From NCBI RefSeq assembly GCF_022429565.1, contig NZ_CP092487.1, positions 336,001-400,000 on the forward strand: 64,000 nucleotides of DNA. The letters run 5' to 3'. Of the stretch, positions 1 through 64,000 are shown one piece after another (positions within the stretch are counted from its first letter, which is position 1; every line of letters begins with the position of its first letter). The notes under the pieces were generated by a model. The model had not been told where the DNA came from. It did not search any database and worked only from the letters and a program-made list of their open reading frames with translations. The stretch comes from Lutibacter sp. A64. GTDB taxonomy: Bacteria; Bacteroidota; Bacteroidia; Flavobacteriales; Flavobacteriaceae. The position numbers and the translations under genes were made by a program.

Positions 1-2
1 TT

Positions 3-326
3 TTTAAGTGGCAAGAGATTTTAGATTTTGGAGTTGAAGAAGTACGTATTCCAGATCAAAACATAAATCTTAAAGTTAAAGAATCTGAATGGGATTGGGC
101 AATGAATCATGCTGATGATCGTATTCAGTTTGTTTGGTTAATGGGTAAAATGGCCGAAGTAGATGATGTAGTTAAATTTCAAAAAGGAAAATGGGATTGT
201 TCAGATGCTGGAATGGTACTTTATTGGATTACAGGAGCTACACAAGGCGGATTAGAAGCAGGTTCAGTTGAAAATGTAAAAAGTATGTTGTTAGATTATA
301 TAAATAACAATCCTGTAAAAAAATAA
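3..326 (+). CDS. C-terminal fragment of an unidentified protein (possibly nucleoside-hydrolase-like)
   Basis: The frame is open from base 3 and stops at TAA 324-326, leaving the last 107 residues of a gene that begins before the window. The first Met in view (base 102) is internal, because coding-like sequence continues upstream of it. The fragment is soluble, with no membrane segment, and contains the notable stretch KWDCSDAGMVLYWITG near its end. That Asp-rich pattern reminds me of the C-terminal part of nucleoside-hydrolase-like proteins found near rhamnose genes in Bacteroidota, but I cannot confirm the family. It ends 161 bases before rhaM, so a role in L-rhamnose handling is possible by context only. 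Confidence 0.6.
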   Translation, partial: FKWQEILDFGVEEVRIPDQNINLKVKESEWDWAMNHADDRIQFVWLMGKMAEVDDVVKFQKGKWDCSDAGMVLYWITGATQGGLEAGSVENVKSMLLDYINNNPVKK

Positions 327-487
327 GTGTTTCGTCTAATATGTGGCTTAAGTTCTGTAACCAATCAGTTTAAGATATTTTATCTGTATAGGATTATAAA
401 AAACTGAATTATGTATAAAAGTAGTTCAATGTTTCATGTTTTTTTCTGTCTATATAGATTGTAAAACTAAAATAAACAACTAAAATT

Positions 488-802
488 ATGCAAAGATTAG
501 CGTTTAAAATGAAATTAAATAAAGGCCAAAAGGAGGCTTATACTAAGCGTCATAATGAATTATGGCCAGAATTAAGGCAGCTATTGAAAGACAATGGTGT
601 AAGCGAGTATTCTATTTTTTTAGATGAAGAAACAAGTACGTTATTTGCTTTTCAAAAAGTCTCTGGCAATGGTGGTTCTCAAGATTTAGTAAACAATGAA
701 ATTGTAAAAAAATGGTGGAAGTTTATGGCTGATATTATGGAGGTAAATCCAGATAATTCACCAATCTCTATTCCGTTAGAAGAAGTTTTTTATATGCCAT
801 AA
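488..802 (+). CDS. rhaM: L-rhamnose mutarotase
   Basis: This 104-residue protein matches the small ferredoxin-fold RhaM family, which interconverts the alpha and beta anomers of L-rhamnose in the cytoplasm so the isomerase receives its preferred form. Residues at the positions known from the E. coli enzyme are present: His22 in KRHNELWPEL, Tyr41 in SEYSIFL, and the pair Trp76-Trp77 in KKWWKFM. Length is normal for the family. There is no signal peptide. It sits just before a locus with four predicted alpha-L-rhamnosidases, which fits a substrate rich in rhamnose. A weak GTATAGGATTA sequence at 386-396 partly resembles the shared element found before the PUL operons. Confidence 0.93.
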   Translation: MQRLAFKMKLNKGQKEAYTKRHNELWPELRQLLKDNGVSEYSIFLDEETSTLFAFQKVSGNGGSQDLVNNEIVKKWWKFMADIMEVNPDNSPISIPLEEVFYMP

Positions 803-877
803 TATACAACGAACTTACGATTAAATTTGTTTAAGAAATTACAATTTTTAACTCAAAATATTAAGCACGAAACCATA

Positions 878-891
878 ATAGTGCAGGATAG
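878..891 (+). promoter_or_regulatory. Shared PUL element, copy 1 (ATAGTGCAGGATAG)
   Basis: First of four copies of ATAGTNCAGGATNG. It lies 55 bases before the ATG at 947 and follows the 144-base gap after rhaM. A possible Bacteroidota -7 box of the TAnnTTTG type (TAAATTTG, 822-829) lies further upstream. The match to the copies before the SusC, PL28 and GH2 genes is direct from sequence; a role as operator or leader element is inferred. Confidence 0.55.
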
Positions 892-946
892 ATTCTTTTT
901 TTTATTCAATTAATTTTATTTTTATTAATTAATATTGAATTTTAGT

Positions 947-2866
947 ATGAAAAGACGCTCTTTTGTGCATTTATCAGCAATAGGAAGTTTAGGTTTAATG
1001 TTACCGTATGGGTGCATATTAGATAGCAGTAAACATAAGGTGATGAACAGTAAAGATATGACTGCGTTTCAAAAACAGTCGTTTAATTTATTGAAAACAT
1101 GGTGTGATGCCATGATAAGAGCTCAAGTAAATAATCCCAGTAATCCTGTTTTAGACGGTACACTTTATTGTCATGCCTGTGATACGGTTCATGGTCGAGC
1201 GAATGATGCTATCTATCCATTAATGTATATGGCCGACGCTACTGGAGATCAGAAGTATTTAGATGCAGCTATAAAATTGATGGATTGGTCTAAAAATGTA
1301 GATAAACCAGATGGTAGTGGAAGTTGGACAAACGATTTAAATCCTAAATCTTGGAATGGAATTACGGTGTTTACAGCCATTGCTTTAGGTGAAGCTTTAC
1401 ACCACCATGGACATTTGCTAACAAAGGAAATGAAAGAAAAATGGGAAGCGCGTCTCAAAGCAGGTATAGACTTTGTGTATCGTAAATTTGATATGCATTT
1501 CAGTCATATTAATTACAGATTTACGGCCATTTATGCACTTCGCTTTTTAGGCGATTATTTTAATGAAGAAAAGTATATTGCAAGAAGCAAAGAGTTTGCA
1601 GCCTTAATTCCCAAATACTTAACTGAACCGAATAAGCTAATTTTTGGTGAAGACAAGCCAGATAATGAAAAAAGTGCTAAAGGTTTGTATCCAGTAGATA
1701 TTGGCTATAATGTAGAAGAAACTTTAAACGGTTTAGTACAATATGCAATTATAGAACAAGATGAGGAGTTACTAAAACTTCTCACTGAATCTATGAACGG
1801 GCATTTAGAATTTATGTTACCAGATGGCGCTTGGGATAATAGTTTTGGAACACGTCAAAATAAATGGACGTATTGGGGTAGTAGGACTACAGATGGTTGT
1901 CAACCTGCATTTGCTTTAATGGCTAATAGAAATCCAGCTTTTGGTACAGCTGCTGTTTTAAATACAGAACTGTTAGAGCGTTGTACTGTAAATGGGTTGT
2001 TAGCTGGAGGGGTGCATTATAAATCATATGGCGTTAAGCCGTGTATGCATCACACATTTTCTCATGCAAAAAATTTAGCATTTGTTTTAGATAATACAGA
2101 TAAGTTACAGAACGTAGATAAAGAAAAACCAATTCCTAGAGCTGTAAAAGATGGTGTAAAACACTTTCCTGAATTAGACGTTTGGTTAGGAGCAAGAGGG
2201 CCATGGAAAAGTACAGTGTCTTCTTATGATCAAATTTGGAAGAAAAAATATTCAGTGGCAGCTACCGGCGGATCATTAGCTGTTTTGTGGCATAAAAAAG
2301 TAGGGCCTTTATTTACAGCTAGTATGGCAGAATATATGTTGGTAGAACCAAACAATCAACAACAGCAACCGGAAGAAGATTTTTGTTTAACACCTCGTGT
2401 TGAGCGATTTGTAAATGATGTTTGGTATACAAATATTCACGATTTAAAAGCGATAGTTAAAAATACTGATGAAAATGGAATTATAAATTTTGAAGTATTA
2501 GCAACACTCACAAATAGAGAAAAAGAAACACTTGGCACAAGTGGAGGTTTTAAATTGAATTACTTATTTGATAAAGAAATAACAACAATTAAAGCGTTAA
2601 GAACAACAAGTGAAGAAAATGGTGATACATTAGTATTGCCAATTATATCTTCAACAGGTGAAAAAGTAGTTCAAACTTCAGAAAATAGTATCGAAATTCA
2701 TAAAGATGGTGGCGTAGTTGTAATGGAGTCAAACGTGCCAATAACACTCAAAGTATCTGAAAAGGAACGTATTTTTAATCAAGTGCCAGGTATGGAGGTG
2801 CTGCCAATACTATTAGGTTTTCCTAAAGGAGTAATCAACGTGAATTGTACAATAACAATAATTTAA
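947..2866 (+). CDS. Secreted two-domain alpha/alpha-toroid plus beta-sheet protein, putative polysaccharide lyase or dehydratase
   Basis: The start is taken at ATG 947 (639 residues) because the frame upstream only offers a TTG at 935. The N-terminus MKRRSFVHLSAIGSLG has a twin-arginine RRxF pattern and then a lipobox-like LPYGC, so Tat export with lipidation is possible. Residues about 40-390 are helix-rich with toroid-like repeats (LMYMADATGDQKYLDAAIKL; FTAIALGEALHHHG). His/Tyr-rich stretches such as HYKSYGVKPCMHHTFSHAK could form an active site. Residues about 430-639 look like a beta-sandwich. This layout is seen in lyases of the heparinase and related folds. An oligosaccharide dehydratase acting on GlcA/IdoA-Rha3S ends is known from ulvan degradation, and this protein is a candidate for such a role, but I cannot assign the family. 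It heads unit A, ahead of two GH78 genes. Confidence 0.6.
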   Translation: MKRRSFVHLSAIGSLGLMLPYGCILDSSKHKVMNSKDMTAFQKQSFNLLKTWCDAMIRAQVNNPSNPVLDGTLYCHACDTVHGRANDAIYPLMYMADATGDQKYLDAAIKLMDWSKNVDKPDGSGSWTNDLNPKSWNGITVFTAIALGEALHHHGHLLTKEMKEKWEARLKAGIDFVYRKFDMHFSHINYRFTAIYALRFLGDYFNEEKYIARSKEFAALIPKYLTEPNKLIFGEDKPDNEKSAKGLYPVDIGYNVEETLNGLVQYAIIEQDEELLKLLTESMNGHLEFMLPDGAWDNSFGTRQNKWTYWGSRTTDGCQPAFALMANRNPAFGTAAVLNTELLERCTVNGLLAGGVHYKSYGVKPCMHHTFSHAKNLAFVLDNTDKLQNVDKEKPIPRAVKDGVKHFPELDVWLGARGPWKSTVSSYDQIWKKKYSVAATGGSLAVLWHKKVGPLFTASMAEYMLVEPNNQQQQPEEDFCLTPRVERFVNDVWYTNIHDLKAIVKNTDENGIINFEVLATLTNREKETLGTSGGFKLNYLFDKEITTIKALRTTSEENGDTLVLPIISSTGEKVVQTSENSIEIHKDGGVVVMESNVPITLKVSEKERIFNQVPGMEVLPILLGFPKGVINVNCTITII

Positions 2867-2901
2867 AAAAAATCTAGCTTAAAAATTAAAATAATTTTCT
2901 A

Positions 2902-5685
2902 ATGCATCTAAAAACTATTATTTATCAAGTTCTCTTTTTTTTCTCTTTTTTAGGGATTACGTCTTGTGCTCAAAATTATATTCAAAAGCCAAATAAATTA
3001 AAACTATCAGAAGGTTTTATAAATCCAGTAGGGTTCTATAATCCAAAACCTACTTTTTCTTGGCAAATACCTCTTTCAGATACTAATAAAAGTCAAACAG
3101 CATACCAAATTGTAGTAGCAAGTTCACCTGATTTGTTGCCTAATAGCGCAGATTTATGGGATTCTAAAAAACAACAATCAGAGCAATCAACTTGGATACA
3201 ATACAAAGGAAAAACATTAAGTTCTCGTCAAAAAGTATATTGGAAAGTAAAATACTGGAATCAAAACGGACAAGCTTCAACTTGGAGTGACATAAATACG
3301 TTTGAATTAGGTTTATTAAATAACAGCGATTGGAAAGCAAAATGGACAGGATTAGATACTGCAAAAGATAGTATAAAGGGCGTTAGAAAATTTTTAATGC
3401 ACAGACCTCAATATTTAAGAAAAAGTTTTGATTTACCTTCTAACATTGAATCGGCTAGATTATACATTACTTCAAAAGGAATTTTTGATGTTCATTTAAA
3501 TGGAGAAGATGTAAGTGATGATGTGTTAGCACCTGGCTGGACACCCTACAACAAACGTATTGAAACATTAACCTACAATGTTACAGATTTGTTGTCTTCG
3601 GGTAAAAATGCAATAGCTGTTGAATTGGCTTCAGGTTGGCATTCAGGAAGAATTAGTAGAGGAAAAGCAGTATACGAAAATTTTGCTTCACCAAAAATTT
3701 TATGTCAGTTAGAAGTAACCTTAAAAGATGGTTCTAAAGAAATAATTGTTTCTGACGCATCTTGGAGAGGAACTACAAATGGACCAATAAGATTAGCAGG
3801 CCTTTATGATGGTGAAGTATACAATGCCAATTTAGAAATGCCAAATTGGACAACAAATACGTTTGACGATGCATCTTGGAAAGATACAGAGGTAGAGGCC
3901 ATAGCTGATAGTGTAAAACTGGCACCAAAACGTCATGAAACTGTTAAAACAACGGCGGTTTTAGAAAATGTAGAAATTGTATCAACTACAAAATCTTCTG
4001 TAATATTCAATATGAAACAAAATATGTTGGGTGTGCCAAAAGTAACCGTACCTATGAAAAAAGGGGATACACTTACAATTCGTTTTTCTGAAATGTTACT
4101 GTCTGATGGTACGTTTTATACAAAAAACTATCGTTCGGCAAAATCAACCGATTATTACATTGCTGCCAAAGATGGTGTTATTGAATATACACCAAAATTC
4201 ACATTTCATGGGTTTCAATATATTGAGTTATCAGGGTATGACAACTCAGTAAAACCAACTACAAATTGGGTGAAAGGTTTGGTGCAACATTCTAATTTTC
4301 AAAAAAATGGAACATTTACTTCATCACATGAAAAATTAAATCAATTACAAAGCAATATTACTTGGGGGTTACGAGACAACCTTTTAGATATTCCTACAGA
4401 TTGTCCGCAACGTGATGAACGTTTAGGTTGGACAGGAGATGCGCAAGTAATTTCGCCAACGGCAATGTACAATTATAAAATGCACGCGTTTTGGACAGCT
4501 TGGTTACAAAGTATGCGCGAAACACAATCTGAACATGATAATGGTTTGGTACCTTTTATTATACCAGATGTACTTCAAAATAATAGAGCTAGTTCTGGTT
4601 GGGGAGACGCCTGTGTAATTATTCCTTGGGATATTTACAACACTACAGGAGATAAAACCGTTTTGGAAGAAAATTACGAAATGGGAAAAAAATGGGTTGG
4701 GTACTACCAATCTAAATCAAATAATTATATACCAACTATACATTCTTTTAGAGATTGGTTGCAACCATACCCAGAAAAAGGCGGAAAAATGGGAAATAGA
4801 GGTGATACACCAGGAAGCTTTGTAAACGCGGCTTATTTTGCGCATTCAGCTCATTTGGTGTCTAAAATTGCAGGAGTTTTAGGCAATATTGATGATGAAA
4901 AAAAATACAAAAATTTGTATAAAGAAATAGCTTTAGCTTTTGAAAACAAGTTTTTTGATAAGAACGGGAAATATCAAAATAAAAAACAAACGCAAACCGC
5001 ATATTTACTTGCCATTTATTTTGATTTATTACAACCAGAAACCAAAATAAAAGCGCAAAAACACTTGTTAGAAACTATTAAAAATGCTGATAACCATTTA
5101 GGAACCGGATTTTTAGGAACGCCAATTTTACCAAAAGTTTTAGATGATATGGGAGAGATTGAGTTGATGTATAAAATTTTGTTTAAAGAAACCTATCCTT
5201 CTTGGTTTTATTCTATCAATCAAGGCGCAACTACAATGTGGGAACGTTGGAATAGTTTCAGCAAAGCAAATGGTTACAATCCGCAAAGTATGAATAGTTT
5301 AAACCATTATGCGTATGGTGCTGTTGGGCAATGGATGTATGAACGTATTGCTGGACTTTCGGCGATAGAACCTGGTTATAAAAAACTAAGAATTGCACCA
5401 ATACCAAATACTGAATTTTTGAATGCAGCAGCTGCTAGTTTAAATACATCTTACGGAAAAGCATCTTCTTCTTGGAAAATAGAAAACAATACATTTAATT
5501 TAGATGTAGTTATTCCGCCAAATACCACTGCAGAAATAAATATTCCGTATAATACTTTAGATAGTTTATTGGTAAACGGAAATATTTTCAAAGAAAATTC
5601 AAATATAAAATTGATAGATTCAGAAAAAATGTCAATCAAAATTTTGGCACAACCAGGAACATATAATTTTCAAACTAAATTTTAA
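2902..5685 (+). CDS. GH78 alpha-L-rhamnosidase, tandem copy 1
   Basis: A 927-residue lipoprotein (lipobox FLGITSC) with the full GH78 layout: an Fn3-like domain (about 30-150), a Bac_rhamnosid_N sugar-binding domain (about 165-340), an (alpha/alpha)6 catalytic barrel (about 470-810) and a C-terminal beta-sandwich. The family signature DCPQRDERLGW is present with Glu506, and the second conserved acid is Glu781 in TTMWERWNS. The enzyme would release terminal alpha-L-rhamnose from oligosaccharides by inversion. Residues after the lipid Cys (AQNYIQKPNK) are not acidic, which suggests the protein stays on the periplasmic side. It is followed after only 4 bases by a close paralogue, so the pair arose by tandem duplication. 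Confidence 0.92.
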   Translation: MHLKTIIYQVLFFFSFLGITSCAQNYIQKPNKLKLSEGFINPVGFYNPKPTFSWQIPLSDTNKSQTAYQIVVASSPDLLPNSADLWDSKKQQSEQSTWIQYKGKTLSSRQKVYWKVKYWNQNGQASTWSDINTFELGLLNNSDWKAKWTGLDTAKDSIKGVRKFLMHRPQYLRKSFDLPSNIESARLYITSKGIFDVHLNGEDVSDDVLAPGWTPYNKRIETLTYNVTDLLSSGKNAIAVELASGWHSGRISRGKAVYENFASPKILCQLEVTLKDGSKEIIVSDASWRGTTNGPIRLAGLYDGEVYNANLEMPNWTTNTFDDASWKDTEVEAIADSVKLAPKRHETVKTTAVLENVEIVSTTKSSVIFNMKQNMLGVPKVTVPMKKGDTLTIRFSEMLLSDGTFYTKNYRSAKSTDYYIAAKDGVIEYTPKFTFHGFQYIELSGYDNSVKPTTNWVKGLVQHSNFQKNGTFTSSHEKLNQLQSNITWGLRDNLLDIPTDCPQRDERLGWTGDAQVISPTAMYNYKMHAFWTAWLQSMRETQSEHDNGLVPFIIPDVLQNNRASSGWGDACVIIPWDIYNTTGDKTVLEENYEMGKKWVGYYQSKSNNYIPTIHSFRDWLQPYPEKGGKMGNRGDTPGSFVNAAYFAHSAHLVSKIAGVLGNIDDEKKYKNLYKEIALAFENKFFDKNGKYQNKKQTQTAYLLAIYFDLLQPETKIKAQKHLLETIKNADNHLGTGFLGTPILPKVLDDMGEIELMYKILFKETYPSWFYSINQGATTMWERWNSFSKANGYNPQSMNSLNHYAYGAVGQWMYERIAGLSAIEPGYKKLRIAPIPNTEFLNAAAASLNTSYGKASSSWKIENNTFNLDVVIPPNTTAEINIPYNTLDSLLVNGNIFKENSNIKLIDSEKMSIKILAQPGTYNFQTKF

Positions 5686-5689
5686 TCAA

Positions 5690-8464
5690 ATGCATCACAA
5701 ATTAACATTCAAGTATTTTTTTCAAACATTAGTTTGTTTGGTTTTAATCAGTCAAACATCTTGTGCTGAAAAACAACCATTAGCAGCAGCTAAAAATCTA
5801 ACAGTTTCAGAAGGTTTTACAAATCCAATTGGTTTTTATGACTCAGAACCTACATTTTCTTGGGAATTACCAGTTTTAGAAAATAATAAAAGTCAATCTG
5901 CTTATCAAATTGTAGTAGCAAGTAGTTTAGATTTATTATCTAACAATGCAGATTTATGGGATTCTAAAAAACAAAAATCTGAGCAATCTACTTGGATAAA
6001 ATATGAAGGAAAATCATTACAATCTCGTCAAAAAGTATATTGGAAAGTTAAATACTGGAATCAAGATGGACAAGCTTCAACTTGGAGTGCTATAAATACG
6101 TTTGAATTAGGTTTATTAAATAATAGCGATTGGAAAGCGCAATGGATTGGTTTAGATACTAAAAAAGAAAAGTTGATGGGGAGCCAAGATAATCTTATTC
6201 ATAGACCTCAATATTTAAGAAAAGGATTTGAATTGTCTAACGATGTGACTTCTGCAAGATTATATATAACGGCAAAAGGTGTTTTTGATGTGAAAATAAA
6301 TGGTAAAGACGTTAGTGATGATGTAATGCCTCCTGGGTATACACCATATAAAGAACGTATTGAAACTATTACCTATGATGTTACCAATTTAATTAAATCA
6401 GGACAAAATGCCATTGGTGTTGAACTAGCTGCAGGTTGGCATTCTGGAAGATTGGGTTGGATGAAATCATATTGGAGTGATACCGAAACACCTAAAATTA
6501 TATGCCAATTAGAATTAACAATGAAAGACGGTTCTAAAAAAGTTATTGTTACGGATGCTGGTTGGAAAGGAACTACTAACGGACCTATTAGACTTTCAGA
6601 AATTTATGATGGTGAAACCTATGATGCTAATTTGGAAATGCCAAAGTGGACTACAACTAATTTTAGCGATAAAAACTGGAAAGCAGTAAATGTGTTTCCT
6701 GTTGAAGATAAGATTCGTTTAGAACCAAAAAGGCACACTACTGTAAAAGGAAAAATAGAGTTGCCTACAAAAGAAGTAATTGAAAAAGATGGTGCGGTTA
6801 TTTTTGATTTACAACAAAATATGGTAGGAGTTCCAGTATTAAAAGTTCCAATGAAAAAAGGCGAAACCTTAAAAATTAGATTTGCTGAAATGTTATCACC
6901 AGATGGTTCTTTTTATACAGATAATTATAGAACAGCGCAGTCTACCAATTATTATACAGCTTCAAAAGATGGAGTTATAGAATGGTCGCCAAAGTTTACA
7001 TTTCACGGGTTTAGATATGTGGAGTTAAGTGGTTATAATACAGCCGTAAAACCAACAAAAGATTGGGTAACTGGTCTAGTTCAATATTCAGATTTTGAAG
7101 AAAACGGAACATTTACATCATCTAGTGCTAAGCTAAATCAATTACAAAGCAATATTGTTTGGGGCTTACGTGGTAACTTTTTTGATATTCCAACAGATTG
7201 TCCACAACGTGATGAACGTATGGGGTGGACTGCTGATGCACAAGTATTTGGGCCAACATCTATGTTTAATGCCGATGTGTATGGTTTTTGGGCAAGTTGG
7301 TTACAGAGTGTAAGAGAATCGCAATACGATAACGGAGGAATACCATGGGTTGTGCCAGATGTATTATATAACAATAAAGTAAGTGCTGGTTGGGGAGATG
7401 CTTGTACAATTATTCCGTGGAAAATTTACTACAGAACTGGTGATACAAGAATTCTTGAAGAAAACTACGAAATGATGAAAGGTTGGGTTGCATATCATAA
7501 ATCGGTATCTAAAGGTTATATTTCGTCTATGGGAGGTTTTGCTGATTGGTTACAACCGCTTCCTGCAAATGGAAATAATAAAGGAGATACATCACATAGT
7601 TTAATTGGTACAGCATTTTTTGCACATTCAGCTAAATTAACTGCACAAGCAGCGAAAGTATTAGGAAAAACAGAAGAGTATAATAAATATACTAAATTAT
7701 ACAAATCAATAGCTAAAGCATTTGATGCAGCGTTTTTTAATGAAAACGGAAAGATAAAAGGTGTTGCAGAAACACAAACTTCTTATTTAATGGCATTGGC
7801 ATTTGATTTGCTGCCTGAAAGTAAACAGAAAAATGCACAAACTAATTTATTACGTAAGTTGAGTGATGCCGATAATCATTTACGTACAGGGTTTTTAGGA
7901 ACTCCCTTATTGTCTGAAGTTTTGGACGAAACAGGGGGAATTGACTTAATGTATAAATTATTGTTTAATGAAACCTACCCATCTTGGTTTTATTCTATAA
8001 ATCAAGGCGCAACTACTATTTGGGAACGTTGGAATAGTTATAGTAAAGAAGAAGGATTTAATTCTCAAAAAATGAATAGTTTAAATCATTATGCTTATGG
8101 TGCTATTGGTGAATGGATGTACGAGCGTATTGCTGGAATTGCTCCATTAGAAGCAGGTTATAAAGTTATTGAAATAGCACCGCAAGCACGGCAACCATTA
8201 ACAAGTGCATCTGCAAGTTTAAATACGCCTTATGGTAAAGTATCTTCTTCATGGGAAATTAAAAATAATGAATTTCAATTAAACATTGTGATTCCTCCAA
8301 ATACTTCGGCGAAAGTTATAATACCAGCAAATTCAAACGAAGAATTACTTTTAAATGCCAATATTTTTAAAAACAATAAAAATGTGAAACTGATAAATAA
8401 GAGTTCAAGTTCATTTGAATTATTAGTTCAACCAGGGAATTATAAGTTTATATCTAAAATTTAA
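5690..8464 (+). CDS. GH78 alpha-L-rhamnosidase, tandem copy 2
   Basis: A 924-residue lipoprotein (lipobox SQTSC) with the same domains as its upstream neighbour. The signature DCPQRDERMGW includes Glu509, and Glu779 lies in TTIWERWNS. Its Fn3-like N-terminal domain is almost the same as in copy 1 (for example both carry RQKVYWKVKYWNQ and INTFELGLLNNSDWKA), while loops in the catalytic barrel differ: SEHDNGLVPFIIPD in copy 1 becomes SQYDNGGIPWVVPD here. That points to duplication followed by divergence of substrate preference, for instance in the sulfation or the neighbouring sugar tolerated. It lies 4 bases after copy 1 and 4 bases before the GH43 gene, so all three are probably co-transcribed. 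Confidence 0.92.
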   Translation: MHHKLTFKYFFQTLVCLVLISQTSCAEKQPLAAAKNLTVSEGFTNPIGFYDSEPTFSWELPVLENNKSQSAYQIVVASSLDLLSNNADLWDSKKQKSEQSTWIKYEGKSLQSRQKVYWKVKYWNQDGQASTWSAINTFELGLLNNSDWKAQWIGLDTKKEKLMGSQDNLIHRPQYLRKGFELSNDVTSARLYITAKGVFDVKINGKDVSDDVMPPGYTPYKERIETITYDVTNLIKSGQNAIGVELAAGWHSGRLGWMKSYWSDTETPKIICQLELTMKDGSKKVIVTDAGWKGTTNGPIRLSEIYDGETYDANLEMPKWTTTNFSDKNWKAVNVFPVEDKIRLEPKRHTTVKGKIELPTKEVIEKDGAVIFDLQQNMVGVPVLKVPMKKGETLKIRFAEMLSPDGSFYTDNYRTAQSTNYYTASKDGVIEWSPKFTFHGFRYVELSGYNTAVKPTKDWVTGLVQYSDFEENGTFTSSSAKLNQLQSNIVWGLRGNFFDIPTDCPQRDERMGWTADAQVFGPTSMFNADVYGFWASWLQSVRESQYDNGGIPWVVPDVLYNNKVSAGWGDACTIIPWKIYYRTGDTRILEENYEMMKGWVAYHKSVSKGYISSMGGFADWLQPLPANGNNKGDTSHSLIGTAFFAHSAKLTAQAAKVLGKTEEYNKYTKLYKSIAKAFDAAFFNENGKIKGVAETQTSYLMALAFDLLPESKQKNAQTNLLRKLSDADNHLRTGFLGTPLLSEVLDETGGIDLMYKLLFNETYPSWFYSINQGATTIWERWNSYSKEEGFNSQKMNSLNHYAYGAIGEWMYERIAGIAPLEAGYKVIEIAPQARQPLTSASASLNTPYGKVSSSWEIKNNEFQLNIVIPPNTSAKVIIPANSNEELLLNANIFKNNKNVKLINKSSSSFELLVQPGNYKFISKI

Positions 8465-8468
8465 TTAA

Positions 8469-9437
8469 ATGAAATTTAAAATAATAATTATTTCTTTAAC
8501 TGTTGCTTTAGTAAGTTGTAACACTAAAATAAAAAAAGAAGAAAGTAACCTTATACAATCGGAAGAAGTATCAGTTGAAAATGAAAATAACAATCCGGTA
8601 ATTCGTCACATTCGTACAGCTGATCCTTCTGCGCATGTTTGGAAAGATGGAAAAGTTTGGATGTACACATCTGGAAATCCTGAAGATGCAGTAAATTATG
8701 ATACTATGGATGGATATCGCGCTTTTTCATCAACAGATATGGTGAATTGGACAGACCATGGTGTAGTATTGCATTCAAAAGATATTTCTTGGGGAGCAAA
8801 AGGATGGATGTGGGCACCAACAGCCATTTTTAAAAATGGTAAATATTATTTATTATATCCGCACTCTGTTAATGGTTCAAAAGATGATATGAGATGTGGT
8901 GTAGCAGTAAGCGATGTTCCTGAAGGTCCTTTTAAAGATATTGGTTGGATAGAAGGTGTTGAAGGGCAATGGTTAGATCCTTGTGTTTTTACTGATGATG
9001 ACGGAAAAACCTATTTGTATTGGGGTGTTAGAGAACCAAAAGTAGCTTTGTTAAAGGACAACCTTTTAGAATTGGCTGAAAAACCAAGAGTTATTGAATA
9101 TGGCTATAAAAATTTCTTTGAAGCCAGTTATATGCATAAGCGAAATGGAATATATTATTTTTCTTACAATGCAGGTTTAGGAGGTTTTTATGCAATGGGA
9201 GACAATCCTTATGGACCATTTGAGTACAAAGGATCGATTAATCCAAAACAGCAACAAGATCATCATTCTATAATAGAATACAAAGATCAAGACTACTTCT
9301 TTTATCATATTCGAGATTGGAATGGAGGAACAAAATTTAGAAGAAATACCTGTATAGAGTATTTGTATTATAATGAAGACGGAACAATAAAAGAAATTTA
9401 CGCTACTAAAAAAGGTGTTCAAAAAATTAACAAATAA
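8469..9437 (+). CDS. GH43 glycosidase, putative beta-xylosidase
   Basis: A 322-residue lipoprotein (lipobox ALVSC) made of a single five-bladed GH43 propeller. The catalytic triad is visible: base Asp52 in RTADPSAHV, pKa-modulating Asp170 in QWLDPCVF, and acid Glu218 in NFFEASYM. GH43 enzymes remove beta-xylose or alpha-arabinose by inversion. Since ulvan contains xylose in place of some uronic acid, a beta-xylosidase role is the simplest reading. The region after Cys (NTKIKKEESN) is Lys-rich, suggesting a periplasmic location. The gene follows GH78 copy 2 by 4 bases and precedes a sulfatase by 7. Confidence 0.85.
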   Translation: MKFKIIIISLTVALVSCNTKIKKEESNLIQSEEVSVENENNNPVIRHIRTADPSAHVWKDGKVWMYTSGNPEDAVNYDTMDGYRAFSSTDMVNWTDHGVVLHSKDISWGAKGWMWAPTAIFKNGKYYLLYPHSVNGSKDDMRCGVAVSDVPEGPFKDIGWIEGVEGQWLDPCVFTDDDGKTYLYWGVREPKVALLKDNLLELAEKPRVIEYGYKNFFEASYMHKRNGIYYFSYNAGLGGFYAMGDNPYGPFEYKGSINPKQQQDHHSIIEYKDQDYFFYHIRDWNGGTKFRRNTCIEYLYYNEDGTIKEIYATKKGVQKINK

Positions 9438-9444
9438 AATAGAA

Positions 9445-10944
9445 ATGAATCAAATAATGAGAATCAAATTTTTTTCCACTGTAATTTTAGTAGTTCTATT
9501 TACTTTATCTAGTTGTAAAACAGGAAATAAATTAGAAAAGAATACTAAAAACACCAACACTAAAAAGCCAAATATTGTATATGTACTTACAGATCAATGG
9601 AGAGGTTCTGCTTTAGGGTATGCTGGCGACCCAAATGTGAAAACACCTAATTTAGATAAATTTTCAGATGAATCTGTGAATTTTTCAAACGCAGTTTCTG
9701 TAACGCCTGTTTGTACACCACATCGTGCGGCTTTGTTAACCGGTAGGTTTCCAACTTCAACAGGAATGTTTGTAAACGATATTTATTTGCCAAGTGAAGA
9801 AGTATGCATGGCTGAAATTTTTAAAGAAGAAGGGTACAACACCGCTTATATAGGAAAATGGCATTTAGATGGGCATGGTAGGTTAAATAATGTTGAACCA
9901 GAAAGGCGTCAAGGGTTTGATTATTGGAAAGCATTAGAATGTTCACATAACTACACTAAAATGCCGTATTATGATAATAATGATCCTGAATTGAAATACT
10001 GGAAAGGATACTCTCCATTCGCATTAACTAAAGATGCAAACCAATACTTAAGTATTCATGCCAAAGATGAAAATCCTTTTTTATTAGTGATTTCTATAGG
10101 AACACCACACTATCCTCACGGAAGCGCATCTAAAAAGTATAAAGAAATGTATCCGCTTGAAGATTTAATAATAGCTCCTAATGTACCTGAAGCATTTGAA
10201 GAAAGAACCCGTAAAGAATTACAAGGTTATTATGCACATTGTACCGCTACAGATGAAGCAATTGGTACTGTATTAGAAAAAATTAAAGATTTGAATTTAT
10301 CAGAGAATACAATTATTGTTTTTTCATCAGACCATGGGGAGATGATGGGAGCACACGGTGTTAAGCCTTTTGTAAAACAATTGGCTTGGGATGAAGCTAT
10401 TAAAGTACCTTTTTTAATAAGTTACCCTTCAATAGGAGAAAATAAAGGAGCCGTTGTAAATGCACCTATTAATACACCAGATATATTACCATCATTATTA
10501 GGCTTAGCTAATATAGGTATTCCTAAAACAATTGAAGGTGAAGATTTATCAAGCTTAATAAGAAACCCTGATCCAAAAGCTGATAGAGCCGCTTTAGTAA
10601 TGGGAGTTGCTCCTTTTGGCGCTAATTTTAAAGACGCACCTTACCGTGCTATTAGAACCAAACAATATACTTATGCGCGAACTCCAGAAGGTGCAAGTGT
10701 ACTTTTTGATAACTTAAGTGATCCTTATCAAATGAATAATTTATTGAATAAACCTGAGGTTAAAGAGTTGCAACAAGATTTAGATGTTAAATTAAATGCC
10801 GCTTTACAAGGCATAGGAGACGATTTTAAAACAAGAGATTACTATCTAAAAAAGTGGGGTTATACGTTTGATAAAAAAAAGAATGCGATTGACTATTGGG
10901 GGTTTAAAGAAGGAAAAGGAGTTGTTCAGTCACCTAAATTATAA
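9445..10944 (+). CDS. S1 family sulfatase (CTPHR type)
   Basis: A lipoprotein sulfatase of about 499 residues (lipobox FTLSSC). I take ATG 9445, 7 bases after the GH43 stop, over a GTG at 9415 that would overlap that gene; ATG 9457 is also possible. The formylglycine site is CTPHRAALLTG with Cys90. The third and fifth positions of the CxPxR signal are intact, but His replaces the usual Ser. Metal ligands appear in VLTDQW (DQ rather than the common DD) and FSSDHGEMMG. The enzyme would remove sulfate esters from oligosaccharides after maturation by a formylglycine-generating enzyme. Which sulfate it removes cannot be read from the sequence. Confidence 0.88.
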   Translation: MNQIMRIKFFSTVILVVLFTLSSCKTGNKLEKNTKNTNTKKPNIVYVLTDQWRGSALGYAGDPNVKTPNLDKFSDESVNFSNAVSVTPVCTPHRAALLTGRFPTSTGMFVNDIYLPSEEVCMAEIFKEEGYNTAYIGKWHLDGHGRLNNVEPERRQGFDYWKALECSHNYTKMPYYDNNDPELKYWKGYSPFALTKDANQYLSIHAKDENPFLLVISIGTPHYPHGSASKKYKEMYPLEDLIIAPNVPEAFEERTRKELQGYYAHCTATDEAIGTVLEKIKDLNLSENTIIVFSSDHGEMMGAHGVKPFVKQLAWDEAIKVPFLISYPSIGENKGAVVNAPINTPDILPSLLGLANIGIPKTIEGEDLSSLIRNPDPKADRAALVMGVAPFGANFKDAPYRAIRTKQYTYARTPEGASVLFDNLSDPYQMNNLLNKPEVKELQQDLDVKLNAALQGIGDDFKTRDYYLKKWGYTFDKKKNAIDYWGFKEGKGVVQSPKL

Positions 10945-10965
10945 TGTGATTTTAAATATTAAATT

Positions 10966-12408
10966 ATGAAGAAAATAATTGTTTTATGCTGCGTTTTATT
11001 TAGTTACCTACATTTAAGTTCACAAGAAACACAACCAAATGTATTGGTTTTTTATGTAGACGATTTAAGAGCAGAATTGGGTTGTTATGGAAGTAAAACA
11101 GCCATTACACCAAATATTGATAAATTAGCTGATGAAGGCGTTATGTTTAATAAAGCATATGTGCAGCAAGCTATTTGTGGGCCATCTAGAATGAGTACAC
11201 TTACGGGCTTACGCCCTGAAACATTAGGTATTTATAGTATATTTACTCCACTTAGAAAAGTGCATAAAGAGTTGGTTTCCTTACCTCAATTGTTTAATAA
11301 AAATGGATATAAAACTGTTGGTATTGGTAAGGTGTATCACCATGGTAGAGATGACCAAGATGTATGGTCTATCTATTTTGAAAAAGAAAAAAATGCATAT
11401 TTAAAACCAGAAAATATTGCGTTAATGAAACGCTTAAAGGAAGAGGGCGTTAAACCTTTAAAAGGACCAGCTTTTGAAAATGCAGATGTTGAAGATGAAG
11501 CTTATAAAGATGGACGAGTAGCAAAACACGCTATAGAAACCTTACATAAAGTTAAGGATGATAAATTTATTATGTTTGTGGGCTTAAGTAAACCTCATTT
11601 ACCATTTAATTCTCCAAAAAAATATTGGGACCTTTACAATAAAAACGATTTTAAAATACCTTCTCGAAAAAAACCTGAAGGTGTTTATAGATTGGCATTA
11701 AGTCCTTGGGGAGAATTAAAAGGGTATTCTAATATTCCGAAGGAAGGTGATTTAGATGATAATTTAACGAGAGATTTAATTCACGGTTACCATGCTTCTG
11801 TAAGTTATATTGATGCGCAAGTTGGTAAAGTTATGCAAACTTTAGAAGATTTAGACTTACGTAAAAACACCATGATTATTTTTATGAGCGATCACGGTTA
11901 TAAAATTGGAGATTACGCATCTTGGTGTAAACAATCTAATATGGAAATTGATGTAAAAGTACCTTTAATTATTAGTAGAGAAACAAATTATACTAAAAGA
12001 GTTACAGGAAAAACATCTGATGCTTTAGTAGAAAATGTTGATATTTTTTCGACTTTAGTAGATATTTGTAATTTAGAGTCTGCACCAGTCTCAGAAGGAA
12101 AAAGTATACTTCCTGTATTAAACAACCCAAAAATAACATGGGATGAAGCTGCATATAGTGTGTATGCTAGAGGTAAAGACATTATGGGTGTAACAACCAC
12201 AGATGGAGATTGGAGATACACCGAATGGAGAAATTCTAAAACACAAGAGGTTTTAGGAGCAGAATTATATGAGCATAAAAAAAGTATAGTTTCTTATATA
12301 AATTTAGTTGGACATAAAAAATACACTAAAGTAGAAGAAAGAATGAAGAAATTGTTAGAAGTACAGTTTCCAAGAGATGCTGGTCCGTTTTTACAGAATG
12401 GAAAATAA
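10966..12408 (+). CDS. S1 family sulfatase, iduronate-2-sulfatase-like
   Basis: A 480-residue sulfatase with a standard Sec signal peptide (cleavage near LHLSSQ) and no lipobox Cys, unlike most neighbours. The N-terminal [14 protein letters not shown] stretch and the site [12 protein letters not shown] with Cys71 are typical of the iduronate-2-sulfatase-like group (S1_7). [11 protein letters not shown] provides the later metal ligands. Members of this group are common in ulvan and carrageenan PULs. The gene lies 21 bases after the previous sulfatase and 45 bases before a broken third sulfatase. Confidence 0.88.
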
Positions 12409-12453
12409 AAGTGTTTTGTTAAAACAGAATAAGTGAAATAGAAACTAAAAACA

Positions 12454-14031
12454 ATGAAAAAAGTAGCATATTTACTATTGTTAGTAGTATTAATTTCGTG
12501 TCACTCAAAAATAGAAGAAGTACAAGTTTAAAAGCCAAACATCCTGTTTATTTTGGCCGATGATTTAGGATATTCTGATTTGAGTGTTATGGGGAGTACG
12601 TATTATGAAACTCCTAATATTGATGGAATTGCTGAGAATGGAATGCTATTTACAAATGGGTATGCAGGTTGCCAAGTTTGCAGCCCGTCTCGTGCTACAA
12701 TAATGACAGGGCAATTTACTGCTAGGCACGGTATTACTGATTGGATTGGCGCACCTGAAGGTGAAAAATGGAGAGCAAAAAACGTTATACAAAAGTACTT
12801 CCTGCAGCATACAAACATAATATGGATACAAGTATCGTAACACTGCCAATGGCTCTAAAAAAAAGCAGGTTATACCACTTTTTTCGAAGGAAAATGGCAT
12901 TTAGGAGCTAAAGGGTATTACCCTGAAGATTATGGTTTTGATATAAATAAAGGTGGTTTTCATAGAGGAAGTCCTGACGGAGGGTATTTTGACCCGTATA
13001 AGAATCCTAAGTTGAAAAATCAGCAACCAGGAGAAAACCTTTCTATGCGTTTGGCAAAAGAGACCGTTAATTTTATAAATGCTTCAAAAGACACACCTTT
13101 TTTAGCATATTTATCATTTTACGCAGTTCATGGGTCTATTCAAACTAGTAAAGAGAAGTGGGTGAAATATCGTGAAAAAGCAGTAGTAAAAGGAGTCACA
13201 GAAAAAGGCTTTGAAGAAGGTGATTTATTGCCTATGCGAAAATGTCAAGACAATCCGGTTTATGCAGGTTTAATAGAAACAATGGATGACGCCGTAGGAA
13301 TGGTTTTAAATGCATTGAAAGAGAGTGGTATGGATAAAAACACCATTGTTATTTTTACTTCAGACAATGGAGGAGTAACTTCTGGAGATAATTATTCAAC
13401 CAGTAATTTACCTTTAAAAGGAGGTAAGGGCTACCAGTGGGAAGGTGGTATTAGAATTCCATACATTGTAAGTGTACCGCGGATTAATAATAAAGGGACG
13501 CAAAGTGATGTTCCTGTTGCTGGAAGTGATTTTTTTCCCACATTATTAGATTTAGCTAACTTACCTTTACTCTTTGAAGCTCATAAAGATGGTAAAAGTA
13601 TTTTACCTGTATTAAAAGGGGGAACTATAAAAGAGCGTCCGTTGTATTGGCATTATCCACATTATGGAAATCAAGGAGGAAGACCAGTCTTTATCATACG
13701 AAAAGGAAATTGGAAACTGATTCATTTTTGGGAAGATGGGCGAAATGAGTTATACAATTTAGTTGAAGACATTCATGAAGATACCAATTTAGCAAAATCA
13801 GAGCCAGAAAGAACATTAGAAATGTCTAAAACACTGCTTAATTGGTTAAATCAAGTTGGCGCTAAATACCCTCAACACGATTTACTTTACAATGCAACTA
13901 AAGAGCAGGAAGCTATTTCAAAAAAGAAAATAAACATGTTTAAGAAGCATGAAGCACTTCGAAAAAAAATGCTAAATAAAGATTGGCAACCCAATAAAAC
14001 ATGGTGGGGAAGTATTACAACAGTTGATTAG
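12454..14031 (+). pseudogene. Degenerate S1 sulfatase (stop after signal peptide and two frameshifts)
   Basis: The frame starts at ATG 12454 with a lipoprotein signal (VVLISC) and runs into TAA at 12529-12531, directly before the mature sulfatase start KPNILFILADDLGYSD. The frame then continues through an intact formylglycine site, CSPSRATIMTG, to about 12780. There one base appears lost near an A6 run (12777-12782). The correct product (RYTKVLPAAYKHN...) is then in another frame until an extra A in the A8 run at 12857-12864 restores the first frame, which stays open to TAG 14029-14031. The protein would be about 525 residues with FTSDNGGVTSG metal ligands. The stop plus two indels mean no full product is expected. 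Sequencing error could explain the A-tract indels but not easily the stop. Confidence 0.85.
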
Positions 14032-14142
14032 TAAATTCATGTATAATTAAAAAATATTTACTAATAATCTATTTTTTGTTTAAAAAGAAATAGTTGTAAA
14101 TTTCTATAAAAAAATAAGAATAATACTTAAATTTCAGAAAAG

Positions 14143-14156
14143 CTATAACGTTATAG
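14143..14156. promoter_or_regulatory. Perfect palindrome CTATAACGTTATAG
   Basis: A 14-base perfect dyad with a central ACGT lies 30 bases upstream of the candidate -7 box TAGTTTTG and 42 bases upstream of the shared element. Size and symmetry fit a dimeric regulator site. No protein can be named, and an equal palindrome was not seen at the other three element-bearing promoters. Confidence 0.35.
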
Positions 14157-14197
14157 TGATATTATTCATAAAAAATTATGAAACATAGTTTTGCAGT

Positions 14198-14211
14198 ATA
14201 GTACAGGATGG
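14198..14211 (+). promoter_or_regulatory. Shared PUL element, copy 2 (ATAGTACAGGATGG)
   Basis: Second copy of ATAGTNCAGGATNG, 118 bases before the SusC start at 14330. A TAnnTTTG match, TAGTTTTG (14186-14193), ends 4 bases before it. If that box is the real -7 element, transcription would start within or next to the shared element, placing it at the 5' end of the leader. Function is inferred from its repetition. Confidence 0.55.
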
Positions 14212-14329
14212 AGATGCTTGATACTCTTTGTAATATTGTTACATATTATTAAGCTTTGGCTTTTAAAGTTTTAAAGAATAATAATTAAAATTAACTCAAA
14301 CATAATTTATATTAAAATTTAAACTAAAC

Positions 14330-17300
14330 ATGAAACAAAATTCAAAAAAACAATTTTCAGTTTCTAAATTAACGCTAATACTGGCGATAGTTTTTTCCAG
14401 TTTTACAGCAATTAATTTAGAGGCTCAAAATATGATTTCTGGGGTTGTTACAGATGATGGTGGTATGCCATTGCCTGGAGTAACTGTGTTGCAAAAAGGA
14501 ACTACTAGAGGAGCTTCAACAGATTTTGAAGGAAACTATTCTATTGAATTAACTTCAGGTGAAAAAACTTTAGTGTTTTCTTATCTAGGTTTTAAAACCG
14601 TGGAGATTGCAGTTAATAATAGAACAACTATCAATGTATCTTTGGTAGGAGATGTAGAAAGCTTAGAAGAAGTAGTTCTTGTTGGTTACGGTACTCAAAA
14701 GAAAGAGAGTGTTGTAGGGGCTATTACACAGGTAAAAGGAGCCGAATTAATGGAAAAGGCAGCAGGTATAGCTAACGTTGAAGAAGCACTGCAAGGTAAT
14801 TTACCTGGTGTAACAGCTATACAAGGAAGTGGTATTCCTGGTCAATCCGATATGCAAATTTTTATTCGTGGTCAAAGTTCATGGAACGGTTCTGGAGGAC
14901 CACTAATTCTTGTTGATGGAGTTAAAAGGTCTATGACTGATGTTGATATGAATGACATTGAAAAACTTTCTGTGCTTAAAGATGCTTCTGCCACAGCTGT
15001 TTTTGGTGTAGAAGGTGCTAATGGTGTAATATTAATTACTACTAAGCGTGGTCAAGAAGGTAAGGCTCAGTTATCTTTAGCTGTTAATTCTACTATTAAA
15101 TTTGTTTCAAAATTACCAGAAAAACTGGATTCGTATGATGCAATTATGCAGGCTAATAGTTCCATTCTTAGAGAATTATCAGTTTCACCAATAGGATGGG
15201 GTGATTTTACACCAATGGATATTGCTGATAGATATCGCAACCCTGGATCTGTAGAAGAAAGCTACAGATATCCTAATATTAATTATGAAGATGAATTGTT
15301 GAAAGATTTTGCTCAAGATTATAGAGTTAATTTGTCTGTACGTGGAGGTAATAAATCAGCAAAGTATTTTGGAAGTTTAGCCTTCCAAACTGTAAATGAT
15401 ATTTTTGATGGTAGTAAATACGACAGCGGAAAAGGATATTTAGGTGAATATAAATACGAACGTTTTAATTACCGAAGTAATGTTGATTTTAAAGTTACAA
15501 GTACTACAGAACTTTCGGTAAACCTTTCGGGTTACCTAGGAACAAGAGAATCACCTAGTAACTTAAATACGGTAGTAAATGGTATTTATGAAATTGCACC
15601 TGACTTATATACACCCGTATATCCTGATGGTTATTATGGACAATATATAGATGATGGTTTTGGTATATCTAATCCTATTGTAAGTTTAACCAATACAGGG
15701 TATGATACTTACACTAACTTTCAGGTAAATACAGATTTTATACTAAAGCAAAAACTGGATTTTATAACAGAAGGTTTGTCACTTCAAGGAAGATTTTCTC
15801 TTGATAATAATATGAGAAGTAAACAATCTTTAGTTGATAGAGGTGCAGATGGTGTTGAAAACTTAATATATAGAATTTATGAAGGAGAAAATGAAACTTT
15901 TTTATCTCCAAATGGTGTAAACGATTTTGATTTTGCTGTAACACCTTGGACTGTGGGTGCTTCAGATGTGGAGGATAATCAAAGAGATCGAAGAATGGTT
16001 TATGATGTATCAATGAATTATAACCAAACGTTTGCAAACAAACATAATGTTACAGGGTTGTTTTTATTTAGAAGACAAGAAACAGCTATAGGAAGTGTGT
16101 TCCCTACGTTTCGTGAAAATTGGGTAGCTAGAGCTACTTATGATTATGACAACAGATACTTTTTAGATATAAATGGAGCTTATAATGGTTCAGAAAAATT
16201 TGGACCAGGATTTCGTTTTGACTTGTTCCCTTCTGCAGCAGCAGGTTGGACTGTAACAAACGAAACGTTTATGGAGGATGTAGATTGGATGAATAAACTT
16301 AAAGTTAGAGGTTCTTACGGACTTATTGGTGATGATAATTTTAGTGGTAGATGGAAATATATTACCCAATGGTCAAATGGTGGAGCAGCATTTTTGGTGC
16401 CAAGTAACTATAAAGGAAGATCACCATACATTTACTATACAGAGAAACAAGTTGGTAACCCTAATCTTCAATGGGAAACAGCTATCAAGTATAATATTGG
16501 TGCTGAAATAGGATTATTTAACAATTCAATAACTGCGGAATTTGATTATTTTGCAGAAAACAGAGATAATATTCTTATAACTGGTTCGCAAAGAGCTGTA
16601 CCAGACTGGTTTGGAGCAATACCTCCAGATTTTAATAAAGGAAAAGTAGAGGTTAGAGGATATGAAATTGTACTGGGTGCAAAACATACGTTTGAAAATG
16701 GAGTAAATCTTTTTGGTAATTTCAATTTTACGCAAGCAAAAGATGAAGTTATAGAAAGAGAAGATCCTGTATTTAAACCTTTTTACCAAAAGGCAGCGGG
16801 GTATGCTATAGGTCAAATAAGAACAGCTATTCCTGGAGAAATTATGACAAACTGGGATGATATTTATATGTCTACACCACAAGTAACAAACCAAAACCTA
16901 ACACGAGTTGGGTATTATGATGTTGTTGATTTTGATGGAGATGGTATATACAATAGTTCTTTTGATAACGCACCATATGGTTATCCAGTGCGACCACAAA
17001 GAAACTGGAGTGCTACTTTAGGAGCAAAATACAAAGGTTTTACTGTTTCGGCTCAGTTGTATGGAACACAAAATGCTTTAAGATCTTATGGAAATAGAAC
17101 ATTCAGCAATCAAACTAATTTGATTTTTACACAAGATTTAGATTACTGGACTGTTAATACGCCAAATAATACTGACACGCAGCCTGCTTGGAGAGCACAA
17201 GGTGCAACCAATCCTAGAGATAACTATTATGATGCATCATTAACTAGGCTTAAAGCGGTTTCCCTATCTTATAATATTCCAGCCGAAACTTGTGAAAAAC

Positions 17301-17467
17301 TTGGAGTTAAGTCACTTCAAATTTTTGTGAATGGTAATAATTTGATTTTATGGACTGACCTACCTGATGACAGAGAATTTAATGGTACAACAACCGCAGA
17401 CTCTAGTTTTAGAGGAGATTATCCAACCTTAAAAAGGTTTAACTTCGGTTTTAATATGAATTTTTAA
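14330..17467 (+). CDS. SusC-like TonB-dependent oligosaccharide transporter 1
   Basis: A 1045-residue outer-membrane importer. Residues 1-33 are a signal peptide ending at LEAQ. A CarboxypepD_reg-like beta-sandwich (about 36-105) follows with DFEGNYSI. The typical SusC segment EEVVLVGYGTQKK (113-125) precedes the plug, which includes VLKDASATAVFG and ANGVILITTKRG. The remainder is a 22-strand barrel ending in the aromatic sequence FNFGFNMNF. It pairs with the SusD 10 bases downstream to take up oligosaccharides using TonB energy. It opens unit B and is preceded by the shared promoter element, consistent with induction together with the enzymes. Confidence 0.95.
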   Translation: MKQNSKKQFSVSKLTLILAIVFSSFTAINLEAQNMISGVVTDDGGMPLPGVTVLQKGTTRGASTDFEGNYSIELTSGEKTLVFSYLGFKTVEIAVNNRTTINVSLVGDVESLEEVVLVGYGTQKKESVVGAITQVKGAELMEKAAGIANVEEALQGNLPGVTAIQGSGIPGQSDMQIFIRGQSSWNGSGGPLILVDGVKRSMTDVDMNDIEKLSVLKDASATAVFGVEGANGVILITTKRGQEGKAQLSLAVNSTIKFVSKLPEKLDSYDAIMQANSSILRELSVSPIGWGDFTPMDIADRYRNPGSVEESYRYPNINYEDELLKDFAQDYRVNLSVRGGNKSAKYFGSLAFQTVNDIFDGSKYDSGKGYLGEYKYERFNYRSNVDFKVTSTTELSVNLSGYLGTRESPSNLNTVVNGIYEIAPDLYTPVYPDGYYGQYIDDGFGISNPIVSLTNTGYDTYTNFQVNTDFILKQKLDFITEGLSLQGRFSLDNNMRSKQSLVDRGADGVENLIYRIYEGENETFLSPNGVNDFDFAVTPWTVGASDVEDNQRDRRMVYDVSMNYNQTFANKHNVTGLFLFRRQETAIGSVFPTFRENWVARATYDYDNRYFLDINGAYNGSEKFGPGFRFDLFPSAAAGWTVTNETFMEDVDWMNKLKVRGSYGLIGDDNFSGRWKYITQWSNGGAAFLVPSNYKGRSPYIYYTEKQVGNPNLQWETAIKYNIGAEIGLFNNSITAEFDYFAENRDNILITGSQRAVPDWFGAIPPDFNKGKVEVRGYEIVLGAKHTFENGVNLFGNFNFTQAKDEVIEREDPVFKPFYQKAAGYAIGQIRTAIPGEIMTNWDDIYMSTPQVTNQNLTRVGYYDVVDFDGDGIYNSSFDNAPYGYPVRPQRNWSATLGAKYKGFTVSAQLYGTQNALRSYGNRTFSNQTNLIFTQDLDYWTVNTPNNTDTQPAWRAQGATNPRDNYYDASLTRLKAVSLSYNIPAETCEKLGVKSLQIFVNGNNLILWTDLPDDREFNGTTTADSSFRGDYPTLKRFNFGFNMNF

Positions 17468-17477
17468 AAAGAACGTG

Positions 17478-19346
17478 ATGAAAAATTATACAATAAAATT
17501 ATTATTATTTTTTGGGCTTATAGTATCGTTCTCTTGTGAGGATTACTTAGATATAGCACCTGAATCAGAATTGGATCAAACCGATGTTTTTTCAAACTTC
17601 GATAGCGCACAAGGGTTTGTTGAGGAAATGTACGCTTTAGTTGTAGATTATGGAACATCAGGGCATACCTTCCAAGATTATTTATATGGAGATGACGCTC
17701 ATGGAAATAGAACTTGGAAAGCAAGTTATTTAATAGATAACGGAAATTTAAATGGTTTAAGAACTGCTAATTATAGCTATTTAACATCTTGGAAAAACGC
17801 TACCTATGGTACTAATAATGCAAGCACTAATCAAAGTAATGCTTCTAGGAGACCTGGTTTATGGGATGGTAGTTTAAAGGGTATACGAAATGCCAATATT
17901 GTTATTGAGAGTCAAGATTTAATGATCGGTTTATCACAAGCCGAAAAAGATGTTATTTTAGGGCAAGCCTATTTTTTCAGAGCATTTTTTCATAATGAGA
18001 TTATGAAATTTTGGGGACGTTTTCCTTACATAGATAAAGTGCTTGTTGGTGATTTTGCATTACCACGCCCTGCAACTTATAAAGAGAGCGCTTTAGCAGC
18101 CAATGAAGATTACAAAAAGGCTATTGAATTATTGCCTGTAGATTGGGACAATATGCCTTACGGGCAAAAAACATTAGGTGATAATAAACTTAGACTTACT
18201 AAGGGAGCTGCCTATGCTTTTCAAGGTAAAAACCTGTTACTTGCAGCTAGTCCGTTAATGTACGGTAATAATGGTGCTATGAATACTTATCAATATGATG
18301 TAGAATTAGCTAATATGGCTGTAGATGCTTTTGCAGGAGTACTTAATTTAACGGATCAAGGACGTTATAGATTAGCTTCAAATTTAGATGAATATAAAGA
18401 GGTATTTTGGAAAACACCTACAGCAAATGTTTATCCGGGTAGTACAGAGCTAATTTTTTGTGCACCTGGTGGTGATGCCACAACTGCTCAAAGGTTTATG
18501 ACATCAGGTATGGATAGAGATATTCATGGGCAGAGTGGGTCTGAAATTTCTAGTCCTACTCATAATTTCATCAATAATAATTTTGGAATGGCAAACGGAC
18601 TATCCATTGAAGATGATATGAGTGGTGTTTATGGACCTACTTTATACAATCCTAATAAACCATTCGAAAATCGCGATCCACGTTTTTATCAATGGATTGT
18701 TGTAGATGGAGATGTTTTTGGAACAAAAGCAAGTATTCCAGCTAAACATAAAAAAGCACAGCTTTTTACAGGTGGAGAACACCGTAGTAATGGTAGTGAT
18801 AATCAACCTTCTACAACAGGATATATGCGTAAGAAATTTTACCCGGTAGTAGATGGAGAGTTTCATAGTAAATGGAATAGAATTATTGATAAATATATGG
18901 GTGCGCTTCTTCATATGAGACTTACCGATGTGTATTTAATGTATGCCGAAGCTTTACATGTTGCGAAAGGTTCAACTACAGCGCCTGCATCTTATAACTT
19001 AACAGCAGTAGATGCTATTAACTTATTACGAACTAGAGCAGGTATCCCTAATGTTCACCCATCAATTGTCTCTGATAACAATAAGTTTATGGATGAATTA
19101 AGGCGAGAAAGAAGTGTTGAATTGAGTTTTGAAGCGCATAGGTGGGTAGACATTCGCCGTTGGGGATTAGCACATTTAGATAAATATAAAAGAAAATTGG
19201 CTTTAGAATTTCCGCAAGACCATTCGTCATTTACGGAAAGACTGCTTGTAGAAAGAGTTTGTGAATATCCAAAGCATTATTGGATACCATTTGAGGCTAA
19301 ACAAACGCAGATTTACGAGGGATTCCCTCAAAATCCTGGATGGTAG
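17478..19346 (+). CDS. SusD/RagB-like surface glycan-binding lipoprotein 1
   Basis: A 622-residue lipoprotein. The start is ATG 17478 rather than the in-frame GTG at 17475. Signal peptide and lipobox end at Cys20, followed by EDYLDIAPES, which is both the classic SusD N-terminus and an acidic, surface-export-like sequence. The body has the TPR-containing SusD fold (GQAYFFRAFFHNEIMKFWGRFP) and the C-terminal motif DELRRERSVELSFEAHRWVDIRRWG. It would sit as a lid on the SusC encoded 10 bases upstream and bind oligosaccharides. It is the longest of the three SusD proteins here. Confidence 0.95.
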   Translation: MKNYTIKLLLFFGLIVSFSCEDYLDIAPESELDQTDVFSNFDSAQGFVEEMYALVVDYGTSGHTFQDYLYGDDAHGNRTWKASYLIDNGNLNGLRTANYSYLTSWKNATYGTNNASTNQSNASRRPGLWDGSLKGIRNANIVIESQDLMIGLSQAEKDVILGQAYFFRAFFHNEIMKFWGRFPYIDKVLVGDFALPRPATYKESALAANEDYKKAIELLPVDWDNMPYGQKTLGDNKLRLTKGAAYAFQGKNLLLAASPLMYGNNGAMNTYQYDVELANMAVDAFAGVLNLTDQGRYRLASNLDEYKEVFWKTPTANVYPGSTELIFCAPGGDATTAQRFMTSGMDRDIHGQSGSEISSPTHNFINNNFGMANGLSIEDDMSGVYGPTLYNPNKPFENRDPRFYQWIVVDGDVFGTKASIPAKHKKAQLFTGGEHRSNGSDNQPSTTGYMRKKFYPVVDGEFHSKWNRIIDKYMGALLHMRLTDVYLMYAEALHVAKGSTTAPASYNLTAVDAINLLRTRAGIPNVHPSIVSDNNKFMDELRRERSVELSFEAHRWVDIRRWGLAHLDKYKRKLALEFPQDHSSFTERLLVERVCEYPKHYWIPFEAKQTQIYEGFPQNPGW

Positions 19347-19384
19347 TTTTATACAATTCGTTTTAAATTAAAATAAAGAAAAAA

Positions 19385-22300
19385 ATGAAGATAAATAAAT
19401 TTTATAAATTGCTTACCCTTGTGTGCTTAGCCATGTTTTGCTTTAGTAATTTTACAATAGCACAAACAAATGGTACAGAGGTAAAAGCAACCATAGTTGA
19501 TGAACAGGGTAACCCTATAAACAACGTAAATGTTTTTGGCCCTAAAGGAATTCAAACAAGTACAGATAACAACGGACAGTTTCAAATTAAATTACTTAGT
19601 AGTGAATCTGTTGTAATACAAAAAAAAGGATATGAATCGGAACTCATAAATAAATCTGATTTGACAGATGTTATTACTTTAGAGAAATCTCCTTTTTTAG
19701 CATCAGAAGATGATCAAATTAAGATGGGAGTTACTACTAAAAACCGACGTGAAATTGTTGGAGCTGTATCGTCAATTAATACAGAAGATCGATTAACATA
19801 CGATAATACGCAATGGGTTAGAGACTACATTAGTGGTTTAATGTTGGGTGTTAAAGGTTCCTCTAATATTAGAGGTTTAGGAAATGCCATTTTTGTTATT
19901 GATGGGGTAGTTGGTCGTGATCCAAATATTTTAAATATGGAAGAGGTTGACCAGATAACTATTCTAAAAGATGCTAATTCTGTTGCTTTATATGGTAGTC
20001 AAGGAAGAAATGGTGTTATTGTAATTAATACTAAACGTGGTAAAATAAATAAAAAAGAAACGAATATTAACGTTCGTTCGGGGTTTAAAACTCCAATTGC
20101 TTTACCAAATTATCTGGGTTCAGCGGAATTCATGCAACTATTTAATGAGGCAAGAATTAATGATGGACAAGAAATTACTTTTTTACCTGAGGATATTGAT
20201 CCATACTTAAATAATTCAAATGAATATCGTTATCCAGATGTTGATTTTTATTCAAATGATTATATTGAACCATTTGTGCTTTCAACAAGTGTTATTACAG
20301 AGTTTTCTGGTGGAAATGATAAATCGCAATATTACGTTAATGCAGGCTGGAACCATAACCAATCATGGGTAAGTGTCAATCCAGATGCAAATGCTGGTGA
20401 TAATCGATTTAATTTAAGAGGTAATATAGATTTTCAAGTAAACGATTGGATTAAAAGTAGTATTGATGGAGTAGCAATTATTAGCACAAGTAAAAGCTCT
20501 TTTTCTAATTTGTTGAAGGAGGGTACTAGTTTTAAACCAAATTCTTATGTGCCTCTAATACCTGTAAGCATGATAGATACAATTGGTAACCCAGTACTTG
20601 CTGCTCAAGTAGAAGCCGCTAGAATATACGACGGAATGTTATTAGGAGGAGCGCAACAGTTTCAAGATAATACTCCTGTTGCAAATGCAATAGCCGGAGG
20701 TTATCAAAATAATGTGATACGTTCTACACAGTTTAATAATTCAATCGATTTTGATCTCGATAGAATTACTGAAGGTTTATCTGCAAGAACGTATTTAAGT
20801 TTTGATTTTTATGATTCGTATAAATTATCAATTAAAAACCAATACAAAGTTTACGAAGCAGTATGGACGGATGATAAAATTACTGGTTTAACACCTTATG
20901 GAACTGACTTAAAAGATTTAACAGAAAATGTTAGTACTAATGATTTTGTATCTCGATTAGGTTTTTATGGACTTGTAAATTATCAAAAAACTATTGCTGA
21001 GAATCACTCAATAAATAGTACCTTATTAGGGTATTATAATTCAATGAATAAAAACAATGTGTTACAAACTGATAAAGATACTCACCTTGGATTTCAATTA
21101 GCTTATAATTATAAGAAAAAAATGTTTGCTGATTTTAGTGGAACCTACACTAGTTCAATTAAATTACCCGAAGGTAACAGAGGTGGTCTATCGCCTACAC
21201 TTGGATTAGGGTATATACTTAGTGAAGAGCCTTTCTTAAAAAATAATACAATTATTGACTATTTGAAGATAAAAGCATCAGGAGGTATTATAAAGTCTGA
21301 TATTGGAATTGATGGTTACTATTTGTATAATGAAACCTATTCTAATGGAGGAACCTTTAATTGGGCTGATGGGCAAAGTTCTAACCGTAAACAAACTATC
21401 TCTCAAGGAGCCAATCCTAATATGGGGTATGAAGAACGTATAGACTTAAATATTGGTTTTGAAAGTTATTTAATGAAATCACTTTGGTTTGAATTTAATT
21501 ATTTTAAAACAGAACTAGATAAACAATTAACTTTTTTAAGTGATAAATATCCTTCTTATTATAATACATTTAGACCTTATGATAATTTTAATAAAAATGA
21601 ATATAAAGGATTTGAAATTGGATTAAATTACAATAAAACTATGAATGATTTTACTGTAAGTGTAGGTGCAAATATTTTGTATAGCGAATCTATAGCTGTA
21701 AAACGATCTGAAGTTAATGAGTTTGATTACCAAAATAGAGTTGGAAAAGAAACATCATCAATTTTTGGATTAGTTGATCAAGGTTTTTATGCTATAAATG
21801 ATTTTGATATTGATGGAGAGGGTAATTACATTTTAAAAGATGGTTTAGCAGTGCCTAGTTTTGGTTCAGTTCAACCTGGAGATGTAAAGTATATGGATCA
21901 AAACGGAGACAATACTATTGATAATGATGATATGGTAGCTATTGGGCAATCTAGTAGTCCTTGGACCTATGGTGTAAATCTTAACTTTAAATATAAAGCG
22001 TTTAATTTATTTATTTTAGGTACAGGTCAATTCGGTGGCGATGGCAATAAATTAAGTAATAGTTTTAATAATTATTATGCACCAAATGGTACTAATAAAT
22101 ATTCAGAAGTTGTTTTAGATCGTTGGACACCTGAAACAGCTAGTACAGCAACATTTCCAAGATTGTCGTCTGGAAACAATCAAAACAATTTTAGAACATC
22201 AACTTTTTGGATATACGACAATAGTTTCTTTAAAATTAACCGTGCTCAGTTAACATATGAATTTACGGATAACTTATGTGATAAACTTGGTATGGATGAT

Positions 22301-22426
22301 TTTAGTATGAATATTTCAGGAACAAACCTTTTTGAAGTAGCTAAAAATAAAGATATTCGTCAATTAACAATTGGTGGAACACCGCAATCAAGAGCTTATA
22401 TGCTTGGCTTGAGAATGTCATTTTAA
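19385..22426 (+). CDS. SusC-like TonB-dependent transporter 2 (divergent)
   Basis: A 1013-residue outer-membrane importer with signal peptide 1-26 (ending FTIAQ), a CarboxypepD_reg-like domain (about 30-100), a plug (GLGNAIFVIDGVVG; ITILKDANSVALYGSQGRNG) and a barrel ending in SRAYMLGLRMSF. The region before the plug, SEDDQIKMGVTTKNRREIVG, lacks the usual VVVGYGTQKK segment. This places it in a divergent SusC branch that often accompanies a second, standard SusC in the same locus. It begins 38 bases after SusD 1 and is followed by its own SusD. A different oligosaccharide size or sulfation pattern is a plausible reason for two systems. Confidence 0.93.
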   Translation: MKINKFYKLLTLVCLAMFCFSNFTIAQTNGTEVKATIVDEQGNPINNVNVFGPKGIQTSTDNNGQFQIKLLSSESVVIQKKGYESELINKSDLTDVITLEKSPFLASEDDQIKMGVTTKNRREIVGAVSSINTEDRLTYDNTQWVRDYISGLMLGVKGSSNIRGLGNAIFVIDGVVGRDPNILNMEEVDQITILKDANSVALYGSQGRNGVIVINTKRGKINKKETNINVRSGFKTPIALPNYLGSAEFMQLFNEARINDGQEITFLPEDIDPYLNNSNEYRYPDVDFYSNDYIEPFVLSTSVITEFSGGNDKSQYYVNAGWNHNQSWVSVNPDANAGDNRFNLRGNIDFQVNDWIKSSIDGVAIISTSKSSFSNLLKEGTSFKPNSYVPLIPVSMIDTIGNPVLAAQVEAARIYDGMLLGGAQQFQDNTPVANAIAGGYQNNVIRSTQFNNSIDFDLDRITEGLSARTYLSFDFYDSYKLSIKNQYKVYEAVWTDDKITGLTPYGTDLKDLTENVSTNDFVSRLGFYGLVNYQKTIAENHSINSTLLGYYNSMNKNNVLQTDKDTHLGFQLAYNYKKKMFADFSGTYTSSIKLPEGNRGGLSPTLGLGYILSEEPFLKNNTIIDYLKIKASGGIIKSDIGIDGYYLYNETYSNGGTFNWADGQSSNRKQTISQGANPNMGYEERIDLNIGFESYLMKSLWFEFNYFKTELDKQLTFLSDKYPSYYNTFRPYDNFNKNEYKGFEIGLNYNKTMNDFTVSVGANILYSESIAVKRSEVNEFDYQNRVGKETSSIFGLVDQGFYAINDFDIDGEGNYILKDGLAVPSFGSVQPGDVKYMDQNGDNTIDNDDMVAIGQSSSPWTYGVNLNFKYKAFNLFILGTGQFGGDGNKLSNSFNNYYAPNGTNKYSEVVLDRWTPETASTATFPRLSSGNNQNNFRTSTFWIYDNSFFKINRAQLTYEFTDNLCDKLGMDDFSMNISGTNLFEVAKNKDIRQLTIGGTPQSRAYMLGLRMSF

Positions 22427-22453
22427 TACAAATAGAAAATTTAGATAAATAAA

Positions 22454-24160
22454 ATGAAAAATTTAATAAAATATATATTAATTATGTTGGTTTTTACCGG
22501 CATAATTGCCTGTGATCCTATCGATGAAAACAGGTTAGACTTTGATTTTGTAAATTCTGATCCTGCAACAGCAGAAGGACTATTATTGCAAGGATATTCT
22601 GGCTTAATTGATCAATTTGTATTTTCTGAAGGAGCAACAGATGACGCTGTTAATAATCAATTAAGTAACGGGTATAAACGAATGGCTCTTGGCGAACTGT
22701 CAGCTCAGTACAATCCTGCTTCGCGTTGGAATAGTTTTGAAAGGGTTTTTTACATAAATAGATTTTTAGAAATAATTAATGCAGGTGAGATTCAATGGAG
22801 TAGAGATGAAGAAACAAATGAGCTGTTTAATATGAGAATGAAGGGAGAAGCATTAGCACTTAGAGCATTACATCACTTTTATGTGCTGCAAGCTCACGCT
22901 GGAGAATCAACTTCGGGCGAATTGTTAGGAATTCCATATTTTACTGAATTTATTGAAGCTAATGGAAATTTTAATGTACCACGTTTGTCGTTTGAAGAAT
23001 CTGTACAGAAAATTATAGCAGATTTTGATGAAGCCTTAACCTTATTACCTACAGATTATGGGAACAATGCTTCTGATCCATGGTATGCTAATGTTGATAT
23101 AGGAAAGTTTAATGTTGTTAATGGTACTGCATATGAATTACGAATATCTGGTAGAATAGTGAGAGCACTAAAAGCTCGTTTGGCTTTATTTGCTGCTAGC
23201 CCATCATATTTAAATGGTCAAAAAGGATATTATAATGTAGCAGCAGAAAATGCAAGTGACGTGTTAACTACTATTGGAGGAGTTTCTGGTTTAGCTGCAG
23301 ATGGTGTTGAATTTTACACTTCTGATGAAGATATTTACAGTGGTGAAATGCTATGGCGTGGTTCTATTGGAGGTAATAGTTCAGCTTACGAAGAAAGAAT
23401 GTTTCCTCCTTCTGTAAATGGTAAAGGAGAGATTAATCCAACGCAAAATTTAGTAATGGCATTTCCAATGAAAAATGGATTTCCTGCAACTGTAGCTAAC
23501 GGCTACGATCCTCAAAATCCATATGAAAACAGAGATCCAAGATTAAAAAAGTATATTGTAGTTAACGGATCTTCTTTTGGAGGTGGTACTATTAATACTG
23601 GTGTAGGTGGTGGAATTGACAGGTTAGATTCAATTCCTCAATTTTCAACAACTACAGGATATTACTTAAAAAAATTATTGCAACCAGGTGTTAGAATCAA
23701 TAATGATGGAACAACAACTGGCCAAAAGCACTTTGACGTTTACTTTAGATACACTGAGTTGTTTTTAATATTGGCAGAGGCAGCTAACGAAATTGGAGGT
23801 CCAGACAATAAAATTGATGGTATGAGTGCTCGTGATATTATTGCGGCAATTCGTGAAAGAGCAGGTATAACACAACCAGATAATTATTTGGCATCTATTT
23901 CATCAAAAGAAGCAATGCGTGATCTTATTAGAAATGAACGTCGCTTAGAATTGAGCTTTGAAGGGCATAGATTTTGGGATCTTAGAAGGTGGGGATTAGC
24001 ACTTAATGAAACTGCTGAAGGTTACTTTTATGATGGAAATAATTATGTCGAATTACCTTCTGTTGAAGTTAGAAATTATCAACCGTTTGCTACCTATATG
24101 CCAATTCCAAATAGTGAAACTTTGAAATTTTCTGAACTTGAGCAAAATAAAGGCTGGTAA
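22454..24160 (+). CDS. SusD/RagB-like surface glycan-binding lipoprotein 2
   Basis: A 568-residue SusD with lipid Cys20 followed by DPIDENRLDFDF, again strongly acidic. The SusD fold is supported by MKGEALALRALHHFYVLQAHAG near residue 135 and the C-terminal RNERRLELSFEGHRFWDLRRWG. It lies 27 bases after SusC 2, its expected partner. The two SusD proteins of this unit share motifs but little overall sequence, so the pairs are not a recent duplication. Confidence 0.94.
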   Translation: MKNLIKYILIMLVFTGIIACDPIDENRLDFDFVNSDPATAEGLLLQGYSGLIDQFVFSEGATDDAVNNQLSNGYKRMALGELSAQYNPASRWNSFERVFYINRFLEIINAGEIQWSRDEETNELFNMRMKGEALALRALHHFYVLQAHAGESTSGELLGIPYFTEFIEANGNFNVPRLSFEESVQKIIADFDEALTLLPTDYGNNASDPWYANVDIGKFNVVNGTAYELRISGRIVRALKARLALFAASPSYLNGQKGYYNVAAENASDVLTTIGGVSGLAADGVEFYTSDEDIYSGEMLWRGSIGGNSSAYEERMFPPSVNGKGEINPTQNLVMAFPMKNGFPATVANGYDPQNPYENRDPRLKKYIVVNGSSFGGGTINTGVGGGIDRLDSIPQFSTTTGYYLKKLLQPGVRINNDGTTTGQKHFDVYFRYTELFLILAEAANEIGGPDNKIDGMSARDIIAAIRERAGITQPDNYLASISSKEAMRDLIRNERRLELSFEGHRFWDLRRWGLALNETAEGYFYDGNNYVELPSVEVRNYQPFATYMPIPNSETLKFSELEQNKGW

Positions 24161-24199
24161 ACTAAATATGTATTTTAAACAATTAAAAACGCATTAAAT

Positions 24200-25264
24200 A
24201 TGAAATTAAAAAATTTAATAATATTAGCAGCCGTCTCATTTAGTTTGATGGCATGTGAGAACCAGACCAATGAATTTGATGACTTTGGTTCAACTTCGGT
24301 ATATTTCCCTTATCAAACACCTGTAAGAACACTAATTTTAGGGGAATATGATTTAGGATTTAATGAAAACGACAATAATGGGCGTTTTGAAATAGGTGTA
24401 GTTATGTCTGGAGTTTATGAAAATACAACAGATCGAAAAGTGTATTTTGAACAAGCTCCAGAATTGATTAATCCAGCTACACTAGTTGATATAGATTCGG
24501 TAAATGTAAAGGTGCTGCCATCGTCATATTATACTATTGAACAAGAAAGTCCGGTAACAATTCCGTCAGGATCTACAAAAGGACGTATTCCTGTCCAACT
24601 TGAAGACGCATTTTTTAATGACCCACAATCATTTGCAGATTTTGGAGAAGTGCATTATGTAATTCCTTTAAAAATAACTGATTTTGAGCAATTAGATTCA
24701 CTTTTAACCGGAGTACCTGCAGAAGATATAGTAAACCCTATTAAGATAAAAAGTGATGATTGGGATACACTGCCAAAGGATTATACCCTTTTTGGTATTA
24801 AATTTATGAATAAATATCAAGGTATATATTTACGTCGAGGTGAAGATAAAATGACAGATGCTTCAGGTGAAACTGTAAGTACTGTTTATCAAGCTGAATA
24901 TGTGGTACAAGACGAGTTGGTGCCATTAAATACAAGCGGTAGATATAAAGTTGAACTATCAAATATTATTCGTAGAGGAGGGCTTCCTAGTCCTGGAAAT
25001 GTAAACATAGAATTAGCATTTAATGAAAATGGAGATTGTACGATTAGCAGTTTTGGAGATGATATTTATAACGTTTCAGGTTCAGGAAAGTTTGAAACAG
25101 ATGGAGATGAATGGGGTGGAGAAAAACGTGATGTTATATATTTAGATTATTCTTATACAGACGCAGCTAATAACGAAACGCACGTAGTTAAAGATACTCT
25201 AGTAATTAGAGATAGAAATGTTAAATTTGAGGAATTTGACATTGAATTAAAGGTGTCACAATAA
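24200..25264 (+). CDS. DUF1735-type surface lipoprotein, putative glycan-binding accessory
   Basis: A 354-residue lipoprotein (lipobox SLMAC, Cys19) with ENQTNEFDDFGS after the Cys, an acidic surface-export-like sequence. Residues about 25-165 resemble the DUF1735 domain (VYFPYQTPVRTLILGEYD; PSSYYTIEQESPVTIPSG), often encoded directly after SusD. The remainder (about 180-354) is a lipocalin-like or beta-sandwich domain that I cannot name with certainty. By position it takes the SusE/SusF-like slot, so glycan binding at the cell surface is the likely role. It is the last gene of unit B, with a strong terminator 45 bases downstream. Confidence 0.75.
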   Translation: MKLKNLIILAAVSFSLMACENQTNEFDDFGSTSVYFPYQTPVRTLILGEYDLGFNENDNNGRFEIGVVMSGVYENTTDRKVYFEQAPELINPATLVDIDSVNVKVLPSSYYTIEQESPVTIPSGSTKGRIPVQLEDAFFNDPQSFADFGEVHYVIPLKITDFEQLDSLLTGVPAEDIVNPIKIKSDDWDTLPKDYTLFGIKFMNKYQGIYLRRGEDKMTDASGETVSTVYQAEYVVQDELVPLNTSGRYKVELSNIIRRGGLPSPGNVNIELAFNENGDCTISSFGDDIYNVSGSGKFETDGDEWGGEKRDVIYLDYSYTDAANNETHVVKDTLVIRDRNVKFEEFDIELKVSQ

Positions 25265-25308
25265 TGCTTTCAATTAGACAATAGTTAAATAAACTATATA
25301 AATTAATA

Positions 25309-25342
25309 AAAATAGCGGAGGATAAACCTTCGCTATTTTTTT
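25309..25342 (+). terminator. Intrinsic terminator after unit B
   Basis: A 13-base-pair stem AAAATAGCGGAGG / CCTTCGCTATTTT (one G-U pair) encloses the 5-base loop ATAAA and runs into a T tract (25336-25342). This is the strongest classic rho-independent terminator in the window and closes the SusC/SusD unit. Confidence 0.85.
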
Positions 25343-25566
25343 ACCCATAGTTGTGTGATTAATATTAAATTTAAGTTGTTTATATTTTATTCAAATTAAA
25401 TTGTATCTTCTTTTTTAATTAAGTATACTAGTGATTACTTTTATAAAGTAATATTTTTTTTAAAATCGATAAAGAAATTTAGTAATATTTAAAGTTTATC
25501 TTTTGATATGAATGTGCTGTATTTCTTTTAATTTGTAAAATATACTATGGTTGAAATTCAATCAGG

Positions 25567-25580
25567 ATAGTTCAGGATTG
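25567..25580 (+). promoter_or_regulatory. Shared PUL element, copy 3 (ATAGTTCAGGATTG)
   Basis: Third copy of ATAGTNCAGGATNG, 48 bases before the PL28-like start codon. It is preceded by an overlapping ATCAGGATAG, so CAGGAT occurs twice with a 10-base period, about one helical turn. Followed by TTATAACATTTTTAAACTTT, which resembles the sequence after copy 4. Confidence 0.55.
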
Positions 25581-25628
25581 TTATAACATTTTTAAACTTT
25601 AATTTTAAAGAAAATATATTTATAAGTA

Positions 25629-26543
25629 ATGAAAATTTTTAAATTTATATACAAATTCATATCAATAGCTGTATTACTTTTATTTGTGGTTTTTTTTTCT
25701 TGTCAATCGGATAATGAGTCTGAAGAAATAATAGAAATTATTGAGGAGGAACCCGATCCAATAATAAAAGAAAGTGATGAAGATATAGGAGCATATACTA
25801 CTTGCAATCCAGATGGAGAAAATGCGACTAGAACGTCATATGATTTGCCAAACCCTGTAAATATTGGTACTATTGATGATAGAACTTGCTACGCAAATTA
25901 TAAAGAAAGTCGTATTTATAATAAAGTTTGGGGTGTGTATAATATTACACATAATTCTAATAAATTTGACGCTACGCTGCAACCTAGGATGGAACGCTCA
26001 TTACCCATTGCAAATAAAACGGGTGTAGGAACTTATGTTAAATTTAATGGAACCGTTAGAATTCTTGAAGTAGGTGATACTACAGGAGACAACAGTGATG
26101 GTACCTATATAGCACAAGCAAAAGGAAAACATACAGGTGGTGGTGGTTCTCCAGACCCAGCTATATGTTTGTATTTAGCTAAGCCTGTTTATGGAAAAGG
26201 CTGCAATGTAAACAAGCAAGTGGCCTTCGATATCTATGCGGAGCGTATTCTAGAACGTGGTGGAGAAGGAAGTGGTAGAGAAGTGGTTTTACTAAAGCGA
26301 GTAGATAAAAATGAGCAAATTGACTTTGAGCTAAAGGTAGGTTTTAAACAAGATCCAAACGATGCAACAAAAAAAATACACTATTGTAATGCTGTAATTG
26401 GAGGTAAAGCCTTTAATTGGAACATTCCCGAGTCAGAAAGAGGAACACAATCTAAAATTAGATATGGTGCATACCGCGTTAAAGGTGGTAGAGCACAGAT
26501 TAGATGGGCAAATACTACACACGAAAAAGTAGAGAAAGATTAA
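25629..26543 (+). CDS. PL28-like ulvan lyase, surface lipoprotein
   Basis: A 304-residue lipoprotein. The lipobox ends at Cys25, followed by QSDNESEEIIEIIEEEPD, a long acidic stretch expected for surface-exposed lipoproteins. From about residue 55 the sequence (ATRTSYDLPNP; RTCYANYKESRIYNKVWG; LQPRMERSLP; GKHTGGGGSPDPAICLY; FNWNIPESERG; IRYGAYRVKGGRAQIRWAN) matches my recollection of PL28 endo-acting ulvan lyases, a beta-jelly-roll fold distantly like PL7 alginate lyases. Such enzymes cut next to uronic acid by beta-elimination, leaving an unsaturated uronyl end. Known secreted relatives carry a type IX secretion domain; none is seen here, so lipid anchoring replaces it. It stands alone, with a terminator before and after and its own copy of the shared element. 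Confidence 0.75.
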   Translation: MKIFKFIYKFISIAVLLLFVVFFSCQSDNESEEIIEIIEEEPDPIIKESDEDIGAYTTCNPDGENATRTSYDLPNPVNIGTIDDRTCYANYKESRIYNKVWGVYNITHNSNKFDATLQPRMERSLPIANKTGVGTYVKFNGTVRILEVGDTTGDNSDGTYIAQAKGKHTGGGGSPDPAICLYLAKPVYGKGCNVNKQVAFDIYAERILERGGEGSGREVVLLKRVDKNEQIDFELKVGFKQDPNDATKKIHYCNAVIGGKAFNWNIPESERGTQSKIRYGAYRVKGGRAQIRWANTTHEKVEKD

Positions 26544-26556
26544 ATAATTATTTGAG

Positions 26557-26610
26557 TTATATTGGAAAAAAATGGTTTAAAGAAATTTCAACCATTTTTT
26601 TCCAATATAA
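26557..26610. terminator. 21-base-pair perfect inverted repeat, probable terminator
   Basis: The left arm 26557-26577 and right arm 26590-26610 are perfectly complementary over 21 bases around the 12-base loop TAAAGAAATTTC. Each arm carries a run of seven A or seven T. It begins 14 bases after the PL28-like stop codon. Its symmetry means it could stop transcription in either direction and protect the 3' end of the lyase message. Confidence 0.75.
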
Positions 26611-26731
26611 ATTATAATAGAAGCTTTTTTAAATATGATTCTTACTAATATTTAAGATTCAGATTATATTAATTCTGATAAATCTGAAATTTCACAATAC
26701 ATTTTACTATTTTTTTTATTCAAAAAGCATA

Positions 26732-26745
26732 ACACTGCAGGATGG
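26732..26745 (+). promoter_or_regulatory. Shared PUL element, copy 4 (ACACTGCAGGATGG)
   Basis: Fourth copy, 89 bases before the GH2 start. It keeps the TNCAGGATNG core and differs from copies 1-3 at two of the four bases before it (ACAC in place of ATAG). The CTGCAG inside it is a palindrome, but the other copies are not symmetric, so an asymmetric site is more likely. Confidence 0.5.
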
Positions 26746-26834
26746 TGAATACTGTTTTTACACTTAAATTTATTTAATTATTGATGTTTCATCAAAAATG
26801 GATAAAATAATAAATTAAAACTGTAAATATTAGT

Positions 26835-29800
26835 ATGAGAAATAAAATGAAAAGAAAAGTACCAATGTTTTTAAAACTTAAGTTTTTAGTAGTAATTTTT
26901 GTATTTATTGCCATAAAAAATTATTCGCAACGAATTGAAACAAATTTTAATAACAATTGGAACTTCATTTTAGAAGATAATCCTTCATTTTCAAAAGAAA
27001 ATTTTAATGATGCTGCTTGGAAAAGCTTAAACGTTCCTCACGATTGGTCTTTTGAAAAAGGCGTTCGTAAAGGTGGCGATCAGGGTCAAGGTGGTGGATA
27101 CCACGATGGAGGTATTGGTTGGTATCGTAAATCTTTTAATGTTGAAAATAAAAGTTTATCAAACATAACATATATCAATTTTGATGGCGTGTATATGAAT
27201 AGCGAAGTTTGGGTTAATGGAAATTATTTAGCCAAAAGGCCGTATGGGTATATTAGTTTTAGATATGATATTTCAAAATATTTAAAAGAGGGTGAAAATA
27301 CAATTGCAGTTAGAGTAGATAATAGCTTAGAACCTTCAGCTCGTTGGTATCATCCTTGTGGAATTTATGCAGCCGTAACGTTAATAGAGGTAAATCCAAC
27401 TCATATCAAACCAAATGGCATATTTGTAACCACCCCAAAAATTGAGAGTGATAAAGCGTTAGTGTTTATTGAAACTGAATTTGAAGGGGATTCAAACAAT
27501 TTAAAGTATGCTGTTCAACTCTATTCTGCTTCTGGCGATTTGTTAACATCGGCACATAAAAAAATTAAATTATCTAAGGAGAAGGTTGGTTTGATAGTTG
27601 ATGCGCCAAGTTTATGGAGTCCTGATACACCAGAGTTATATACTGCAATTACACAGATTTTAGATGGAAAAAAAGTTGTAGATGAGTTAAAAACCACTTT
27701 TGGATTTAAAACGGTAAAATGGGAAACCAAAACAGGGTTTTGGTTAAATGGAGAAAACGTAAAACTAAAAGGAGTTTGTGAACATTGGGAAGGAGGCCCT
27801 GTAGGAGGCGCTTGGACAAAACCAATGTTACGTTGGAAATTACAGTCCTTAAAAGATATGGGTATCAATGCCATTCGCCCATCACACAATCCAACACCAC
27901 CAATGTTTTATGATATTTGTGACGAGATAGGTTTATTGGTGATGGATGAAATTTTCGATGGTTGGCACAAAAAAGCACCACAAGATTACGGTAAACAAGC
28001 ATTTGATGCGTGGTGGCAGCGAGATGTTACAGAGTGGATTACCAGAGATAGAAATCATGCAAGTATTTTTGTATGGAGTTTAGGAAATGAAACACATAGT
28101 CCAATTGGACCAGAGTTGGTTAAATTTGGAAAAAGTTTAGACCCAACACGATTATTTACTTCAGGTGCAGGTAACCCTGAAGATATGGATATAACAGGTG
28201 TAAACGGAGGTTCTGAAACGCAATCATTTATAGAAGGTAGAACATTTGATAAACCGTTTATTTCTACTGAAGCACCACATACGTGGCAAACACGTGGTTA
28301 TTATAGAACGCAAACTTGGTGGAGAGATAATGAATTACCAGGAACCTACCCATTACCAAATTTAACCGAAAAAGAAATTTTCTTTTACGAAGGCATCAAT
28401 CCTAAAAATTGGAGAAATAGAAAACAGAGTTTCAATTCTTCTTATGACAATGCAACAGTAAGGGTTTCAGCAAGAAAATATTGGGAAGTTATGCGTGACA
28501 ATCCTTGGCATAGTGGTTATTTCCGTTGGACAGGTTTTGATTACTATGGTGAAGCCGGTTTAGTACACGGAGGTTTGCCTTTCAACTTATTTATGGGAGG
28601 AGCGTTGGATGTTGCAGGATTTAAAAAAGATTTGTTTTATTTCTACCAAAGTCAGTGGACAACAGCACCAATGGTTCATATGTTGCCAAGTTGGACACAT
28701 CCAAGAATGAAAAAAGGAACTGTGATTCCGGTTTGGGTATATTCCAATGCAGATGAAGTAGAATTATTTTTAAACGGAAAATCTTTAGGGAGGGACAAAC
28801 CAGGAACGGTTTGGAATGAAATGCAATGTGAGTGGATGGTACCTTATGAAGAAGGAACGATAGAAGCTATTGCTTATATAGATGGTAAAGAAGTAAAAAG
28901 AACTTCTTTTAGTACAAGTAAACAGCCTTCAAAATTAAAAACAAGTATCCAGAAATTAGAAGCGGAAGACAGTTTTACCACAAGTTATATCATTACTTCA
29001 GAAGGATTAGACGAAGAAAATAACTTGTATCCGTACGGTGAAAACAAAGTCTATTATAATATTCAGGGTGATGTAAAGACCATTTCTATGGAAAACGGAA
29101 ATCCGATTGATCCTACAAGTAGAACTAAATCAGACTTTAGAGCTTTGTTTTTTGGGAAAACAAGATTGTTTTTACGAGAATTACCAAACGCTAAAAATGC
29201 CTCTATAATAACGGCTGCTATTTTGGGAGATAAAGCATTATACACATCAAGTAAAATTACTATTGATGTGCAACAAATTGAAGTTCTAGGGAAGTCTGAA
29301 GTTGCCGATTTAGAGGTTTTATATACCACCAATGGTGACAACCCCGAAACCAATGGAAGGATTTACAAAGGTGCCTTTGAAATTTCAGATAATACAACCG
29401 TAAAAGCTATCATTAAACAACACGGAAAAGTGGTTTTAACAATGAGTGAAACATTTGGTAAAAACGAAGGACTTTTTTGGGGAGATGAACACTCTAAAGA
29501 CATGTGGATTGGTAGAGGTGTTAATATTTCTGCGGAAGATGGAATTTTAGAAGGTGACGCTACAGTAAGTAAAGATGCTCATCGTTATAAAGGAAGTGGT
29601 TTTGTTCGATTTGATGGTAAAGAAGGAGCAATTACATTCTATCAAGAAAACGATGGAGAAGAAGGGGACTACAGTATACGATTTAGGTATATGCACAATA
29701 ATGAAGAAGAATTGCATACCATGAAATTATATTTAAATGATGAATTTGTAAGAACGTTAGAATTTAAGTCAACTGGTGGTTGGGAAAAGGAATGGAAATT

Positions 29801-29900
29801 TATGCCTGCTATTTTAAGACTTAAAGCAGGTGCAAATAATATTAGAATTGAAACAACTGGTAAAAGTGGACCCTTTATAGATGAATTGTTTATTGATTAA
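26835..29900 (+). CDS. GH2 glycosidase with C-terminal carbohydrate-binding-like domains
   Basis: A 1021-residue protein with a Sec signal (ending KNYSQ). The sugar-binding (about 35-205), immunoglobulin-like (about 210-300) and TIM-barrel (about 305-600) domains of GH2 are all present. Acid/base Glu419 lies in WSLGNETHSP and nucleophile Glu479 in ISTEAPHTW; RPSHNPTPPMFYD and MDEIFDGWH are barrel landmarks. Family members are beta-galactosidases, beta-glucuronidases or related retaining enzymes, and the substrate here is not readable. Past the barrel lie an Ig-like region, a chitobiase-C-terminal-like segment (LYTTNGDNPETNGRIYKGAF, about 835-875) and a CBM6/35-like beta-sandwich (about 885-1021). 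It heads unit D behind the shared element. Confidence 0.9.
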   Translation: MRNKMKRKVPMFLKLKFLVVIFVFIAIKNYSQRIETNFNNNWNFILEDNPSFSKENFNDAAWKSLNVPHDWSFEKGVRKGGDQGQGGGYHDGGIGWYRKSFNVENKSLSNITYINFDGVYMNSEVWVNGNYLAKRPYGYISFRYDISKYLKEGENTIAVRVDNSLEPSARWYHPCGIYAAVTLIEVNPTHIKPNGIFVTTPKIESDKALVFIETEFEGDSNNLKYAVQLYSASGDLLTSAHKKIKLSKEKVGLIVDAPSLWSPDTPELYTAITQILDGKKVVDELKTTFGFKTVKWETKTGFWLNGENVKLKGVCEHWEGGPVGGAWTKPMLRWKLQSLKDMGINAIRPSHNPTPPMFYDICDEIGLLVMDEIFDGWHKKAPQDYGKQAFDAWWQRDVTEWITRDRNHASIFVWSLGNETHSPIGPELVKFGKSLDPTRLFTSGAGNPEDMDITGVNGGSETQSFIEGRTFDKPFISTEAPHTWQTRGYYRTQTWWRDNELPGTYPLPNLTEKEIFFYEGINPKNWRNRKQSFNSSYDNATVRVSARKYWEVMRDNPWHSGYFRWTGFDYYGEAGLVHGGLPFNLFMGGALDVAGFKKDLFYFYQSQWTTAPMVHMLPSWTHPRMKKGTVIPVWVYSNADEVELFLNGKSLGRDKPGTVWNEMQCEWMVPYEEGTIEAIAYIDGKEVKRTSFSTSKQPSKLKTSIQKLEAEDSFTTSYIITSEGLDEENNLYPYGENKVYYNIQGDVKTISMENGNPIDPTSRTKSDFRALFFGKTRLFLRELPNAKNASIITAAILGDKALYTSSKITIDVQQIEVLGKSEVADLEVLYTTNGDNPETNGRIYKGAFEISDNTTVKAIIKQHGKVVLTMSETFGKNEGLFWGDEHSKDMWIGRGVNISAEDGILEGDATVSKDAHRYKGSGFVRFDGKEGAITFYQENDGEEGDYSIRFRYMHNNEEELHTMKLYLNDEFVRTLEFKSTGGWEKEWKFMPAILRLKAGANNIRIETTGKSGPFIDELFID

Positions 29901-29912
29901 AAAAATATAAAA

Positions 29913-31145
29913 ATGAGAATACATTTTATTATTAGTTTTTTTTTAACTCTTATCATAAACCATTTTATAGTGGCGCAAGATGCTATTTGGCAAAGGCACA
30001 TCATAGATAATTCTTTAGGTGGCGCAGATGGTGTTCGTTTAATGGATGTAAATAATGATGGCTTATTAGATATTACTACAGGGTGGGAAGAAGACGGATA
30101 TACAAAAGTATATATAAATCCAGGTTATGAAAAAGTTAAAGAAAATTGGTCTTCAGTTATTGTTGGAAAAACGCCACATGTAGAAGATGCTTTTTTTGCA
30201 GATTTGGATAATGATGGCGCCATAGATGTGATTAGTAGTACAGAGTGGAAACATCAAAAAATGTACATCAATTGGGCACCTGCTAATAAAGAAGATTATT
30301 TAGACGCTAATAAATGGAGATCAGAAGTAATTCCTGTTTCAGAAAAAATGACACAGTGGATGTTTGCCGTTCCCATGCAAATAGATGCTAAGAATGGATT
30401 AGATATTGTAGTAGGCTCTAAAAATAAAAAGGGACAAATAGGTTGGTTTCAAGCACCAAAGAACCCTAGAAATATGGATGATTGGAAATACTATCCTATA
30501 AGCAATGCTACTTGGGTAATGTCTATCATATTAAGAGATATGGATGATGACGGGGATTTGGATATTGTAGTTTCCGATAGAAATAAAGGAGCAACAAATG
30601 GTGTACGCTGGTTAGAAAACCCTGGAAAAAGAAGGAAACAAAAAAAGTTCTGGAAAAACCATTTTATGGGGGCTAAAGACGTTAGAGTGATGTTTATGGA
30701 TTTAGCAGATTTGGATGGAGACGGATTAGAAGATGCTATTGCTACAGAGTATACCAACCAAAAAATTGTTTTTATGAAACGATTGGACCATACAGGTTTA
30801 AAATGGAAAACTTTTAATATTGATATTCCTAAAACCTCAGGTAGAGCAAAGGCGGTAAAAATTGGAGATATTAATAATGACGGAAAATTAGATATAGTAC
30901 ATACGTCTAACACTTTTAAAAAAGAAGGACAATCCGGAATTTACTGGTTGTCTTACAATAAGAATCCAACAGAATCTCAATGGGAATGGCATCATATAAG
31001 CGGATTAGAAGGCATAAAATATGATAGAATAGAACTCATAGATTTAGATGGAGATGGCGATTTGGATGTGCTTACTTGTGAAGAGAATTATGGAGAAAAT
31101 GAAGATGGATTGGGGGTTATATGGTATGAAAACCCAACAAATTAA
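29913..31145 (+). CDS. Secreted FG-GAP/VCBS-repeat propeller protein
   Basis: A 410-residue protein with a Sec signal ending IVAQ. At least six calcium-loop repeats are visible: DVNNDGLLDI, DLDNDGAIDV, DMDDDGDLDI, DLDGDGLEDA, DINNDGKLDI and DLDGDGDLDV. This fits a beta-propeller of FG-GAP/VCBS type. No catalytic motif is recognised. Such proteins recur in sulfatase-rich PULs and may bind glycans or act as uncharacterised lyases. It lies 12 bases after GH2 and 4 bases before the next gene, within the same operon. Confidence 0.8.
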   Translation: MRIHFIISFFLTLIINHFIVAQDAIWQRHIIDNSLGGADGVRLMDVNNDGLLDITTGWEEDGYTKVYINPGYEKVKENWSSVIVGKTPHVEDAFFADLDNDGAIDVISSTEWKHQKMYINWAPANKEDYLDANKWRSEVIPVSEKMTQWMFAVPMQIDAKNGLDIVVGSKNKKGQIGWFQAPKNPRNMDDWKYYPISNATWVMSIILRDMDDDGDLDIVVSDRNKGATNGVRWLENPGKRRKQKKFWKNHFMGAKDVRVMFMDLADLDGDGLEDAIATEYTNQKIVFMKRLDHTGLKWKTFNIDIPKTSGRAKAVKIGDINNDGKLDIVHTSNTFKKEGQSGIYWLSYNKNPTESQWEWHHISGLEGIKYDRIELIDLDGDGDLDVLTCEENYGENEDGLGVIWYENPTN

Positions 31146-31149
31146 AAAT

Positions 31150-32349
31150 ATGAAAGTAAAAAATATTGTTTTTAGAATGTGTGTTCTTTTGTGTATAGTT
31201 GGGTGTAAAGGATATGCTCAAAAAAACTATAAAGGCATCATTCGTGTAATCGATTATCAAGAATTAGAAGCAGAGCAATTGCATCTAAAAAAAGGTGATA
31301 AAAAAGCTGTTGAAAATTACAAAGAGCTATTAAACAATGCAGATCAATTATTAGATGTTAAAGCGTATTCTGTCGTAAATAAAACGGGGCTACCACCCAG
31401 TAAAAACAAACACGATTATATGAGTATTGGGCCTTATTGGTGGCCAAACCCAAATACAGATGATGGACTACCGTATATTAGAAAAGATGGGGAAATAAAC
31501 CCAGAAACTCGAAATGATTTTACAGATTTTGTAGAGAAGAATAACTTTATTTCTGCTGTAACTACTTTAAGTGAAGCCTATTTTTTTAGTGATAAAAAGC
31601 AATATGCAACTAAAAGTTTAGCACTTATTAATACTTGGTTTTTAAACGAAGAAACCAGAATGAACCCAAATGTTAATTTCGGGCAATATGTTCCAGGTAA
31701 ATCAGAAGGACGTTGTTTTGGTATTATTGAATTTGATGGAATTACAACTGTTATACAATTTTTAGAATTAGCTAAAGACAGAAATATCCTCGATAAAAAA
31801 ACAGAAGACGGAATGTTGATTTGGTTTACCGAATATAGTGACTGGCTAAAAAACAGCAAGCTAGGAAAAGAAGAAGCAACTAGAAAAAACAACCACGGTA
31901 CACATTACGATGTACAACTACTAAATATTTTAGTGTATTTAAATAAGATAGAAGAGGTGAAAAAATATCTTTCTACGGTTACAAAAAATAGAATTTTTAG
32001 CCAAATAGAGCCCGATGGAAGTCAACCCTTAGAATTAGCAAGAACTAAATCATTTTCATATTCAGTTATGAATTTACACGGATTCTTGGAATTGGCAAAA
32101 ATGGGTCAAAAAGTTGGTATAGACCTATGGAATGTAACCTCGCAAGATGGCAGAAGTATAAAAAAAGGCTATCAATATATGATACCTTATGTAACAGGTC
32201 AAAAAGAATGGAAACACCAACAAATTATAAATGCAAAATCTTCCGAAGAAAAACTAATTAGAGATTTAAAATTCATAAGTAAGAACTTAAAAGATACTTC
32301 TTTTGATAAAGTTTTGCATCAATTAAACCAAAAAAATAAAAAGCATTAA
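31150..32349 (+). CDS. Alginate-lyase-fold (PF05426-like) protein, putative polysaccharide or oligosaccharide lyase
   Basis: The start is ATG 31150 (399 residues, signal-like MKVKNIVFRMCVLLCIVGC), 4 bases after the FG-GAP stop. An in-frame ATG at 31048 would overlap that gene by 98 bases and bury the signal peptide. The signal could be lipid type (IVGC) or Sec type (GYAQ). The body is a helical (alpha/alpha) barrel with SIGPYWWPNPNTDDGLPYIR, EARTRxN-like EETRMNPNVNFGQYVPG and KNNHGTHYDVQ, where Asn-His would be the active-site pair of this fold. PL38 and alginate-lyase-superfamily enzymes share this pattern. In an ulvan-type locus it may act on glucuronate-containing oligomers. Confidence 0.75.
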   Translation: MKVKNIVFRMCVLLCIVGCKGYAQKNYKGIIRVIDYQELEAEQLHLKKGDKKAVENYKELLNNADQLLDVKAYSVVNKTGLPPSKNKHDYMSIGPYWWPNPNTDDGLPYIRKDGEINPETRNDFTDFVEKNNFISAVTTLSEAYFFSDKKQYATKSLALINTWFLNEETRMNPNVNFGQYVPGKSEGRCFGIIEFDGITTVIQFLELAKDRNILDKKTEDGMLIWFTEYSDWLKNSKLGKEEATRKNNHGTHYDVQLLNILVYLNKIEEVKKYLSTVTKNRIFSQIEPDGSQPLELARTKSFSYSVMNLHGFLELAKMGQKVGIDLWNVTSQDGRSIKKGYQYMIPYVTGQKEWKHQQIINAKSSEEKLIRDLKFISKNLKDTSFDKVLHQLNQKNKKH

Positions 32350-32362
32350 TCATTCAGAAAAA

Positions 32363-35300
32363 ATGAAAAAAATAATACTCTCTCAAATTCTGATTCTTTC
32401 GATTTTAGTATCCTGTAAAGGTTCTAAAGAGACCAATATTGCTTCGCAAAATAAAGTTAGTCTAGAAGCAGGTTTTCAAAATCCACCGCAAGAAACAAAA
32501 CCAAGAACTTGGTATCACGTAAATAGTGGTAATATGTCTAAAGCTGGTTTCACCAAAGATTTAAAAGCCATAAAAGAAGCTGGTATAGGAGGTGTATTGG
32601 TATTTAATGTATCCATGGGCTTGCCAGAAGGCGATGTACAATACAATTCTCAAGAACATAGAGATATTTTAACACACGCAGCCAAAGAGTGCGAAAAACT
32701 CGGCTTGAGTTTTGGTGTCCATAATTGTGATGGCTGGACCTCTAGTGGTGGGCCTTGGGTAACTCCAGAAAACGCAATGAAAGTTGTGGTGAATAGTGAA
32801 GTGATAACTGAAGGTGGAAAAGCAATCAATATAAAATTGCCACAACCATCAGCAAAACATAATTTTTATAAAGATATTGCTGTTGTTGCTTATCCAACTT
32901 TAGAAAGCGAATTAGTAGATGAAAGTGTAAATCCAATAATCACATCATCAGATAAAAACTTTAATGTTGCTTTAGCCACAGATCAACAAACCAATACACA
33001 CGCAGATTTAGGAGCAAAAAATTGGGTGCAATATGATTATGGAAAACCACATACCATTCAATCCATAAACGTTTTTATCAATAAACGTAAAGGAAGATTG
33101 ACCTTATTAAAGTCAAACGATGGCGTTAATTTCACATTAGCACACAAACCTAATGAAGAACGTATAGGTAAAGACGAATGTTACTTTTACGAAAGTTTTA
33201 AGCCAATAACCGCGCGTTATTTCAGAATAGAATCTGAAATGGATGCAGGTATCTATGAAATGGAACTTTCTACAAGTCCTGTTTTAGGGAATTTATTGGA
33301 GTATACATCCTATAGAAAAAACAGACGTCCAATTAAAAATTTAGCAACTACAGCCTATATTAAAAAAGAAAATATTCTTATTTTAAGTGATAAAATGGAT
33401 GCAGATGGAAATTTAAAAGCAAAATTACCCAAAGGAAATTGGACAATTATGCGTTTTGGATTCACAGCTTCTGGCGCTACAAACGAACCAGCATCCGATG
33501 AAGGAACAGGATTGGAAGTTGATAAATTTAGTAAAAAAGCATTAAAAATTCATTATGATGCTTTTGTTGGAAAACTCGTAAAACAAGCTAAAATTGATGC
33601 GCCAAATGCTTTGCAATATGCAGAAATTGATAGTTATGAAGTAGGGCCGCAAAACTGGACGGATGATTTAGAACAATTATTTCAAGAAAGATTTGGGTAT
33701 GATTTTACACCATTCTTATTAATGTATGCTGGAAAATCTATAGAAAATAACGAGACAATTGAAGCTGTCTTTTGGGATATGAAACAATTGATTAGTGATT
33801 TAATGGTAACCAATTATTTTGATTATTTTACAGAATTATGTCACGAAGATGGCTTAATTTCTTATGTAGAACCTTATGGATTTGTTGGCCCATTTAACAG
33901 TTTAGATGCTGGTAGAAGAGCAGATATTCCAATGGGCGAATTCTGGTTAGGAAAACCGAATAAACACAAACGTGCAGCAGTTTCTGCAGGTCATATTTAT
34001 GGTAAAAACGTAATTTCTGCGGAAGCGTTTACAAGCACCAAACTCAATTGGGGTTTTCATCCTGCGTTAGCAAAACAAAAAGGAGATTACGAATGGACAA
34101 ACGGAATTAACGAATATATGTTTCATCGTTTTGCACATCAGTCTAACACACACGTAAAACCTGGTATGAGTATGAGCTTTGTGGGATCTCATATTGATAG
34201 AACACAAACTTGGTGGGACAATGCAGGTCCTGAGTGGTTCAACTATTTAGCAAGAGGCTCTTATCTATTACGTCAAGGAAACCCTGTATTAGATGTCTTG
34301 GTTTTTGTGGGTGATAGAGCACCAAGTCACGTTATTCACGCTAATCAAATGCGACCTAAATTACCAGCTGCTTATAAATACGATTGTGTAAATGCTGATG
34401 TGATTATCAACCGTTTAAAAGTTGAAAACGGAAAAATAAAATTACCAAATGGAATTACCTATAACGCTTTGTCTTTGCAGAGACACGATATTATCAACCT
34501 AGAAACTTTAAAAGGGATTTACAAATTATCTAAACAAGGGGCATTAATTGTTGGTGAAAAACCTAAAAAACTGGGAGGATATTTGGTAACCAAAGAAATG
34601 CAAGCTGAATTTGATGCATTAGTAAAAGATATTTGGTCTAGAAAAAAAACATATAGCACTGGCGAATGGGAAGAAATTTTTGAAGCGAATAACATTCAGA
34701 AAGATTTAATTGTTGAAGGACAACCAGATTTTAATTTCTACCACAGACGTACTGAAAAAGAAGACATTTATTTTGTATACAATCATAATCAAACAGAGGC
34801 CGAAACACTAAAGTGTAGCTTTTTAGTGAAAGGAAAAGTACCCGAATTATGGAATGCTGAAACTGGAGAGATTACAAAATTAGTGGAGTACACTACTAAA
34901 AATGGAAGAACTGATATTGTTATTGAAATGCAGCCTCAAGAATCGGTTTTTGTAGTTTTTAAAGAAGTAAAAACAGCACAACCTAAAGTTGCTTTTACGC
35001 TAGCTGAAAATTTACCAAAACCTACCTTTAGTCTAGATGCTAATAAAAAAATGCAAGTTGAAGTGTATAAAAACGGAAACTACACAGCACTTGTAAACGA
35101 TTTAGAAAACTGGAATATTAATGTAAACGATATTCCTAATCCTGTTAAAATTGAAGGCAATTGGACAATGAATTTTAGAGAACAAGACTTTTACAAAGCT
35201 ACCCTAAAAACAGACCAATTATTCGATTGGACAACTCACGAGACTGAACAAATAAAACATTATTCAGGTACAGCAATTTATGAGACAACTTTCAACATAG

Positions 35301-35749
35301 AAAAAGGTTTGTTGAAGTCAGACCGACAATTTCAAATCAATTTAGGCAAAGTAAATGTAATTGCCAAAGTATTGATTAACGGAAAAAATGTTGGTGTAAG
35401 TTGGATAGCACCACATCAACTAAATGTTACAAGTGCCTTAAAAGAAGGCGAAAATTCTTTAGAAATTCAGGTAACCAATCAATGGACAAACCGTTTAATT
35501 GGTGATGCAAAATTACCCAACCAAACAGGATATAATGTAAAAAGAGGAAGTCCTGGGTTTGGCAATTCTGAATTTAGAGGAAAGTTTAAAAAAATGCCAG
35601 ATTGGTATAGAAATAATCAGCCACTTCCAAAAGGACCACGTTCCACGTTTAGTGCCTACTCTTTTCAAAAGCCAACAGATGAATTATTACCTTCTGGTTT
35701 GTTAGGACCTGTAACAATTTCGTCATCAAAAATTATAAAGAAAAAATAA
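32363..35749 (+). CDS. GH106 alpha-L-rhamnosidase, tandem copy 1
   Basis: A 1128-residue lipoprotein (lipobox LVSC followed by KGSKETN, non-acidic). The GH106 start motif PRTWYHVNSGNMSKAGFTKDL is followed by GVHNCDGWTSSGGPW. A discoidin-like segment (about 200-310; VQYDYGKPHTIQSINVFIN; ARYFRIESEMD) is inserted before the rest of the barrel. Likely catalytic acids are Glu426 in IDSYEVG and Glu554 in SAEAFTS. A galactose-binding-like domain closes the protein (about 970-1075; GTAIYETTF; QINLGKVNVIAKVLINGKNVG). It would release alpha-L-rhamnose by inversion. It is 13 bases after the previous gene and 3 bases before a second GH106. Confidence 0.9.
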   Translation: MKKIILSQILILSILVSCKGSKETNIASQNKVSLEAGFQNPPQETKPRTWYHVNSGNMSKAGFTKDLKAIKEAGIGGVLVFNVSMGLPEGDVQYNSQEHRDILTHAAKECEKLGLSFGVHNCDGWTSSGGPWVTPENAMKVVVNSEVITEGGKAINIKLPQPSAKHNFYKDIAVVAYPTLESELVDESVNPIITSSDKNFNVALATDQQTNTHADLGAKNWVQYDYGKPHTIQSINVFINKRKGRLTLLKSNDGVNFTLAHKPNEERIGKDECYFYESFKPITARYFRIESEMDAGIYEMELSTSPVLGNLLEYTSYRKNRRPIKNLATTAYIKKENILILSDKMDADGNLKAKLPKGNWTIMRFGFTASGATNEPASDEGTGLEVDKFSKKALKIHYDAFVGKLVKQAKIDAPNALQYAEIDSYEVGPQNWTDDLEQLFQERFGYDFTPFLLMYAGKSIENNETIEAVFWDMKQLISDLMVTNYFDYFTELCHEDGLISYVEPYGFVGPFNSLDAGRRADIPMGEFWLGKPNKHKRAAVSAGHIYGKNVISAEAFTSTKLNWGFHPALAKQKGDYEWTNGINEYMFHRFAHQSNTHVKPGMSMSFVGSHIDRTQTWWDNAGPEWFNYLARGSYLLRQGNPVLDVLVFVGDRAPSHVIHANQMRPKLPAAYKYDCVNADVIINRLKVENGKIKLPNGITYNALSLQRHDIINLETLKGIYKLSKQGALIVGEKPKKLGGYLVTKEMQAEFDALVKDIWSRKKTYSTGEWEEIFEANNIQKDLIVEGQPDFNFYHRRTEKEDIYFVYNHNQTEAETLKCSFLVKGKVPELWNAETGEITKLVEYTTKNGRTDIVIEMQPQESVFVVFKEVKTAQPKVAFTLAENLPKPTFSLDANKKMQVEVYKNGNYTALVNDLENWNINVNDIPNPVKIEGNWTMNFREQDFYKATLKTDQLFDWTTHETEQIKHYSGTAIYETTFNIEKGLLKSDRQFQINLGKVNVIAKVLINGKNVGVSWIAPHQLNVTSALKEGENSLEIQVTNQWTNRLIGDAKLPNQTGYNVKRGSPGFGNSEFRGKFKKMPDWYRNNQPLPKGPRSTFSAYSFQKPTDELLPSGLLGPVTISSSKIIKKK

Positions 35750-35752
35750 CCA

Positions 35753-38700
35753 ATGAAAAATATAGTCATTTTAATTTTACTTTTTCTGTTTCTAGGATGC
35801 AATAATCAATCTTCTGAAAAAGAAACCCAATCTTTAACTTTAGAAGAAGGGTTCCAAAACCCACCAAACCAAGCCAGACCCAGAACGTGGTGGCATTGGA
35901 TTAGTGGTAATGTTTCCAAATCTGGAATTACAAAAGATTTAGAAGCAATGAAACAAGTAGGAATTCAAGAAGCACAATTATTCAATGTGCATTTGGGTTT
36001 TCCAAAAGGTCCTGTAAAATATTTAAGCGAAGAATGGTTAGATTTATTTAAATTTTCTGCGGAAGAAGCCAAACGTTTGGATTTAGAATTGGCGTTTCAC
36101 AATAGTGCAGGTTGGTCATCTTCTGGAGGTCCTTGGGTTACCGAAGAAAACGCGATGCAAACCGTTGTTTTTAGTGAAATTACTGTTCAAGGAAATCAAG
36201 ATTACAAAGCGCAATTGCCAAAACCTAAAACAAAATATAATTATTATAAAGATATTGCTGTTTTAGCATTTCCAAAACCAAAAGCAACTCAAAAAATAGA
36301 AGGATTAGATTATAAAATATTATCAGAACGTATTCGAAATCATTTATTACCAGAAACCCAAGAAATTCCAAAAAATGCAACCATTTCGAAAGAAACGGTT
36401 ATCAATTTAACTTCTAAAATATCTAATGATGGATTTTTAGATTGGAATGTTCCCAAAGGTGAGTGGATTGTGTTAAGGTTTGGACATACACCAATTGGTA
36501 CTCAAAATCGTCCTGCGCCACCTGAAGCGAAAGGTTTAGAGGTAGATAAAATGAGTAAAACAGCGGTTGATGCCTATTGGAAAGTTGGCGTGCAACCTAT
36601 AATTGACAAACTAGGTGATTTAATAGGAACAACTGTAAATAATTGTTTAATTGATAGTTATGAAGTAGAAACCACCAATTGGACAACAGGTTTTGATGCT
36701 CAATTTGAAAATTTAAGAGGCTACGATTTAACCTCGTATTTACCAACATTAGCAGGTTATTATATAGAAAGTGGTGAAGTTTCAGAACGTTTTTTGTGGG
36801 ATTTTAGAAGAACTATTGGCGATTTAATTGCTGAAAACTACTATGCTCATTTTAGAGATTTATGTCATAAAAACGGTATGAAATTCTCTGTAGAACCGTA
36901 TTGGGGACCTTTTGATAATATGCAAGTGGGCGCCACAGGAGATATTGTAATGTGTGAATTTTGGAGTGGTGGTTATCCGTTTTTCGATTCAGCGAAATTT
37001 GTGTCTTCTATTGCACATTTAAACGGAAGTTCTATTGTTGGAGCAGAGTCTTTTACTGGGATAGGTGGTTGGGACAAACACCCAGCGGATATAAAATCAA
37101 TTGGAGATCAAGCTTGGGCGCAAGGGATTACACGCTTTATTTTTCATACCTACGTACATCAACCTTGGGATGTTGGACCTGGTTTAGCCCTGAGTTATCA
37201 CGGTTTTGATTTTAACCGTTTAAATACTTGGTGGTCGCAAAGTAAAGGATATATGGATTATCTAGCCCGTTCTCAATATTTACTGCAACAAGGTAAAAAT
37301 GTAGCCGATGTTTTAGTGTTTACAGGAGAATCCTCGCCAAATATTGGATTTATAAAACCCGAAATTAAAGCGATGGGTTTCGATTATGATTTGATTGGTG
37401 CGAATAAGTTGAAAGATTTAACCGTTAAAAACGGAACGATATATTCATCTGTTGGAAATACCTATAAAATATTGTCTTTACCAGAATGTGATTTTATAAA
37501 ACCAGAAACACTAAAAAAAGTAAAAGAATTGGTAGATGGTGGTGCGACAGTAATTGGTAAAAAACCATCGCAATCGCCAAGTTTAAAAGATTACCCAAAT
37601 TGTGATGATGAAGTTAAAAGGTATGTTGATGAATTGTGGTCTTCTGGTTTAGTGATAGATATTTCACTCGAAACTGTTTTAAACGAAAAAATACCAGATT
37701 TTAAAGTTGAAAATAGCGATAACACAGACCTCAGTTTTATCCACAGAAAAACGGAAGACGCAGACATTTACTTTATAGCCAACGCTAGAAAAGAAGCTAG
37801 AGAAATTGTAGCACGTTTTAGAGTAACTGGGAAACAACCAGAATTATGGAATTCAGAAAAAGGAACTATTGAAGACTTGGTGGTTTTTGAAGAAAATGAA
37901 GATGGTACAACCACTTTACCTTTGCAGTTGGGTTCAGAAGAATCTGTATTTGTTGTATTTAAAAAACTCGCAAACCCAACACATTTGGTTACTGCCAAAA
38001 TGGAATTAGATGTACCAAATGATGAACCACTTTCAAACTTAAATATCATAAAAGCGGAATATGGTACTTTTTTGCAAGAAGGTTTAATTGATATTACAGA
38101 CAAAGTAAATAATTCAATTAAAAACGGAACATTAGATTTTAAAATGTCGCGAGCTTTTTGCGATTGCGACCCTGCAATGGGTTACAAAAAAGAGTTTAGA
38201 ATGGAATATCAAATTGGTGATACTAAAAAGCAATTGTATGCAGAAGAACGCGAACATATTAAAATTGATGCTGGAAATCAAAAATTAAAGGTGTTAAAAG
38301 CGGTATTCGGAAAATTTAAAGGAGAAACTACTGGTATCCCTCAACATTATAACACCTATGATGTTACCCGAGAGATACAAAAACAAGTGGCTTCCGGGAA
38401 ATATAACATTCCAGTTACCGATAAATTAATAGGTAGTAAAATTCCTGAAGGAGACAAAACAACGCTAAAAATTATGTTTATCACAGAAGGAGAAGAACGA
38501 ACAATGTTTATTCCTAAAGGTCAAATTTTAAAGCTATCAAAAGATAAGCCAAAACCGAAATTGGTTTATAATGATGATAAAATCAATTGGATAACACCTT
38601 ATTCCGGAAAAATAACCCATACCAATCCATCAGGAGAATCAAAAACTGCTGAAGTAAAAGATGTACCTAAACCGATTGATTTATCGAGTGCTTGGGAAGT

Positions 38701-39238
38701 TGCCTTTCCTTTAGAAACAGGCGAAAGTTTAAACGAGAAGTTTAATGATTTAATCTCTTGGTCAAATCATAAGAACGAAAATATTCAGCATTTTTCAGGA
38801 ACAGCAACATATAAAAAGGAGTTTATAATATCTAATGATTTACTTCAACCTGATAATAGTTTAGAATTAGATTTAGGTAGTGTTGCAGTAATTGCTGAAG
38901 TTAGTATTAACGAAAAAAAGATAACAACTTTATGGAAAGCGCCTTTTAGAACAAATATTAGTGATTTTGTTGTAAAAGGTAAGAATCTATTAGAAGTAAA
39001 GATAACCAATCTTTGGCCAAACAGATTAATTGGAGATGAGCAATTGCCATTAGATTATGAACGTAAAGGGAATAAAATAAAAAGTTTACCAGATTGGTTG
39101 GTAAATAGCACAACACGACCAACCGAGCGACAAACATTTTCTTCTTGGAAGCATTGGAATAAGGGTTCTGAGTTGTTGACTTCTGGATTGTTGGGACCTG
39201 TAAAAATTAGAATTAATAAAATAATAGAAATAGAATAA
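35753..39238 (+). CDS. GH106 alpha-L-rhamnosidase, tandem copy 2, with inserted KAxFGxF repeats
   Basis: A 1161-residue lipoprotein (lipobox FLGC). It carries PRTWWHWISGNVSKSG, AFHNSAGWSSSGGPW, Glu304 in IDSYEVE and Glu432 in GAESFTG; these acids are 128 residues apart, exactly as in copy 1. It lacks the discoidin-like insert of copy 1. Instead it has an extra region at about 755-935 with two related repeats: IIKAEYGTF...ITDKVNNSIKNGTL and VLKAVFGKF...VTREIQKQVASGKY. These resemble DUF3395-type domains, an assignment I hold loosely. The C-terminal galactose-binding-like domain is shared. The stop and next start overlap as TAATG, suggesting translational coupling. Confidence 0.88.
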   Translation: MKNIVILILLFLFLGCNNQSSEKETQSLTLEEGFQNPPNQARPRTWWHWISGNVSKSGITKDLEAMKQVGIQEAQLFNVHLGFPKGPVKYLSEEWLDLFKFSAEEAKRLDLELAFHNSAGWSSSGGPWVTEENAMQTVVFSEITVQGNQDYKAQLPKPKTKYNYYKDIAVLAFPKPKATQKIEGLDYKILSERIRNHLLPETQEIPKNATISKETVINLTSKISNDGFLDWNVPKGEWIVLRFGHTPIGTQNRPAPPEAKGLEVDKMSKTAVDAYWKVGVQPIIDKLGDLIGTTVNNCLIDSYEVETTNWTTGFDAQFENLRGYDLTSYLPTLAGYYIESGEVSERFLWDFRRTIGDLIAENYYAHFRDLCHKNGMKFSVEPYWGPFDNMQVGATGDIVMCEFWSGGYPFFDSAKFVSSIAHLNGSSIVGAESFTGIGGWDKHPADIKSIGDQAWAQGITRFIFHTYVHQPWDVGPGLALSYHGFDFNRLNTWWSQSKGYMDYLARSQYLLQQGKNVADVLVFTGESSPNIGFIKPEIKAMGFDYDLIGANKLKDLTVKNGTIYSSVGNTYKILSLPECDFIKPETLKKVKELVDGGATVIGKKPSQSPSLKDYPNCDDEVKRYVDELWSSGLVIDISLETVLNEKIPDFKVENSDNTDLSFIHRKTEDADIYFIANARKEAREIVARFRVTGKQPELWNSEKGTIEDLVVFEENEDGTTTLPLQLGSEESVFVVFKKLANPTHLVTAKMELDVPNDEPLSNLNIIKAEYGTFLQEGLIDITDKVNNSIKNGTLDFKMSRAFCDCDPAMGYKKEFRMEYQIGDTKKQLYAEEREHIKIDAGNQKLKVLKAVFGKFKGETTGIPQHYNTYDVTREIQKQVASGKYNIPVTDKLIGSKIPEGDKTTLKIMFITEGEERTMFIPKGQILKLSKDKPKPKLVYNDDKINWITPYSGKITHTNPSGESKTAEVKDVPKPIDLSSAWEVAFPLETGESLNEKFNDLISWSNHKNENIQHFSGTATYKKEFIISNDLLQPDNSLELDLGSVAVIAEVSINEKKITTLWKAPFRTNISDFVVKGKNLLEVKITNLWPNRLIGDEQLPLDYERKGNKIKSLPDWLVNSTTRPTERQTFSSWKHWNKGSELLTSGLLGPVKIRINKIIEIE

Positions 39239-40677
39239 TGATTAAAAAACAATGTACACTTATAATATGTTTATGCTTTTTGTTATTAAACTGTAATTCT
39301 AAAAAAACAGTTTCAACAAAAAAGATAGAAACAAATACTACCGTTGATTATTTTGCCGATAATGGTTTTGGTAATGCAGTGGCTATTGTGCAACATCCAT
39401 CAGGAGTCTATCATAAAGGTGTTACATATATTGCTTATCAAGGGGCTTTAGAAGATCCTTATGTAGCTTCCTATAATCACGAAACGAAAGAATGGAAAGG
39501 TCCATACAAGGCGGGTGTAAGTGAGCAGGGAAAAGACCCTAACCGTAAAAAGAAAATAGACAATCATGGAAAACCAGCTCTTCTAATAGATGATGCTGGA
39601 TATATTCACATTGCTTTTGGAGGACATGGTGGTAGGCCATCAGATGGTAAGAATCCCTTAGGAAATCATCATTATGGGAAAAACATACATGCAGTTTCTA
39701 AAAAACCATTAGATATTTCTGCTTGGGAAACACTAGATAATGTGTCGTTATTTGGTACCTATAGTCAGTTTGTAAAAATGGATAATGGAGATATCTATCT
39801 TTTTTATCGTCATGGAGCACATAGAAGCAATTGGGTATATCAAAAATCCATCGATAACGGTGTAACGTTTAGTGAACCCGTTTCGTTTTTAAAACATAAA
39901 AGAAAGAAAGATGAAGAAGCAGAAGATTCTTGGTATCCGTGGGTGAGTAAAGGAAATGGAAACGATATTATTGTAGCATTCGATTATCATATATGTAGAG
40001 ATAATAAAAATAGTCAAGATGCAAGAGGTCATATTCCTGAAAGACACAATTTGTATTATATGGTTTTTGATACAAAAAATAACGAATGGAAAAATGTTAA
40101 AAACGAGCTTCTAAAAATGCCACTCACAAAAGAAATGGCAGATAAAAAAACTTTGATAACAAATACCGGTACAGATTGGACTTTTCAGGGTGTAGCAGAT
40201 GTAGATTCAAGCGGAAATCCACAGGTTATTGTGTTGGTTGGCTCAGATATAGGAGAAAAAAGAAGTGGACCAAAACGTTTACAACATTTTAGATGGGATG
40301 GAACAGAATGGGTGCAAAGTAAAGACTCTGGACTTCCAATTGGTAATGGTGATTTAGAAGTGAAATCTAACAGAGAAGTAAGTGTTTATCTAGAAAGTAA
40401 AACCAATGATAATATTGGAGAAATAAGCAGATGGGATAGTTTTGATGGTGGAACGTCGTTTAAAAAAAGTAAAGTATTTTTAAGTAGAGAAAAATCTGGA
40501 TTTATAATATCTGCTCTTATTGATAATGCGCATCCAGATGCTAGAATGATTGTGGCAGAAAAAGAACCTGGAACCGATTTTAGAAAAATGTATCTTATTG
40601 GAGATAATGGCCCTATTACACGAAATAAAGACGAAACTTTACTTGAAAAAACTACAATGAATCAAAAAAATAATTAA
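39238..40677 (+). CDS. BNR_4 beta-propeller lipoprotein, putative ulvan lyase (PL24/PL25/PL40-like)
   Basis: A 479-residue lipoprotein (lipobox LLLNC, then NSKKTVSTKK). The repeats YIAYQGALEDPYVASYNHET, IHIAFGGHGGR, DIYLFYRHGAHRSNWVYQKS and WYPWVSKGNGNDIIVAFDYH are BNR_4-type blades of a seven-bladed propeller. Several ulvan lyase families (PL24, PL25, PL40) have this fold and use His and Tyr residues in the central groove; conserved His are seen in GNHHYGKN and GHGGR. Lys-rich sequence after the Cys suggests periplasmic rather than surface action, so it would cut imported oligomers. It overlaps the GH106 stop by one base. Confidence 0.75.
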   Translation: MIKKQCTLIICLCFLLLNCNSKKTVSTKKIETNTTVDYFADNGFGNAVAIVQHPSGVYHKGVTYIAYQGALEDPYVASYNHETKEWKGPYKAGVSEQGKDPNRKKKIDNHGKPALLIDDAGYIHIAFGGHGGRPSDGKNPLGNHHYGKNIHAVSKKPLDISAWETLDNVSLFGTYSQFVKMDNGDIYLFYRHGAHRSNWVYQKSIDNGVTFSEPVSFLKHKRKKDEEAEDSWYPWVSKGNGNDIIVAFDYHICRDNKNSQDARGHIPERHNLYYMVFDTKNNEWKNVKNELLKMPLTKEMADKKTLITNTGTDWTFQGVADVDSSGNPQVIVLVGSDIGEKRSGPKRLQHFRWDGTEWVQSKDSGLPIGNGDLEVKSNREVSVYLESKTNDNIGEISRWDSFDGGTSFKKSKVFLSREKSGFIISALIDNAHPDARMIVAEKEPGTDFRKMYLIGDNGPITRNKDETLLEKTTMNQKNN

Positions 40678-40692
40678 TAAATTTAACCTGAA

Positions 40693-42036
40693 ATGAAAAC
40701 AATGAAAATTATTCAAAGAACATTACTAGTTTCTTTAATGTTTTGTTTTACAATGTCTTGTGCAAATAAAACAAAAAAAGAAGCTGTTAAAGCAGAACAG
40801 AATGCAACACAACCTCCAAATGTTGTTTTCATTCTATCCGACGATCAATCTTGGACAGATTATAGTTTTATGGGAGATGGAAACATAGAAACTCCACGCA
40901 TAGATCAATTTACAGAAGAGAGTTTAACATTTACAAGAGGCTATGTGCCAACACCTTTATGTTCTCCTTCTTTAGCTACAATCATTACAGGTTTATATCC
41001 AAAAAATCATGGTATTATAGGAAATGATAAGGTTTATGAACGAGGAGCAGATAGAAAAGAAAGTAGAAATAATAGAAATGAAGCTTACAAACCTATAATC
41101 GCAGCATTTGAAAAGCAAACAACCCTTCCAGATATGCTTAAGGAAAAAGGGTATTTATCATTTCAAACTGGAAAATGGTGGCATGGAAACCACAAAATTG
41201 GTGGTTTTGATTATGGGATGACACATGGTGATCCTGAGCGTGGCGGAAGACATGGAGATTATGGTTTAGAAATAGGACGAAAAGGTTTAGATACAATTAA
41301 TAGTTATGTTGACTTGGCTTTAAAAGAGAAGAAGCCGTTCTTTTTATGGTATGCACCATTTTTACCGCACAGACCTCATAATCCACCACAACGATTACTA
41401 GATAAGTACTTAAAAAAAACAGATTCGGAGCACATGGCTAAATACTGGGCAATGTGCGAATGGTTTGATGAAACTTGCGGACAGTTATTCGATTTAATAG
41501 ATGATAAAGGATTAACAGAAAATACATTATTTGTTTATGTATGCGATAATGGATGGAAACAAGATCCTGAAAAAAGTGGTTATATAAAAACATCTAAACG
41601 CGCACCTTATGATTTAGGAATTCGTACACCAATTATGTACAAATGGGCAGGTAAAATAACACCTAAAATAGATGCTGAAACTATTGTAAGTAGTATAGAT
41701 ATGGTGCCTACAGTGCTTGATATTCTAGGAATTAAAAAACCTAAAAATTTGCCAGGAGTTAATGTTTTAGATAAAAAAGCATTAACTGAACGTAAAGGTG
41801 TTTTTGGAGAAGTATATGCGCATGATTTTGATACAATTGAAAATAGCATGTACTATAATATGGCAATTTTTCCTCCATATAAAATCATTGTACCAGATCC
41901 AGTAAGAAAAAAAGAAGAAATAGTGCAGCTATTTAATATAGATGACGACCCTTATGAAAAGAATAATATTGCTGAAAGTAATCCAGAGATTGTTGAAGAT
42001 TTAAAAGAAAAAATTAAGAAATTTAGAAATAATTAA
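40693..42036 (+). CDS. S1 family sulfatase with Arg-to-Leu change in the formylglycine motif
   Basis: A 447-residue lipoprotein sulfatase (lipobox FTMSC). The active site reads CSPSLATIITG with Cys90. The Arg that normally follows the Ser in CxPSR is Leu94 here, so the core signal for the formylglycine-generating enzyme is altered. Other features are normal: ILSDDQSWTDYS, QTGKWWHGNHK, FFLWYAPFLPHRPHNPP and YVCDNGWKQD, the last with Asn as metal ligand. Since the rest of the fold and the Cys are intact, it is probably still an active sulfatase of a subfamily that tolerates Leu. It lies 15 bases after the BNR_4 gene. Confidence 0.88.
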   Translation: MKTMKIIQRTLLVSLMFCFTMSCANKTKKEAVKAEQNATQPPNVVFILSDDQSWTDYSFMGDGNIETPRIDQFTEESLTFTRGYVPTPLCSPSLATIITGLYPKNHGIIGNDKVYERGADRKESRNNRNEAYKPIIAAFEKQTTLPDMLKEKGYLSFQTGKWWHGNHKIGGFDYGMTHGDPERGGRHGDYGLEIGRKGLDTINSYVDLALKEKKPFFLWYAPFLPHRPHNPPQRLLDKYLKKTDSEHMAKYWAMCEWFDETCGQLFDLIDDKGLTENTLFVYVCDNGWKQDPEKSGYIKTSKRAPYDLGIRTPIMYKWAGKITPKIDAETIVSSIDMVPTVLDILGIKKPKNLPGVNVLDKKALTERKGVFGEVYAHDFDTIENSMYYNMAIFPPYKIIVPDPVRKKEEIVQLFNIDDDPYEKNNIAESNPEIVEDLKEKIKKFRNN

Positions 42037-42058
42037 TACATAAAAAATTAAATATAAT

Positions 42059-43585
42059 ATGAAAAAATTAAGTTATTTATTTGTATTAATGTTGGTTGTA
42101 TCCGCATGTGGAAATAAAGAAGAAGCTAATATAGAAGAAACTGCAACTAATAAACCAAATGTATTGTTTATTGCTGTAGACGATTTAAATACTTGGTTAG
42201 GGTGTTTAAATAATTATTCAAATACCAAAACACCAAATATAGATAAACTGGCAGCATCAGGTGTATTATTTTCAAATGCGCACTGTCAAGCGCCATTATG
42301 TGGTCCTTCAAGAGCTTCAATAATGACAGGTTTACGTCCGTCAACAACAGGTATTTATGGAATGACACCTGATGAAAAAGTACGTTCAGAAAATCCAGCT
42401 ACAAAAGACATTACTTTTCTTCCAGAATATTTTGAAAATAATGGTTACCACACCATGGGAATTGGAAAGTTGTTTCATATAAATGCACCAAAAGGTGTTT
42501 TTAATGAAAATGGTGGACGTGTAAAAGGGTTTGGACCTTTGCCTGAAAAACGATTTGTATGGGATGGTTTTGGAACTTCAAAAGAAAAAAAGAGAAAATA
42601 TGGGCGTACAAGTACAGATTGGGGCGCTTTTCCTGAATCAGATACTTTAATGCCAGATCACCAATCGGTTGATTGGACCATTGAACGTTTAAATAAAAAA
42701 TACGATAAGCCATTTTTTATGGCCCTAGGTTTTCTACGTCCTCATGTACCTTTATATGTACCACAAAAATGGTTTGATATGCATCCGTTAGAAGGAATTG
42801 AAGTAGCACCATATCAATCAGATGATTTAAATGATATTCCTAATGTAGGGCTTCAAATTAACGATTTACCAATGATGCCTTCAACAGAATGGGCAAAAGA
42901 AACAGGAGAATGGAAAAAAATTATTCAAGCTTATTTGGCCTGTGTAAGTTTTGTGGATTATGAAATAGGACGTGTTATGGAAGCGCTTGAAAATAGTGAA
43001 TATGCTGATAATACAGTAATTGTTTTATGGTCTGATCACGGATATCGTTTAGGTGAAAAAGGAACCTTTGCTAAACATGCATTATGGGAAACTGCCACAA
43101 AAGCACCATTAATGTTTGCAGGTCCAAATGTACCTAAAGGAAAAAAAATTGATGCTCCTGTTGAAATGCTTTCAATTTACCCAACCCTATTAGAATTAAG
43201 TGGCTTACCTGCATATGGTAGAAATGAAGGAATTAGTTTAGTGCCAATAATGAGGGGTGGAAAGAATGAAGAAGGCGTATATGCATTAACCACTTTTGGT
43301 AAAGATAACCACTCAATAAAAGCAAACGGATATCGGTATATTCAATATGAAGATGGAACGGAAGAGTTTTACGATCATAAAAAAGATCCGAACGAATGGA
43401 AAAATGAAGCGAAGAATCCTGATTACAAAGATGAAATTGAAGCATTTAAAAAGTACTTGCCAACAATTAATGCTAAATGGGATCCAAATTCATCGTATAC
43501 TTTTCAGCCTTATTTTGTGGATCAAAAAACCCGAGTAAACGGTTCAGATGGAAAACCAGTTAAGGTTATAGGAGCAGCTCATTAA
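42059..43585 (+). CDS. S1 family sulfatase, iduronate-2-sulfatase-like
   Basis: A 508-residue lipoprotein (lipobox VVSAC, then GNKEEANIEE, somewhat acidic). The active site is LCGPSRASIMTG with Cys81. IAVDDLNTWLGC and LWSDHGYRLGEKG give the metal ligands, and MGIGKLFHIN and FMALGFLRPHVPL are typical of the iduronate-2-sulfatase-like group (S1_7). It resembles the sulfatase at 10966-12408 in group but not closely enough to be a recent copy. It lies 22 bases after the CSPSL sulfatase and 40 bases before GH43, inside unit D. Confidence 0.9.
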   Translation: MKKLSYLFVLMLVVSACGNKEEANIEETATNKPNVLFIAVDDLNTWLGCLNNYSNTKTPNIDKLAASGVLFSNAHCQAPLCGPSRASIMTGLRPSTTGIYGMTPDEKVRSENPATKDITFLPEYFENNGYHTMGIGKLFHINAPKGVFNENGGRVKGFGPLPEKRFVWDGFGTSKEKKRKYGRTSTDWGAFPESDTLMPDHQSVDWTIERLNKKYDKPFFMALGFLRPHVPLYVPQKWFDMHPLEGIEVAPYQSDDLNDIPNVGLQINDLPMMPSTEWAKETGEWKKIIQAYLACVSFVDYEIGRVMEALENSEYADNTVIVLWSDHGYRLGEKGTFAKHALWETATKAPLMFAGPNVPKGKKIDAPVEMLSIYPTLLELSGLPAYGRNEGISLVPIMRGGKNEEGVYALTTFGKDNHSIKANGYRYIQYEDGTEEFYDHKKDPNEWKNEAKNPDYKDEIEAFKKYLPTINAKWDPNSSYTFQPYFVDQKTRVNGSDGKPVKVIGAAH

Positions 43586-43625
43586 ATAACGAATCTTTAT
43601 ATTTAATTGTAATTTAAAATTATTT

Positions 43626-44939
43626 ATGATGAAAGAATATAAGTACTTTATTTTAGTGTTAATTACGCTAAATTCAAGTTTCATTTTTGCACAAAACCCA
43701 ATTCTTAAGGGCTTGGGAGTGTCAGATCCACACATCCGTGTTTTTAATGATACCATTTATTTATATTCTGGGCACGATGCCACTCCTGATGATAAAATTT
43801 GGACGATGAGAGATTGGCGTGTATTTTCTTCAACCGATTTAACTGACTGGAAGTTACGTTATAAAATCAGTCCGAAAGAGAATTATATGGACGATAATAG
43901 TACCGATTGCTGGGCGAGTGATGCAGCGAGCAGAAACGGAAAGTACTATTTCTATTTTTCAGATAGAAAACGAGGTGTTGGAGTAATGACTTCAGATGCT
44001 CCAACAGGTCAGTTTATAGATCCCTTAAATAAGCCATTAGTTGCTCCAATGCACGATCCAACAATTTTAATTGATGATGATGCAAATAAAACACCGTACT
44101 TAATTTATGGAGATAAAGAAGGAGGTGGATTTCATATAACAAAGTTAAATGAAGATATGATTTCTGTCGCAGAAACCCCAAAACCCATAAAAATTAATGG
44201 GCAAGAGTGGAAGAATGCGCCTCATTGGATGGATAAAAATTACATATTCAAACATAAAGACACCTACTATTTAAGTTGGGGTAGAGATTATGCAACATCT
44301 AAAAATGTTTATGGACCTTATGAAAGTGTTGGGCCTTTAGGTGAAGGTCATCATCTAAGCGAGTATGCACACGGTAGCTTTTTTAAATGGAAAGGTCAAT
44401 TTTACCATATTTGGTGTTACTACCTCAAAAAAGGCTTCAAGTTTAGAGAATCTATTATTACCTATTGCCATATGGATGATGATGGGGAAATTGTAACAGA
44501 TACTAATTTTTTAGATCAACATTTCAGCAATGGAGTTGGACAGTATAATGCTTCTTGGGAAAAAATTGAAGCAGAATGGTTTTACGAAAAATCATCAGAA
44601 GAAATCCTAAAAACTGGCAGTAAAGAAAAAGGTTTTACACTTGTTAACATCAAAAATGGTGATTGGATACAATTTGCGAATGTAACATTCAATAAAAAAT
44701 ATCAAAAAATAATTGCAAATATTTCTTTTGACGGTAAAAAAGGAACGTTAGAAATAAGAACAAAAAGTCCAAAAGGCAAGTGTATTGGAAAGATAAAATT
44801 ATCACCTGAAAATCAATTGAAAACTTTTCAGAAAATAGAATCCAAAATAAATAATAGTATAGAAGTAACGGATATTTATTTAGTTTTTAAAACAGAAAAA
44901 GGTAGTTTATTAAAATTAGATTGGGTAAAATTTGAATAA
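43626..44939 (+). CDS. GH43 glycosidase with C-terminal CBM6-like domain
   Basis: A 437-residue protein with a Sec signal ending FIFAQ. The propeller has base Asp34 in GVSDPHIRV, Asp144 in PMHDPTIL and acid Glu246 in LSEYAHGSFFKWKGQFYHIW. From about residue 310 a beta-sandwich follows (KIEAEWFYEKSSEE; NIKNGDWIQFANVTF; YLVFKTEKGSLLKLDWVKFE) that looks like CBM6. Unlike the GH43 of unit A it has no lipobox and carries the extra binding domain, so it may act on larger pieces. Beta-xylosidase or exo-galactosidase activity are both possible for this type. Confidence 0.85.
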   Translation: MMKEYKYFILVLITLNSSFIFAQNPILKGLGVSDPHIRVFNDTIYLYSGHDATPDDKIWTMRDWRVFSSTDLTDWKLRYKISPKENYMDDNSTDCWASDAASRNGKYYFYFSDRKRGVGVMTSDAPTGQFIDPLNKPLVAPMHDPTILIDDDANKTPYLIYGDKEGGGFHITKLNEDMISVAETPKPIKINGQEWKNAPHWMDKNYIFKHKDTYYLSWGRDYATSKNVYGPYESVGPLGEGHHLSEYAHGSFFKWKGQFYHIWCYYLKKGFKFRESIITYCHMDDDGEIVTDTNFLDQHFSNGVGQYNASWEKIEAEWFYEKSSEEILKTGSKEKGFTLVNIKNGDWIQFANVTFNKKYQKIIANISFDGKKGTLEIRTKSPKGKCIGKIKLSPENQLKTFQKIESKINNSIEVTDIYLVFKTEKGSLLKLDWVKFE

Positions 44940-44943
44940 AATT

Positions 44944-46626
44944 ATGAGTAAGAATTTAAGTATAGTAATTTTTAAAATCCTAAAAGGAGCCATTTCGTTT
45001 TTAGCTTTTTTAAGCATTGTTTTTATGTTTTCTTGTAGTTCTAATAAAACAAAAAAAGCAGAAACAAAAAAAAAGAAACCAAACATCGTATTCATATTTG
45101 CAGATGATTTAGGTTGGACAGATATAAGCACAGGAAATACAAATGGAAATAACGGTTCTAAAATATATGAGACTCCTGTAATCGATAAATTAGCATCTCA
45201 AGGGATGTCTTTTACAAATGCCTATACCAACCAAAATTGTGCACCATCAAGAGCAGCTTTAATTAGTGGGCAATATGCAACAGGAGTAGATAATCAGGTA
45301 TATAATGTGGGCTCTTTAAAAAGACAAGACAAAAGAACCAAAGGATTTCCAAATGTACTTATTGAGCCTTTCAAGCAAAAAAAAGTAATTGCAGAAGATG
45401 GTATCAATATGTTTGATGTTTTAAAAACAAAAGGCTATCAAACAGCATTAGTGGGTAAAAGTCACGGAACTCCACATCCTTTAAAAGGTGATTATGGTAT
45501 AGATTTACCAGCAGATATTCATCACATTATAGCGGCTCCTATTAAAGGGAAAAGAACAAAATCTTTCTATTTAGCACTAAATTCCGATAAAAAAGGATGG
45601 ACGTTTAATTCAGAGTTTGTAGATAAATATGCAAACCCTTATGATGATGAATACCTTAATACGATTTTAAAACCTTATGCATCTCAAGGAGATATAACTC
45701 TTTTAAAAGGAACTCCAAAACACCTTACAGATGCAATTGGAGATTTCTCTGTAGATTATATCAAAGAAAAAGCAAATGACGAAAATCCGTTCTTTTTATA
45801 CATTCCTTTTCACGCAGTTCATTCTGATGTTACTGGCAGAAAAGATTTAACCGAAAAGTATTTGAAACGCGGATTAAAACCAAGAGTTGCAGAATATGCT
45901 TCTATGATTGAATTGTTAGACCAAAATGTGGGGAAAATAAATAATGCTTTAAAAGATCCAAATGGAGATGGAAATTATGAAGATGACATTACAGAAAACA
46001 CCATTTTTATATTTTATTCTGATAATGGAGGATTATTTAAAAATACACCATTGAAAGGTGAAAAAGGAAATTTAACAGAAGGTGGTCTTAGAGTTCCATT
46101 AATTTTCAGATATCCAAATGTGATACAAGAAAATTCGGTAACCAATCAAGCAGTACATTGTATAGATTTTCTACCCACTTTTGCAGATTTAGTTGGGGTT
46201 GATTTAGCTACATTAAAAAAGAAAGATGGAAACAAACCTAAATATGATGGAGCTTCTTTTGCAAAAGTTTTAACAGGAAATGCAAAAAGAATCTCAAGAA
46301 ATAATTTGTTTTGGCATCTTCCAGGATATATGGATGAACGTTTTTCACCATCAACACTTATTCAATCAAGAATAGGAGATACGTATTATAAACTATTTTA
46401 TTTTTATGAAACTGAAGCATTTGAAATGTATAATATCACCAAAGATATTTCTGAAGAAAGAAATATTTTAGAAAACCCTTCATCTAAAGAAATGGAAATT
46501 GCATTGCAAATGAATGCAGATATGTTAGCTTGGTTAAAAACCAATAATGCTCCAACAGGAACTTGGGTTAAAAACAAACAAAAAGTACCTTATCCTAAAG
46601 TAGAAGGTGTAAAAAAATATCAATAA
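44944..46626 (+). CDS. S1 family arylsulfatase
   Basis: A 560-residue lipoprotein (lipobox FMFSC, then a very Lys-rich linker SSNKTKKAETKKKK). I take ATG 44944, 4 bases past the GH43 stop, over an overlapping TTG at 44932. The active site is NCAPSRAALISG with Cys99; Ser replaces the usual Thr before the last Gly. IFADDLGWTDIST and FYSDNGGLFKN supply metal ligands, and LVGKSHGTPHPLKGDYG and YIPFHAVHSD are typical arylsulfatase landmarks. The Lys-rich post-Cys region argues for retention in the periplasm. Confidence 0.9.
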   Translation: MSKNLSIVIFKILKGAISFLAFLSIVFMFSCSSNKTKKAETKKKKPNIVFIFADDLGWTDISTGNTNGNNGSKIYETPVIDKLASQGMSFTNAYTNQNCAPSRAALISGQYATGVDNQVYNVGSLKRQDKRTKGFPNVLIEPFKQKKVIAEDGINMFDVLKTKGYQTALVGKSHGTPHPLKGDYGIDLPADIHHIIAAPIKGKRTKSFYLALNSDKKGWTFNSEFVDKYANPYDDEYLNTILKPYASQGDITLLKGTPKHLTDAIGDFSVDYIKEKANDENPFFLYIPFHAVHSDVTGRKDLTEKYLKRGLKPRVAEYASMIELLDQNVGKINNALKDPNGDGNYEDDITENTIFIFYSDNGGLFKNTPLKGEKGNLTEGGLRVPLIFRYPNVIQENSVTNQAVHCIDFLPTFADLVGVDLATLKKKDGNKPKYDGASFAKVLTGNAKRISRNNLFWHLPGYMDERFSPSTLIQSRIGDTYYKLFYFYETEAFEMYNITKDISEERNILENPSSKEMEIALQMNADMLAWLKTNNAPTGTWVKNKQKVPYPKVEGVKKYQ

Positions 46627-46639
46627 TAGAATTTAAGAA

Positions 46640-48118
46640 ATGAGTAAAAAGTTTTCAATTTTACCTTTTTTGGTAGTGATGAGTGTAGCATTTACAGGAT
46701 GTTTGACTAATAATAAATCTAACAATGTTGCTAAAGTTGATGCAAATCAGAAAGAAAAACCCAACATCATATTTTATTTAGCAGACGACCAAGATGTTTA
46801 CGATTATGGTTGTTATGGTAATGAAAAAGTAAATACTTCTGCTGTAGATAGGTTAGCAAAAGAAGGAATGTTATTTACCAATGCATTTACTGCTCAAGCC
46901 ATTTGTGCACCAAGTAGATCTCAAGTTTTTACAGGAAAATATCCTGTTAAAAATGGATGTTTTGCAAATCATACAGCAACAAGACCCCATATAGAAAGTG
47001 TAACTTCTAGAATGAAAAAGTTGGGTTATCAAGTTGTTTTGGCAGGGAAAAGCCACGTAAAACCAGCAAGTGTTTACCAGTGGGACAAAGAATGGGAACC
47101 AGTTCCTAAAATAGATGTACCAAGAGATTATATTCCTCTAGACAGTATTGAGAGTTATTTAAAAACTGCCAAAAAACCATTTTGTATGTTCATCACCTCA
47201 AAATATCCTCATGGAAAATATTTTGATGTTAAAAACCCAGATGTAAATAACCTAAAGTTTTATCCTTTTAATGAAGATAAAAAGAATAATGAAGCATACA
47301 TAAAAAGTAGATCAGGTTATTACAGAAGTATTGAAGAAGATAATACTCAGATAGAAAAAGTTTTAGCATTAGTAGATACATATTTAAATGAAAATACTTT
47401 ATTTATTTATAGTGCAGACCATGGAGTTTCAGGTAAATTTACAGTAAAAGACATTGGTTTAAAAGTACCTTTTGTAGTACGTTGGCCAAAAGTGATTAAA
47501 GCAGGAACAACATCAAATCAGTTGATACATTATACAGATGTGTTACCAACTTTTATGGAACTTGCAGGAGGTAAACCAGTACAAGATATTGATGGTAAGA
47601 GTTTTTTACCAATCTTAAAAGGAAAAGATGTGGCTGTTCATAAATATGTGTATGGAGTAAGAACCAATCAGAACATTCTAAATTCAGAGATTTTCCCATC
47701 AAGAATGATTCGTGATAAACGTTATAAATACATCAGAAATTTTAATTCATTAGAAGTTGTTGAACAAAATTTAACAGGAAAACCAAATGTAGATTATTTT
47801 ATAAAAAGAGGAGCAAACAAATTTAAAAACGAACCTTTTGAAGAATTGTACGATTTAGAAAATGATCCTTTTGAACAAAACAACTTAGCAAATAACCCTG
47901 AATTTAAGTTGATGAAAAAGCAATTAGTAACAGATATGTTTACTTGGATGAAAGCTCAAGGCGATATTTTGGATGAAACAATTGGGAATATGCCAATTAT
48001 TACGCCCAAAGGTAAAAAAGGATTCAAGTTAGACCAAGATACACCTCGAAGAAAAATTCCAGATTCTATAAAAAATTCACTCACAAAAGACGATTATATC
48101 GTTATAAAACATTGGTAA
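46640..48118 (+). CDS. S1 family sulfatase (heparan-N-sulfatase-like group)
   Basis: A 492-residue lipoprotein (lipobox AFTGC). The active site is ICAPSRSQVFTG with Cys89. YLADDQDVYDYGCYG and YSADHGVSGKFT provide metal ligands, and VLAGKSHVKP and FITSKYPHGKYF fit the group that includes heparan N-sulfatases and their PUL relatives. The C-terminal part (YDLENDPFEQNNLANNPE) is the usual sulfatase ending. It lies 13 bases after the previous sulfatase and 4 before the next. Substrate position is not readable. Confidence 0.88.
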   Translation: MSKKFSILPFLVVMSVAFTGCLTNNKSNNVAKVDANQKEKPNIIFYLADDQDVYDYGCYGNEKVNTSAVDRLAKEGMLFTNAFTAQAICAPSRSQVFTGKYPVKNGCFANHTATRPHIESVTSRMKKLGYQVVLAGKSHVKPASVYQWDKEWEPVPKIDVPRDYIPLDSIESYLKTAKKPFCMFITSKYPHGKYFDVKNPDVNNLKFYPFNEDKKNNEAYIKSRSGYYRSIEEDNTQIEKVLALVDTYLNENTLFIYSADHGVSGKFTVKDIGLKVPFVVRWPKVIKAGTTSNQLIHYTDVLPTFMELAGGKPVQDIDGKSFLPILKGKDVAVHKYVYGVRTNQNILNSEIFPSRMIRDKRYKYIRNFNSLEVVEQNLTGKPNVDYFIKRGANKFKNEPFEELYDLENDPFEQNNLANNPEFKLMKKQLVTDMFTWMKAQGDILDETIGNMPIITPKGKKGFKLDQDTPRRKIPDSIKNSLTKDDYIVIKHW

Positions 48119-48122
48119 TATT

Positions 48123-49535
48123 ATGATGATAAAAAAACTTTTTACTTACATATTTGCTTTATCCATTCTTTTAGTTTCCTGTAAATCCTCAAAAGAGAAA
48201 ACTGAAGCTACTCAAAATCAAAAACCAATGAATGTTTTGTTCATTGCTATAGATGATTTACGTCCAGAGTTAAATATTTATGGGGCAAAACATATAAAAT
48301 CTCCAAATTTAGATAAACTAGCTAGTGAAAGTTTGGTCTTTAATAGAGCCTATTGCAATGTACCTGTTTGTGGTGCTTCAAGAGCCAGTTTACTAACCAG
48401 TATTCTACCAACAAAAACACGTTTTATAGATTATAGAGCAAAAGCAGAAGAAGATGTTCCAAATGCAAAAACATTACCAGGTCTTTTTAAAGAAGCTGGT
48501 TATACAAGTATTTCTAATGGAAAAATTTTTCATTATAATAAAGATGTTCAAGAAGCAAGTTGGAGCGAAAACCCTTGGATGCCAAAAGGAGGACATAGAG
48601 TAAGTTATGACCCTAAAACTAACGGCGTGATTATGAAATCTGGAAATGGACGTGTTTATGAAGCTCCAGAAGTTGATGATAGTGCTTATCCAGATTATAA
48701 AATCGCACAAAAAACGATCAAAGATTTACGCCGTTTTAAAGAATCAGGAGAATCATTTTTTATGGCTTGCGGATTTTTTAGACCTCATATGCCTTTTTAT
48801 GCACCTAAAAAATACTGGGATTTATATGAACGAGATTCAATAGAGATTGCAGATAATCGTCATTTGCCTGAAAATGCTCCAAAATCTTTAAGAGGTAGTG
48901 GAGAATTTAAGAGCTATAGCTTTGGTGATTATAAACCCAATACTGTAGAATTTCACAAAATGATGCGCCATGGATATTATGCTTGCGTTAGTTATGTAGA
49001 TCAGTTAGTTGGTGAAGTTTTAAATGAGCTTGAAACACTTGGATTGGCAAAAAATACAATTGTAGTAGTTTGGGGAGATCATGGTTGGCATTTGGGAGAG
49101 CATGAGTTTTGGGGAAAACACAATACTTTACATAACGCTTTACAGGTACCTTTAGTGGTAAAAGTTCCAGGAAAATCAACAGGAAAACATACTGAAGCAT
49201 TGGTAGAAAGTGTAGATATTTATCCAACTCTCTGCGATTTGGCAAACATACCTGTACCAAATTATATTATGGGAAAAAGTTTTAAAGCTACTTTAGATAA
49301 TCCTGAGAAGTCTTTTAGAGCATATACTTATGCTCGTTTTAAAAAAGCAGATGCTATAGTAACCGATGATTTTACTTATTCTCTGTTTGAAAATGGAGAA
49401 GAGATGTTATATAATCGTAAACATGATCCAGCAGAAAATAAGAATATGGTTGCAGATGTTAAATATAAAGAGGTGCTTAAAGAAATGCGAAATGCATTAA
49501 AAAGAAAACAAGAAAAGGCAAATAAATACAAATAA
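48123..49535 (+). CDS. S1 family sulfatase with variant motif CGASRASLLTS
   Basis: A 470-residue lipoprotein (lipobox LLVSC; ATG 48123 and 48126 are both possible). It is iduronate-2-sulfatase-like: IAIDDLRPELNIYG, FMACGFFRPHMPFYAPKKYW and VWGDHGWHLGEHEFWGKH. The active site reads CGASRASLLTS with Cys83. Ala replaces the Pro two residues after the Cys, and the usual TG at the end is TS. The Arg is kept. These changes could lower formylglycine formation, though Ala at this position occurs in some sulfatases of this group. It is the last intact gene of unit D. Confidence 0.88.
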   Translation: MMIKKLFTYIFALSILLVSCKSSKEKTEATQNQKPMNVLFIAIDDLRPELNIYGAKHIKSPNLDKLASESLVFNRAYCNVPVCGASRASLLTSILPTKTRFIDYRAKAEEDVPNAKTLPGLFKEAGYTSISNGKIFHYNKDVQEASWSENPWMPKGGHRVSYDPKTNGVIMKSGNGRVYEAPEVDDSAYPDYKIAQKTIKDLRRFKESGESFFMACGFFRPHMPFYAPKKYWDLYERDSIEIADNRHLPENAPKSLRGSGEFKSYSFGDYKPNTVEFHKMMRHGYYACVSYVDQLVGEVLNELETLGLAKNTIVVVWGDHGWHLGEHEFWGKHNTLHNALQVPLVVKVPGKSTGKHTEALVESVDIYPTLCDLANIPVPNYIMGKSFKATLDNPEKSFRAYTYARFKKADAIVTDDFTYSLFENGEEMLYNRKHDPAENKNMVADVKYKEVLKEMRNALKRKQEKANKYK

Positions 49536-49615
49536 AAGAACTTGCTGTTGAATTGAGAGCAAAGTGGGGGAAAGATTTTCTTGTTGATACTAGATCTTCA
49601 AAATCCAAACATTAG
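49526..49615 (+). pseudogene. Short coding-like relic after the last sulfatase
   Basis: In a frame different from the preceding sulfatase, codons 49526-49612 read IQIKELAVELRAKWGKDFLV and on to SKSKH, then TAG 49613-49615. The amino-acid composition (ELAVELRAKWGKDF) looks like a real helical protein end rather than random AT-rich sequence. No start codon is available in the short open stretch, so it may be the tail left by a deletion of a gene once next in unit D. Source gene not identified. Confidence 0.35.
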
Positions 49616-49756
49616 TGATTGAGATGGTTTTCTAATATGAGTTTTGTTTTAGATGGAAATAATTGTTTTAAATGAAGTAAAATAATTCAATAATTTTTTC
49701 ACACCAAATTCACCAGTATTATTAAAAAAGAAGAATTAAATTGTAAAACCATAATC

Positions 49757-51181
49757 ATGAAGTTAACATTACATACTATAATTTTTACAACCCTATTAGG
49801 CGTATTTATAATGTTTAATACCTTAGCACAAGTCAAAGTAATTAACGAAAGCATTAGTAATGTTGATGAAAGTGCACTTAATTTTGACGGAAAGTATTCT
49901 AGTGCTATAAATGGAAGAACATTTCAAAAAGATGCATTAATTTCCCATAAAGGGTATCAGTACGTTGTTTATTACAATAGTGAACGTCGTGTTTGTATTA
50001 GTCGTAGGTCACTGCCAAATGGTGAATGGAAAACCATTCGTTTTATGGACTATCATTTTAAAAGTAGCGATTCGCATAATGCAATATCAATGGGGATTTG
50101 CCCAAATGATGGTACCATACATGTAGCATTTGACCATCATGTAGATACGCTTCATTATAGAGTGTCTATAAAAGGCTTAGCAAATAATCCTAAAACTATG
50201 AAATGGGATGCGAGTTCATTTGGTCCAATTTTACCTGAGCTAGAGAAAGGAAAACCTTTTAAATTAACGTATCCAAAATTTTGGCAAACACCAGAAGGGA
50301 ATCTTCAATTCAACTATCGTGTTCGCGGTTCAGGAAATGGAGATAGAATGTTGGTAGATTATAATGCTGCTATTGGAAAATGGGAAAACACACGCCAAAT
50401 TGATAGTGCTGAGGGTATTTTTAAAGACGCTTTAGGTGTAAGTGATTCAAGATGTTCTTATCCCAATGGTTACGATTATGACAACGAAGGAACATTGCAT
50501 GCAACTTGGGTTTGGAGAGAGAATAGTCAAGGTGCAAATCACGATTTAGTGTATGTATATAGTAAAGATAAAGGAAATACATGGAAAAATAATGTAGGAA
50601 AATCTTTAAAGGAAATTCCTCAGGTTAATTCAGAAGGAATTGTTGTAGCTCCTATTCGTAGAGAGTTGGGGTTAATGAATGATCACGGGCAAGCAATTGA
50701 TTCTAAAAATCGTATACATGTTGTAATGTACCATAGTACTGAGAAAACTATTAAAGACTCAGGTAGTGTTTTAGGTGCATCACGCTGGGGGCCAGGAGAG
50801 GCAAGGCGTTATCACCACTACTGGAGAGACGTTAATGGACAGTGGCAACATTTTGAAATGGATCTTAAGGTAGGAAACCGACCAAAAGTATTTGTTGATA
50901 ACCAAGATAATTTAATTATGATTTATGCAGGTAGTAATAATTTAGTTATTGAAAATAATGATCAAGATAATAGAGATTTAATAATTGCAGTGGCTACAGC
51001 TAAAAATAATTGGAAAGATTGGCATATTCAACATACAGTAAAAGGACCTTATATGAATGATATGTTAGGTGATTTTTATCGTTGGAAAGAGGAAAGTGTT
51101 TTATCTGTTATACTTCAAGATGTTCCAAATGGGAACAAAGAATCGAGTACTTTAAAAGTAGTAGATTTAATTTTCAAATAA
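49757..51181 (+). CDS. Secreted BNR_4 beta-propeller protein, putative polysaccharide lyase
   Basis: A 474-residue protein with a Sec signal ending NTLAQ and no lipobox. It has BNR_4 blades: YQYVVYYNSERRVCISRR, SSDSHNAISMGICPNDGTIH, VAFDHHVDTLHYRVS and RRYHHYWRDVNGQW. The His pair in FDHHVDTLHYR and Arg/Tyr residues in ARRYHHY are good candidates for the groove of a PL24/PL25-type enzyme. It is not a duplicate of the BNR_4 protein at 39238-40677. It lies 221 bases after unit D with no shared element in the gap, so its control is unclear. A Sec-only signal suggests a soluble periplasmic or secreted enzyme. Confidence 0.75.
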   Translation: MKLTLHTIIFTTLLGVFIMFNTLAQVKVINESISNVDESALNFDGKYSSAINGRTFQKDALISHKGYQYVVYYNSERRVCISRRSLPNGEWKTIRFMDYHFKSSDSHNAISMGICPNDGTIHVAFDHHVDTLHYRVSIKGLANNPKTMKWDASSFGPILPELEKGKPFKLTYPKFWQTPEGNLQFNYRVRGSGNGDRMLVDYNAAIGKWENTRQIDSAEGIFKDALGVSDSRCSYPNGYDYDNEGTLHATWVWRENSQGANHDLVYVYSKDKGNTWKNNVGKSLKEIPQVNSEGIVVAPIRRELGLMNDHGQAIDSKNRIHVVMYHSTEKTIKDSGSVLGASRWGPGEARRYHHYWRDVNGQWQHFEMDLKVGNRPKVFVDNQDNLIMIYAGSNNLVIENNDQDNRDLIIAVATAKNNWKDWHIQHTVKGPYMNDMLGDFYRWKEESVLSVILQDVPNGNKESSTLKVVDLIFK

Positions 51182-51253
51182 ATATAAAATTAGAATATAG
51201 TTAAGAGAAAAATGGCTAAAAAATCTCTTTTCAAAAGTTAAAAAATTAAACAA

Positions 51254-52337
51254 ATGAGAAGTCTATTCATTTTAATCTTAGTAGTGTTTTTATTTTCAAA
51301 CTGTTATTAATCAAAGCAATCTAAATAATTAAAAGCGGTCCAGGGAAAAATAAATAAAGTTGAGCAACCTTTAGTTATTCAGTTTATTATAGATGGTTTA
51401 ATGAAAGATGCTGCTGAGACGGCTATTGCGGAGGGAGCTGAGAACTTAAAATATTTTGCTGAAAATGGAGTTTTGGTACAAGACGCCTATTCTAATAGTC
51501 CGGTAGGTAGAGTAAAATTACCAGATGGAAGTGAGCCTTGGGGAGGTGCATCTCTACCCAATATTGGCATGCACACAGGAACGCATGTTTTTGAAACACA
51601 AGATTTAGATGATATTTTTTTATCAGCAAAACTAAAAGGAATTAAATCGGTTTATGTTGGAGGGCATACCTTGTATGATGTTTTTATAACTGCAAATTTT
51701 CATTATGCAGAGATAATGCCCGACACTAAAGTAGTTGACTTAGCCATAAAACAAATCAAGGAAGATGGTGCAAGATTAGTGCGTTTGCATTTACAAGAAA
51801 TTAGAAGTTCTTGGAAAGGTTCACAAGGAAAAACAAATCCAGATTCTAAATATATTAAAGCAATTTTAAATGCTGATGCTGAATTAGGAAAGCTTGTTAC
51901 ATTTTTGAAAAATGAAGGTTTATGGGAAACCTCATTTTTTATTATATCAGCAGATCACGGTATGGGAACTTTAAAAAAGAGTAATCACCTTTCAGAACAA
52001 TTATCTTCTTGGCAGATTTATATGAATTTTTATGGACCAAGTGTAAAAAAAAGGAGCAAAAATCCCTTATGCTGAATCTCCCGATGTGGCTTTAATGACT
52101 AATTATTTTATGGGCTCACCGCCATTAAAAGGTTATACTTCAAAAGTAAACTATCTAAAAAAATCAACTACTACGGGTGTTTTTTTTAAAAATATACTCA
52201 ATGGTAATTTGGAAGATTTAGATCATCCTTGGTGGATAAAAACTTATTTAGATGCTAATGCAGGTCCGCCTCCAAATGATTATCTTCATTACAGGCAAGC
52301 AATGATTAATTTTATTAATAATCATGAAATTAAATAG
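51254..52337 (+). pseudogene. Degenerate alkaline-phosphatase-superfamily phosphodiesterase-like lipoprotein
   Basis: ATG 51254 starts a lipoprotein signal (FLFSNC) that meets TAA at 51308-51310 and again at 51326-51328. The frame then stays open and reads PLVIQFIIDGLMKDA, GGASLPNIGMHTGTH and FIISADHGMGTL, the metal-binding and nucleophile regions of the type I phosphodiesterase/phosphatase family (PF01663-like), with Ser where Thr is common. An extra A in the A8 run 52045-52052 shifts the frame. With seven A the protein would continue GAKIPYAESPDVALMTNY and end at TAA 52335-52337, near 360 residues. Two stops and one indel make it a pseudogene. It is not a CxPSR sulfatase. Confidence 0.85.
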
Positions 52338-52651
52338 TATTTTGCTATTTTATAATTTGTAACCATATGTACTTGTTTTTGAAACTTAGATAAGTTTTTT
52401 AAAACAGGTTTAACAATTAAAATAAACTTATGAATTAGTACTCATCTTAAAAAAGATGGCAATTCTTTTAAAAACAATAAGGTTATCAATGCTGTTAAAA
52501 TAAAACGGTAATAAGCACTATTTTTAAGAATGAAATTCATCAATTTAAAATTATAGGTGAGTTAATTAATTTATACTTTAACAGAAGTTTTATATATTCG
52601 TTATGGTTAAATTAACTTTTAAATTTATAATACCTAATTCTACAAATATAC
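52338..52651 (+). other. Intergenic boundary between the two PULs
   Basis: A 314-base AT-rich gap. It holds a weak hairpin with a T run (52382-52400) and a 25-codon open stretch (52434-52511) reading THLKKDGNSFKNNKVINAVK before TAA, which might be a remnant of lost coding sequence but could also be chance. No copy of the shared PUL element was found. The regulator gene begins at the end of the gap. Confidence 0.5.
52382..52400 (+). terminator. Weak candidate terminator at the ulvan PUL end
   Basis: AAACTT / AAGTTT pair around the 4-base loop AGAT and run into TTT. The stem is only six AT-rich pairs, so it is a marginal candidate; it lies 45 bases past the last pseudogene. Confidence 0.3.
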
Positions 52652-55600
52652 ATGTATAAAAAATTTTTATTTTTTTTTGTTGGATATTTTATTTTCATGC
52701 TTTTTGGTTATTCTCAAGAAATTAATAATTTCAAATTTATTGATATAAAAGAAGGTATTACAAAACGTGCCGTTTCAGCAATAAAACAAGATTCAGAAGG
52801 TTTTATTTGGTTTGGAACAAATGGTGCAGGGTTATACAGGTATGACGGAATTAATTATAAATTATACGAGTACCAATGGGATCAGTTAAATTCTTTAAAT
52901 AGTAGTTTAATAAATTCAATATTTGAAGATAGTACAGGGAAATTATGGATATGTACAGATGAAGGCTTGAATTTGTATAACAAAGAGTTTGATAATTTTG
53001 TACGAATAAATTTAAATAGTAGTTTACCTGCAGCAGAGAATTATACAATTCAGATTAAAACAGTTGAAGAGTTAAATGAAGATGAACTTATAGTTGGCAC
53101 CTATGGTTATGGCTCTTTATTTAAAGTAAATAAATCTACTTTTAGATCAGAGATTATTCCTTTTAATGAAGAATTATCCGATAGTTTTTTGATCAATTCA
53201 ATATTAAAAGTTTCCAAAAATAAATTTTACATAGGATCATCAAACGGATTGTATCTTTTTGATTTTGAAAACAAGGAAAAAATTATTCACAACAAAATTA
53301 TTTCAGAGGTTTCAATTGAGACACTTTTTAAAGATTCAACAAATAATTTATGGATTGGAACAAGAAATGAAGGTCTATACAAAATATCGTTAAGTTCATC
53401 AAAAAAGGAAGTTTTCAATTATAAATTTACAAACAAAAGAATATTATCGATTATAGAGTATGATAACCATATAATTTGTGGAATAGAAAATGAAGGACTT
53501 GTTATTGTAAATAAGCAAGGAGAAGTTATTTATCAATACTTGCATAATAATATGGATAAGAATAGTTTAAAATCAAATTCAGTATGGTCTTTATTAGTTG
53601 ATAATGAGCAGAGGATTTGGATTGGTTTTTATAATAGAGGTGTTGCTGTTGTTGATAATTTATATAATAAGTTTAATTCAATTCAAAATATAACAAACGA
53701 TCCAAACTCATTACAAGGAATTTCAGTTACAGGAATTCAAGAAGATAAAAAAAATAGACTTTGGATAGCAACAGATGGAGGAGGGGTTGATATATATGAC
53801 AAAGAAAGAAATACGTTTTTTCATATAAATAGCAAAGAGAATTCTGGATTTGGGAAAATTTTGAGTAATGATGTAACAGCAATTTATATAGATAAAAAAG
53901 AACGAATTTGGTTAGGGAGTTGGACTAGTGGATTAACCAAATTTAATTTTAAAACCAAAGAGTTTTCAAATTTTTCTGTTAAAAATAGTAACATAAAATC
54001 GAATAGGGTTTTAAGTATAGATGAAGATTCTAAAGGGGTTATATGGATTGGTACATTTTTAAAAGGGCTTCATTTTCTTAAAGTAAAAAATAATGAAATT
54101 ATTCATTGTAATACAAAAGAATTTTTAAAATATGATATTAACAATGCAGATATAAGAAAAGTATTTGTAGACAACGAGGACATTGTTTGGTTAGGAACAA
54201 CAAATGGATTATTTCAAGTAAAACAAGTTAACAACAATAAACTAAAAGTTATTTCATTTAGAGATAAAATGTCTGTTAAATTAAGAAACCATTCAAGTAC
54301 ACACAGAATACTCTCAATAACGCAATCTAAAGATGGGTTAATTTGGATAGGAACTGATGGAGGAGGATTGTTTAGTTATAATAAAGATTCTAAAGAATTT
54401 ATTTGGTATAATGAAATTGAGGGTTTTAAGGAAATGTACGTAAGCTCTATTGTTGAAAGTAATAATGGTATTATTTGGGTTGCAGGAACAGGAGGAATTA
54501 CAAAATTAGATAGAGCAAACAATACAGCATTTAATTATACCAAAGATGATGGGTTGTTGGTAAATGATTTTAATTACAATGCTGTTTTAAAAAGTAGAAC
54601 TGGCGAATTATTTTTTGGAGGTTATTTAGGCGTAAATTATTTTCATCCTGATAAAATGAAAAAGAATAAGATAGAACCAAAATTGTTTTTTACGGATTTC
54701 AAATTGTTTAACAAATCTGTTAGTCCTTCTAAAAAAGGTTCGTTACTTTCAAAATCAATTTCTAGCACAAAAAATATCACATTAAAATATAGTCAGTCAG
54801 TTTTTACTATTGATTATATAGGTTTGAATTATACAAGACCAGAAAAGCACCAATACGCCTATTTTATGGAGGGTGTTGATCCAGAATGGAATTATGTTGG
54901 AAACAATAAAAGTGCAACATATACTAATTTATCAGCAGGAGAGTATGTGTTTAATGTAAAGGCAAGAAATAATGATGGAGTTTGGACAAAAAAACCATTA
55001 AAACTAAATATTAAAGTGTTGCCACCTTGGTATTTAACTAATTGGGCGTATGTTGTATATTTAGTATTATTTGTTGGGTTAATTTTTGCCATAAATTGGA
55101 TTTTACAACAAAGATTTAAAGAGAAACAAGCCGTAAAATTTGAACGAGATAAACGTATTCAAGAAGAAAAACTAAACAATAAAAAGTTACAATTTTTTAC
55201 TAATATTTCACATGAATTTAGAACACCATTAACGTTAATATTAAATCCATTACAGGATTTGTTAAAAGATAAAAAAATAGAATTTTCAGAGGAAGCAAAT
55301 GAAAAGTTAAACATCATTCAGAAAAATGCAGAAAGATTAAACAGATTAATTAATGAGTTAATGGATTTTAGAAAATTAAAATCGAATAAAATTCAGTTAA
55401 AACCCGAAAAAGTAAATATTATTTCTTTTGTAAATGAAGTAGTTAGTTGCTTTAAAGAAGAGGCAGCTCATAGAAAAATTGAGTTGGTTTTTGAATCTAA
55501 AAGTGAAAACTTTCAATCATATATAGATAAACAAATGATTGAAAAAGTATTATTCAATATTATATCAAATGCTTTTAAAGTAACACCTGATAAAGGTAAA

Positions 55601-56764
55601 ATTATAGTTTTAACCAAAAAAATAGAAAAACCTAAGTATTTAGAATTAGTGAATCCTAATAAAAATGTAGAAGCATTTGAAATTATTGTTAAAGACACAG
55701 GAAAGGGACTTTCAAAAAAAGAGTTAACAAAAATTTTCGAGCGTTTTTATCAAGTAAATAAATTAAATAAAGGCTATTATGGGAGCACAGGAATAGGGTT
55801 AGAAGTTGTAAAAGATTTTATAGAATTACACAAAGGTGAAATTGAAGTAAATAGTAAGGTAAATAAAGGCACACAGTTTAGAGTAATACTTCCAATAATT
55901 AATAAAAATCCAAAATTTATAGATGAAGAAGCAGAAATTGACGAAAAACTATCAGATGTTATTCTAAACTTTGACACCACTTTACACCCTGAAATTCAGC
56001 AGCCAGAGAGTATTGATAAAAAAACATACACTTTATTAATTATAGAAGACAATACCGAATTAAGAAATTATTTAAGGTCTGTATTAGAAAAATCATACAA
56101 AGTTGTTACTGCATCAAATGGAAAAATAGGGTTGGAAAAAGCTTTAAAAAAATTACCAGATGTTATTTTAACAGATGTAGTAATGCCAGAAATGGATGGT
56201 GTTGAGTTATGTAAAGCCATAAAAACCAATTTAAAAACAAGCCATATTCCATTATTAATGTTGTCGGCAAAATCTATGGTTGAAGATAAGGTAAAAGGAT
56301 TAGATTCTGGTGCCGATGCATATATCAGCAAGCCTTTTAGTATGGAGATTCTAAAATCTACTTTATCACAATTAATATCTAGTAGACAAATTATTTTTAA
56401 TAAGTTTTATACGGGAGTTTCAAACAAAACAAAAGAAAACACTACAACTTTAGATAATCAATTTATACAAAAAGCATTAAAGTATATAGAATTACATTTA
56501 GCAGACCCTAATTTAACAGCAGAATCATTAGCCGAAGAAATGTTCTTAAGTAGAAGTCAATTATATAGAAAACTAAAAACATTAACAGGTACATCAGTAA
56601 ATGAATTTATTAGAAATGTTAGATTAGAAAAAGCAAAACAATTAATACAAAGCAAACAATTTACAGTTAGTGATATTGTATATAAAGTTGGTTTTGCTTC
56701 ACCATCATACTTCACTAAATGTTTTAAAAAACGTTTTGGAAAATTACCTACAGAAGTTAAATAA
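52652..56764 (+). CDS. Hybrid two-component system regulator (HTCS)
   Basis: A 1370-residue one-protein sensor and transcription factor. After a signal peptide (1-21) come about 14 two-component-regulator propeller repeats (25-680; for example GFIWFGTNGAGLYRYDG, KLWICTDEGLNLY), a Y_Y_Y domain (about 710-788) and a membrane helix (about 790-815). In the cytoplasm follow HisKA with His854 in ISHEFRTPLT, an ATPase domain (NIISNAFKVTPDKG; DTGKGLSKKE; STGIGLEVV), a receiver with Asp1175 in ILTDVVMPEMDG, and an AraC-type DNA-binding domain (about 1265-1370; VGFASPSYFTKCFKKRFG). All catalytic residues are present. It directly precedes the xylan-type SusC, so it most likely senses xylan oligosaccharides and activates that unit. 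Confidence 0.95.
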   Translation: MYKKFLFFFVGYFIFMLFGYSQEINNFKFIDIKEGITKRAVSAIKQDSEGFIWFGTNGAGLYRYDGINYKLYEYQWDQLNSLNSSLINSIFEDSTGKLWICTDEGLNLYNKEFDNFVRINLNSSLPAAENYTIQIKTVEELNEDELIVGTYGYGSLFKVNKSTFRSEIIPFNEELSDSFLINSILKVSKNKFYIGSSNGLYLFDFENKEKIIHNKIISEVSIETLFKDSTNNLWIGTRNEGLYKISLSSSKKEVFNYKFTNKRILSIIEYDNHIICGIENEGLVIVNKQGEVIYQYLHNNMDKNSLKSNSVWSLLVDNEQRIWIGFYNRGVAVVDNLYNKFNSIQNITNDPNSLQGISVTGIQEDKKNRLWIATDGGGVDIYDKERNTFFHINSKENSGFGKILSNDVTAIYIDKKERIWLGSWTSGLTKFNFKTKEFSNFSVKNSNIKSNRVLSIDEDSKGVIWIGTFLKGLHFLKVKNNEIIHCNTKEFLKYDINNADIRKVFVDNEDIVWLGTTNGLFQVKQVNNNKLKVISFRDKMSVKLRNHSSTHRILSITQSKDGLIWIGTDGGGLFSYNKDSKEFIWYNEIEGFKEMYVSSIVESNNGIIWVAGTGGITKLDRANNTAFNYTKDDGLLVNDFNYNAVLKSRTGELFFGGYLGVNYFHPDKMKKNKIEPKLFFTDFKLFNKSVSPSKKGSLLSKSISSTKNITLKYSQSVFTIDYIGLNYTRPEKHQYAYFMEGVDPEWNYVGNNKSATYTNLSAGEYVFNVKARNNDGVWTKKPLKLNIKVLPPWYLTNWAYVVYLVLFVGLIFAINWILQQRFKEKQAVKFERDKRIQEEKLNNKKLQFFTNISHEFRTPLTLILNPLQDLLKDKKIEFSEEANEKLNIIQKNAERLNRLINELMDFRKLKSNKIQLKPEKVNIISFVNEVVSCFKEEAAHRKIELVFESKSENFQSYIDKQMIEKVLFNIISNAFKVTPDKGKIIVLTKKIEKPKYLELVNPNKNVEAFEIIVKDTGKGLSKKELTKIFERFYQVNKLNKGYYGSTGIGLEVVKDFIELHKGEIEVNSKVNKGTQFRVILPIINKNPKFIDEEAEIDEKLSDVILNFDTTLHPEIQQPESIDKKTYTLLIIEDNTELRNYLRSVLEKSYKVVTASNGKIGLEKALKKLPDVILTDVVMPEMDGVELCKAIKTNLKTSHIPLLMLSAKSMVEDKVKGLDSGADAYISKPFSMEILKSTLSQLISSRQIIFNKFYTGVSNKTKENTTTLDNQFIQKALKYIELHLADPNLTAESLAEEMFLSRSQLYRKLKTLTGTSVNEFIRNVRLEKAKQLIQSKQFTVSDIVYKVGFASPSYFTKCFKKRFGKLPTEVK

Positions 56765-56825
56765 AATATTATTGAATAATATAAATTTATTTAACGTATC
56801 TAAAGTTCTTAAAATTATTTAGTTA

Positions 56826-56843
56826 TATTGTTCTGAGACAATA
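56826..56843. promoter_or_regulatory. Inverted repeat TATTGT-N6-ACAATA
   Basis: A perfect 6-base dyad with a 6-base spacer lies 139 bases before the SusC start and 62 bases after the HTCS stop. Spacing suits a dimeric regulator site, and the nearby AraC-type HTCS is the natural candidate, but such short AT-rich dyads also occur by chance. Confidence 0.3.
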
Positions 56844-56913
56844 ATACAATTGAATGCAACAAATATGTTATTACTTAATTAAAGTTAAATGTAATTTTAA
56901 TTAGAATTTTTTG

Positions 56914-56923
56914 AAAACGTTTT
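56914..56923. promoter_or_regulatory. Palindrome AAAACGTTTT upstream of SusC 3
   Basis: A 10-base perfect palindrome with a central CG, inside TTGAAAACGTTTTAG, 59 bases before the SusC start. The form is typical of LacI-family operators, but no LacI gene is in the window. It could equally be a chance palindrome in AT-rich DNA. Confidence 0.25.
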
Positions 56924-56982
56924 AGTAATGCTAGATAAAAATTCAAAACACAAATTTATTTAACCAAATAGTAAAATTAATT

Positions 56983-59900
56983 ATGAACAACAAATTTGTA
57001 AAAAAGTTATTTTTTCTGTTGATATTATTATCCGGAAGCGTAATTTTTAGTCAAACTGTTACAGGAACAGTCTCCAGTGGAGACGTACCATTACCTGGAG
57101 CAAGTATTTTAGTTAAAGGTACCGACAATGGTACTATATCTGATTTTGATGGGAATTTTATTTTAGAACAAGTTCCATTAAATGCCACATTAATTGTTAG
57201 TTATGTTGGGTTTCAAACTCAAAATGTAGCACTTAATGGTAAAACAACCATCAATATTACTTTGAACGAAGATGCTCAATCTTTAGATGAAGTTGTAATT
57301 ATTGGATATGGAGCTGTTAAAAAAAGTGATTTAACAGGAGCTATTGCAACAGTAAAAGCTGATGCTTTAGAAGATCAACCATTTACAGGAGTTGATCAAG
57401 CCTTACAAGGTAAAGTTTCAGGAGTAACTGTAATGCAAAATTCTGGAGCACCAGGAGGAGGCGTTTCTGTTAGAGTACGAGGAATAACTTCATTAACGGG
57501 TAATAATGAACCATTGTATGTAATAGATGGAGTTCCAGTTGAAGCAGATTCTAATAATGATTCGTTTTCTTTTTCATCATTAGGAGGTGGAAATGGGCAA
57601 ACAAAAGTTAGTGCACTATCTAGCATAAACCCTTCAGATATAGAATCTATGCAGGTATTAAAAGATGCATCAGCAACGGCTATTTATGGTTCAAGAGCAT
57701 CTAATGGGGTAGTTTTAATAACAACTAAAAAGGGAAAGAATGGTAAATCAACTATTTCCTATGAATCTTATTTAGGTTATCAAAGCACACCAACATATAT
57801 AGATTTAATGAATCTACAAGAATATGCAGAATTCTATAAAGAAATAGCAGCAGTTAGAGGGCAATCAGTTCCCTTAGAGTTACAAAATACAGCTTTATTA
57901 GGAAGTGGAACTAATTGGCAAAAAGAAATATTTCAAGTGGCTCCAATTATGAATCATCAAGTTTCTGTAAAAGGAGGAACAGAAAAAACAAAATTTTATA
58001 CATCAATAAACTATTTTGATCAAGAAGGTATAGTTATTAATTCAGATTTTAACAGAGTCGCTATCCGATTAAATTTAGACCACAAAGTAAATGATTGGTT
58101 CAAAGTTGGAAATAATATTACTGTAAGTAAATCACGCGAACATATAACTTTTAATGATGATGAAAGTGGTGTAATTAGTAGTGCTGTTAGACAGTCGCCT
58201 GGTGTTCCAGTAAAATATTCAGATGGAAGTTGGGGAGGACCAACAGATAACACAGGAGTTAGTAATGGTAGAAACCCAGTTGCTTGGGCAGAAATTAGAA
58301 ATAACCAATTAGATCGTTTTAAAATAAACGGAAACTTTTTTGGAGAATTTTCAATTTTAAAAGATTTTACATTTAGAACTGAATTAGGTTATGATTATAA
58401 TACCACTAAAGTAGCAGTATTTAATCCAACTTATGAAATGGGAATAGAGTCCAATAGTGTTGCAACTTCAGCTAAACAAAATACAGATAGCTTTTACTGG
58501 ATTTATAAAAACTATTTAAACTACAACAAAACAATAGGCAAACATTCTATTAACGCAATGGTCGGTCAGGAATCTCAAGAATCTAAATGGGAAGGAGTTA
58601 GTTTAAGCAGAAGAGATTTCTTAACCAATGATATTAGCACAATTAATTTAGGAGATGAAGATACGGCTAGAAATAATAACTGGAAAGGTACTTGGAGTTT
58701 AATGTCATACTTTGGGCGAGTAAATTATTCATTTGATAGTAAGTATTTGTTAACAGCAACTATGCGTGCCGATGCTTCGTCAAACTTTGGAGACAATAAC
58801 AAATGGGGATATTTTCCATCATTTTCTGCTGCTTGGGTATTAAGTAATGAAAACTTTATGGAAAGTACTGAAGATATCATCAGTTTAGCAAAGGTAAGAA
58901 TTGGATATGGTGAAGTAGGAAATCAAAACATTGGTGGTTATAAATATGGAGCAGCGTTAAGAAATGTTGCAACTGCATACGGTACGGGGTTTACACAGCA
59001 AAACATTGCAAATCCAGATGTTAAATGGGAATCTACCAAGTCTACAAACTTAGGTATAGAGTTAGGTTTTATTGATAATAAAATAAAGTTAGATTTAGAT
59101 TTGTATAAGAAAACTTCAGCAGATTTCTTATTTCAAGAGCCATTGCCAAGTTATTTAGGAGCTTATAATGTAGCCTCTTATTTAGGGTTACAACCTCCAT
59201 TTGTAAATTTAGGTGAAATGGAAAATAAGGGTATTGATGTAATGTTAACAACACGTAACATTTCAAACGATAATTTTAATTGGACAAGTTCTTTTGTTTT
59301 TTCAAAATACAAGAATAAGTTAGTCTCTTTAGCTGATGATAATTCTGCTATATTCCAAACAATTGAATTTAATAACACCATTACCAAAACGGCTGTTGGA
59401 CAACCAGTAGGGTTGTATTATGGTCTTATTTCTGATGGTTTATTTTCAAGCGAAGAAGAATTGTACAATAGTCCATCTCAAGGCGATATTAATGAAGATA
59501 CAGGTATTTGGATAGGAGATATTAAATGGAAAGATATAAATGGAGATAATGTAATTGACGATAAAGATAAAACGTATATAGGTAATCCACATCCAGATTT
59601 TACATTTAGCATTTCAAATAACTTAAACTATAAAAACTGGGATTTAGCATTAGCAATGAATGGTTCTTATGGGAATGACGTTTATAATTGGACACGTAAG
59701 TTAACAGAAGGTATGTTAGAGTTAAACGGTAACCAATCTGTAGTTATAAATAACAGATTTATTAAAGGTGTAAATGAAAATACAGGTATACCTAGATTTG
59801 TTTTTGGTGATCCAAATGGAAATGCAGGTGTATCAGATAGATTTGTTGAAGATGGTTCTTATTTAAGAATTCAAAATATAACACTAGGTTATACATTACC

Positions 59901-60102
59901 ATCAGCTATTCTAGATAAACAAAGTTTAATAAGTAAAGTTAGATTTTACACTACTATCCAAAACTTGTACACATTTACTAATTATTCTGGTTACGACCCT
60001 GAAATAGGAGCATTTAACCAAAATTCAATGATGATGGGTATTGATAACGGTAGGTATCCTGTGCCGAGAACGTATATGGTAGGAGTAAATGTAGAATTTT
60101 AA
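56983..60102 (+). CDS. SusC-like TonB-dependent transporter 3 (xylan-type PUL)
   Basis: A 1039-residue outer-membrane importer with signal peptide 1-24 (IFSQ), a CarboxypepD_reg-like domain (about 26-100), DEVVIIGYGAVKKSDLTGAIATV (about 104-126), a plug with QVLKDASATAIYGSRASNG and a barrel ending MVGVNVEF. It is a standard SusC and is more typical than SusC 2. With the SusD 19 bases downstream, a glycan-binding protein and GH10, it would import xylo-oligosaccharides. The shared ulvan-unit element is absent from its 218-base upstream gap. Confidence 0.95.
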   Translation: MNNKFVKKLFFLLILLSGSVIFSQTVTGTVSSGDVPLPGASILVKGTDNGTISDFDGNFILEQVPLNATLIVSYVGFQTQNVALNGKTTINITLNEDAQSLDEVVIIGYGAVKKSDLTGAIATVKADALEDQPFTGVDQALQGKVSGVTVMQNSGAPGGGVSVRVRGITSLTGNNEPLYVIDGVPVEADSNNDSFSFSSLGGGNGQTKVSALSSINPSDIESMQVLKDASATAIYGSRASNGVVLITTKKGKNGKSTISYESYLGYQSTPTYIDLMNLQEYAEFYKEIAAVRGQSVPLELQNTALLGSGTNWQKEIFQVAPIMNHQVSVKGGTEKTKFYTSINYFDQEGIVINSDFNRVAIRLNLDHKVNDWFKVGNNITVSKSREHITFNDDESGVISSAVRQSPGVPVKYSDGSWGGPTDNTGVSNGRNPVAWAEIRNNQLDRFKINGNFFGEFSILKDFTFRTELGYDYNTTKVAVFNPTYEMGIESNSVATSAKQNTDSFYWIYKNYLNYNKTIGKHSINAMVGQESQESKWEGVSLSRRDFLTNDISTINLGDEDTARNNNWKGTWSLMSYFGRVNYSFDSKYLLTATMRADASSNFGDNNKWGYFPSFSAAWVLSNENFMESTEDIISLAKVRIGYGEVGNQNIGGYKYGAALRNVATAYGTGFTQQNIANPDVKWESTKSTNLGIELGFIDNKIKLDLDLYKKTSADFLFQEPLPSYLGAYNVASYLGLQPPFVNLGEMENKGIDVMLTTRNISNDNFNWTSSFVFSKYKNKLVSLADDNSAIFQTIEFNNTITKTAVGQPVGLYYGLISDGLFSSEEELYNSPSQGDINEDTGIWIGDIKWKDINGDNVIDDKDKTYIGNPHPDFTFSISNNLNYKNWDLALAMNGSYGNDVYNWTRKLTEGMLELNGNQSVVINNRFIKGVNENTGIPRFVFGDPNGNAGVSDRFVEDGSYLRIQNITLGYTLPSAILDKQSLISKVRFYTTIQNLYTFTNYSGYDPEIGAFNQNSMMMGIDNGRYPVPRTYMVGVNVEF

Positions 60103-60121
60103 TTGACTAAAACATTTTATT

Positions 60122-61642
60122 ATGAAAATATATAAATTATTAATAGTATTTGTGTTGATATTTGCAGCATCTTGTTCAGAAGATTTTGTAAATAATCCAC
60201 CGGAAGATGCTTTAACCGTTGATAATTTCTTCAACACAGATCAACAGGTATTAAGTTCGGGAAGCCCAATGTATGGTTACCCTTGGTTTTATTTTAATGA
60301 AAAATTTCTAATTAGTATTGGAGATTTATACAGTGGAAATGCAATTGGAAGTTATTCAGACCTTGCGCAATTTGAGAATTTTTCTGTAAACGGAGCAAAT
60401 CAATTTGCTAATGAAGGATGGGATTCTTTATATAACGTTGTTGCAAATGCAAACGTTCTAATGCATAATTTAGAAACAAAAGTAGGTGCAGACGTTTCAA
60501 AAGAGGTTATAGACCAAGTAATGGGAGAAGCTTATTTTATGAGAGCTTCTGCATATTTTTATTTGGTTAGAATATGGGGTGCAATACCTATTATACATTC
60601 TGTAGATCAAATAAATTCAAAAGAGCCAGTTTATAGAAATAGAGTTGAAGATATTTATGCCTTTATCATAAAAGATTATGAAAAAGCATACAGTTTACTT
60701 CCTTCTCAATGGGATGCTAACAATCAAGGTCGAGCTACAAAATCAGCTTGTGATGGTATGTTAGCAAAAGTATATTTAGCTCAAGGTGATTATACAAACA
60801 CTAATATTTATACTACTAAAGTAATTAATAGTGGACTATATAGTTTAATGACTAATTACCAAGATTTATTTAATCCAGTTTACAATAATAACATTGAATC
60901 TATTTTTGCTTTACAATGGGTTGCCTGTGGAGATTGGGGATTTCAAAACGTTAATCAAGCATATTTAGCTGCTTCACCAAAATTAACGCAAGTAGGTGAT
61001 GGTTGGGGAACATTTCAACCAAGTATAGATTTAATGAATGCTTATGAAGATGGAGATTTAAGACGTTATAGAACTATTATGGAACCTGGAAGTTTTTATC
61101 CAGAATTAGTAACAGCAGAAGGAGGTTATACAGTACCAGAAGATGGTTTAACAAGTACTATTGCAGGGTTTAGAAAATATATTGTTGGCTCTCCAGATGA
61201 AGGTAACGTGTGTTTTATGTCAACTGATGTAAACACAAATATATTACGTTATGCAGATATTTTATTAATGCACGCTGAAAGTATTTTAGCTAATAATACA
61301 TCTACTACAGATCAAAATGCACTTGACGCATATAACGCAGTTAGAACTAGAGCAGGATTAGATGCAAAAGATGAAATTACAGCTGAAGATATTTTTAATG
61401 AACGAAGAATTGAATTTGTTGTCGAAGGTGATTATTGGTTCGATTTAGTTCGTAGAGATAGAGTTGAAGCTTTAGAAATTATAGCAAATCAAGAAAGAGG
61501 TGTTTATCAAGATAGAGATATAAATATTATTGCATCTAAAAAGGTTACACCTTCAGAAAGTGATTTTTTATTACCAATTCCAAGTGCTGAAACGGCAAAG
61601 AATCCTTTGTTATTAGAAGAACCTGTAGCATTTGAATTTTAA
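60122..61642 (+). CDS. SusD/RagB-like surface glycan-binding lipoprotein 3
   Basis: A 506-residue SusD with lipid Cys18 followed by SEDFVNNPPEDALTVDNFF, acidic as expected for surface export. SusD landmarks are VMGEAYFMRASAYFYLVRIWGAIP and the C-terminal IFNERRIEFVVEGDYWFDLVRRDR. It partners SusC 3 and is separated by 14 bases from the glycan-binding protein gene that follows. The closeness to HTCS and GH10 suggests xylo-oligosaccharide binding. Confidence 0.95.
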   Translation: MKIYKLLIVFVLIFAASCSEDFVNNPPEDALTVDNFFNTDQQVLSSGSPMYGYPWFYFNEKFLISIGDLYSGNAIGSYSDLAQFENFSVNGANQFANEGWDSLYNVVANANVLMHNLETKVGADVSKEVIDQVMGEAYFMRASAYFYLVRIWGAIPIIHSVDQINSKEPVYRNRVEDIYAFIIKDYEKAYSLLPSQWDANNQGRATKSACDGMLAKVYLAQGDYTNTNIYTTKVINSGLYSLMTNYQDLFNPVYNNNIESIFALQWVACGDWGFQNVNQAYLAASPKLTQVGDGWGTFQPSIDLMNAYEDGDLRRYRTIMEPGSFYPELVTAEGGYTVPEDGLTSTIAGFRKYIVGSPDEGNVCFMSTDVNTNILRYADILLMHAESILANNTSTTDQNALDAYNAVRTRAGLDAKDEITAEDIFNERRIEFVVEGDYWFDLVRRDRVEALEIIANQERGVYQDRDINIIASKKVTPSESDFLLPIPSAETAKNPLLLEEPVAFEF

Positions 61643-61656
61643 AAACTTATAAAATT

Positions 61657-63267
61657 ATGAATACAAATAAAATAAAATATATAAAGTATTTATTCATTTT
61701 TCTTGCAAGTACATTTGTATTTACTGCTTGTGATGATAATGATGATATGCTAGAACCTGTAATTTCGGGAATATATTCATCGGATACAGGTTTGGGTGTA
61801 AATAAAGCATATCCAGGAGACGTTGTAATGGCGGAAGGCGAAGACCTTCAAAATGTAAAAACTATATTTTTTGATGATAAGGTTGAAGTTTTATTCAATC
61901 CAGTATTTAATTCAAATTTAGCAATATCATTTACAGTACCTTTTGATGAAGCAAAAGGAAGTAGGTTTGGAAATCAGACAATTACATTTACAAAAGAAGA
62001 TGGAACGTTATTTCAATCAAATTTTAAAATTTTACAACCAACACCTTTTATAGCAAATTTTAACCCAGAAAGACCAACTGTTGGAAATCAAGTAGAAGTG
62101 AATGGAGAGTGGTTTTACAATGTGTTGGATGTTATTTATCAAGGAGAATCAATGGAATTTAATGTAGTTTCTTCAGAACAAATTACGTTTACAATTCCTG
62201 CAGATTTAACTCAAGGAGGTGAATTAGAAATTATAACCGAAGGTGGCTCTATAACAAAAGAATTAGATATTTATTTAGGGTTTGAAGAGTTGTTAGTCAC
62301 TGATTTTGATGGTGGAGGTTTACGACCAAATAATAACTGGGTTACTTATGGAGATTTTAATACGTTTGAATATAAAAACGCAGGTGGAATTTCAGGAAAT
62401 TATGCTGAACTTACTTGGGCAGGTGCAACAGCAAATGGTTACAATGGTTGTCAGTCAGATGCAGGAGCATTAATGATGGAAGAATCAAATCCAGAAAAAG
62501 TTGTGTTTTTAATGGATGTAAATGCAAATGGAGCTATTGGAACAAGTGTAGATGTTTTTATTGTTGATACTGATGGTGTAAACTGGGCATTTAATTACGT
62601 AATATCTTCTGATGGATGGCAAACAATTGAAGGTTTAGTTTCAGATTTTGGTAAAAACTATGATCCTTCTAATCAAAGTAATGGTGATGCAAATCCAGCT
62701 GCTTTAAATCAAGTTAAAGTTAGTATTAATCAAAACGCTGCAACACCAAATCCATCTATAGTTCAATTTGATAATATAAGATGGCAAGTATACGAAACAG
62801 TTCAACCATCAAAATTACCTCCTACAGGACCACAAAATATTTTGTTAAATAGTGATTTAGAATTAGGCGATGGCGATAATTTTGAAAACTGGGGAATGTG
62901 GAATGGAGCAGATAGAATGTTTGCTGAAACTACAGAAATATACAGTGGAGCAAGAGCATTAAAAGTTGTAAATCCTGCAGCAGGAAATTCTTGGGATGCA
63001 CAATTTGTAAGTGACCCAGTAGAGATTGAGGTTGATAAAGAGTACACTGCTTCAATGTGGATTAAAGGTGAAGCTGTAACTGTTCGTTTTTCAACAAATG
63101 CTGCAACAGGAGCTTTATACGGTCCCGATTTTACAGTAACATCAGATTGGCAACAAGTTACTTGGGATTTTGTAGCAAATGATGCTTCAACAAGGTTAGT
63201 ATTAGATATGGGAGTTTCTCAAGGTACATTTTATGTAGATGGTATTGAACTTAAAGAAAAAATATAA
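61657..63267 (+). CDS. IPT/TIG surface glycan-binding lipoprotein with CBM4_9-like domain
   Basis: A 536-residue lipoprotein (lipid Cys25, then DDNDDMLEPV, strongly acidic). Two IPT/TIG-like domains (about 33-118 and 120-205; PGDVVMAEGEDLQNVKTIFF and PTVGNQVEVNGEWFYNVLDV) act as a spacer from the membrane. A beta-sandwich glycan-binding domain follows (about 208-375; LLVTDFDGGGLRPNNNW; GNYAELTWAG), then a CBM4_9-like domain (about 390-536; LNSDLELGDGDNFENWGMWNGA; FYVDGIELKEK). This order is that of surface glycan-binding proteins in xylan PULs, though the added CBM4_9-like part is less common. It would capture polysaccharide for GH10. Confidence 0.85.
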   Translation: MNTNKIKYIKYLFIFLASTFVFTACDDNDDMLEPVISGIYSSDTGLGVNKAYPGDVVMAEGEDLQNVKTIFFDDKVEVLFNPVFNSNLAISFTVPFDEAKGSRFGNQTITFTKEDGTLFQSNFKILQPTPFIANFNPERPTVGNQVEVNGEWFYNVLDVIYQGESMEFNVVSSEQITFTIPADLTQGGELEIITEGGSITKELDIYLGFEELLVTDFDGGGLRPNNNWVTYGDFNTFEYKNAGGISGNYAELTWAGATANGYNGCQSDAGALMMEESNPEKVVFLMDVNANGAIGTSVDVFIVDTDGVNWAFNYVISSDGWQTIEGLVSDFGKNYDPSNQSNGDANPAALNQVKVSINQNAATPNPSIVQFDNIRWQVYETVQPSKLPPTGPQNILLNSDLELGDGDNFENWGMWNGADRMFAETTEIYSGARALKVVNPAAGNSWDAQFVSDPVEIEVDKEYTASMWIKGEAVTVRFSTNAATGALYGPDFTVTSDWQQVTWDFVANDASTRLVLDMGVSQGTFYVDGIELKEKI

Positions 63268-63295
63268 TTCAGTAATAAAATAATTGAGTTAAACT

Positions 63296-63324
63296 AGGGT
63301 TGCTTATTCCATTAGAGCAACCCT
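63296..63324 (+). other. Intercistronic hairpin before GH10
   Basis: AGGGTTGCT and AGCAACCCT form a perfect 9-base-pair, GC-rich stem around an 11-base loop between the glycan-binding protein and GH10. The sequence after it (TAAAAT) has no T run, so a message-stabilising or partial-attenuation hairpin fits better than a full terminator. Confidence 0.6.
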
Positions 63325-63338
63325 TAAAATAGAAAATA

Positions 63339-64000
63339 ATGAAAATAAAATTTATACATACATTCTATATTTTTATCATTGGAAGCTTGTTTACACTTAT
63401 TAATTGTGCAAATGCAGGAGATGATAGCGATATTGCAAAGACTACAGAATTAGGTAGTCCAATAATTAATTCAGCAACTAATGTAACCTCAAATGGATTT
63501 ACTGTAAGTTGGACACGAGTTTATAATGCAGATGGTTACGAATTGGATATTTCAACAAATGAAAAATTTGAATCTTTTGTAGTCGGCTATGAAGCAAAAC
63601 CAACAACTATGTTTAGTGAAGATGTTTATGGTTTAGATGAAGGAACTAATTATTTTTATAGAGTAAGAGCTGTATCTAGTTCTGAAAAATCGAAAAATTC
63701 AGGAATATTACAAGTAACAACTTTAGAAGCAAATGGACCAGAACTTACAACTTATTTAAAAGATGCTGCAACCACCTTTTATGTTGGAATGGCTGTAAAA
63801 GCTGATCAACTTACAGATGGATCTATATATGATGAAATTTTAAAAAATGAATTTTCAAGTATCTCGGGAGAATATGAAATGAAAATGAATATAATTCAAC
63901 CAACAAAAGGTAATTATGATTGGTCAAAATCAGATGCCCTAGTTGATTATGCAACAGCAAATGGAATTAATGTTCACGGTCACGCACTAGTTTGGCACGA
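63339..64000 (+). CDS. GH10 endo-beta-1,4-xylanase lipoprotein, 5' part
   Basis: The frame is open from ATG 63339 to the window end (220 complete codons) and the rest is outside. The lipobox LFTLINC gives Cys23, followed by ANAGDDSDIAK, acidic and consistent with surface display. Residues about 40-128 form a fibronectin-III domain (TNVTSNGFTVSWTRVYNADG; YFYRVRAVSSSEKSKNSG). The GH10 barrel begins near 130: FYVGMAVKADQL, NEFSSISGEYEMKMNIIQP and the family signature INVHGHALVWH. GH10 enzymes cut xylan internally with retention. The catalytic Glu residues lie beyond the window and cannot be checked. It is 71 bases after the glycan-binding protein, with a hairpin between. Confidence 0.9.
   Translation, partial: MKIKFIHTFYIFIIGSLFTLINCANAGDDSDIAKTTELGSPIINSATNVTSNGFTVSWTRVYNADGYELDISTNEKFESFVVGYEAKPTTMFSEDVYGLDEGTNYFYRVRAVSSSEKSKNSGILQVTTLEANGPELTTYLKDAATTFYVGMAVKADQLTDGSIYDEILKNEFSSISGEYEMKMNIIQPTKGNYDWSKSDALVDYATANGINVHGHALVWH

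Follow-up and report, generated by a model that had tools for sequence, protein, structure and literature searches.

A tandem-repeat element before ulvan and rhamnose genes of Lutibacter sp. A64 reads as a rhamnose-regulon operator

The short element that recurs before the ulvan genes of Lutibacter sp. A64 reads as a rhamnose-regulon operator common to rhamnose and ulvan genes, and it is probably the operator of a GntR regulator, P0001, which we call RhaR-G. We have studied it in a stretch of 64,000 nucleotides, referred to here as the window (G000:C1:336001-400000), of a host genome of 4.03 Mb. From sequence comparisons we infer strongly that the regulator is P0001, and more weakly that rhamnose is its ligand, as the conserved neighbourhood with rhamnose genes suggests, and that it activates rather than represses. 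An operator defined by its sequence would make the ulvan regulon predictable from genomes and names a single candidate switch for it. The finding suggests that the monosaccharide rhamnose gates ulvan digestion in these bacteria, and the sites are candidate promoters for ulvan biotechnology.

Anatomy of the element in the window

The first-pass annotation had reported four copies of a 14-base element on the plus strand, and all four were found where it placed them: those at 878, 14198 and 25567 are exact, and the copy at 26732 has two mismatches with an exact TNCAGGATNG core. The 14-mer makes up most of a 20-bp site composed of two 10-bp direct repeats, (NNCAGNAYAG)(TNCAGGATNG), and it most likely represents the right-hand repeat and part of the left repeat of a predicted 20-bp operator. 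At no more than one mismatch the 14-mer matched the window four times against 0.12 expected, and the exact core five times against 1.13 expected; none of 100 dinucleotide shuffles reached either count. No excess was seen in the window at up to three mismatches, where 53 matches were found, 49.2 were expected and 27 of 100 shuffles reached 53. One of the five exact cores (308-317, minus strand) and one of the four 14-mers, that at 36102 with one mismatch, lie inside ORFs.

The repeat structure is visible in the autocorrelation of the sites, which peaks at a shift of 10 bp (0.62 for the host's own sites and 0.71 for those before PL28 genes), compared with a best palindromy of 0.40 and 0.38, respectively. 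For the sites before rhaD, the autocorrelation at shift 10 (0.63) is tied with that at shift 5, and single-axis palindromy reaches 0.61. The repeats are extended further in some relatives: in G152 (locus L186, 457-506) the 10-bp unit of the element recurs five times in tandem ahead of an ORF with a PL28 domain.

All four predicted operators lie on the plus strand, and each is followed on that strand by a predicted -7 box. They were scored with a weight matrix (PWM) built from 41 of 42 rhaD-first upstream regions, using strict and softened weights. Operator 1 (872-891, ACCATAATAG TGCAGGATAG) spans the annotated copy at 878-891 and precedes the unit from 935, which encodes a 643-aa protein that matches no Pfam family and then an alpha-L-rhamnosidase (Pfam) at 2902; it scores 6.5 with strict weights and 13.7, rank 4 of the window, with softened ones, and its box TAATTTTA (911-918) begins 19 bp past the site. 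Operator 2 (14192-14211, TGCAGTATAG TACAGGATGG; box TAATATTG at 14231-14238) is the top PWM match of the window, at 31.0 strict and 28.1 softened, and stands before the gene for a SusC-like receptor with a Plug domain (14330-17467). Softened rank 2 is a coding match at 1727, and rank 3 is operator 3 (25561-25580, ATCAGGATAG TTCAGGATTG; 8.5 strict, 15.3 softened), which together with its box TAATTTTA at 25600-25607 precedes the PL28 ulvan lyase gene (25629-26543; PL28 E=7.9e-122). The weakest copy is operator 4 (26726-26745, AGCATAACAC TGCAGGATGG), before a GH2 gene assigned with Pfam (26835-29900). Its strict score is below 6 and its softened score of 11.9 (rank 5) is inseparable from the matrix background, so this operator rests on its place and on the -7-type box TAAATTTA at +19 (26765-26772) rather than on the score.

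Fourteen window matches were listed with the softened matrix. None of them falls in the gaps before the hybrid two-component regulator (HTCS; 52652-56764, plus strand, Pfam) or before the second SusC gene, which agrees with the first-pass annotation. A degenerate copy that it had placed at 386-396, before rhaM, is not among these 14 either; of the matrix matches listed, none gives the L-rhamnose mutarotase gene rhaM itself (488-802, plus strand, PF05336) a separate operator. At 12455-14031 of the window a sulfatase-like gene, read by eye, seems to be interrupted, with a stop shortly past the signal peptide and a frame change near 12,850.

Distribution of the sites and their promoter spacing

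The sites are not confined to the window. The exact 14-mer occurs six times in the genome, always on the plus strand and at 288-405 kb, the occurrence at 288092 being inside an ORF. Genome-wide, 22 matches of the 14-mer were found at no more than one mismatch against 4 for the reversed control, and the core was found 44 times forward and 31 times reverse against 12 and 5 for its reversed control. We read 396 kb around the window for sites. On the plus strand, intergenic TNCAGGAT occurs in 13 gaps, each time 43-285 bp before an ORF, and only one match on the minus strand is intergenic; part of this strand bias is gene orientation, since 202 of the 242 ORFs of the region lie on the plus strand. 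With the matrix-scan sites at 308453, 317193, 324003 and 407576 added to these 13 gaps, the total is at least 17 sites, all on the plus strand and within one 161-kb stretch (261-423 kb), four of them in the window. Left out of this total were 261539, a second match in one gap, matches inside ORFs such as 337727, 264535 and 305625, and lower-scoring intergenic matches at 434185 (minus strand), 422767, 174281 and 192419. The idea that the element is specific to four ulvan units is thus too narrow, and an ulvan-only element was rejected, because it also precedes rha genes both here and in many genera. The strict matrix, at a score of 9 or more, gave 14 matches in the 396-kb region (13 intergenic, 14 of 14 on the plus strand) against none in a 400-kb control. 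With softened weights, region and control gave 19 versus 3 matches at 12 or more and 25 versus 11 at 11 or more.

The sites precede ulvan genes, the rhamnose operon, rhaT, and units with rhamnosidase, uronate and xylose genes. Their first genes encode a sulfatase-rhamnosidase fusion, two GH2 enzymes, a rhaD-dehydrogenase fusion, RhaT, a rhamnosidase-like protein that scores under the curated cut-off, a protein whose C-terminal domain is GH115, GH78, GH39, a short-chain dehydrogenase and GH106 (an ORF scanned except for its last 226 residues). Others encode the 643-aa protein, the SusC-like receptor, PL28 and two further GH2 enzymes, and the remaining first gene is a second GntR-PBP gene, ahead of genes that by eye look xylose-like. 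Glucuronate isomerase and a PfkB kinase come after the short-chain dehydrogenase, and in the rhamnose operon both isomerase and kinase score under the cut-offs of the rhamnose models that they match.

A box of the form TANN[TA]TT[GA] lies exactly at +19 in 15 of 17 own sites, 29 of 41 rhaD sites and 16 of 28 PL28 sites (own locus and L182 omitted from the last count), compared with 0.14-0.22 sites on average at any other offset. In the own sites TA stands at +19 in 17/17 and the exact TAnnTTTG in 6/17; three further PL28 boxes are at +18 and one at +20. Among rhaT-first promoters the +19 box was found in 0 of 32. With a TAnnTTTG-kind -7 box at a constant distance, the sites conform to Bacteroidota sigma-A promoters; in Flavobacterium psychrophilum TAnnTTTG spans -12 to -5 (PMC9723704). 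With a box at +19, the site would therefore extend from about -51 to -32 and cover the place of a -33 element, and we take its occupant to be an activator that stands in for this element.

The first-pass annotation had left the choice between a regulator site and a leader. Its reading of a common regulatory element with a single orientation was borne out, and the leader was not. That the element is part of a 5' leader or an RNA element would fit its position 43-285 bp before ORF starts, and yet we find it hardly credible, given that the -7-type box at the fixed +19 puts the element upstream of the predicted transcript.

Could the same protein on the same operator act as a repressor, covering the -33 region until rhamnose releases it? 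Operator and regulator would remain those of our preferred reading and only the sign would change; we consider this unlikely, though it deserves serious weight. The predicted operator does overlap the predicted promoter. GntR-family regulators are mostly repressors and the chimeric GntR regulator AraR of Bacillus subtilis is one, and a GntR repressor of alginate catabolism in the marine flavobacterium Zobellia was reportedly found by Dudek in 2020, all of which we count for repression. The entry 4egy, too, is named 'Arabinose metabolism transcriptional repressor'. However, a constant 19-bp spacing and orientation at 17 promoters, with the operator at the -33 position, is more natural for an activator.

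The candidate regulator and its relatives

RhaR-G (350 aa) is encoded on the minus strand at genome positions 284475-285527, roughly 50 kb ahead of the window, where its gene adjoins the L-rhamnose operon. Its N-terminal GntR winged helix (PF00392, 37.2 bits, cut-off 27) makes it a member of the GntR family, and its C-terminal Peripla_BP_3 domain (PF13377, 31.7 bits, cut-off 26.5) is of the kind found in AraR-type regulators; no DeoR family match was obtained at E<=0.001. The AlphaFold model of the protein is poor (mean pLDDT 54). Between the gene and the rhamnose operon, at 285680-286130 (L015:5680-6130), lies an insertion-like remnant split over two frames, which we take to resemble an IS200-type transposase.

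In named Flavobacteriaceae, a RhaD-like enzyme is encoded within about 10 kb of the regulator in 74 of 80 loci and RhaT in 36 of 80, and the common layout has the regulator divergent from rhaD or rhaT. These loci were picked by their regulator, so the nearness of regulator and motif in them is partly a matter of selection. The strict TNCAGGAT stands before rhaD in 14 of the 21 regulator loci with rhaD in reach and is absent in 7, and in the 30 loci around the best P0001 matches TNCAGGAT occurs 43 times and its reversed form twice. We analysed rhaD-first and rhaT-first upstream regions apart. Unseeded expectation maximization (EM) returned ACgGTAtAGTACAGGATAc, which is the same motif, from 42 rhaD-first regions of other Flavobacteriaceae, and a close variant, TAAAGGATAGTACAGGACAG, from 32 rhaT-first regions, nearly all of Flavobacterium. 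In a search of the phylum, which took in some loci within the family, the strict tandem-CAG pattern matched in 2 of 26 further loci, and a wide spread of the operator code is not supported.

Regulator and motif also occur together. In a sample of 299 family genomes, with orthologs defined by E<=1e-100, the 60 genomes with a P0001 ortholog carry 4.70 motifs each against 0.88 for the reversed control. The 174 genomes without the regulator have 1.32 against 0.76, so that a slight excess remains. With our own genome left out, the difference in motifs has a Mann-Whitney p of 4e-18 and that in the control one of 0.18. The 44 regulator-positive genomes without PL28 still have 4.18 motifs against 0.93. 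In four regulator-positive genomes (G049, G121, G152 and G271) the search pattern matched nowhere.

PL28 was found in 20 of 397 genomes. The regulator is present in 16 of the 17 PL28 genomes of the 299-genome sample (Fisher 2e-11); the exception is G246, in which a strong site (24.6) accompanies PL28 and a close P0001 ortholog is lacking. For the PL28 promoters, 40 listed places gave 30 loci, of which 29, including our own, had enough upstream sequence; start codons were assigned by rule and the shuffles were mononucleotide only. Sense sites scoring 10 or more occur in 24 of these 29 regions from 20 genomes and antisense ones in 6, the remaining 5 having a sense score below 10, and the best site lies 39-87 bp before the assigned PL28 start in 26 of 29. 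The suggestion that the element is kept at the same gap in relatives was thus upheld for the PL28 gap, the one to which this result applies. In several relatives the regulator lies on one contig with PL28 and clusters of the motif (for example G265 C1 at 1.70-1.83 Mb, G163 C5 and G169 C107).

These distributions bear on which protein binds the element. One candidate other than RhaR-G would be a paralogous GntR-PBP regulator, the XylR-like protein encoded at 422803, binding all sites. GntR-PBP paralogs have the helix-turn-helix stretch SRDTV.KAYSILK in common, and related sites such as ACCAGAACAGAACAGAACGG are found at XylR-group genes. We nevertheless regard this as improbable: the XylR-group sites differ, having CAGAACAG and not CAGGATAG, and the 65 genomes with only weaker GntR-PBP relatives show little motif excess (1.28 motifs against 1.03 for the control). 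The XylR-group site CAGAACAG stands directly before the start codon. Two XylR-like GntR-PBP genes of the host (422803-423798 and 2501649-2502635) are 93% identical, and both kinds of site, at 422638 and 422767, are found at the one that lies in the ulvan region, the rhamnose-type site being extra. At loci L207 and L217 a further GntR-PBP group, 57% identical to XylR, is flanked by tandem repeats of the CAGGACAG/CAGGATAG type, which suggests an operator code across GntR-PBP paralogs.

It would be still more surprising if the element were bound by an AraC-type regulator (307424-308308) or by the HTCS of the window, a reading we hold to be very improbable. The AraC gene does track PL28, as 12 of the 60 regulator-positive genomes carry it and 11 of these are PL28 genomes, and passages on HTCS and AraC-family rhamnose sites describe direct repeats (PMC3878776, PMC3870299). 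On the other hand, the AraC ortholog occurs in only 12 of those 60 genomes, and an HTCS of more than 60% identity in 2, our own included. Some HTCS relative at E<=1e-200 exists in at least 34 of the 60 with ten candidates scored per genome, and 32 of these are more distant. The known HTCS and AraC-type repeats, as far as those passages go, have a 21-bp period and the element one of 10 bp, and among the matrix matches listed there is none before the HTCS or the SusC gene next to it. We therefore rejected the AraC-type protein and the HTCS as binders of the element, and an HTCS regulon on its period of 10 rather than about 21 bp and on the lack of conservation of the cognate HTCS with the sites. 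The AraC-type gene adjoins a site and is perhaps a second ulvan regulator.

A proposed switch and its place among known systems

If RhaR-G is the activator that we prefer, the following sequence of events may be envisaged. L-rhamnose, or a derivative of it, freed from ulvan would bind the sugar-binding domain of RhaR-G, which would then cover both repeats along a single face of the helix, between about -51 and -32, substitute for the -33 element and recruit RNA polymerase. The rhamnose pathway would be switched on in this way and, as part of one regulon with it, rhaT, rhamnosidases, PL28, SusC/D and the genes for uronate and xylose. Taken to its full extent, the proposal is that a GntR-PBP activator replaces the missing -33 element by means of tandem 10-bp repeats, that one monosaccharide-sensing switch and not an HTCS runs the 161-kb ulvan/rhamnose/uronate/xylose region with at least 17 promoters, and that the operators of paralogous sugar regulators can be read as one code, with CAGGATAG for rhamnose and CAGAACAG for xylose; for all of this together we would put the chances a little short of even. 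We found no paper naming a regulator of flavobacterial ulvan loci in the open-licence literature, which does not imply absence from print, and neither this regulator nor its motif is described in passages of open-licence ulvan and GntR papers. According to a passage of PMC12125979, it is uncommon for polysaccharide catabolism to be governed by the sensing of a monosaccharide.

Several known systems invite comparison. RhaR-G is like AraR-type regulators in joining a GntR winged helix to a domain of other origin (PF00392, PF13377). AraR operators are palindromic, whereas the host's own sites and those before PL28 look rather like tandem direct repeats, with a fixed promoter spacing; in the rhaD sites the two signals are about equal. 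The Zobellia regulator is reportedly alike in being a GntR protein of algal-polysaccharide catabolism and differs in its polysaccharide, alginate, and in being described as a repressor. AraR itself is presented as a minor chimeric GntR subfamily in passages of PMC4494728. In the same phylum, FucR and ManR of Bacteroides are GntR-family sugar regulators as well; a FucR motif is reported, with a regulon of one operon (PMC3878776, in part). They serve fucose and mannose pathways and RhaR-G presumably rhamnose. RhaR of Bacteroides, of the AraC family, and the HTCS regulons likewise use direct repeats as operators at sugar and polysaccharide loci, upstream of the genes, but with a period of about 21 bp and an AraC DNA-binding domain, and the RhaR regulon is one operon (passages of PMC3878776).

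The closest likeness in layout is to the DeoR-type rhamnose regulators, whose operators are described as two imperfect direct repeats with a 10-11 bp periodicity (Rodionova 2013, PMC3870299, in part). Here, too, tandem repeats of such a period precede rha genes in a rhamnose regulon. The rhamnose gene regulators listed in the passages of that paper are AraC, DeoR and LacI, and its main text contains neither 'gntr' nor 'flavobacteri' (0 occurrences each). Unlike the DeoR regulons, the present one would have a GntR regulator with a periplasmic-binding-like domain, outside the DeoR family, and would reach into the ulvan region. In this last respect it recalls AraR of Bacteroides thetaiotaomicron on arabinan genes, a cytoplasmic monosaccharide regulator that also acts on polysaccharide genes; that AraR, according to passages of PMC5061871, is a repressor beside an HTCS activator, whereas no HTCS is implicated in the switch proposed here.
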